In this document: positions 1 through 33,443 of the stretch, in pieces
How the letters are laid out: every line of letters starts with the position of its first letter
Position numbering within the stretch: position 1 is the stretch's first letter
Source: an uncultured Methylococcaceae bacterium
GTDB taxonomy: Bacteria > Pseudomonadota > Gammaproteobacteria > Methylococcales > Methylococcaceae
Direction: 5' to 3'
NCBI GenBank assembly: GCA_903859815.1
Contig: CAIOOA010000034.1
Location: 1 to 33,443 of the forward strand
DNA: 33,443 nt
Notes under the pieces: model-generated
Seen by the model: only the letters and a program-made list of their open reading frames with translations
The model's database searches: none
What the model was told of the DNA's origin: nothing
Position numbers and translations under genes: made by a program

Positions 1-116
1 CGTTTTACCGAGAGTACGCGCTGTTCACGTGATTCTTTACTGTTGGCAGGATCATCGTCGCACAGACGATCCAATAAAGAAGGCTGCAAGCGTTCAGACG
101 GGAGTAATTCCGCCAT
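1..116 (-). CDS. tssE: TssE, T6SS baseplate protein (5' part only)
   Basis: Only the first 38 codons are inside the window; the gene runs off the left edge. The visible N-terminus begins [18 protein letters not shown] and continues with an acidic stretch and an ESREQR segment. This matches the start of TssE, the gp25-like baseplate wedge protein of type VI secretion systems. The start ATG overlaps the stop codon of tagJ by one base (TAATG), and GGAAG lies just upstream, so the two are probably translationally coupled. The tagJ-tssE order is that of H1-type clusters, where tssF, tssG and clpV usually follow. Identification rests on a short N-terminus plus context. Confidence 0.82.
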
Positions 117-913
117 TATTCTTCCATTGATTTGAATTCGATTAGACGCACATCCATTAGCGCATATTCATCGACATCTGTCGTTAATAGCCGCTGTCCA
201 AAACCTTTAAAAGTGCCTTCATATATTTCCTCCCATTCGGTTTTACGCGATAATTTAATAGTGGAATCTTCGGAGTTTTCTGAACCGGGATATCGAGTAG
301 GAATCAAGCCACTGGAACTCCCACCGTTGATCCATGTGAATTGAGCAGGCATCCATACCACATCACGAAGATCCTTTGGTTCTTCAATTTGAATGTTGCT
401 AATTTGCTGAAAAGGTATCCAATAATAACGACCATTCACAATTACCTCTAAAACCGGACCTAGTCGACTGTCCGCATCGGCTATCCAATTGAAATCCACT
501 CCATCTATCTTGCCTGACACTACATCGGCGGTTGCCAATGATTTATCGCGCATATGCTTGGCTTCCTGAAGATGACCTTCTGCATCCAAACGCAATGCTT
601 CCACCAGAAACACAACCCAAGGTTGCGGCTCGCCAAAAATCAGAGGAGTCCGTTTCCCAGCTAATACTTCCGTGCGGAAAGCCTCACACAAAACTGCCTC
701 GCGGTAGGTTTGCGCCATTAATAAATTAGTAGCATCAAGATCGCTCGCTACCTTTAGTTGGTTCAATGACCTTTCCCATTGTCCTAGAACCGTTAATAGT
801 TGAAAAAGAAATACACGATGCTTTGGGCTGGCTGGGTTTTCCCGAATCTGCTTTTGCAAATGGTCAAGAGACAAGGCCAATTTACCTTCTAGCAGATATT
901 GTTCGGCAGACAT
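116..913 (-). CDS. tagJ: TagJ/ImpE (SciE family) T6SS accessory protein
   Basis: A 265-residue cytoplasmic protein of the SciE/ImpE/TagJ family. The N-terminal half is helical and TPR-like ([18 protein letters not shown], repeated small/large helix pattern). The C-terminal half carries the family's [18 protein letters not shown] and GRYYWIPF segments. In Pseudomonas aeruginosa, TagJ binds the sheath protein TssB1 and is thought to assist sheath recycling; that role is known for the family and not shown here. The frame stays open to 976, but the start at 913 (MSAEQYLL) fits the family; an in-frame ATG three codons upstream is an alternative. The gene follows hcp after a 252-bp gap holding an inverted repeat, and ends in a TAATG overlap with tssE. 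Confidence 0.85.
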
Positions 914-1078
914 GGTTTTCATCTTTATTTGCAACAGTCTATATATGATTTGATACAAAAAAGGCACGACATTCAACAGTCAATCCAAAATGCTTTTGTC
1001 CAATAGTTCGATAACAATTTACCGTAAAACAGGTACAAGCTTTATTTCTCGTCGAGTTTCATCGTAGCCGAAAACTCA

Positions 1079-1140
1079 GCTAGCTTTGCGCAAGACTCAT
1101 TCTTGAAGCGTAGCTAATTCCCTTAACTCGCAAAGCTAGC
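1079..1140. repeat. 12-bp perfect inverted repeat downstream of hcp
   Basis: GCTAGCTTTGCG at 1079-1090 is matched exactly by CGCAAAGCTAGC at 1129-1140, with 38 bp between. A shorter CAAGA/TCTTG pair lies inside the loop. It sits 25 bp past the hcp stop codon in the hcp-tagJ gap. No long T run follows on the transcribed strand, so it is not a classic intrinsic terminator. It could act as an attenuator or as an mRNA-stabilising hairpin that keeps hcp transcript abundant relative to tagJ-tssE. Confidence 0.7.
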
Positions 1141-1165
1141 CCTATGGAAAATGGCTAAAAAGCCA

Positions 1166-1660
1166 TTAACCTGCTGCCTCATTCTTTTCGATATTCCATG
1201 CGCATATTCCAGCAGAAGCCGTACTACCCTTCTCATCCTGCTTGAAGTATTCAAATTTCACTTCAGCAAAGTTAAGGGTGACATTTTCTGTCAGCTTGTC
1301 TTCACCTCCACTACCACCTGTTGAAACAGAGCTGATGATGACCTTCTTCATGGTTATTTCAATGTATTTTTGCTGTTTCTCCCCTGCTTTTCGCACTAAC
1401 AATTTGACCTCTGGAATATGCAAACCCTTGCAACAATTTAATTGAATTGCTGGGGTCGCACTGTCTATCCATTTAGTGAAGGAAAGATCCTGAACATTCA
1501 CCTTGCCGGCACCACCGCCGGAACCTGTATGGAAAGAGCCAGACTGGCTCATGCCCCAACTCCAAGCAAGTACATCTATATCCCCAGCTCCTGACTGGGC
1601 CGCATCCTGTGTCTCGCCCTTGATTTTGTCACCCATGTTGATAAACATGTCTACAGCCAT
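1166..1660 (-). CDS. hcp: Hcp (TssD), T6SS tube protein
   Basis: A 164-residue Hcp-family protein, the hexameric ring subunit that stacks into the T6SS inner tube and is secreted. Typical features are the AVDMFINMGDKIKGE start, the VLAWSWGMSQSG segment, the HIPEVKLLVRKAG core and a closing beta region with VTLNFAEVKFEYF. Length is normal for the family. Two adjacent cysteines at 76-77 (LNCCKGLHIPE) are slightly unusual, as many Hcp proteins carry a single Cys here. There is a clear GGAG ribosome site about 8 bases before the ATG. It lies 73 bp downstream of tssC, with a possible own promoter in that gap, and is followed by an inverted repeat. No C-terminal effector extension is present. Confidence 0.95.
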   Translation of the reverse strand: MAVDMFINMGDKIKGETQDAAQSGAGDIDVLAWSWGMSQSGSFHTGSGGGAGKVNVQDLSFTKWIDSATPAIQLNCCKGLHIPEVKLLVRKAGEKQQKYIEITMKKVIISSVSTGGSGGEDKLTENVTLNFAEVKFEYFKQDEKGSTASAGICAWNIEKNEAAG

Positions 1661-1696
1661 TTTTTTTCTCCAGTTAATGTTAAAAGATTAAAGTTT

Positions 1697-1726
1697 ATTG
1701 AAAAAATCCCTACAGTTATTTGCCAA
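1697..1726 (-). promoter_or_regulatory. possible hcp promoter
   Basis: In the tssC-hcp gap the minus strand reads TTGGCA (1721-1726), an 18-base spacer, then TTCAAT (1697-1702), about 37 bases before the hcp ATG. The -35 box is close to consensus and the -10 box matches only four of six. A separate promoter would fit the usual high demand for Hcp. This is a by-eye match only. Confidence 0.3.
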
Positions 1727-1733
1727 CGCCTTA

Positions 1734-3224
1734 TTATCCACCCTTGGCTGATGGCAATTTGGATACTAAACGTAAAGATACGGTCAGACCCTCAAGCTGA
1801 TAATGTGGTCTTAAGAAAAATTTAGAGGAATAGTATCCAGGGTTGCCTTCAACTTCCTCGACTACTACCTCTGCGGCTGCCAATGGCTTTTTTGACTTGG
1901 TAATCTCACTGGAGTTGGCAGGGTCTCCATCCACATACTGTTTTATCCAATTACCCAACCATCTTTCCATATCGTCGCGTTCCTTAAATGAACCAATTTT
2001 GTCCCTAACAATACATTTCAAGTAATGGGCAAAACGGCAGGTCGCAAATAAGTAGGGTAGACGTGCCGCCAAATTGGCGTTGGCGGTGGCATCAGGGTCT
2101 TCATATTCGGCTGGCTTTTGCAACGATTGCGCACCGATGAAAGCGGCGAAGTCGGAGTTCTTCTTATGAATGAGCGGCATGAAGCCAGACTTGGCCAATT
2201 CTGCCTCGCGGCGGTCACTGATGGCAATTTCCGTCGGGCATTTCATATCCACGCCACCGTCGTCGGTCGGAAAAGCATGGACAGGAAGATTCTCCACTGC
2301 GCCACCCGATTCGACACCGCGTATCCTAGAGCACCATCCGTAAAGTTTGAATGAGCGGTTAATGTTGGTTGCCATCGCATAGGCAGAATTGGCCCAGCTA
2401 TATTTGCTGCTGTCGGCCCCCGAGGTGTCCTCCTCAAATACGAATTCATCAACTGGATTGGTTTTTTCGCCGTAGGGAAGTCTAGCCAAGAAACGCGGCA
2501 TGGCTAGACCGATATAACGGGAGTCTTCCGAGTCCCGCAAAGACCGCCAAGCGGCATAGTCGGGGGTTGAAAATATTTTAGTTAAATCACGCGGATTAGC
2601 CAGTTCGCTCCAAGACTCCATTTGCAAAGTGGTCGGTGATACACCAGATATGAACGGACTATGGCTGGCGGCGGAAATCTGGGCAATTTGAGTCAACAGT
2701 TCCACATCAGGCGGAGAGTGATCAAAATGATAATCCCCCACCAAGCAACCAAAAGGCTCGCCGCCGAACTGCCCAAACTCCTCTTCATAGATCTTTTTGA
2801 ACAACGGGCTTTGATCCCATGAGATTCCCTTGTATTTTTTCAGAGTCTTCGCCAAATCCTTTTTCGAGATATTCATAACCCTGATTTTGAGCATTTCATC
2901 GGTCTCGGTGTTGTTCACCATATAATGCAAACCCCGCCATGCGCTTTCCAGTTTTTGGAATTCCGAGTTGTGCAAGATCAAGTTAACCTGATCGGTTAGC
3001 TTGCGGTCGATTTCGGCAATGATATTCTGGATACTTTTGATCGTATCGTCAGAAATTTTGTTGACATCCTTGAGCACATACTCGGCTAGGGTTGAAACCG
3101 CCGATTCCACCTCTTCTTTTGCCCGATCCGATTTAGGTTTGAATTCTTTGTTAAGAAGTGACGAAAAGTCGCTTGCCTCAGTCAATCCGACTTCGGCTTG
3201 TTGTTGGGTTTCCAGTTCAGCCAT
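1734..3224 (-). CDS. tssC: TssC (ImpC/VipB), large sheath subunit
   Basis: A 496-residue TssC, the large subunit of the contractile T6SS sheath. With TssB it polymerises around the Hcp tube in the cytoplasm. Family hallmarks are visible: the helical N-terminus, FQKLESAWRGLHYMV near residue 90, the GEPFGCLVGDY segment, PRFLARLPYG, GFMPLIHKKNSDFAAFIG, and a C-terminal FFLRPHYQLEGLTVSLRLV strand region that forms the sheath core. Length is typical. It starts 3 bases after the tssB stop codon, and a strong AGGAGG lies 8 bases before the ATG, overlapping the end of tssB. Tight coupling of the two sheath genes is usual. Confidence 0.96.
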   Translation of the reverse strand: MAELETQQQAEVGLTEASDFSSLLNKEFKPKSDRAKEEVESAVSTLAEYVLKDVNKISDDTIKSIQNIIAEIDRKLTDQVNLILHNSEFQKLESAWRGLHYMVNNTETDEMLKIRVMNISKKDLAKTLKKYKGISWDQSPLFKKIYEEEFGQFGGEPFGCLVGDYHFDHSPPDVELLTQIAQISAASHSPFISGVSPTTLQMESWSELANPRDLTKIFSTPDYAAWRSLRDSEDSRYIGLAMPRFLARLPYGEKTNPVDEFVFEEDTSGADSSKYSWANSAYAMATNINRSFKLYGWCSRIRGVESGGAVENLPVHAFPTDDGGVDMKCPTEIAISDRREAELAKSGFMPLIHKKNSDFAAFIGAQSLQKPAEYEDPDATANANLAARLPYLFATCRFAHYLKCIVRDKIGSFKERDDMERWLGNWIKQYVDGDPANSSEITKSKKPLAAAEVVVEEVEGNPGYYSSKFFLRPHYQLEGLTVSLRLVSKLPSAKGG

Positions 3225-3227
3225 GGT

Positions 3228-3743
3228 TTATTCCTCCTTTGGCGCATCTGCAGTGGGTTTAGGTGCTGAGGCCAATGCTTGCAACAAGGCAGGGTCTTTT
3301 AAGATGTTGCCGATGAGTTCCTCAGCCCCCGATTTGCCGTCCATATAGGTAATCAAATTGGAAAGCTGGGTTCGTGCATTGAGTAGTTCCTTTAACCCGT
3401 CGACTTTTGCTGCGATGGCCGCAGGCGAAAAATCGTCCATGCTTGCGAAGGTAAGGTCAACATTCAGGTTACCCTCGCCAGTCAAGGTATTGGGTACTTG
3501 AAAAGCCACACGCGGTTTCATGGATTTTAATCGTTCATCGAAATTGTCCACATCAATTTCCAGCAACTTACGGTCGCCTACGGGGGGCAATGGTTCCGAA
3601 GGGTTGCCCGAAAGATCCGCTAACACCCCCATGACGAAGGGCAATTGAACTTTCTTTTGAGAACCGTAAAGTTCCACATCATATTCAATTTGAACGCGTG
3701 GAGCACGATTTCGTGCTATAAATTTCTGACTGCTTTGCGCCAT
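3228..3743 (-). CDS. tssB: TssB (ImpB/VipA), small sheath subunit
   Basis: A 171-residue TssB, the small sheath subunit that pairs with TssC. Diagnostic stretches are NRAPRVQIEYDVELYG near the N-terminus, LPFVMGVLADLSG, VDNFDERLKSMKPRVAF and LTFASMDDFSPAAIA. The C-terminal tail is acidic and rich in Ala/Pro/Glu. It lies directly upstream of tssC with a 3-base gap and 51 bp downstream of tssA, so tssA-tssB-tssC probably form one transcript. It is the expected partner of TagJ in clusters of this type. Confidence 0.96.
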   Translation of the reverse strand: MAQSSQKFIARNRAPRVQIEYDVELYGSQKKVQLPFVMGVLADLSGNPSEPLPPVGDRKLLEIDVDNFDERLKSMKPRVAFQVPNTLTGEGNLNVDLTFASMDDFSPAAIAAKVDGLKELLNARTQLSNLITYMDGKSGAEELIGNILKDPALLQALASAPKPTADAPKEE

Positions 3744-3794
3744 TTTAGACCCCTAATGAGTTTATATTAAACAAAATATACACTTGTGTTAGTA

Positions 3795-4835
3795 TTATTG
3801 CGAATTTGTACCCGTGATTTTCTCTGCCTCGCTGACACCGCTGGGTGCCAAATCCTGAAGAATTTCCAAAAAATCCATAGTGACCAAACGTTTCGCCCTT
3901 TGCACCAACATTGGCACCGGACTGGATGGCTCATTGGTCTTATAATACTCGCAAATTAAGTCCAATGCGCGAACTACATCTTTGCGGTTATTGATACAGT
4001 CGATTTGCCCCACCTTTGCTTGTTTTGCGCTCACAACCCCAACCACTTCTTGGTTTTCGGTTCCTTCGCCACTCGCATTTTCATTCAACCCCAGATGTTC
4101 CATTTGCTCACCAACAAAGTGCAATGCTTGTTTCAGCATATCCCTGATAGCCGCAAAACTAGGGGCATTGCCCACGCCGACTTGTTGAGTAATGAAGTTT
4201 TCGATGGCGTTCACATCACTCAAGCAATTACTTAGTGCTTCGTGTGTGGTTTTCACGCTTTCTGGTGTCACATCGGAAAACGCCCCTTGGATCAATGTCA
4301 ATTGAGGGGGTGTTTGCCCTGCTGGGGGCGACATTTTGCCAGTGGCTAACTCTATGTCCCGCAACGAAAAACGTCCCACTGCACGGGACTCCACCAAGGG
4401 TGCGTTGAGCAGGGGGAGAAGCATGGTATCTCTGTCGCACAAGCCTAACAGAATGTTGATCCGGTTAGTCGGGTCGTTGTCATCCTCTGGGTCAAGCTGG
4501 GGGTGAATAGTGTCCCAGTATGTCTCCACGCTTTGTCGCAAGAGTGACAGGCTATTTTGCAAACCAGCCAATCCTTCCAGATTCAAATCCGTTCGAGCCA
4601 ATTCAACCAATAGGCGTAGGTCGCGGGTCCTTTGCATCAGTTCCAAAACCATCTTCCTAAGGTTTTTCCAATTGGGTGGCTGTGAGGATTCTACCGTCCC
4701 TCCAACTTGCTTTTCCGGCGTTCCCTTAGCCTCAATTTCCATGGCCGTGAAAGCAGGATCGTATTCTAAGTTTTCCCCACAGGGTGCATCTTCGGAAACA
4801 ACTTTTAGCAATGAATCGATGTCTAGCGAAGCCAA
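3795..4835 (-). CDS. tssA: TssA (ImpA N-domain), T6SS cap/baseplate protein
   Basis: A 346-residue TssA of the short TssA1-like kind. The ImpA N-terminal domain occupies roughly the first third: ASLDIDSLLKVVSEDAPCGE, then NWKNLRKMVLELMQRTRDLR, and YWDTIHPQLDPEDDNDPTNR. TssA recruits or caps the growing sheath at the baseplate. The frame is open further upstream (to 4904), but those residues are unlike the family. The TTG at 4835, preceded by AGGAG at 7 bases, gives the canonical N-terminus. A 166-bp gap separates it from tagF-pppA upstream and may hold a promoter, although I see no strong consensus there. It heads the tssA-tssB-tssC group. Confidence 0.92.
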   Translation of the reverse strand: MASLDIDSLLKVVSEDAPCGENLEYDPAFTAMEIEAKGTPEKQVGGTVESSQPPNWKNLRKMVLELMQRTRDLRLLVELARTDLNLEGLAGLQNSLSLLRQSVETYWDTIHPQLDPEDDNDPTNRINILLGLCDRDTMLLPLLNAPLVESRAVGRFSLRDIELATGKMSPPAGQTPPQLTLIQGAFSDVTPESVKTTHEALSNCLSDVNAIENFITQQVGVGNAPSFAAIRDMLKQALHFVGEQMEHLGLNENASGEGTENQEVVGVVSAKQAKVGQIDCINNRKDVVRALDLICEYYKTNEPSSPVPMLVQRAKRLVTMDFLEILQDLAPSGVSEAEKITGTNSQ

Positions 4836-4842
4836 GTTAACT

Positions 4843-4847
4843 CTCCT
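4843..4847 (-). promoter_or_regulatory. ribosome binding site that fixes the TTG start of tssA
   Basis: The minus strand reads AGGAG, seven bases, then TTG at 4835. The upstream in-frame ATG at 4904 has no comparable site, and the 23 residues it would add do not resemble TssA. This decides for the TTG start. Confidence 0.75.
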
Positions 4848-5001
4848 ACTTTTTTCAGTGAATTGTGTTGCTGCAAAAACTTGGAATAATCTTGTCCACT
4901 GCAATTTTAGACTAAGTTAGCGAATGAAGGTAAGTGAAAATTACCCATTGGGAATATCAACCAAGCTTTAACTTCTAAATTTATGGAGAGCTATATCCAC
5001 T

Positions 5002-6600
5002 CTACAATAACTCCCCCCTGTCCGGGCAAATTGACTCGGTCACCAAGACCGTGACATTGTCTCTTGCCCCCCGTTTCTCTGCTTGCTCAATCAGGACTTT
5101 AGCGATATTTTCTTTGGCAGTTTCCCTAAACAATGCCTCGATTTCATCCCGAGTCAATTCTTTATCCAAGCCATCACTGCACAAAAGGTATAAATCGCCG
5201 TCTTGAGCCAGGCATTCCCCACGGGACAATTGTAAAGAATCGCTTGCCCCCACTGCGCGGGTGATAATATTACAACGGCCCGATTCAGCCAAATCCGTGG
5301 GGCTGATCAAGCCTTCGCGTGCAAAGTCGTCAAATAGTGAGTGGTCTTGCGTCAATTGTTCCAATTTGCCATCGCGAAATCGGTAGAGACGGCTGTCGCC
5401 TGCCCATAGATATAAACATTGATTGCCTTGTGCCAGAAGCACAACAACGGTGCTTCCGATGATTTGGTTCTCCTCACCGCTTTCGGCGGCTAACTTGCAA
5501 AGCTCGGTATTGACGCCCTGTAATGATTTATCAACATTATTTGCAAATTCTTGAAGATTGATGGAAAGCTCCACTGATGACAGGGCTTCAACAATGGCTT
5601 GACTCGCAACATCGCCGGCCTTATGCCCGCCCATGCCGTCGGCGACGGCCCATAAGCCATTCTCTGATTTGTCGATCATGGCATCTTCATTTATTTTGCG
5701 ACGCATACCCACGACACTTAATCCCCAAGCTTGCCATCGCCATTCCACCCGGGGTTTGCGTGGGCGCGTAATCACTTCTTGATCAAAAAAAGACAGAACG
5801 TTGCCGGATGTGTCTTGCTTGTTGGGTTCGATAGGTTTGGCAACTTGCTGCGAAGAACTGCGGACAGCGCCACATTGTAAAGCCCAACCCCGCTGCACCC
5901 ATTCACCCGTCAACAAGGCAGCAAAAGTATCGATTGGGGGCAATCCGTCGCACACTAACAGTGTAGGGTTGATGCTGTCTGAATCCAGCGGGCTCCAAAA
6001 GCTGTGCAAAGGTGCAAATTGGCTCAGCAAGGAAGCAGACAATTCCATGAATGCGGAAGGTTCCAAACCGAAGTTTTCGGTGCCAACATGAAATGCTAGT
6101 CTCCCTTGTTTTGAACCCGGTGAAGCTGGCGTGTTCACTTTAGGGCAGATTGGCGAGAAACTAGGGGCTTTGATGGCTTGCAAACGCTGATCGATTATAT
6201 CCACGCTTAGACCATCCAAGCAGGACAGGGCGAGTTTCTCCAACTCGCCAAACCATGATTCCCCTTCTTTAGTGCCGAATAGATAGGTTAAGTTTTCTGG
6301 GTCGGCAAGAGAAAATGCCAATGTTAGTGGAAAATGCCGGTTGACTTTGTCCACACTGGGCATTAAAACCCCCGCCCACGCATTTTCGCCACATAAACCG
6401 GGGCTTAGGCCAAAACGCCATATGGGTGAAAACAAGTAGGTGTCTAGCCAGAACTCACCCAGTTGTTCCCGGCTTGCGGCAATTGCGCTTTGTAACCAGC
6501 CGTCCCAAACCGACACGAAAGACTTAGGCAAGCGACGGGTTACAAAGTCGCCTAAAACAGGCAATTTGCCATAGAATCCCTGCTGCGTCACCGCACTCAT
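5002..6600 (-). CDS. tagF-pppA: TagF-PppA fusion: T6SS repressor joined to PP2C phosphatase
   Basis: A 532-residue two-domain protein. Residues 1-245 are TagF/ImpM: GFYGKLPVLGDFVTRRLP, WRFGLSPGLCG, GVLMPSVDKVNRHFPLT. Residues 290-525 are a PP2C-type Ser/Thr phosphatase with its metal-binding motifs intact: NEDA 304-307, DGMGGH 321-326, AGDSR 400-404, CSDGL 474-478 and ARDN 512-515. PppA removes the threonine phosphates that PpkA-type kinases add to switch T6SS on, and TagF represses assembly independently of phosphorylation. A single-polypeptide TagF-PppA is known in Agrobacterium tumefaciens. The start ATG overlaps the tssM stop by one base (TAATG), with CGGAG 9 bases upstream. The linker at about 246-289 is polar and probably flexible. 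Confidence 0.93.
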   Translation of the reverse strand: MSAVTQQGFYGKLPVLGDFVTRRLPKSFVSVWDGWLQSAIAASREQLGEFWLDTYLFSPIWRFGLSPGLCGENAWAGVLMPSVDKVNRHFPLTLAFSLADPENLTYLFGTKEGESWFGELEKLALSCLDGLSVDIIDQRLQAIKAPSFSPICPKVNTPASPGSKQGRLAFHVGTENFGLEPSAFMELSASLLSQFAPLHSFWSPLDSDSINPTLLVCDGLPPIDTFAALLTGEWVQRGWALQCGAVRSSSQQVAKPIEPNKQDTSGNVLSFFDQEVITRPRKPRVEWRWQAWGLSVVGMRRKINEDAMIDKSENGLWAVADGMGGHKAGDVASQAIVEALSSVELSINLQEFANNVDKSLQGVNTELCKLAAESGEENQIIGSTVVVLLAQGNQCLYLWAGDSRLYRFRDGKLEQLTQDHSLFDDFAREGLISPTDLAESGRCNIITRAVGASDSLQLSRGECLAQDGDLYLLCSDGLDKELTRDEIEALFRETAKENIAKVLIEQAEKRGARDNVTVLVTESICPDRGELL

Positions 6601-9600
6601 TACAATGACTCCGGGCAGCGAAAATTGAATGAGTCACCTAGGCTGAAAGGGTTGTTCACGCTGACTGTCCGCAGTTCAAACCGCGCGGATAAGCCTTCGG
6701 CTTGAAAAGTCAGATTGAATTGATCCTGCCCACCTGCGGAAATTAAGTTTGAGGTGTCAAACAGGCGAAACATGGCCCAGGGGCCTTCTTTGCTAAGTAC
6801 GGCTTGGCTTTTGTCTGGTTTTTCAAACACGACACGAGCGCCTGAACCGGATGCTTGCCCCGGCCACTGAATTCTGGTCACTTGCTCGGCACCGTGCCGG
6901 TACACAATTTCTTGACCTTCAATGAAAAGGTGGAAGCTGTCAGCGTTTGGGTCAAGTTCCAGCGGTTTCAAATCGAACTGGACGACGGGCATTTGGCCTC
7001 CGCCGGAGAAAAAAGCATCGCGTATCTTTGCAGCAAGCTGAAATTCGTAGATAGTTGTTGGCGATAGGGTAGGGGTTGGCCCATTAGAGGGTTTTTGACG
7101 CCACTGAGCGCCTGAAGTATCGACTAAATCTTTCATTACGGCTTGGAAAAATTGATCCATGATGCCGTTCGGAGAAAAAAATTTGCTGAAATCAGCCAGT
7201 GGGGTGTCTTGCTGGCTGCTTTTCACAAAGGGGTAACGCCCTGAGAATGCAGTCTTGCATCGAGATGCCCCACCTCCATCAGACCCTGCACCCCCGCCCC
7301 CGCCTCCGCCGTCCCCGGCGGCGCCTCCTGCAACGCCGAGTTCCTTTAATTTTTTGTTAGCTTCTGCTTGTTTCTTTTGGGCTTCTTCCTGCTTCTTTTG
7401 CGCTTCTTCTTTTTTGGCCTTTTCCATTGCCTGCGCAGCTTCCTGTTGCCCTAATTTTAACCCTGAGTCAGTCAATGACATTAGCCAGCTTCTAACCGGT
7501 TCAGGCAAACGTGCAAAGTCGAGTTTTGCCTGCCCAACCACATCACTTCCGCTCCCTGTCCCTTTTTGCATTTGCGCTCCGCCGCCCGTCTGCATGAAGT
7601 AATCCCTAAGTTCCTTGGCTTTGTTCAAAACGGTATCCAAAGGAACCGGTTTGTCTGCATCCCCGCGAACCAGTAAATTTAAACTTTGAAAGTAATTTTC
7701 CAATACCCTGACAGGGTCGGCTGATGAAGTGGCATCAAACCCCGCGACTTGCTTGGCGGCTTCAAGCAATTTACGGGTTTGGTCATCTGGCGGTATTGCG
7801 ATTTTCCCGCCTGCCTGGGATAACATTGACGAAACTTTGGTTAAAGAGGTGTTTTTTTCAACCGCCTGCAACAAAGTCCGCAAGGGTGAGTCGGGTCTGG
7901 ATAAAACATCCAACAGGTTGATGGTTTGGCTCATGTTTTGAGATGGAAGCAACTTGATCCCATCCAGCATTCCAGACCAGTATTTCTGGTAATCGCGTAA
8001 ATAGAGAAGTTTGATTTTCTCGTGTAACCGATCGATCTCCCTGGGGTCGGAGGCAGACTCTGGCATTCCCAACACCCAGTTTTGTTCCATGCAAGCTTTC
8101 ACAAACGGAACACTCGTTTTTAAAAACTCCCCATATCCCCAAGCCGTATACAATCCCGGAATTAATGCATAGCCCTTGTCCTTCCCATCTGGCAAGGCAA
8201 ACGCTTTTTGACCGTTGGGTTTGAGGGCTTCCAATAAATTAAAATCATGGGAATGGTCGCTGGCCCCCATCTCGGTTTGCAAACTCTTATAGCACTCCTG
8301 TTCCGGGGCGACTTGGGTAAGGCTGGCCCGTGCCGACGAAATGAGGTTTTGGTCCAATTGAGTTCCATCCAGCTTCAATTGCAACAGGTTGTTCAAATGT
8401 GCTGTCAGTTTGGCGATGGTGTCCGGTTCTCCGTTGAATGTCACTTCCCAGTCCGCCCTGACAACGGCATCCACCACTTTAGGGTCTAGTTTTTCAGGCT
8501 GACCCAGCATAAGGTATGCCTTTAACAACAAACCATCCGGTTTTGCACTGATCCGATCCCCCAAGCGGCTGACGATTGAGGGCAAGAAATAGCCACGTAG
8601 CAGTTCCTCGTAAGCATCGTCTGCACCCGCCTCCAACTTGCCCCCTTGATAAAGGCCAAAGTGAGACAGAAAGCCAGTTTCATCCCAGATGCCTTTGACG
8701 GCCAACAAGGCGTCCAGTTTTGGCAACAACCGTTTGAAATTGGAAAGTGAATCGGTAGGTGTTGCATCGACTGCCTGATACGAGGCGATTTGTTCTTCCG
8801 TTTTGGCGATAGCGCTTTTATTCGATTGATAGCTGATGACCCATAGACCAATGACACCCAAGGTCAATATTGCAGCGCTTGCCAAGGCAACAATCTGCAT
8901 TAACTTCTGCCGCCGTTCAACCCGAGGGTCGGCTCCGGCCAGTTCGGCTTCGGGGAATACCACCTCTTTCAGCAACCGGGTAAGGAAGAAACTCTTGCCT
9001 CGTCCGCTATACATAGGGCTAGACTGACGGTCCAGTTTGAATGCACCGGCTAGGATGCCCATGATTCGGTCAATCGGTGTTCCCTCTTGGGTTCCGCTGG
9101 TAAAATAAATACCTCTTAGCAAAAATGCTTGCTCAAACCGATTGGGCGAAAATGCCTTTTGTAAAAAGCCGTTCATGCTGGGTTTCAACAGCGCCATTTG
9201 CTGGGGAAAATCCAGTATTTGGCTACGGCGCTGGAGGTCGCGTTCTTCCTGAATGCGAGTGAGTGTCCGACTGTTCAGCCGTTGCAACAGTTCGTCGAAG
9301 GCAGCGTCGAATTTCTCCAGCCAATTCTGGGGATGGTCAGGATCATCGGCGGGGAAAGTTTCCCCCCAAACTTGCTCACGATCATCCTGAGAAAAATCGG
9401 CGAAAAAATCGTTGAACCCCGCCACCAAATCAGTTTTGGTGAACATCATGTAGATTGGTAGGCGAACCCCCAATAGTTCGTACAATTCTTGGACTCGACG
9501 ACGTACAGCAGCGGCATGTTGATTGCGCTCCTCCTCAGTTTGCTGAAGCAAGTCCGAGAGACTCAAGGTCACCAAAACGCCATTGAGCGGACGGCGAGGG

Positions 9601-10244
9601 CGGTATTTTTTGACTAACTGCAGAAAGGATTGCCAAGCGGAGGCATCAACAGCCTGGTGGCTATCTTGTGTGGTGTATCGTCCGGCGGTGTCTAACAGCA
9701 CGGCCTCGTCGGTAAACCACCAGTCGCAATTGCGTGTGCCGCTGACTCCTTTGACGAAGTTTTTGCCCAATCGCTCGGCTAGTGGAAATTTCAGCCCGGA
9801 ATTGACCAACGCAGTGGTCTTGCCGGACCCGGGAGCGCCAATGATGACATACCAAGGCAACTCATAGAGGTTCTGTTTGCCGCCTTTACCTTGCGCACGA
9901 GAATCGCGAAGCACGCCAAGTGCCTCTTCAAATCCATGCTTAAGGGTTTCTGCTTCCTCTTCCGAAGCTTGTTGCTCCACGGATTTGCCTGCTTCCGCGC
10001 CGGCAAGTTCGCTCATGAGTTGGCGATCTTTCCGTGCTGCAAGGATATGCGAGACTAGGCGGAAAATCAGCCAAATTAAGAAAATTGCGCCAATGGCGAC
10101 CATTCGTGCAATTTCCGACTCTAAAGGTGCCTTACCTGCAATGGCGATGACAGGGCCAGCGAACCAAATTAACAGCGCCAAAGCCAGCACACCGAAAAAT
10201 TGGACTACCCATACGTTTGTAAAAAAACCGATCAAGCCTTTCAC
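6600..10244 (-). CDS. tssM: TssM (IcmF), inner-membrane T6SS ATPase-like protein
   Basis: A 1214-residue TssM, the large component of the membrane complex spanning the periplasm. Two N-terminal membrane segments lie at about 12-37 and 47-68. A cytoplasmic NTPase-like domain follows with Walker A GAPGSGKT at 136-143 and Walker B VLLDTAGRY at 182-190, both intact. A third membrane segment is at about 448-471, and the rest is periplasmic. Near 935-1000 there is a Lys/Glu/Gln-rich helix and then a glycine-rich linker with a run of seven Gly, before the C-terminal domain that reaches the outer membrane. The start is GTG with GGGGAAG just upstream, 9 bases after the tssL stop. It ends in a TAATG overlap with tagF-pppA. 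Confidence 0.96.
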   Translation of the reverse strand: MKGLIGFFTNVWVVQFFGVLALALLIWFAGPVIAIAGKAPLESEIARMVAIGAIFLIWLIFRLVSHILAARKDRQLMSELAGAEAGKSVEQQASEEEAETLKHGFEEALGVLRDSRAQGKGGKQNLYELPWYVIIGAPGSGKTTALVNSGLKFPLAERLGKNFVKGVSGTRNCDWWFTDEAVLLDTAGRYTTQDSHQAVDASAWQSFLQLVKKYRPRRPLNGVLVTLSLSDLLQQTEEERNQHAAAVRRRVQELYELLGVRLPIYMMFTKTDLVAGFNDFFADFSQDDREQVWGETFPADDPDHPQNWLEKFDAAFDELLQRLNSRTLTRIQEERDLQRRSQILDFPQQMALLKPSMNGFLQKAFSPNRFEQAFLLRGIYFTSGTQEGTPIDRIMGILAGAFKLDRQSSPMYSGRGKSFFLTRLLKEVVFPEAELAGADPRVERRQKLMQIVALASAAILTLGVIGLWVISYQSNKSAIAKTEEQIASYQAVDATPTDSLSNFKRLLPKLDALLAVKGIWDETGFLSHFGLYQGGKLEAGADDAYEELLRGYFLPSIVSRLGDRISAKPDGLLLKAYLMLGQPEKLDPKVVDAVVRADWEVTFNGEPDTIAKLTAHLNNLLQLKLDGTQLDQNLISSARASLTQVAPEQECYKSLQTEMGASDHSHDFNLLEALKPNGQKAFALPDGKDKGYALIPGLYTAWGYGEFLKTSVPFVKACMEQNWVLGMPESASDPREIDRLHEKIKLLYLRDYQKYWSGMLDGIKLLPSQNMSQTINLLDVLSRPDSPLRTLLQAVEKNTSLTKVSSMLSQAGGKIAIPPDDQTRKLLEAAKQVAGFDATSSADPVRVLENYFQSLNLLVRGDADKPVPLDTVLNKAKELRDYFMQTGGGAQMQKGTGSGSDVVGQAKLDFARLPEPVRSWLMSLTDSGLKLGQQEAAQAMEKAKKEEAQKKQEEAQKKQAEANKKLKELGVAGGAAGDGGGGGGGAGSDGGGASRCKTAFSGRYPFVKSSQQDTPLADFSKFFSPNGIMDQFFQAVMKDLVDTSGAQWRQKPSNGPTPTLSPTTIYEFQLAAKIRDAFFSGGGQMPVVQFDLKPLELDPNADSFHLFIEGQEIVYRHGAEQVTRIQWPGQASGSGARVVFEKPDKSQAVLSKEGPWAMFRLFDTSNLISAGGQDQFNLTFQAEGLSARFELRTVSVNNPFSLGDSFNFRCPESL

Positions 10245-10253
10245 GTTCTTCCC

Positions 10254-11603
10254 CTACTGGATCAAGATGTCCACGCGCCGATTGAGCGCACGGTGTTCCG
10301 GCGTGTCGTTAGGCGCCAAACCTTCTTCATCGGCTTTACCCTTAGACTTTACATTGGCGGCGTTTAGTCCGCCCGAATCCACCAAAATATCCGCCACATG
10401 CTTGGCGCGAGCAACCGACAAATCCCAATTCGATGGAAACCGGACGCTACGGATAGGAACATTGTCGGTGTGACCGGTGACTAGCACCCTGTCTTGCCCG
10501 CTTGCCAACTCAGCGGCAATCCGTTTGATCATGGGACCGAACTCCGGTTTGACTTGATCGCTTCCAGCCGGAAAGGAGTTGCGGATTCGCAAGGTTCTAT
10601 CATCTACAACCTCAACCATGTTTTTGGCAATTTCGTCTTTTAATAACACGGTAAAACGTGCTTTCCTGCCGGGTACGGGAGGTTTGATGACAGGTTGCGG
10701 CAAAGCTTGTGCAGTCTTGATTTTTTCCTTGCCTAAAGCGGCAAGATGGGAGAGTGCTTCGTCGGATGCGCTGCTAATCGAAAACAAAAATGCCAAATAA
10801 GCCAATAGCAGAACCGCACCCGCAACCGCAGCCACAACCCACAGCGGTACAAATTTCATAAGCGCATTGCGCACATCCTTAAGCCCCTGCCAACGCGGCG
10901 ACAGCGCACGTTCAAAATCCCCTCGGACTCGCTGAATGTGCCGGTAAAGTTCCAAGCGATATTTTTCCAGTTCGTTGACACCGCCAGTCCTGGCTTGACT
11001 GAATTTACCTTGGAACCCCAAGCTTAAGGATAAATAGCAAAGTTCGATCAAATTGATATTTTGAGCAGGGCTGCGCAGGATGTGGTCAATGATTTGAAAC
11101 ACCTTTTCACCACCCCAAGCTTCTTTGTGGAATAGTATCAGCAAACTTTGTTGCCCCCAGATGCTCTGTGCGCCCCATGGGGTGTTAAGTATGGATTCAT
11201 CCAGCAAGGAACACATGACATAGCTTGCCATGCGAGTATGCTCCTGCGTTACCCCTTGCTGTAACAAACGATTTTCAAAACCGCGCATTTCACTCACCAG
11301 TTGGTGCTGCAAACCGGGAATGTCACGGTGGGATGCCGTATTTCGCAGTCTCGAAGCCAATGAAAGCAAAGACAAAGCCGCTGCGGTCGCCGGATTGCCC
11401 GAGACCATTGGTCCAAGCCCCGCTGGTAGATTGACATCCTGAGGGGGCAACGGAGGGGGTGCAGACACTCTTGGTGTGTTGTAAGCTGGGGCATTGGTTG
11501 GATCGTCAGCAGGACTGGGTCGCGCACGACCCCCCGGCGATGGCCTGCGGATCATAGTCCTGTCGTCATCCCCAAACGGGGTAAATGGATCGTCTTGGCT
11601 CAC
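10254..11603 (-). CDS. tssL: TssL (DotU) with C-terminal OmpA-like peptidoglycan-binding domain
   Basis: A 449-residue TssL with the GTG start at 11603. Residues 70-250 are the cytoplasmic DotU domain (YVMCSLLDESILNTPWG, LIELCYLSLSLGFQGKF). One membrane span lies at about 252-275. Residues 325-449 are an OmpA-type peptidoglycan-binding domain (TGHTDNVP 377-384, LSVARAKHVADIL, NRRVDI 441-446), which makes this an 'evolved' TssL that can anchor the complex to the cell wall. The N-terminal tail is disordered and contains DDDRTMIRRPSPGGR with Thr16. In A. tumefaciens, PpkA phosphorylates a Thr in the TssL N-terminus and Fha then binds it, and this site looks equivalent. The 26 extra residues possible from an ATG at 11681 lie inside tssK and are unlikely to be used. 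Confidence 0.94.
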   Translation of the reverse strand: MSQDDPFTPFGDDDRTMIRRPSPGGRARPSPADDPTNAPAYNTPRVSAPPPLPPQDVNLPAGLGPMVSGNPATAAALSLLSLASRLRNTASHRDIPGLQHQLVSEMRGFENRLLQQGVTQEHTRMASYVMCSLLDESILNTPWGAQSIWGQQSLLILFHKEAWGGEKVFQIIDHILRSPAQNINLIELCYLSLSLGFQGKFSQARTGGVNELEKYRLELYRHIQRVRGDFERALSPRWQGLKDVRNALMKFVPLWVVAAVAGAVLLLAYLAFLFSISSASDEALSHLAALGKEKIKTAQALPQPVIKPPVPGRKARFTVLLKDEIAKNMVEVVDDRTLRIRNSFPAGSDQVKPEFGPMIKRIAAELASGQDRVLVTGHTDNVPIRSVRFPSNWDLSVARAKHVADILVDSGGLNAANVKSKGKADEEGLAPNDTPEHRALNRRVDILIQ

Positions 11604-11607
11604 TGGT

Positions 11608-12945
11608 TTATCCTTTCTTGATTGCCCAAAATTCAAGTTCGAGGTCGGGGAAGCTGCCTCCGATATGAAGCGCAAACCCACCCGAGTTAGACATTTTCTT
11701 CCACAGTTCGCTCTGTTTGTTCAACTCGAAATAGGAGAAGCCCGCATGATAAGGCAATTGCCTTGGTGCTACCGGCAGCGAATGTATGGAAATGCCCGGC
11801 AATGCCGCACGGACTAATTGTTGAATTTCCTCGACTGGCCCAATTTTAACCTGAGGCGGGAAATGAGAACGCAATAATTCGGGTGAAACACTTGCTTTGA
11901 CTGCAAGCACAAATATAGCGCTATCCAGCAGGTTGACATCAGGCCGCCTAGCCGCAAACACTCCGGGCCTAGGTTGCGTCAATGGAATTTGAATCGCATT
12001 TTGCTCCAATATCATGCCTAACAATTGCCGCAATTCATCCATGAGCGGTTCGAAGCAGGCTTGCAAATCATCGTGATTATAAGGTGGAAAATTGGCCGGC
12101 CGCTTGCTTGGCTTGTAGAATGTCGCTAGTTCCCCGGCAATTTGCAATCCTAATCTGAAAAACTCTTCCGGGTGTAATGCAGCGTTTACACCTAAATGTT
12201 CCAGCATGGGCTGATATCGATTGATTGCTTGAAGCAGCAAAAAGTCGGCAATTTCCGATGCTCCGCCTCGTGCCGATTCGACCACTCTCCCAGCCAAAGC
12301 CTCCCCTCGTGTATGCAACAAACCATGCAATTCGCGTAGAAAACCGTTTAACACTGTGGATGCCGAGCATTGCAAGATGGCGGGTATGAACTTCTCATCC
12401 AGCAACACGGTCTTGTCGGCTCGCAATTCCACAATTTTCGCCACGCCTAGGCAAACATACCCTGAACGTTCCTGACGTTCGAGCATGAGTCGGCTGCGTA
12501 ATCCACCAATTTGGACTGGATAGCGTCCGTCCGCGCCGCTATTGTGGTCGCGCACCTCCCGTTCACGCATGCGGAAACGAGCCAAGCTATCGGCAAATGA
12601 TTCGCTGTCGATTTCGGAAGAGTCTGGTCTCCGTTGCGGCAGAACCAGATAGACAAGGCTATTTTGCACACCTTCCGGGACTTCTAAAGATAGAGGGATA
12701 TCATCTTGATCGGGCAAGTCGAATGGAGTGCCATCAGGAAATATGCCACGGCATTCCAACAGGGCTAAGCGCCCGATGGCCAATTGCCCATGATCCAGTT
12801 TTAGCGATCTAAATCCCCAGTCGAAGCCCCGCAAGCCTTTGCACCGGCCGTTTACCAAATTCTCAAGAAAACGGTCGTGCTGCTGGAAATGCTGTGGCCT
12901 GAGAAACATACCCTCGGACCATACTACTCTGCTGTATTCGGACAT
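11608..12945 (-). CDS. tssK: TssK (ImpJ/VasE), T6SS baseplate connector
   Basis: A 445-residue TssK of normal length. TssK is a trimeric baseplate protein that links the baseplate to the TssL/TssM membrane complex. The N-terminus is highly diagnostic: VVWSEGMFLRPQHFQQHDRF. Later landmarks are LLLQAINRYQPML, HPEEFFRLGLQIAGELATF and the C-terminal PYHAGFSYFELNKQSELW. There is a GGGGAG ribosome site a few bases before the ATG. The gap to tagH upstream is only 40 bp, too small for the tssJ lipoprotein gene that usually sits here. It is followed 4 bases later by tssL. Confidence 0.95.
   Translation of the reverse strand: MSEYSRVVWSEGMFLRPQHFQQHDRFLENLVNGRCKGLRGFDWGFRSLKLDHGQLAIGRLALLECRGIFPDGTPFDLPDQDDIPLSLEVPEGVQNSLVYLVLPQRRPDSSEIDSESFADSLARFRMREREVRDHNSGADGRYPVQIGGLRSRLMLERQERSGYVCLGVAKIVELRADKTVLLDEKFIPAILQCSASTVLNGFLRELHGLLHTRGEALAGRVVESARGGASEIADFLLLQAINRYQPMLEHLGVNAALHPEEFFRLGLQIAGELATFYKPSKRPANFPPYNHDDLQACFEPLMDELRQLLGMILEQNAIQIPLTQPRPGVFAARRPDVNLLDSAIFVLAVKASVSPELLRSHFPPQVKIGPVEEIQQLVRAALPGISIHSLPVAPRQLPYHAGFSYFELNKQSELWKKMSNSGGFALHIGGSFPDLELEFWAIKKG
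11611..11615 (-). promoter_or_regulatory. ribosome binding site that fixes the GTG start of tssL
   Basis: The minus strand reads AAGGA, seven bases, then GTG at 11603. It overlaps the tssK stop codon at 11608-11610. This supports VSQDDPFTPF as the TssL N-terminus rather than the longer frame inside tssK. Confidence 0.7.
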
Positions 12946-12985
12946 AAACTCCCCAGCTTTTATGAATGGGTTAACCTGTTTGGCG

Positions 12986-14713
12986 TTAGTCTCGCAACAT
13001 CCTCATTTGTTCTTCATAGGCTTTGGCGAATGCGTCGCCAAATAAATTTTCCATGGCTTCGACCACCAATCCCGGATATGCCTTGCTGTAGGCATCCCAG
13101 CACTTAGCCTTCTTCTGGAAGACTATGCCTTCATCAAACCGCTTCTCAAAGCCTAAGGGTTCAAACCGTTTGAGTGTTTCCCCTAAAGCAGCTTGGATTC
13201 CAGCACGCATCGCCATTTGATGCTTCATGATATCGGTAAATCCTTCCTTGACTGCCACAGTTGCATCAATATAACTTGGATGTTTGCGCATTATCATGAT
13301 TTTCATGGCATCTTCTGCCAATGGCAGGATCTTCAAAGGATTGTTTTTTTCTCTGTTGATAACTGTGCGGTCTGTGCGGATTTCACTTTTTTCCTTAGTG
13401 CGAGCCCTTAAAATCATCATCATGCCCTCTACCATTTCCCGATAGACCTCGCCTAGCGCTCTCATGACATTCGCCTGTTCATCCAAACTCAACTTAGGTA
13501 ATTCAGTCAGCCCAGAGCCATTTAAAAAACATTGGAACAAATCCACAGTCACTGAATCCTCTGCGGGTTGCGTGACCGGAGTTGACGCTGGTTCTTGAAC
13601 GATAGAAGCCTTGGCGTTGGCAGATGCAGGCGTCACAGCGGTCACTCTCGAAGGTGGAATTTGACGTCCAGGCCTTGGAATGTCAATCACCGTCTGATCT
13701 GAAGGCTCGGAATGCGGGGGGGGTGCCACATCTTTCACTTCGACCTCAAACTCAGTCGGAAATCCGGCAGGCTGGGGTGCAGAGTCATTGCCAATAAGAG
13801 AAGTCTGATCAGTTTGTTTATTACCCCCAAATAATGGATTTGCACTTCCAGAGTCATCGCCTAAATCAAACGAAAAAGGTGTTGATTCTAGGGCATCGCG
13901 ACTTCCAGCGGACTCGACTGGCGTCGGTTTGAAGGATTGAATATCAGGGAAAACGTCTTCCTGAGTTGCGGATGGCAGATTGGAAATCGTAGGGTTTCCA
14001 ATCATAGGATTAGAGCCAGTGTCTTGCTTGACGGGGTCTAAACCCAAATCACCAAACCAATCATCAGGAAAATCCAAGCCATCCGATTTGACAACCGGGG
14101 CAGGAGAGGAAACAAAACCATCCTTTAATATTGCGTCGAACGAAAAGTCGTCTGAAATGGATTGAACATTTGGCGGAGTAAAATTTTCTTGAAAAGGCGG
14201 CACATCAGGTTGGCTGAAAAAATCACTCGTGGTATCAGGCTGAAGTGGCGCAACATCTTGTTGGAAAGCAGGCAATGGTTCTCTGTCGTTGAACAAAGGC
14301 TGGATGTCGAAATCGAATGCATTCGGTGCTGAATGATCAATAAACGGTTGCTGATCTATGTTAGGAAAAATTTCCGGTGAAGCCTGGGGAATGGATTCTA
14401 TCTGAACTCGCACTTCATATTCCCCGATTTTCAGAAGATCACCATCCGCCAATATCACTGAGTTGCCTTTCTCCAATAGGCGGCCTTCATTGCATAGCAA
14501 AGTGCCACCTGTGCTGACATCGCCATACACATAAGCTCCATTTTCATAGCGTATGTCGCCATGATGGCGGGAAATAATTTTTTCATCATCAGGGAGAGCT
14601 AAGTGATTGTCAAAAGAGCGTCCCACCGAACCACCATTTTCATTAAAGCGGGCAATCAGCGGGTTGATAGGGGGTGAGCCCCGGTAACTGATGACCTCAA
14701 GGACAAGTGCCAT
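12986..14713 (-). CDS. tagH: TagH/Fha, T6SS FHA-domain protein
   Basis: A 575-residue protein. Residues 1-105 form an FHA domain that binds phosphothreonine; the conserved GRS (31-33) and SRHH (49-52) and the NGAYVYGD strand are present. The middle (about 110-385) is a long acidic, Pro/Ser-rich disordered region with repeated FD/DF motifs. It contains DQTVIDIPRPGR with Thr341, a likely kinase target like the phosphothreonine in P. aeruginosa Fha1. Residues 388-575 are the helical C-terminal domain of T6SS-associated FHA proteins (DLFQCFLNGSGL, AMRAGIQAALGETLKRFEP, YEEQMRMLRD). It begins the secretion gene run after a 187-bp gap from the kinase upstream. A GGGA ribosome site precedes the ATG. 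Confidence 0.93.
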   Translation of the reverse strand: MALVLEVISYRGSPPINPLIARFNENGGSVGRSFDNHLALPDDEKIISRHHGDIRYENGAYVYGDVSTGGTLLCNEGRLLEKGNSVILADGDLLKIGEYEVRVQIESIPQASPEIFPNIDQQPFIDHSAPNAFDFDIQPLFNDREPLPAFQQDVAPLQPDTTSDFFSQPDVPPFQENFTPPNVQSISDDFSFDAILKDGFVSSPAPVVKSDGLDFPDDWFGDLGLDPVKQDTGSNPMIGNPTISNLPSATQEDVFPDIQSFKPTPVESAGSRDALESTPFSFDLGDDSGSANPLFGGNKQTDQTSLIGNDSAPQPAGFPTEFEVEVKDVAPPPHSEPSDQTVIDIPRPGRQIPPSRVTAVTPASANAKASIVQEPASTPVTQPAEDSVTVDLFQCFLNGSGLTELPKLSLDEQANVMRALGEVYREMVEGMMMILRARTKEKSEIRTDRTVINREKNNPLKILPLAEDAMKIMIMRKHPSYIDATVAVKEGFTDIMKHQMAMRAGIQAALGETLKRFEPLGFEKRFDEGIVFQKKAKCWDAYSKAYPGLVVEAMENLFGDAFAKAYEEQMRMLRD

Positions 14714-14900
14714 GGTTTTTCCCGTTTGAAAAGTTGGACATGCTTGTTGCTATTCAACCATTTGAACCGGCATCATTTCAAGTAAAAACTCCAAATCAGG
14801 TTAGAGATCGGGCAACTTTCTCGCATTTTGAAATGAAACTTCATTGAAAAAGGCATAATACAGAGGGTCAAAAGCTACAAGTTAGCATAAGTTGCTCTCA

Positions 14901-16865
14901 TCATGGACATGGCCCCAGTTTTGGGCATGTAAATATTTGTGACCCGACTGCCTTAGTTTCAGAATCACCAAGCCGTTCTTGTAAAAGTCCAAGGACTTCC
15001 CAAATTCTCAATTCAATCAGACCGTCTTTCATTCGTTTTTTGTCATTACTATATGTCTGATAAAGATTGTTGCTCTCACTTACAATGAAAGCTAGAAGCC
15101 AAGATTTCCCATAAGGGGGACCGGCTATAATAGGAGGTTTTCCGTTTGGCAAATTCAATAAGCCGGGTCCAACACGGTTATTTTTAGCGTATTGACTTGG
15201 ATATATCAATGTTGCTTTGCCGTTGGGTTCAAAGATGAAAACATGCAAATAACCAGTGACTGGTAAGGTGAGTTTGAATTTTATCAAGTCTTTTTCACGG
15301 TATATCCCATCTTGGGAAAGCGACAAAGGAAATCCTTTAATGGGGGGGATAAATTGGTCTAACAATTTCTCCAGATCATTGGAGTATGCTTTTGGGTCAG
15401 CATCACCGCTTTTTAGCTGGGGTAACAGTTCAACAAGCAACTGTTCAGCCGATTTTAATGGAGGGGAAGGAATGGGCGTAGGTTCGGATTTGATTTCAAC
15501 CTGAGATGGGCTTGCAGATTGAGGGGTGTTAGTAGCAATAGGTATATTCTCATTATTAGGTATCGGTTGAGTTAATGATGGACTAATATCCTTCGATCTG
15601 ATGGTTTCAGAGGAGTTGAAATAATAAACAATAACACCCACTATGGAGGAAAGAACAATGCCATATAATAAAATTTGCTTGAAAGGATTAGTGCGCCCAG
15701 TATCAATTCGAACATTTGAATCCATCGATTCAATTGACTCAATTTTATCATTTACTTGAGGGGCAGATTCCCTATTAATCGAATAATTTTCTCGGGATGT
15801 CAAGGATGCCGAACCAACTGATTGAGATGTTGCATTTAACCTTGTGCGCCCGATGTCACCAGTCCCCAGCGCAATGGCGAACTCCCTAACCGATTGTTGT
15901 CTTTCTTCTTTTTTCAAATTAAGAGCCTGCATGATTGAAGACTCCAGTTCAGGGGCGACATCAGTCACAATGTTAGAAGGAGGTATCAATTCCTGGCCTG
16001 ACAAACGTGCAAAAGCTCCGGGAGGATTCAGTCCAGTCAGTAAAGCATAAAATGTAGCGCCGAGAGAATAAATATCGGCCCTCACATCAGTTCCAGTGCC
16101 TGCAACCTGTTCAGGCGAACTGAAGCTTTCGCTCACTGCATTGGCAGAAGTACGGGTATGTTCAGTGGATATTTCCTTCGCAATTCCGAAATCAATAAGC
16201 ATAATTCGATCATCTTCATTTAACAAGATATTATCTGGTTTTAGATCACGATGAATTACAGGTGGGTTTTGACTATGCAAATAAATCAATACTTCACAGA
16301 GTTGAATCATCCAAGGTATTAATTTATCTAAAGGAATACGTTGATTAGGAGATATTTTACGCTCATTACCCAAAGTACGGCTACCACCAAATTTTAAAAC
16401 AAGGTATTGCATGCCATTGGAAACTACATGATCAATTATATCAGGTATGGATGGGTGATCCAAGCGACTAAGCAATGAACTTTCATATTGATCAAATAAT
16501 AACTCAGGGACTTCCTTCAAGGCACGGCGTTTACCTTCAAGCCTTAAATCGTCGACAAGATAGGTGGCTCCGAAACCACCTTTTCCAAGTACTTGTTTTA
16601 TTTTATATCTATTAGAGAACACAACACCGACGGGAAGAAGCCAGCCAAAAATACCACGTATGAAATCATTGGGACCATAGTCTAAATGGGCGAGTTCGAG
16701 CTTACAGCTACTACAGCGATATTCTCGATCTATTAGCTGATCCAAGGTATTTGAAGTACCGCACATTGGGCAGATATGGGTTTCACTTTCATCTTGTTTT
16801 GATCGAGAGACAAAAACAGTTTTATCATCATTATCAGAATTTTGAAATTTCGTACTCATACTCAT
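14901..16865 (-). CDS. PpkA-like Ser/Thr kinase with zinc ribbon, membrane anchor and DUF4384 domain
   Basis: A 654-residue protein. The N-terminus holds DDKTVFV (Thr16), a possible phosphothreonine docking site. Then comes a zinc ribbon with CPMC (32-35) and CSSC (51-54). The kinase domain spans about 85-335 and looks active: glycine loop GKGGFG 94-99, Lys117, HRDLKPDN 205-212, DFG 225-227 and SSPEQ at 249-253. One membrane span at about 397-415 puts residues 420-654 in the periplasm. That part ends in a DUF4384-like region (about 518-605: LSQDGIYREKDLIKFKLTL, GYLHVFIFEPNGKATLIYP). It lies directly upstream of tagH, so it is the best candidate for the T6SS-activating kinase (PpkA/TagE role). 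The gene is more A+T-rich than the tss genes. Confidence 0.9.
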   Translation of the reverse strand: MSMSTKFQNSDNDDKTVFVSRSKQDESETHICPMCGTSNTLDQLIDREYRCSSCKLELAHLDYGPNDFIRGIFGWLLPVGVVFSNRYKIKQVLGKGGFGATYLVDDLRLEGKRRALKEVPELLFDQYESSLLSRLDHPSIPDIIDHVVSNGMQYLVLKFGGSRTLGNERKISPNQRIPLDKLIPWMIQLCEVLIYLHSQNPPVIHRDLKPDNILLNEDDRIMLIDFGIAKEISTEHTRTSANAVSESFSSPEQVAGTGTDVRADIYSLGATFYALLTGLNPPGAFARLSGQELIPPSNIVTDVAPELESSIMQALNLKKEERQQSVREFAIALGTGDIGRTRLNATSQSVGSASLTSRENYSINRESAPQVNDKIESIESMDSNVRIDTGRTNPFKQILLYGIVLSSIVGVIVYYFNSSETIRSKDISPSLTQPIPNNENIPIATNTPQSASPSQVEIKSEPTPIPSPPLKSAEQLLVELLPQLKSGDADPKAYSNDLEKLLDQFIPPIKGFPLSLSQDGIYREKDLIKFKLTLPVTGYLHVFIFEPNGKATLIYPSQYAKNNRVGPGLLNLPNGKPPIIAGPPYGKSWLLAFIVSESNNLYQTYSNDKKRMKDGLIELRIWEVLGLLQERLGDSETKAVGSQIFTCPKLGPCP

Positions 16866-16915
16866 GATCCCAGATAATAAATCATTAGAAATTGTATTGG
16901 ATGTGCTTGTTTAAT

Positions 16916-19030
16916 TTAGTCTTCTATTGAGTTGACATTCAAATCAAATACAATTATATCACCGCTTCGATAAACGATATTATTTTGAATATATTGATTT
17001 AAGTGAGTTATCTCATTTATTCTTGTTAGATACCATCTAGATTTTGACAATTTACCAAAATTTATTAGCTGATCGAGACTCTCTAAATTTTTTAATGGTA
17101 AGGCTATCGAAGAATTTTGAGCATAAATTGCTCCTGCATCGTTTTGCATATTCTGATAGGAGTCTTTCCTAGACAAAAAAGCCTGTCGTTCGGTAAGTGC
17201 TACAACTATTGCGAGAGGATCTTCATCGGATGAGAAGACTCGTTCTCCTGGCAATGAGTGAATTCTGATGTATCGTGCAGCATTAAAAATGCCTTTTGAA
17301 ATAGGTGTATTCGCTAAATTTAGACCCCAAGGCAAATTGGATTGTTGAATATTATTAGATAGCTTCCAGATAATAATTATACTAAAAATGGTTGTAATAA
17401 TTATAAAATAGTTAGACTGAATATACTTACAAGGTATGCTTATATATATATTGCAAAGATCTAGTATCCAAACAGTCAGCATGGATAGACTAACCGAATA
17501 AACCAACAAAAATGGTCTATGTAAATATTCGGTTTTTCCAAAATAGTCAGGGGAAGGCATTACATTTATCATTATAAAATAAGACACTATTAGAATAAAG
17601 GGTACGTAATTAATGCGCCACCCACTATTAAATCGGGTAGATAATCCCGCAACTATAAACATTAATGGCAATATAACACCTAAACTTGAATATAATAATA
17701 ACAAATATCCGATAATAATAATTGTAATTTGATTGCTGTTTTCAGTCAATCGCTTATAAGTTTCAAAGTATTCTGGGGGTGCATGGGAATGTACTATACT
17801 GAAGAGTTCAGAAGTTCTTACTTTTCCGGTGATAAAGTGAGGGGCGAATGGTATGCCTTCAAGGATATAGATTAGAATGAATCCAAGTACACTACATACA
17901 AATAAAATGACAACAGAATGTGAAGCTTTGGTAGGTCTCCATGTCAATAAACCCAGCATAACGAACATGATGATTGATAGAATCGCTAGATGCACACGAA
18001 AAGCTGTAGTGATCAACATAAGTACGCCAATCAAATACCATGGTACAGGTTTGAATCTTCTACATTCAATTACATACAGTCCTAAGGCGATGAAAATTAT
18101 TGCTAAAGCGTAGCCTGAACTTGGGGATATTTGTAATAACCAATGAAATCCGAAAAAGCCGTTTCTCACACCATACATTGAACCATCAGGCAAGGTAAAT
18201 ACAGCCAACATAGAGGCATAACCAGCAAACCTTCCAGCAAGGGTACATCCAAAACCATAAACACCATACCCAAATAAAATAATTCCAACAGGTAACCAGA
18301 AGAAAGTTGCACTGGCCAACGATGATTGACCGCTCACAAATGAAAAAATAGCCGGTAGGGCGTAGCTTGCACGATGGTAGAGGGGCTGTGCGTAGCCAGA
18401 TAAATAGAGTGATTGATGCCCAAACGATGAATAATCTCTAAGATAGGTGATCTCGGAAGCATGAAGGAAAAAGTCAACCCAAGCATGAAACAGACCAGAA
18501 TCATATGCATATCTTTCCGAAACAATTGTTTCATGCACCCAAAGTGTGGTAAAAACCGAGATCATCAACAATACTGACAAGTCAATAATGAGTAATCTGC
18601 CAGTCGAATTACAATCAATATAGTTAACTCTCTCTTTATGTCCTTTTTGTAAATAAAAATGTAATATGGCGATTACAAAAATATCAATTATTATAGCTTG
18701 TTGTCCAGATGTATAAGTGACTACGGTAATAACCAAATGTAACAAACTTAAAGCTGAAAAACCTACAATGATTCGGAAAGCTGAATTAAAACCATTGACT
18801 GGCCGCAATTTTACCATTGCTGAAATATCAGTCCCTAAAATAATTGAGGTTATTGATATTGCACAAATAATGAAAACCATTGGCACTGTTACTTTACCTG
18901 CTCCTATAACAATTGGAATCAATAAAGCAACTGATAGGCCGCAGCCCAACAAGAATGTTCCACAATATTCTTGTCTCATATCCATTGTGGGAACATAAGA
19001 TTTAATCCAAGAAAATGAGATTGAGGCCAT
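16916..19030 (-). CDS. large polytopic membrane protein, GT-C-like, unassigned
   Basis: About 704 residues with many predicted membrane spans, a hydrophobic first two thirds and a soluble C-terminal part with RYIRIHSLPGERVFSSDEDP. An early extracytoplasmic region reads DSGLFHAWVDFFLHASE. This acidic/His pattern is seen in GT-C glycosyltransferases that use lipid-linked sugars, but I do not recognise a named family. The frame is open to 19105, overlapping the aminotransferase. I chose the ATG at 19030, which leaves a 17-bp gap; neither start has a clear ribosome site, and ATGs at 18985 and 18979 are alternatives. It is markedly A+T-rich. Likely role, by context: membrane step in synthesis or transfer of a surface sugar. 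Confidence 0.65.
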   Translation of the reverse strand: MASISFSWIKSYVPTMDMRQEYCGTFLLGCGLSVALLIPIVIGAGKVTVPMVFIICAISITSIILGTDISAMVKLRPVNGFNSAFRIIVGFSALSLLHLVITVVTYTSGQQAIIIDIFVIAILHFYLQKGHKERVNYIDCNSTGRLLIIDLSVLLMISVFTTLWVHETIVSERYAYDSGLFHAWVDFFLHASEITYLRDYSSFGHQSLYLSGYAQPLYHRASYALPAIFSFVSGQSSLASATFFWLPVGIILFGYGVYGFGCTLAGRFAGYASMLAVFTLPDGSMYGVRNGFFGFHWLLQISPSSGYALAIIFIALGLYVIECRRFKPVPWYLIGVLMLITTAFRVHLAILSIIMFVMLGLLTWRPTKASHSVVILFVCSVLGFILIYILEGIPFAPHFITGKVRTSELFSIVHSHAPPEYFETYKRLTENSNQITIIIIGYLLLLYSSLGVILPLMFIVAGLSTRFNSGWRINYVPFILIVSYFIMINVMPSPDYFGKTEYLHRPFLLVYSVSLSMLTVWILDLCNIYISIPCKYIQSNYFIIITTIFSIIIIWKLSNNIQQSNLPWGLNLANTPISKGIFNAARYIRIHSLPGERVFSSDEDPLAIVVALTERQAFLSRKDSYQNMQNDAGAIYAQNSSIALPLKNLESLDQLINFGKLSKSRWYLTRINEITHLNQYIQNNIVYRSGDIIVFDLNVNSIED

Positions 19031-19047
19031 ATTGATGTAGTGAAATA

Positions 19048-20196
19048 TTACATTTTCTTGAAAAAAAACGTTTGTATAACATCTACGACAATCTCTACCT
19101 GACACGGTTCAAGTGTGGGCCAGAGAGGCAATCGTAATAGTCGATTACTGACATCTTCAGTAATAGGTAATTTGTCGAATGCTTTTCCATATCGTAGGCC
19201 ACCTGGCGAGTTATGTAATGGAACGTAATGAAAAACAGCATTAATATTATTTTGTGCAAGCCATTGAATTAGATAAGTTCTTATTTCAATGCTTGGTACA
19301 AGTATGTAATACATATGAGCGTTATGTTGTATGCCATTGGGTACTGTAGGGCGAGTAATAAAACCGGATTCTTCGAGAATTGCTAGTTTTTGATGATAAA
19401 TATTCCAAATTTTAATCCGTCTTTGGGTGATACTTTCAGCTTCTTCCATTTGTGCCCACAAAAATGCAGATACTAGCTCACCCGGAAGAAAAGATGATCC
19501 AATGTCACACCATCTATATTTATCAACCTGTCCTCTATGAAATTGACTACGATTCGTCCCCTTTTCTCGAATAATTTCAGCTCGATCAATATAACTAGCA
19601 TCATTGACAAGCAATGCTCCACCCTCTCCGCAAATGATATTTTTAGTTTCATGGAATGAAAGCGTCCCAAAGTTCCCAATAGAACCTAGTGCTTGACCTT
19701 GATAAGATGCCATAATACCCTGAGCAGCATCTTCTATCACCAATAAATTGTACTTTCTAGCAGTTTCCATAATACTGTTCATTTCGCAACCTATACCAGC
19801 ATAATGGACGACTATTATTGCACGCGTTTTTTCTGTAATGGCTGCTTCGATTTTTGTTTCATCTATATTCAATGTGTCCTTTCGTATATCTACAAATACA
19901 GGGATTGCCCCACGGAGAACAAATGCATTTGCTGTTGATACAAAAGTAAAGGATGGCATGATGACTTCATCGCCATGTCTTGAGTTAGCAAGAATGGCTG
20001 CCATTTCAAGCGCAGCGGTACAAGAATGAGTCAGTAAAGCCTTCTTTGAACCTGTTTTCGCCTCCAACCACCGATGACAGTTCTTAGTGAATGGACCATC
20101 CCCAGCTAAAATCCCATTCAAATGAGCTTCTGCTATGTAATCAAGTTCCTTACCTGTCATATAAGGTCGGTTAAATGGGATTAAATCCTTGTTCAA
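19048..20196 (-). CDS. wecE: WecE/RffA-type dTDP-4-amino-4,6-dideoxygalactose transaminase
   Basis: A 382-residue PLP aminotransferase of the DegT/DnrJ/EryC1 superfamily, closest in appearance to WecE (RffA). That enzyme adds an amino group from glutamate to dTDP-4-keto-6-deoxyglucose, giving dTDP-Fuc4N. Signs are the start IPFNRPYMTGKELDYIAEA, FVSTANAFVLRGAIPVFVDI, the PLP-contacting IEDAAQG (154-160) and FHETKNI with the Schiff-base Lys185, followed by CGEGGAL. Length matches the E. coli enzyme (about 376). The start is TTG with AGAGG 7 bases upstream. It is the only sugar-nucleotide enzyme in the cassette, so the dTDP-sugar precursor must come from genes elsewhere. Confidence 0.9.
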   Translation of the reverse strand: MNKDLIPFNRPYMTGKELDYIAEAHLNGILAGDGPFTKNCHRWLEAKTGSKKALLTHSCTAALEMAAILANSRHGDEVIMPSFTFVSTANAFVLRGAIPVFVDIRKDTLNIDETKIEAAITEKTRAIIVVHYAGIGCEMNSIMETARKYNLLVIEDAAQGIMASYQGQALGSIGNFGTLSFHETKNIICGEGGALLVNDASYIDRAEIIREKGTNRSQFHRGQVDKYRWCDIGSSFLPGELVSAFLWAQMEEAESITQRRIKIWNIYHQKLAILEESGFITRPTVPNGIQHNAHMYYILVPSIEIRTYLIQWLAQNNINAVFHYVPLHNSPGGLRYGKAFDKLPITEDVSNRLLRLPLWPTLEPCQVEIVVDVIQTFFFKKM

Positions 20197-20286
20197 TTCA
20201 AACCTCTAAATCATGATATATAGTTAACATTCTTAGTCAAAACTTTTCTAAGTTTAATAAAATATTGTGCAAGAGTCAAAAAGAGC

Positions 20287-21525
20287 TTAATTTTGTACAA
20301 GATTAACTGTTAACGCGTAATAAGGGCTCAATAACATCCAAATCACTCCAAAAAAGAATTGAAATCCGCCAATTATAATAGGAGTATAAATAAACTTATT
20401 AGCTGATTTAGCAAAACTAGTTCCAATTTCAGGTAAGTAAGCTAGATATGCTCTTATACTTACAAATAGAAGTAAAAAGTTGGAAATTTGTGCAGACCAG
20501 CCAAAGTTTCCAGCAGGCAAATCTGCAACTTTATCAATCAAGAAATAAGTATAGATTAATGATATTAAAAACATACAAAAACTTAATTGAAAATCAATTC
20601 TAATGGTTAATTTCGACCTCATAATTATAAGGACGGAAATAGGAAATGCTAGCGAGGCCAATAACTTAAGAGGTAATGTCCAAAGTTTGGAAGTCATTTT
20701 GAAAAAATACAAAATTCCGAAGTGTATAGAGTTATTGTCTACAACCCCGAAAAAATAATAATATTGCCATAACAAAATCGAACATGCTGGAATTAAAACT
20801 CCTATTAAAATTACGTCCCAAGCAGGATATATCTTTGTTGCGAAACAAAATCTAATAGATAAAAATAAAAGCAAAGCAGGAATCAGTGCAATAATATAAT
20901 TCGGTTTTGTAATTATACTTAAAGCAGTCATTAAAGCCAACAAATAGACCTTGTTGTTTGTTTTGTTAGCATTTTTATTATTTTTCAACAAGCTACATAG
21001 AGATATGAAATGAAAAAGAGCAACTGGTTTTAGCAGTAAGATTGTCGGATTGTGATAAACGTTTGTTGCTATGTAACCGAAATAGAGATTATTGTCAAAA
21101 GGGTAAAGAAAAAAAACAGGATGCGAAATTAATAAAAAAATGGTACACCATATTAGATGATTATTTTTGATACTAATATTATTGTCTTTGATGCCATTAT
21201 AAGCTACGATGAAAGATAAAAATACACTAATAAATGCTACAGCATATGCAGCATACATGAAAGGAATATTAAAAAAATAATTAATCCCAATAAGTAAAAA
21301 TGGGAATAAAAAATGGGGCTGGGTGCGTTCTCCAGCGAGCATTTTCTCCACAAGGTTAACATGCCCAACAAAATCAGAACTGTTCAAGTATACATGCATT
21401 ATTGCCGTAAACGTATAACATGTTGCAATAAAAAACGCGGATAATATTAAAGCAAATCGTTTTCTACTCATGCTAAATCTAATATTGTAGAGGGATAAAA
21501 GTGCAATAATGGTTTGGTTGTTCAC
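20287..21525 (-). CDS. polytopic membrane protein, GT-C-like, unassigned
   Basis: A 412-residue, very hydrophobic protein with roughly ten membrane spans. After the first span an outward-facing loop reads YLNSSDFVGHVNLVEKMLAGE. The SDFVGH pattern resembles the acidic/His catalytic loop of GT-C glycosyltransferases or uncharacterised multi-pass glycan enzymes. The start used is GTG; ATG at 21471 (MSRKRFALIL) is equally possible, as neither has a good ribosome site. It is A+T-rich like its neighbours. No specific family can be named. Confidence 0.6.
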   Translation of the reverse strand: MNNQTIIALLSLYNIRFSMSRKRFALILSAFFIATCYTFTAIMHVYLNSSDFVGHVNLVEKMLAGERTQPHFLFPFLLIGINYFFNIPFMYAAYAVAFISVFLSFIVAYNGIKDNNISIKNNHLIWCTIFLLISHPVFFLYPFDNNLYFGYIATNVYHNPTILLLKPVALFHFISLCSLLKNNKNANKTNNKVYLLALMTALSIITKPNYIIALIPALLLFLSIRFCFATKIYPAWDVILIGVLIPACSILLWQYYYFFGVVDNNSIHFGILYFFKMTSKLWTLPLKLLASLAFPISVLIIMRSKLTIRIDFQLSFCMFLISLIYTYFLIDKVADLPAGNFGWSAQISNFLLLFVSIRAYLAYLPEIGTSFAKSANKFIYTPIIIGGFQFFFGVIWMLLSPYYALTVNLVQN

Positions 21526-21593
21526 AATAAGAGTGGCATGACAAACTTTCTTTGACTTATTTTAATGGTATAACCATCTGTAATCAAGAAATT

Positions 21594-23213
21594 CTACATT
21601 GGTGAATTAACATGGCAGCGATAGGTGGATAAATTTATACTGCCATATTTTTGTGCACTTATCTCAGTTAATTCACCATGTAAGTGTTCTCTACAATAAA
21701 TGCCCAAGCGCTTTAGGCTGTATTTATTGGCAATAATAGATATGCCACCTTCAGTAGTAATGAGATCAAGCATTCCCTGCCCCTTATTTTGTTCTTGAAA
21801 TGAAACGGAAAAAGGAGCTAATGTAAATGCGCCTAAGCTATAAAAAATATATGAGCGAATAGAAGGGGGTAAGTTTATAACAGGGTAGACAGCTTCAAAA
21901 GGAAAGCTTGCGCCCCAGTTTATAACCACCTTATTTTCTGGAAAACCTTCCAATCCTTTTCTGACTTGCTCCGCTGACAATTGATTTTGTACAAATTCAG
22001 ATGAAATAAGCTTTGTATTTATTATGGCTGACACAATCAAAGTAAAGCAAATAAAAAACTTTCTTGTAAATGAAACAGCACAGCCATCAAAGAACGGAGC
22101 AATGACAAGCAAACTAAATAATGGAATATAGATTCTCAATATTCCTGGTCGACCAAGTATACCAAATAAAATTACAGAAGAAACACATATAAACCAGCTT
22201 ACAATTACATTAAAACTAGGTTTTAAAATGGATAAAAATATACCACATATCATTAAAGGCGCTAGTTTAGGATCAAATAAGGATTTAATTGCAATCCATG
22301 TATTAGAAATTATATCTTTCTGACTAGATAAAGGGCCTATCTCACTCAGCATTGCTGATAACGCTACTGGATTGGCAATGTGTGAATCAACAAAAAACCA
22401 ACTACTTATCAGTTCTATGTCATTAATACTATAACCATATCGATTTAAAATATCAGTACGCTGTTTAATGCTTTCTCCTGCATTGAAATCAGTAAATGGA
22501 GCCCGCGCATAATTCAGTTGATTGAAAGCATTCCATTCATCAATTTGATATGCGTTATAATCAACATACGATGCCAGAACTATCATTGAAACAAGCACTA
22601 ATGTGGCTATTTTAAATGATTTGCGCGGGATAAGAAGTCGCCATGAAATTAATGGAAGGGAAATAATAAAAACTAATAGGGCTTCATGCTTTCGTATCAA
22701 AAAGCTGAATAATGCTAGTATACAACCAACCGCAAGGTAACTTAAATTATCATTTCGTACATAAAGTTTCCAACAAATGACGGCTGCAACCATAAGTAAA
22801 CCCGAATTAATGGTAAATTGTGGAAAAATAACTGGGCGTGTAAACACTAATAATATAACTGAAATGCTAGCAATTAAACCAGCATCCATTTGATAAAGAC
22901 CATATATCACAATACCAATTATGACAATAAGTACTAAGTAGGTGGCAATGGAATATCCAAGGATACCGAATACTGGCTGAATTGAAGAAACGATATACCC
23001 CCATAGGACATTTGAAAAAATTAGATTAGGAGATTTTATGGCTGCGATTCCATAACCATGGGCAACCATAGACATTCCTATATCATCATTGGTTTCCCAC
23101 ATTGGAGAAAAAAATAAACATAATGAAAATATAAAGATAAATGATAATATAAAAGATAAATATAAAAATCCATATTTATCCAAGTAAAAATGTCGCTCTT
23201 CAATATTACCCAC
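21594..23213 (-). CDS. polytopic membrane protein, GT-C-like, unassigned
   Basis: A 539-residue protein with a membrane N-terminus, about ten to twelve spans, and a soluble C-terminal tail of about 140 residues. The first extracytoplasmic loop reads FSPMWETNDDIGMSM. The paired Asp43-Asp44 right after the first span is typical in position for GT-C glycosyltransferases that use polyprenyl-phosphate sugars. A second loop has FPQFTINSGLLM. Its ATG overlaps the end of the small transporter gene upstream by 8 bases, so the two are likely co-translated. Specific family and acceptor are unknown. Confidence 0.62.
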   Translation of the reverse strand: MGNIEERHFYLDKYGFLYLSFILSFIFIFSLCLFFSPMWETNDDIGMSMVAHGYGIAAIKSPNLIFSNVLWGYIVSSIQPVFGILGYSIATYLVLIVIIGIVIYGLYQMDAGLIASISVILLVFTRPVIFPQFTINSGLLMVAAVICWKLYVRNDNLSYLAVGCILALFSFLIRKHEALLVFIISLPLISWRLLIPRKSFKIATLVLVSMIVLASYVDYNAYQIDEWNAFNQLNYARAPFTDFNAGESIKQRTDILNRYGYSINDIELISSWFFVDSHIANPVALSAMLSEIGPLSSQKDIISNTWIAIKSLFDPKLAPLMICGIFLSILKPSFNVIVSWFICVSSVILFGILGRPGILRIYIPLFSLLVIAPFFDGCAVSFTRKFFICFTLIVSAIINTKLISSEFVQNQLSAEQVRKGLEGFPENKVVINWGASFPFEAVYPVINLPPSIRSYIFYSLGAFTLAPFSVSFQEQNKGQGMLDLITTEGGISIIANKYSLKRLGIYCREHLHGELTEISAQKYGSINLSTYRCHVNSPM

Positions 23214-23580
23214 GAGCTGCCACCATCGTTCCTAAAACAATTAATGTTACACCCACTGTTTTTTGTAATGTGAATGGTTCGTGTAGTAAATATCCACTCA
23301 ACAATAACACTATTACAAAATTTAAACTCATAAATGGGTAAGCGTAACTCAAATCAAATTTAGTCATGGCAGCCATCCATGCAAGCGATGCTAGAAAGGC
23401 TGCTGCAAAACCTGAGAATATTGCTGGATCAAATAACAGTGAAATTAGAAATTTTAATTTCGCAAAAGCATCGACTGGCAATGGTCCAAATTTCGATATT
23501 CTAAACTTTAGAATTAGTTGGCCATAGACTGTAAAAACAATTGTCGCGACGATATAGAGATAATCCAAAAGACGAATCAT
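23206..23580 (-). CDS. small four-span transporter, SMR/EamA, ArnE/ArnF-like
   Basis: A 124-residue protein with four membrane helices. It resembles a single EamA/SMR unit: YIVATIVFTVYGQLILKFRI at the start, then FDLSYAYPFMSLNFVIVLLL and a final GVTLIVLGTMVAARG. The size and the AYPFMSLN region fit ArnE/ArnF-type and related small membrane proteins proposed to flip undecaprenyl-phosphate-linked sugars. It overlaps the methyltransferase by 4 bases (ATGA) and the 539-residue protein by 8, so the three form a tight unit. By context it may move a lipid-linked sugar across the inner membrane for the GT-C-like protein encoded next. Confidence 0.72.
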   Translation of the reverse strand: MIRLLDYLYIVATIVFTVYGQLILKFRISKFGPLPVDAFAKLKFLISLLFDPAIFSGFAAAFLASLAWMAAMTKFDLSYAYPFMSLNFVIVLLLSGYLLHEPFTLQKTVGVTLIVLGTMVAARG

Positions 23581-24200
23581 TGATGTTTTCTGACTATGAT
23601 TGTGAATTCATATAGGCCATAGTCGTGCAAAAGGGCAACATCCCTTGAATAATTCCGTTTGCAAAAGTCAAATATCACACAAGGATTTGCGTAATAAAGA
23701 TAATCGTGCATTTTGTCAGTGTCAGAGTATATTGTAAGGCAATTAAATGAAAAACCCTTTCTACTTCTTGAGTTCAATAAATTAAGAGTTGTTTCGAGAT
23801 ATTCGTTCCATTTGTCATTGCTAAAACTTAAACGAACATTAAATATTCCGCTTGCAACCGAATAGTCTGCCGTTTCAGCTAGTTCGGCTGACAAATTAAA
23901 GTGAGCATTAGAATATTTTGTATTGCGGATATTAGCAGCTTTAATCATGTCATCAGAAATATCACAACCATAATATTTGAAATCCTCATAACGCATTAGC
24001 AGATAATCAAAAAGGGCACCATAGCCGCATCCTAAGTCATTAATGCTGAATGTTTCATCCGAATTAATTACCTTAGTCAATTGTTCAAAACGTAAATATT
24101 GGCTCTCGTGACTATTCCAGTCAACACCATGATGAGTTAAACCATGCTCAACTATTTTCTTGGAATAATAGTCTGCAATTTCTCTCAATAGTATGTTCAT
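23577..24200 (-). CDS. SAM-dependent class I methyltransferase
   Basis: A 207-residue soluble protein with the class I SAM-binding core. Motif I is INDLGCGYGALFDYL near residue 55. It is followed by the acidic strand end YYGCDISDDMIKAA near 77 and a later SVASGIFNVRLSF. The N-terminal IADYYSKKIVEHGLTHHGVDWNS is common in methyltransferases within surface-sugar clusters. The acceptor cannot be told; methylation of a sugar or an amino-sugar substituent fits the setting. The ATG is weakly preceded by GGA, and the end overlaps the small transporter start (ATGA). Confidence 0.82.
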   Translation of the reverse strand: MNILLREIADYYSKKIVEHGLTHHGVDWNSHESQYLRFEQLTKVINSDETFSINDLGCGYGALFDYLLMRYEDFKYYGCDISDDMIKAANIRNTKYSNAHFNLSAELAETADYSVASGIFNVRLSFSNDKWNEYLETTLNLLNSRSRKGFSFNCLTIYSDTDKMHDYLYYANPCVIFDFCKRNYSRDVALLHDYGLYEFTIIVRKHQ

Positions 24201-24217
24201 TCCAGAATTCTATATAA

Positions 24218-24919
24218 TTAATTGGTAAACTTTAAATAGTGCTTTGCATTCTTTCCGCAGTTGAACAATAAATCTAATATGGTAACGCCATGCTCAAAAT
24301 CACCCCATAATTGTGGATATTCTGGGTAACCAGAATAATCAAACCAACTGATTTTAAGTCCATGCTTGGAAAATATTGATTCATCAATATATGCTTTAGC
24401 GGCTGGACCAGAGATATACTCAGTTCCACCTACTTGTAAGCATAAATCTGCAAGACGTTCTGTCTTTCCTTCAGTTAAAAGATAATCCCATGAATTTGAA
24501 ATCTTCGTCGCAATTTCCAATTGATTGCAAACCCATTCAATGAGAGCGCGGTTTAATTGTGACAAGTGAGTGTATTCACAATTTAAAAAAATAGGCTCAA
24601 GTTGTTTAGACACCCTATCAAAATGACTAGCTCGGCGGTAATTCTGACATAATGTTTTCCAATGAATTAATGCCCAGTCATTCCCATCCAATTCTGTCTC
24701 ACGAATGGTTTGTAGATATTTTCCCTTGGCTTTGACAGGGACTGTCAGCCACTGCAAACCTTGAGGAGTTTTAATTTTATTGCGATTTCTCCAGTCACGT
24801 CGCGTGAATTGCATATCATCGTAAAGTATAAATTCATCGACGGCAGCTATCATATCAAAATACCCTTTCCATGGAATATAATTAGATTGAAGTATAGCCA
24901 CTTTTTTTTCTTTAGACAT
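24218..24919 (-). CDS. WbqC family protein
   Basis: A 233-residue WbqC-like protein. The family start is clear: KVAILQSNYIPWKGYFDMIA, then DEFILYDDMQFTRRDWRNRN and LQWLTVPVK; later GGTEYISGPAAKAYID and SWFDYSGYPEYPQLWGDFE. WbqC genes occur in O-antigen and other glycan clusters and are often next to amino-sugar aminotransferases. The biochemical role is not settled and may involve acylation of amino sugars. It is the first gene of the A+T-rich cassette, 37 bp after the upstream kinase stop, so it may be read from the kinase promoter. No good ribosome site is seen before the ATG. Confidence 0.88.
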   Translation of the reverse strand: MSKEKKVAILQSNYIPWKGYFDMIAAVDEFILYDDMQFTRRDWRNRNKIKTPQGLQWLTVPVKAKGKYLQTIRETELDGNDWALIHWKTLCQNYRRASHFDRVSKQLEPIFLNCEYTHLSQLNRALIEWVCNQLEIATKISNSWDYLLTEGKTERLADLCLQVGGTEYISGPAAKAYIDESIFSKHGLKISWFDYSGYPEYPQLWGDFEHGVTILDLLFNCGKNAKHYLKFTN

Positions 24920-24956
24920 TATAATGCTACAATTGATTTTTTATATATTTCAGGTT

Positions 24957-26465
24957 TCATCCTTGCAACTTGCTTTTCAATTTCAATAGTCCTTCATGTC
25001 TAGGATCGGCTTCCAATCCTTCCATGACTTTTTTCATGCTTTGCGCCCGTTCACCCTTTTCATAAAATTCCCAAGCGGCTTGTTCCAAGGTGTCTGCAAT
25101 TTTATTAATGCCGGTTATGGCCTTTTCATTATAGGGGTCGATTTTCAGAACCTCACGATAGGCCCATAATGCATTGCTCCCCGTCGGTGCCGTTAGATAA
25201 CCAACATCAAAATGTATCTCGGCCAGTTCCAGTAGATCCTTGATTTTAAATTGTTGGTCTGGTGAAAGTTCATGAATGATCGGTGGCTGGGCGGGAGGAG
25301 GGGAAATTAAATTCAGGTAAATATTAACGCCAGTAATGGCAGCTATCAAAACGCCAGATGCCATTGAAAAATAGAATAGATTGCCGTGTGGTTGCAGTAG
25401 TGCTTGGAACTCTGCCACGCTTTTAATGCGATCCTCCTGTTTGAATGCCAGACCTCGCTGCAAGGCTTTCCATTGGTTTCGTTTTAAACCAGTAATCGGT
25501 TTTGGGTGTAGAATCAATTCCTGCGCCTTTTCTGCCGACAACTTGCGAAATGGGTGCTGGCCAGACAATAACTCATAGCACACACAAGCCAGTGCATAAA
25601 TGTCATCACGCGGGTCTGGGGCTTGCTCCCGAATTTGTTCAAGACTAGCATAGGCGGGGGTCATTGCGCCAAGGTCACGGGCATTGAATACCGTGGCATC
25701 CGCTCCCTTGTCAGGTCGCCCAATGGCCGTGGCAATGCCAAAATCAAGCACTTTTGCTTCATTCTGCTCTGTGATAAAGACATTGCCGGGTTTGAAGTCG
25801 GAATGCACTATATTTTTCTTGTGTGCATAGGCCAAGGCAGCGCACATCCCTTCTATGATTGTCCAAGCCTGCTTGAAACCCATCCCGCCCGGAGGCATTT
25901 CACGGATCAGGTTGCTTAACGGTCGTCCTTGCAAGTATTCCATTGTCATGAATACTTGCACTCCGTCACGGTCAAAATCATAAACGGTGATGATATTTGG
26001 GTGTGACAGGGTTTGCGCTCGCTTGGTTTCCCTTTGCAATGCAATGAGTGAAACTGGGTTCTTTCGAAAGTCTATGTTCAGTACCTTCAGGGCGACAAAG
26101 GCTTCCCGGTCATTGGCTTCTACTTTGCGCAAATCCAAAGCCTTGAATACCGTACCCATACCGCCCCTGCCCAATTCCTCTTTGAGTACAAAGCGTTCTT
26201 TAATCACCACGCCAACGCTAAGTTCTTGATCGGGCCGAAGTGAGGAGGATGCGGTTAAGTTTCCCCCTGCCAAAGTTTCTAACAGAGTTTTTTGAATTCC
26301 TAGTGACGGTGTGCTTGGTTTATTGGCATCTTGACTGAGCGCAGGCTGAATAATCGTAGGCTTGTCCTCATTGCTGAGAACAATCGTGGCAAGATCATCC
26401 ATGTTAGATTTTGGAACAATTCGTGTGCGTTCTTCGTCTTCATTGCTGGAATCTTGCGAAGCCAT
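24957..26465 (-). CDS. membrane Ser/Thr kinase with HSD catalytic loop and C-terminal helical repeat region
   Basis: A 502-residue protein. The disordered N-terminus carries three acidic/Thr/hydrophobic motifs: ERTRIV (Thr14), LATIVL (Thr27) and PTIIQP (Thr37). The kinase domain (about 92-355) has GRGGMG 99-104, Lys127, HSDFKPGN 221-228 and DFG 241-243. The usual Arg of the HRD motif is Ser, so this is a non-RD kinase, but the catalytic Asp and Asn are kept. One span at about 363-386 is followed by a periplasmic TPR-like region (400-502: ALWAYREVLKIDPYNEKA, GLEADPRHEGLLKLK). It is encoded after the hydrolase and caspase genes and before the sugar cassette. A GGAG lies 10 bases upstream of the ATG. 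A second T6SS-linked kinase is likely but not proven. Confidence 0.88.
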   Translation of the reverse strand: MASQDSSNEDEERTRIVPKSNMDDLATIVLSNEDKPTIIQPALSQDANKPSTPSLGIQKTLLETLAGGNLTASSSLRPDQELSVGVVIKERFVLKEELGRGGMGTVFKALDLRKVEANDREAFVALKVLNIDFRKNPVSLIALQRETKRAQTLSHPNIITVYDFDRDGVQVFMTMEYLQGRPLSNLIREMPPGGMGFKQAWTIIEGMCAALAYAHKKNIVHSDFKPGNVFITEQNEAKVLDFGIATAIGRPDKGADATVFNARDLGAMTPAYASLEQIREQAPDPRDDIYALACVCYELLSGQHPFRKLSAEKAQELILHPKPITGLKRNQWKALQRGLAFKQEDRIKSVAEFQALLQPHGNLFYFSMASGVLIAAITGVNIYLNLISPPPAQPPIIHELSPDQQFKIKDLLELAEIHFDVGYLTAPTGSNALWAYREVLKIDPYNEKAITGINKIADTLEQAAWEFYEKGERAQSMKKVMEGLEADPRHEGLLKLKSKLQG

Positions 26466-26519
26466 GGACTGCGTTCTCCAATGCGGGTAATTAGGCTTAT
26501 AGTCACTACGGAATGGCAG

Positions 26520-27419
26520 TTAGCTTTGCCTGTCAAAGCAAGCGTTGACACTCCAAAATTGGCGCAACTGGTCGAGAATTAACTGCCAACGCTGTTCCCA
26601 ACAGCATACATGATTAAACTCTGGAATTATTATAACCCTTGCTTTGGGCCTTTTCTGTAGCTCAGACCGGAAAATTGAGGGTGGAATCACTTTGTCTTCG
26701 CCGCCTAAATAATGGAATTCCAGAAATTCGCTGTTGGGCCAATGCGCAGGGTTGAGAGAACCCTCCAACCGACTGTATCCATGCCAATCTGCCCATACGT
26801 CAATATCGGTATTGCCAGCCACAGTGACCGCCGCACAGCTAGAAGAAAAACGTTGGGCTAATAATAAAGCCAACGCCCCCCCGCCACTATGACCCATGAA
26901 AACCAAATAGGAATAAGGATGGGTTCGTAAGAAACCGGCCAAACCATTTGCCATGGCATCCACCACTTCAGGTGCGTAACGCCGATGCGTCCACTGCAAA
27001 GGCGAACAACCTGAGTCTTCGGCATGACCATTGTAACAGGGTCGACCCAAATACAATGATGGCGAAGGATCCAACGCCATCAATCGTAACATTAATGGTT
27101 TTCTAGGGGTTGGATCGGATGACACTTGGTTTATAGAAGCCCAGGGGATGCCATCGCCTTCCAAATAGACATGTAAAGTCTTGCCTGTCTCTATACCTTC
27201 CTTGCTAAAGCTTTCAAGCTGAAAGCTTTTACCATCAATAGCCTGATGAGTCAGTCCCAATTCGATGCCTTGCTGCAACAACTGTTGGGAAGGGCTGGAG
27301 CAGGATTGGAGTAAGGTTCCTAATAGTAAAAAAGCAGTAGTCTTGTCAATGTTTGCAAACCAACAATAACGACTTGACTTTAAAGTCCGAACTGCACCGC
27401 CCTGAAGCATCCAACCCAT
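26520..27419 (-). CDS. predicted lipoprotein alpha/beta hydrolase
   Basis: A 299-residue alpha/beta hydrolase. The N-terminal hydrophobic stretch FLLLGTLLQSC ends in a lipobox with Cys40, which suggests export and lipid anchoring. The exported part has a complete apparent triad: GHSGGG with Ser178 as the nucleophile elbow, Asp242 in GGEDKVIP and His270 in EFNHVCCW. Substrate is unknown; esterase or lipase activity is a class-level guess. The N-terminus before the hydrophobic stretch is long for a signal peptide, so the true start is uncertain (ATG at 27410 is an alternative). The last ten codons come from a dispersed repeat. It lies between the caspase gene (20-bp gap) and the kinase (54-bp gap). 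Confidence 0.78.
   Translation of the reverse strand: MGWMLQGGAVRTLKSSRYCWFANIDKTTAFLLLGTLLQSCSSPSQQLLQQGIELGLTHQAIDGKSFQLESFSKEGIETGKTLHVYLEGDGIPWASINQVSSDPTPRKPLMLRLMALDPSPSLYLGRPCYNGHAEDSGCSPLQWTHRRYAPEVVDAMANGLAGFLRTHPYSYLVFMGHSGGGALALLLAQRFSSSCAAVTVAGNTDIDVWADWHGYSRLEGSLNPAHWPNSEFLEFHYLGGEDKVIPPSIFRSELQKRPKARVIIIPEFNHVCCWEQRWQLILDQLRQFWSVNACFDRQS
26528..26554. repeat. dispersed copy of the right-end 34-bp repeat, inside the hydrolase 3' end
   Basis: These 27 bases match the first 27 bases of the tandem unit at the right end in all but one position (A for G at 26550). The shared core is GTCAAAGCAAGCGTTGAC. On the minus strand they encode SVNACFDRQ of the hydrolase, just before its stop codon. 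The repeat therefore appears to have replaced or extended the original C-terminus of the gene. Confidence 0.85.
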
Positions 27420-27439
27420 CCCACGATTTCAACGCATGA

Positions 27440-30157
27440 TTAAGCCTCTGGCACGAAGAAGAATGGGCTGCCTTCATGCCCCGCATTTTGCAAGGGTGCA
27501 TATTGAGGTGTTTGCTGGAATCCAACTTTGGCCGAAGCAGGACGCATCGCGAGGGAAACATCCCGATAAAGGGTGTAATCTTCGACAATTTGCTTGTTGC
27601 TGCGTAACACTTTCAAAAAAGCATCTGCAAATATGGAATGGTCGCCACCGCCCGCATCCATGACTGGCTGTACGCCGCCGGATGTCAGGACGGTCCTGGC
27701 TTTGCGGCTAGTCATCACTTTCAGCCATTTCTCACGCTTGCTCTCGTCCATGCCATCTGGAAGCCTAGCCACTCCCGAACCAGTCATTGCGCCGGAATAG
27801 CAAGAATCCGCCACCACGATGACGTGCCGGGCCGGTACGATACTGAGAAATTCGGTAATGTTTGCGCTGGAAATCCAATTCGCCGAATTGCCCACCTCCG
27901 CGTCGGTGGGAAGCCAATAAGCATTTTGATTGCTTTTGTCGATTTCACCGTGACCAGCATAATAGACCAAGAGATTGTCCTGTTCGGTCAAGTTTTTCTT
28001 CATCTCGTTAAGGGCTGACATAATGGCATGGCGATTGGCGTTGATTAACAAAGTCGTCTTGAAGCCATAACGTTCACGCAGTATCAATTCCACGCTTTTG
28101 GCATCATTGATCGGTGTTTTCAACCCAGGGTAGGCTTTATAGTCGGCATTGCCGATGATTAGTGCATAAAACCGTCCAAAGCTGACATTTCCGGGACGCA
28201 GATTACTACCTTGCCTAGATTGGGCCGAGGCTTCTATTTTTTCTGCGGTGGCTTCGCCAACCAAGCTGACCATTAAATCCACCTTCCGGTTTCGTTTGTC
28301 GGTGGCGGCAATATTGATTTGGGTTTGACCTTCAGAAACATCAATCGGAATACGGAATACCCCGGAGGCATCCACCGATTGTGCTTGATTGTTGACAGTC
28401 AGGCTATTCAAGCCATCCGGTGAATTGATTCTGCCGACAATCTCCTTGCGTTTGTCACCGCTTTTTACTTGTATGGTTGGCATACCTCGGGTCAAAGGCA
28501 TGGGAGGGTCGATGATCTCAATCTTGGGCCCTTCGGTCAGCTTAAGCGAATCTTGACCTGCATCGGCAAGCTTGCGGTTCTGTTGCTGAACCTGTTCGCG
28601 CAAAGAGGCAATCTCCTTGGCATCGTCTTGCAATTCTTTTTTGCGTGATTCGATCTGGCTTCGGTCTACCCCGCCGCTAGTCAGCCACTGAGTCAGATCG
28701 CCGGATTTTCTTTGATAACTGATGATCTTGTCATTCAATGCCGCTTGCATGGGCGACAATTCACCTCGCTGACTTCCGGCTGGTTTGACAGAGGATGCTT
28801 CCACGCGTGGGGAAGCGGCTATGGTCTTTTCTTGACGCACCGCTTCCCGTTCGCGGTTGACCGCTTGACGCTCCTTGCTGACTGAGGCCGACATCGCCGC
28901 CACTTTGGCCTCTTGGGATCTTAATTGGGCTTGCCTTTGACGCAATTCTTCTTCCAATTGGCGTAATGCGCTATCGTCTGCTTTGGCTGGCTGCGCCTTT
29001 TCTTGTTGGATTTTCCGTTGCGTGTCTTCCAATTCATCACGGGCGCGACTGAGTGCTTCTTGCTGGCTTGCCAGTTGTTGCTTGGTTTCCGCCAGTTCGC
29101 CACGCAGTTGGCTGGCTTCCATTCGGCTTCTTTCCGCATCCTCACGGATTTTATCGGTGTCGGTCAAGGACTCGGTCATGGAAGCCAAGCGAGCTTGCTG
29201 GGCTTTGAGTTGTTCCTCTTTCTGCCTTAATTCAGCTTCCAACTGACGCAACTCGGCATCGTCATTTTTGCTTGGCATCGCTTTTTGTTCTTGGATTTTC
29301 ATCCGAGTAGCTTCCATTTCATCTTGTGACCGTCGCAAAGACTCTTGCTGTTCGATGATTTTGTTCTGAGCCTCTGCCAATTGGGCGCGGGCCTGAGCGG
29401 CTTCCTGACGGCTAAGCTCTGCTTCGCGTCGGCTGGTTTCAGCCTCCCGGCGCAATGATTCCAATTCTTTGCTGTTATCTTGTGGGATTATACCCCTGCG
29501 ACGCAAGGAGTCTGGTTCGTTAGTATCGGCTTGGGCCAGCATGGTTTCTTTAGAGGGTTGGCCTGTTGACATCTGCCTGTCTCCAATCGCCGAGGTGAAT
29601 TGCAGGCCGACAGTTTCCAAACCCGAAGCCTTGCGATACCACCTATTGGCGGCTTCAATGTCCACTGAGGTTCCCAGACCCTTCTCATACAGATGGCCCA
29701 AGTTAAGCTGTGCTTCCCCATTGCCTTGTTCCGCCGACTTCTTATACCATTCAAAAGCCGCCTTAAAATCAGCGGGTTGTCCAAGCCCCTTTTCAAAGAT
29801 TTGGCCTACGATATTCTGCGCTTCGGGGTCGCCTTCCTGCGCCCTTGGCAACCAGACTTTGAGTGAACTGGCATAATTGGCGCGATCATAAGCGACATAT
29901 TCGCCGCCGCGCACCTCGCAATCCGCCGCCGTGGTTCGTATCGGTCGGCGGGCAGAGAGGTAAGTCATCTGCGTCCCCATCTTGCGCACCTGTCCCGGTA
30001 GCAAGCAATCCACCACGAATAATTTGTTGGTGTCCTCGATATAGCCTTCGGTCGCTTTCGCCATTTCCTCCTTGCTGACATTGCGGGCGCAAGCGACCAG
30101 CAAGGTGGCGCTGACCGCGATGACTATGGTGCGTTGTTTCAGACTGGCTTTGGGCAT
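27440..30157 (-). CDS. caspase-like (peptidase C14) lipoprotein with Sel1 repeats and coiled coil
   Basis: A 905-residue protein. An N-terminal signal ends in the lipobox LVAC with Cys23, so it is probably a periplasm-facing lipoprotein. Two Sel1-type repeats occupy about 109-180 (GQIFEKGLGQPADFKAAFEW, then GHLYEKGLGTSVD). A long charged coiled coil follows at about 225-450 and contains two similar blocks offset by 95 residues. A beta-rich region at about 575-650 precedes the caspase-like domain (663-890) with FYALIIGNADY, catalytic His736 in YYAGHGE and Cys786 in VADSCYSG. Both catalytic residues are intact. An AAGGAG ribosome site lies 9 bases before the ATG. It heads the group with the hydrolase and the kinase. 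Target and trigger are unknown. Confidence 0.9.
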   Translation of the reverse strand: MPKASLKQRTIVIAVSATLLVACARNVSKEEMAKATEGYIEDTNKLFVVDCLLPGQVRKMGTQMTYLSARRPIRTTAADCEVRGGEYVAYDRANYASSLKVWLPRAQEGDPEAQNIVGQIFEKGLGQPADFKAAFEWYKKSAEQGNGEAQLNLGHLYEKGLGTSVDIEAANRWYRKASGLETVGLQFTSAIGDRQMSTGQPSKETMLAQADTNEPDSLRRRGIIPQDNSKELESLRREAETSRREAELSRQEAAQARAQLAEAQNKIIEQQESLRRSQDEMEATRMKIQEQKAMPSKNDDAELRQLEAELRQKEEQLKAQQARLASMTESLTDTDKIREDAERSRMEASQLRGELAETKQQLASQQEALSRARDELEDTQRKIQQEKAQPAKADDSALRQLEEELRQRQAQLRSQEAKVAAMSASVSKERQAVNREREAVRQEKTIAASPRVEASSVKPAGSQRGELSPMQAALNDKIISYQRKSGDLTQWLTSGGVDRSQIESRKKELQDDAKEIASLREQVQQQNRKLADAGQDSLKLTEGPKIEIIDPPMPLTRGMPTIQVKSGDKRKEIVGRINSPDGLNSLTVNNQAQSVDASGVFRIPIDVSEGQTQINIAATDKRNRKVDLMVSLVGEATAEKIEASAQSRQGSNLRPGNVSFGRFYALIIGNADYKAYPGLKTPINDAKSVELILRERYGFKTTLLINANRHAIMSALNEMKKNLTEQDNLLVYYAGHGEIDKSNQNAYWLPTDAEVGNSANWISSANITEFLSIVPARHVIVVADSCYSGAMTGSGVARLPDGMDESKREKWLKVMTSRKARTVLTSGGVQPVMDAGGGDHSIFADAFLKVLRSNKQIVEDYTLYRDVSLAMRPASAKVGFQQTPQYAPLQNAGHEGSPFFFVPEA

Positions 30158-30198
30158 GGCTCGTCACTCCTTCAGATAATAGTTCAGCTTGAATGCAA

Positions 30199-30226
30199 AA
30201 CATAGCAGTAAACTGTAAAAACGCAA
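30199..30226 (-). promoter_or_regulatory. possible promoter of the caspase-hydrolase-kinase group
   Basis: The minus strand reads TTGCGT (30221-30226), a 16-base spacer, then TATGTT (30199-30204), about 40 bases before the caspase gene ATG. Both boxes match four of six consensus positions. The position is sensible for the first gene of the group, but this is a by-eye match. Confidence 0.33.
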
Positions 30227-30338
30227 GCAATGAATAAATGCATTGGTCATTTTTGCTAAAAAATTTTGGTTTCTTCGCCGATCAATCGACCATTTTTGGA
30301 CTATGCTCAAAATGATTTCGGTGTTCACAGCAATGAAA

Positions 30339-30616
30339 TCAAGCTACTTCTTGCAATAATCCACTGTCAAAGGCAAGCAAGAAACCAACCGCCAGACAAT
30401 GACGTAATGCCTGAGACTGGTAGGTTTTAATCCAGCATCCCATGAAAAGGAGACTGACGATGCCATCAGCATGTGGCCATTCGTACCGTCCTTCCTTGGC
30501 TGCATAGCCACTCAAACTAATTTTAGAAGGGGGCGAAGAAAAAAGTCTTCTGGTTTTTCAAGAAGATGATTGACAACCTCCAGTGCAGCATAAGCGGCTT
30601 CAATATCGTGACTCAT
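30339..30616 (-). pseudogene. small hypothetical gene broken by a one-base frameshift
   Basis: An ATG at 30616 overlaps the methyltransferase stop (ATGA). The frame reads MSHDIEAAYAALEVVNHLLE and on to FFLRP, then hits TGA at 30512 after 34 codons. At a run of five C (minus strand, about 30528-30532) the -1 frame takes over smoothly: PSKISLSGYAAKEGRYEW, later LLFMGCWIKTYQSQALRH, ending in LLQEVA and TGA at 30339. Restoring one C gives about 92 residues. This may be a true mutation or a homopolymer sequencing error. I do not recognise the product. The overlap suggests it was made together with the methyltransferase. Confidence 0.55.
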
Positions 30617-32937
30617 GCTACTTCCTCAAGTTCATCCACTTCAATGCCAGAATAACTATCATCCCTATCTATCAATGAATAATAAGCGGAGGCAGGAACC
30701 TTCTCTGGATACCAATTATTCATTTCTGCTTTATTAATGTTATTTCCGATAACTTCTGCTAGCAAAGGTGGGAAGGCGTTGCCAACTTGAATGCATTGCT
30801 CTTGTCTGGGTCCTTTAAATTCAATGCTATCGGGAAATGTCTGGATTCTGGCTGCTTCCCTTACGGTTAAAGCTCGATCTAACCATGGATGAATTGGAAA
30901 GGCATTGTGCCCGGGAACCATGGTAAAAGCAGGACGATCCCGGTGTAATCGTTTAAAAACATGAGAATAGTTTTTCACATTGTCAGTTCTATAACCAACC
31001 TTTAAATGAGGGGGTAAAGCATCAATGACTAGACGACCACCTTCAGGGATATACTTATATCTTTCAACGAGCAATGCCTTGTGTCGCATAGGTGCGTGGC
31101 AGGTAAATCGCTCATGAGATATTGGTGTGGCAAGGTCTGAAATAACTTCACCCACAGTCCTGTATGGGTCTTGCCAATCCTTAGGCTCAGCAAAAAATTT
31201 CTTTTTCGGCCAAGGGATAATGTGTCCTGTTCGATTGCCAATGATAAGAAGGCGACGCCTTAGTTGCGGAACTCCATAATCGGCAGCATTTAAGATGCGT
31301 GCTTCACATTGCTCATACCCGGCAGCCTTAAATTCCTCAATAACTGCGCTCAGGAACAAGCCATTATCGAGATTTGCCAATCCCGGAACATTTTCCATAA
31401 CGAACCATCTTGGATGAATTTCCCGTACCATATCAACGAACGAGAATACTAACTTATTTCGTGGATCATCATGTGGCGCATAACCTTTAGTATTAATAAA
31501 TCGGCGTTTACCAAATATCGAAAAACCTTGACAGGGTGGCCCACCAGCAACGATGCCAATTTCTATTCCTTTCAGTCTATCCACCACATCCATCCGTACC
31601 GCTGCCAAAGAAAGGTCGGCTTCCAAGTGCTGACAATGCGAAAAATTATCTCTATGGGTAATGTTTGCATATTTGTTTAAATCAACACCTAAAGTGGGTA
31701 TCCATCCTGCCCGTTCCAATCCTATTGTAATGCCTCCTGCACCGCAAAATAAATCAACAAATCCAGAGCCTATACGAGAGTAAGATAATTTTTTTGATGC
31801 TATATTAAAGTCAAATAATTGGGGAATACTAAATTCGCCAGTGATTCTCCTATTGGCATGTTCGATGATTGAGCATCCAATTAACTCAGCAAGTTTAGGA
31901 GGAACTGCGTTACCTACTAATATACACTGATTTCGCCGATCACCAGCGAATATGAAATCATCAGGAAATGACTGTAGACGAGCTGCTTCTCTTGGTGTCA
32001 AGCTACGGTTAAGCGTGGGATGGATAGGGAAGGCATTATTGCCTGGCACCATTGTCAGGGCAGGTTGATCCCTATGCAACCTTTTATAAGTATTGCCAAA
32101 GTTACCTCGTCTAATTTCGATAGGTATATCCTCTGGCGGCGGAAGCCTTCCACCTTCTGGGATAAGCATGTAGCGCCGTACTACCTTTTCTGAATGGTTA
32201 AGCGCTATATGGTTCGCTACTTCTTCGCCTTTCCACGCCAAATCACTAATGGCATCCCAAGTCGTGTTATAGCTATTTTGTCCTTTGGGGCCATGTGAGG
32301 GATTGGGAAAAGAAAAGCTTGCGCTATGTTTAGTTCCGAAGAAGAAAACCCGTTTTCTGAATTGAGGAACTCCATAGTCGGCAGCATCCAATACAGAGCA
32401 ATATATTGTATATCCAAGCTGCTGAAAAACAGTCGAAATATGGTCTCTGAAACGACCACCGTACATTGTAGTCAAAGCTTTTACGTTTTCCATTAAAATA
32501 AATTTAGGCTCCAATTCTTCGACTATTCGTGCGAATGACGCGAACAAATTGTTCCTTGGATCACCTGATAGCTTATCCCCAAGCGTGGAAAACCCTTGGC
32601 AGGGAGGGCCACCTACAATGATATCTGGTTTAATCCCATTCGCTGCCTCGACCAATTGGATACCAGAAAGCTTTCGGGCATCTTCACGGATAAACGGTAT
32701 GTTAGGCCGATTAATTTTATGTGTTTTTTCAGCATGAAGAGAAATGTCACTGGCAACAGCAATTTCAAAACCCGCCTGTTCAAGGCCAAGATGAAGCCCC
32801 CCTGCACCCGAAAACAAAGCAAAAACAGTCAGTTTTTTGTTTTTCAAATCCTGCAACCATTCCCTAAAGGCGGGAGATTCTTGCAGAATCACGGGAACTT
32901 CGGTTTCCAGCAATTGTTTAATTTCAGTGATATTCAT
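30613..32937 (-). CDS. tandem double-domain cytosine-5 DNA methyltransferase
   Basis: A 774-residue protein made of two full C5-methyltransferase domains. Domain 1 (about 35-365): FSGAGG 42-47, PPCQGFS with Cys113, ENV 150-152, QFRKR 192-196, REAARLQSFP and GNAVPP 342-347. Domain 2 (about 390-735): FCGAGG 397-402, PPCQGFS with Cys469, ENV 515-517, QLRRR 558-562, REAARIQTFP and GNAFPP 719-724. All catalytic motifs are kept in both. The target-recognition parts also resemble each other (IPEGGRL; KRLHRD followed by a TMVPG and FPIHP stretch), which points to an internal duplication. A single C5-methyltransferase is usually 330-450 residues. No restriction endonuclease is visible next to it. No clear ribosome site precedes the ATG; a TATAAT lies 43 bases upstream. 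Confidence 0.93.
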   Translation of the reverse strand: MNITEIKQLLETEVPVILQESPAFREWLQDLKNKKLTVFALFSGAGGLHLGLEQAGFEIAVASDISLHAEKTHKINRPNIPFIREDARKLSGIQLVEAANGIKPDIIVGGPPCQGFSTLGDKLSGDPRNNLFASFARIVEELEPKFILMENVKALTTMYGGRFRDHISTVFQQLGYTIYCSVLDAADYGVPQFRKRVFFFGTKHSASFSFPNPSHGPKGQNSYNTTWDAISDLAWKGEEVANHIALNHSEKVVRRYMLIPEGGRLPPPEDIPIEIRRGNFGNTYKRLHRDQPALTMVPGNNAFPIHPTLNRSLTPREAARLQSFPDDFIFAGDRRNQCILVGNAVPPKLAELIGCSIIEHANRRITGEFSIPQLFDFNIASKKLSYSRIGSGFVDLFCGAGGITIGLERAGWIPTLGVDLNKYANITHRDNFSHCQHLEADLSLAAVRMDVVDRLKGIEIGIVAGGPPCQGFSIFGKRRFINTKGYAPHDDPRNKLVFSFVDMVREIHPRWFVMENVPGLANLDNGLFLSAVIEEFKAAGYEQCEARILNAADYGVPQLRRRLLIIGNRTGHIIPWPKKKFFAEPKDWQDPYRTVGEVISDLATPISHERFTCHAPMRHKALLVERYKYIPEGGRLVIDALPPHLKVGYRTDNVKNYSHVFKRLHRDRPAFTMVPGHNAFPIHPWLDRALTVREAARIQTFPDSIEFKGPRQEQCIQVGNAFPPLLAEVIGNNINKAEMNNWYPEKVPASAYYSLIDRDDSYSGIEVDELEEVA

Positions 32938-33217
32938 TGGGTGTAGTCAAATTAAGCAGATGATGGAGGATGTCAGTCCATTATAGATCATTGGTGCCTA
33001 GGGATACACCGAAGAGCTAAGGGGGTTAATGCGATGCAAACGAAGAAGAGGTTTTTGATTTTATCGGGAGTGCCAAGCCTGCCTTGTCCGAGCATAATCT
33101 CGTCAGAAAATGCCAATAGGGGATTATGCCGTTGTTATTTCGTCCCTGAAACAACACCTATCCGGGGAAAACATTAACCCACGGATACGAAAAAATTGGT
33201 TATTAATTAGCACGGCG
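32938..33217. other. non-coding stretch between the methyltransferase and the repeat region
   Basis: No convincing gene lies in 32938-33443. The first 280 bases hold the possible -10 box near 32980 and otherwise no domain-bearing frame, RNA gene or strong hairpin that I can recognise. A plus-strand open frame at 33110-33313 runs into the repeats and does not look like a real protein. Confidence 0.5.
32980..32985 (-). promoter_or_regulatory. perfect -10 box upstream of the methyltransferase gene
   Basis: TATAAT on the minus strand, 43 bases before the ATG at 32937. No convincing -35 box lies at the right distance. It may need an activator, or it may be chance. Confidence 0.35.
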
Positions 33218-33264
33218 GGAGCGTCAAAGCCTGTCCTGAGCGAAGTCGAAGAGCTTGCTTTGAC
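33218..33264. repeat. inverted, interrupted copy of the repeat with hairpin arms
   Basis: GTCAAAGC (33223-33230) pairs with GCTTTGAC (33257-33264). The flanks (GGAGCGTCAA on the left, GCTTGCTTTGAC on the right) equal the reverse complement of the tandem unit, split by about 25 bases that include CCTGAGCGAAGTCGAAG. That inner sequence resembles short REP-like elements common in proteobacterial intergenic DNA. Confidence 0.6.
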
Positions 33265-33292
33265 AATAGAATTGGAAATGCGATATTGCTTC

Positions 33293-33443
33293 GCCTGTCA
33301 AAGCAAGCTTTGACGCTCCGATCCTAGCCTGTCAAAGCAAGCGTTGACGCTCCGATCCTAGCCTGTCAAAGCAAGCGTTGACGCTCCGATCCTAGCCTGT
33401 CAAAGCAAGCGTTGACGCTCCGATCCTAGCCTGTCAAAGCAAG
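33293..33443. repeat. 34-bp tandem repeat array, truncated by the window edge
   Basis: Four full 34-bp units begin at 33293, 33327, 33361 and 33395, and a fifth partial unit begins at 33429 and runs off the edge. Each starts GCCTGTCAAAGCAAG and ends CGCTCCGATCCTA. Unit 1 has CTTTG where the others have CGTTG, which makes its core a perfect 8-bp-arm palindrome (GTCAAAGC-AA-GCTTTGAC). The other units are identical to each other as far as visible, which suggests recent expansion. There are no unique spacers. Confidence 0.92.

Follow-up and report, generated by a model that had tools for sequence, protein, structure and literature searches.

Does a T6SS cluster that holds two Ser/Thr kinases, one FHA protein and one phosphatase use a single phosphothreonine code in several of its proteins? 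The question is raised by the window, the whole stretch of 33,443 nucleotides analysed here, which is a T6SS cluster of a Candidatus Methylumidiphilus-like lake methanotroph. A preliminary description had pointed to similar acidic-Thr-hydrophobic strings in TssL, TagH and both kinases, and had taken them for one code read by the FHA domain of TagH. We give a probability of roughly 0.6 to the reading that the cluster encodes a Thr-phosphorylation switch of the PpkA-PppA-Fha type, with one acidic-x-Thr-x-hydrophobic code in more than one protein. The preliminary description was partly supported by comparison with related sequences: the shared code held for TssL and the kinases of T6SS clusters, with a single FHA protein and a single PP2C phosphatase nearby, and failed for Thr341 of TagH.

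Components of the cluster

Of the features that define a PpkA-PppA-Fha pathway, the cluster has Hanks-type Ser/Thr kinases (two), a PP2C phosphatase and an Fha protein with an intact pocket. The features are:

5002..6600, minus strand: TagF-PppA fusion, TagF_N plus PP2C phosphatase (PF09867 1.5e-42, PF13672 4.8e-14)
10254..11603, minus strand: TssL, DotU plus OmpA (PF09850 2.4e-63, PF00691 1.1e-14)
11529..11570, minus strand: N-terminal TssL motif DDDRTMIRRPSPGG, Thr16 codon 11556-11558, position checked
12986..14713, minus strand: TagH/Fha, FHA domain 28-96, disordered linker, T6SS_FHA_C 400-568
13364..13366, minus strand: TagH Thr450 in the C-terminal domain, conserved
13691..13693, minus strand: TagH Thr341, the site of the preliminary description, not conserved
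14570..14620, minus strand: phosphothreonine-pocket residues Arg32 and Ser48 of the TagH FHA domain, both invariant
14901..16865, minus strand: kinase 1, Hanks kinase with DUF4384 (PF00069 1e-32, PF14326 4.4e-7)
16818-16820, minus strand: Thr16 codon of the kinase 1 tail motif NDDKTVFV, position checked, motif present in congeners and family members
24957..26465, minus strand: kinase 2, Hanks kinase (PF00069 3.6e-40)
26424-26426, 26385-26387 and 26355-26357, minus strand: codons of Thr14, Thr27 and Thr37 in the N-tail of kinase 2, positions checked

TssL likely starts at the GTG at 11603, while a longer ORF runs from 11681. The CxxC pairs of kinase 1 were read by us as zinc-ribbon-like. TagH domains were assigned by matches to PF00498, PF20232 and TIGR03354, and its predicted structure gave block pLDDT values above 90 for residues 1-110 and below 56 for residues 111-390. 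TagF-PppA is the likely eraser of phospho-marks.

A Thr motif in TssL and kinase tails

All quoted strings and residue numbers of the preliminary description were right (TssL Thr16, TagH Thr341, zinc-ribbon kinase Thr16, kinase 2 Thr14/27/37). Using the strict pattern [DE]xTx[VILMF] and composition-preserving shuffles as controls, single tests within the window, uncorrected for their number, gave P = 0.07 for the TssL tail, 0.20 for the kinase 1 tail, 0.25 for the kinase 2 tail and 0.03 for the TagH linker. With a looser pattern the corresponding single-test values were 0.013, 0.09, 0.02 and 0.24, so that the excess of motifs over chance in the window alone is weak. In kinase 2 only Thr14 fits the strict pattern, Thr27 and Thr37 only the looser one. 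We were aware of the fact that the looser pattern also counts some sites adjoining the DotU domain, as in the A. tumefaciens-like loci L137, L139 and L142; therefore the strict counts are the trustworthy ones. The TssL tails of these three loci carry NLPT or SLPT and do not match the strict pattern.

Across relatives, the TssL Thr16 motif is real, strongly non-random and Thr-specific. Among order-level relatives, 55 of 58 TssL tails matched strictly (4.6 expected), by which the proposed conservation of Thr16 was borne out. Strict matches were also present at 29 of 39 loci sampled across the phylum that have both FHA and kinase genes (3.7 expected). A named set, partly overlapping with these, gave 70 of 73 (4.8 expected). 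All 19 Pseudomonas TssL tails of the named set carry the motif. In A. tumefaciens, TssL Thr14 was reported as unconserved in distantly related TssL proteins, with P. aeruginosa included in the alignment legend (PMC3953482), and no description of a Pseudomonas TssL phosphosite was found in the available portions of the T6SS literature examined.

The kinase tail motif is also real, strongly non-random and Thr-specific across relatives. The N-tails of 65 kinases at T6SS loci contained 61 strict sites versus 10.6 expected; 37 kinases had at least one site, 13 two or more, and 28 none. For 30 named kinases 28 N-tail sites were counted versus 3.8 expected, with at least one site in 11. Another 18 named kinases, all from Pseudomonas, have N-tails of at most 20 residues; directly after the kinase domain they showed 8 sites versus 0.9 expected, in 8 of the 18, with several sequences ending at the locus edge. 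In zinc-ribbon kinases the motif was present in 13 of 23 tails (including the window, L035 and L047); counting three near matches brings this to 16. Conservation of their Thr16, as proposed earlier, thus applies to a part of the family: 11 of the 20 fetched tails matched strictly, the remainder did not. Homologs of kinase 2 carry arrays of such sites, and kinase tail arrays reach up to five; Thr14, Thr27 and Thr37 are kept as a class of sites, not position by position.

The probable FHA reader and its own Thr site

Arg32 and Ser48 of the TagH FHA domain were invariant in all 44 Fha rows of alignment A3. We take them as equivalents of Arg30 and Ser46 of A. tumefaciens Fha, which are required for binding of phosphorylated TssL (PMC3953482). 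Thr341, put forward as the TagH copy of the shared motif, did not withstand the conservation check: an aligned Thr was found in just 3 of 44 Fha proteins, and the linkers of 114 Fha proteins were not enriched for the motif (27 sites versus 35.6 expected). Thr341 was therefore ruled out, and Thr450 (DRTVINREKNNPLK), absent from the preliminary description, must take its place as the TagH site. All 44 rows of alignment A3 have Thr here, as do 98 of 116 rows for the Fha C-domain. In the predicted structure it sits in a loop (446-458) of the C-terminal domain with low confidence (block pLDDT 66-72). Judged by the Pseudomonas-like Fha L110, where the corresponding Thr is residue 359 or 361 of a 501-residue ORF, depending on the start, Thr450 is probably the counterpart of Pseudomonas Fha1 Thr362.

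Reader or kinase preference

Enrichment over shuffles in three sets was 9.6, 5.9 and 7.0 for Thr and 0.6, 1.1 and 0.5 for Ser. This preference for Thr over Ser at the site is the one expected of a pThr ligand motif and fits what an FHA reader would demand. The argument would be weakened by binding of pSer to an FHA domain, which one report claims (PMC4238996).

The Thr bias could also stem from the kinase instead of the reader. The motif would then be a substrate preference only, TagH would read TssL at most, and the tail sites would be autoregulatory. Hanks kinases often autophosphorylate their tails. Furthermore, zinc-ribbon kinases elsewhere in the genomes carry the motif whether or not their contig has an FHA gene; the kinases of L188, L189 and L191 are examples in which the contig gave no FHA match. 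Nevertheless, we regard this explanation as unlikely, because the Ser ratios of 0.5-1.1 appear stricter than kinase preference alone would suggest, because the motif was found in all four zinc-ribbon kinases located within 2 kb of an FHA gene (G081, G116, G121, G158; FHA genes of 11 genomes searched), and because kinase activity raises Fha-PpkA binding in A. citrulli (PMC12607579).

A motif exclusive to T6SS was rejected, as zinc-ribbon kinases outside the T6SS cluster have it and, among 20 unlinked kinases chosen by hand, 7 carried a tail site (13 sites versus 3.8 expected). This excess is mostly due to three genomes with a TssL motif and no linked kinase, whose 7 unlinked kinases had 8 sites versus 0.9 expected; the remaining 13 had 5 versus 2.7 expected, with a site in three. 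In the genome of the window itself, none of the five other kinases had a motif site outside the kinase domain.

Apparent coupling of the TssL motif to linked kinases

Kinase, FHA and DotU genes were detected with HMMs built from the domains of the window itself, so divergent members may be missed. Kinase linkage was extended by coordinates from 10 kb to 30 kb, by which 6 motif-positive and 5 motif-negative loci became kinase-positive. The association of TssL motif and kinase was kept after clustering 138 TssL proteins at 45-70% identity (p 0.0001 to 0.003). On the TssL tree, kinase presence changes about 6 times and co-occurrence of motif and kinase is phylogenetically clumped; with so few changes the independent-pairs test is without power and the association is not demonstrable as phylogenetically independent. 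This is what deep co-inheritance of T6SS subtypes alone would give, and it is already published that kinase, phosphatase and Fha genes cluster by subgroup (PMC2660368). We consider co-inheritance as the sole cause quite unlikely, since it leaves unexplained the Thr-specific conservation versus shuffles and the arrays in fast-evolving tails, and since the association survives clustering. Moreover, of the three motif-positive loci that lack a linked kinase, G372 and G381 each possess an unlinked one bearing three tail sites, and in G417 such a kinase bears a single site.

The TssL tail is variable except for an island of conservation around the motif, from -4 to +8. That this element, DDxTxxRPxPGG, is a structural or docking motif for another T6SS component, unrelated to phosphorylation, would fit conservation as far as PxPGG and the PG found within 12 residues after the motif in 73 of 94 motif-bearing tails, but is very improbable, as PxPGG is missing from kinase tails that have the core, and as phosphorylation of TssL by PpkA has been demonstrated in A. 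tumefaciens (PMC3953482) and reported in V. alginolyticus (PMC5995506, PMC10482370).

Known systems and a proposed order of events

The window resembles A. tumefaciens, where PpkA phosphorylates TssL Thr14 and Fha binds DLPpTVVEI (PMC3953482), in its TssL N-tail Thr (16 here), PpkA-type kinase, FHA reader and TagF-PppA fusion. That fusion is also known there, where it left TssL phosphorylation unchanged (PMC5995506). Unlike DLPTVVEI, the motif here is DDRT[MVI]I, and the Fha keeps Thr450, while the A. tumefaciens authors report finding no Fha Thr site (PMC3953482). With the P. aeruginosa PpkA-PppA-Fha1 Thr362 pathway the window shares a kinase, a PP2C phosphatase and an Fha with a conserved C-domain Thr, but it has two kinases, one with zinc ribbon and DUF4384. 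According to one report, PpkA of Serratia has Fha Thr438 as its only target (PMC6082577), which counts against our reading, as does the unchanged TssL phosphorylation in A. tumefaciens. In the Acidovorax citrulli TssW-PpkA-Fha axis, kinase-dead PpkA weakens Fha-PpkA binding, and Fha foci require kinase activity while Fha T640 is dispensable (PMC12607579). This is as tail docking would predict; however, the available text of that report names no docking site. Mycobacterial MupFHA binds its own kinase PknQ, as proposed here, but outside a T6SS and with binding assigned to activation-loop residues rather than tail motifs (PMC4238996). The strings RTVIRP, KTVLRP, DRTQFMP, DDDKTRI and DDKTVI gave only an unrelated occurrence in the literature searched, and NNPLKF was not found in the Fha-related literature searched.

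From these comparisons we infer phosphorylation of the sites, the kinase responsible and binding by TagH. In the proposed scheme, the flexible N-tails of the Hanks kinases would become phosphorylated on Thr by the kinases themselves, which would also phosphorylate TssL Thr16 and TagH Thr450. TagH would bind these pThr peptides through its only FHA domain, whose pocket is intact. TagH would dock first on the kinase tail and then join the TssL-TssM membrane complex, perhaps also other TagH copies via pThr450, and the PP2C half of TagF-PppA would remove the marks. A code shared by kinase and TssL would explain how one FHA domain reaches first the kinase and later the membrane complex. More tentatively, and at somewhat less than even odds, T6SS kinases may be FHA scaffolds: autophosphorylated tails would hold Fha weakly and multivalently, the Fha C-domain Thr would be phosphorylated there, and handover to the TssL motif would follow.

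Implications

For T6SS clusters that have both FHA and kinase genes, our results suggest a single Thr-specific code shared by the TssL tails and, in many cases, the kinase tails, and exact residues are now available for mutation in laboratory Pseudomonas and other strains. In the published view the phosphorylated target differs between species, being TssL in Agrobacterium and Vibrio but Fha in Pseudomonas and Serratia (PMC3953482, PMC10482370). If kinases indeed act as FHA scaffolds, TssL- and Fha-phosphorylating systems would be one pathway with several interchangeable sites, not alternatives, and other bacterial kinase-FHA pairs would use this tail code as well.

Organization of the T6SS cluster

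The window holds a single T6SS cluster with minus-strand genes, in which the names Hcp, TssA, TssB, TssC and TssM as well as the zinc ribbon of kinase 1 are presumptive assignments from the translations.

116-976, minus: ImpE
after ImpE and before TagF-PppA, minus: Hcp, TssC, TssB, TssA, in that order
5002-6600, minus: TagF-PppA fusion
6600-10244, minus: TssM
10254-11681, minus: TssL
11608-12945, minus: TssK
12986-14713, minus: TagH/Fha
14901-16865, minus: zinc-ribbon Hanks kinase with DUF4384 (kinase 1)
16916-24919: block of other genes between both kinases
24957-26465, minus: second Hanks kinase (kinase 2)
26520-30157: lipase-like protein and Sel1-caspase protein, beside kinase 2

The best named TagH matches (94% for locus L205, 46% for L208) are MAGs of the group comprising uncultured Methylococcaceae and Candidatus Methylumidiphilus alinenensis, to which the organism is close. 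Among the genes of the 16916-24919 block, inside the T6SS cluster, are a DegT aminotransferase, WbqC, a methyltransferase and EamA, of glycan or lipid type, together with three large proteins that have no Pfam match (16916-19105, 20287-21525, 21594-23213). Homologs of the Sel1-coiled-coil-caspase protein (bit score >300) were found in 18 of 60 fetched order-level loci, most of them also with the lipase-like gene; such a caspase module linked to T6SS may be worth studying. A single ORF at 30613-32937 carries a tandem pair of C5-cytosine methylase stretches (PF00145, two stretches).

Conservation of the TssL tail motif

The preliminary description proposed that acidic-Thr-hydrophobic motifs in TssL, TagH and both kinases form one phosphothreonine code read by the FHA domain of TagH. 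All quoted motif strings and residue numbers were correct on checking. In the window alone the motif excess over shuffles was weak (P 0.01-0.25), thus one sequence could not settle the matter. Among 251 genomes of the order 93 contained TagH, and 60 loci were fetched. Of 58 TssL tails ahead of the DotU domain, window included, 55 contained the strict pattern [DE]xTx[VILMF], compared to 4.6 from shuffles; the TssL Thr is thus retained in orthologs. Allowing the acid anywhere at -3 to -1, 57 of 58 tails matched, the sole miss being the truncated tail of L077. Alignment of 47 distinct tails on the Thr revealed a conservation island from -4 to +8, in which pattern selection fixes T, the -2 acid and the +2 hydrophobic residue but leaves the other columns free; pair identity was 7-20% from +11 on. 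In the named set (best 80 of 405 loci, genomes partly the same as in the other samples) 70 of 73 tails carried the motif (expected 4.8), including 19/19 scored from Pseudomonas; the misses were L217 (RTVIRPNPGG, acid at -4), L252 (masked tail) and L260 (tail not recovered).

The phylum-wide search covered 299 genomes, of which 59 had DotU, and 80 of 88 non-window matches were fetched. Where FHA and a kinase were present within 10 kb, 29 of 39 loci had the TssL motif (expected 3.7); the figures were 7 of 19 for loci having FHA and lacking a kinase at that distance (expected 1.2) and 3 of 22 for loci without FHA (expected 0.9). Widening the kinase label to 30 kb by coordinates gave 36 loci with both motif and kinase, 3 with the motif only, 16 with the kinase only and 25 with neither (p = 4e-7), and clustering of 138 TssL at 45-70% identity still left p at 0.0001-0.003. 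Within the order alone, where the motif is almost universal, it was unrelated to a kinase within 10 kb, as scored on an earlier trimming of the tails. Kinase presence changed about 6 times on the TssL tree, and an independent-pairs test had no power; the association is, on these sequences, real but phylogenetically clumped.

Eight loci (L116, L118, L119, L123, L125, L128, L130, L135) possess FHA without a kinase within 10 kb or 30 kb. In place of the Thr motif, their TssL tails have an LRG or IRG element close to the DotU domain. The context in the Fha C-domain reads P[I]EDNPL, and R or K takes the place of the Thr in 5/8.

Motif arrays in kinase tails

For the kinases, 65 ORFs from 141 sources (60 order loci, 80 phylum loci, window) were analyzed. 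Their N-tails contained 61 strict sites compared to 10.6 expected, with at least one site in 37 and at least two in 13. Arrays occurred in kinase 2 homologs, for example in L055 (DDATQI, DETVL, NDATVL) and L073 (four sites). Thirty kinases of the named set (best 80 of 405 loci) had 28 N-tail sites versus 3.8, 11 of them with at least one and a maximum of five in L234 and L275. Eighteen named kinases with an N-tail of at most 20 residues, all from Pseudomonas, showed 8 sites directly past the kinase domain (expected 0.9).

In the TssL and kinase tails the enrichment was restricted to Thr: ratios of 9.6, 5.9 and 7.0 compare with 0.6, 1.1 and 0.5 for [DE]xSx[VILMF] in the same tails, and with 0-1.4 for A, G, N, Q, Y or V. 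One study describes FHA domains as highly pThr-specific (PMC3953482), and one other report also claims pSer binding (PMC4238996). The pattern in these tails is suggestive of a reader of pThr, with a possible contribution from kinases that prefer Thr.

As control, the first 80 residues of each of 1374 other ORFs gave a mild excess (195 sites versus 141 expected, 184 ORFs with at least one), and five further kinases encoded in the own genome had zero sites outside the kinase domain. Twenty unlinked kinases chosen by hand from other genomes contained 13 sites versus 3.8 (7/20 with at least one; Ser 2 versus 4.0). Most of this excess came from seven kinases of G372, G381 and G417, three genomes with the TssL motif but no kinase within 30 kb (8 versus 0.9), compared to 5 versus 2.7 in the remaining 13. 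An unlinked kinase may therefore serve the T6SS there (G381: EDERTVF in the kinase, EEERTVF in TssL), and the case that kinases serving no T6SS carry the motif comes mainly from the zinc-ribbon family.

In that family the motif proposed for kinase 1 recurred only in part: 11 of 20 fetched tails were strict matches, or 13 of 23 when adding the window, L035 and L047, with three near matches (L192, L200, L202) and seven lacking it (L047, L194, L195, L197, L198, L201, L203). In 11 genomes that have zinc-ribbon kinases, the positions of the FHA genes were determined. In G081, G116, G121 and G158 a zinc-ribbon kinase lies <2 kb from an FHA gene, on another contig than the T6SS TagH or >100 kb away from it, and the motif is present in 4/4. 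FHA adjacency fails to separate carriers from non-carriers, since L188, L189 and L191 carry the motif on contigs that gave no FHA match. The own genome has a second FHA-kinase-PP2C locus (L180:4986-10643; two FHA proteins, two PP2C, one kinase), in which one FHA protein shows a zinc-ribbon-like N-terminus followed by DIHATVIHH, which resembles the motif class but falls outside the strict pattern.

Candidate phosphorylation sites of TagH

Arg32 and Ser48 of the TagH FHA pocket were invariant. The proposed linker site Thr341 had to be abandoned: linkers of 114 Fha proteins were not enriched (27 sites versus 35.6), the Thr lacks its acid in L205 and L206, and it is absent from L207. At 341-348 these nearest congeners retain VID[IL]P[KR]P, even where the preceding Thr is gone (L207); this is a short linker motif in its own right. 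Conservation lies instead at Thr450 (98 of 116 Fha C-domain rows; 44/44 in the Fha alignment A3). Sequence comparison argues against a strict link to kinases, because Thr is kept in some kinase-negative loci (L100, L116, L118, L119, one Fha of L144) and missing from some kinase-positive ones (L140 S, L143 A; gaps in L137, L139, L142, L168, L169, L172). Other kinase-negative phylum loci have R or K (L123, L125, L128, L130, L135) or F (L127, L129). L137, L139 and L142 resemble A. tumefaciens, for which the published study reports no Fha Thr found (PMC3953482). In the predicted TagH model (pTM 0.41) Thr450 lies in loop 446-458 after a long helix (blocks of pLDDT 66-72); elsewhere the C-domain, starting at residue 391, scores 84-95, save a second dip (68-72) at 521-540. 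The Pseudomonas-like Fha of L110 has the Thr at 359 or 361 of an ORF of 501, a position that fits Fha1 Thr362 (PMC5995506) and makes the two sites probable equivalents.

Proposed mechanism

The pathway itself, A. tumefaciens TssL pThr14 with its Fha binding (PMC3953482), Fha Thr362 (PMC5995506) and the way in which genes for kinase, phosphatase and Fha cluster according to T6SS subgroup (PMC2660368) are already known. Our literature search, covering few subscription papers, found neither a common TssL-tail motif beyond Rhizobiaceae nor its recurrence in kinase tails.

On the best reading, kinase tails would autophosphorylate and dock TagH via its FHA domain, TagH Thr450 and TssL Thr16 would be phosphorylated, TagH would next join pTssL, and TagF-PppA would act in opposition. 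Two observations count against it: the motif-less TssL tails of L103, L113, L121 and L122 (all family f16), with a kinase 17-26 kb away, and Serratia Fha Thr438, described as sole PpkA target (PMC6082577). In A. citrulli, as reported (PMC12607579), kinase-dead PpkA binds Fha more weakly, and Fha foci require kinase activity while T640 is dispensable; by analogy, this is as predicted from docking on an autophosphorylated kinase. A single A. tumefaciens pTssL peptide bound Fha only at 0.5-2 mM (PMC3953482), hence avidity would come from arrays and from having several partners.
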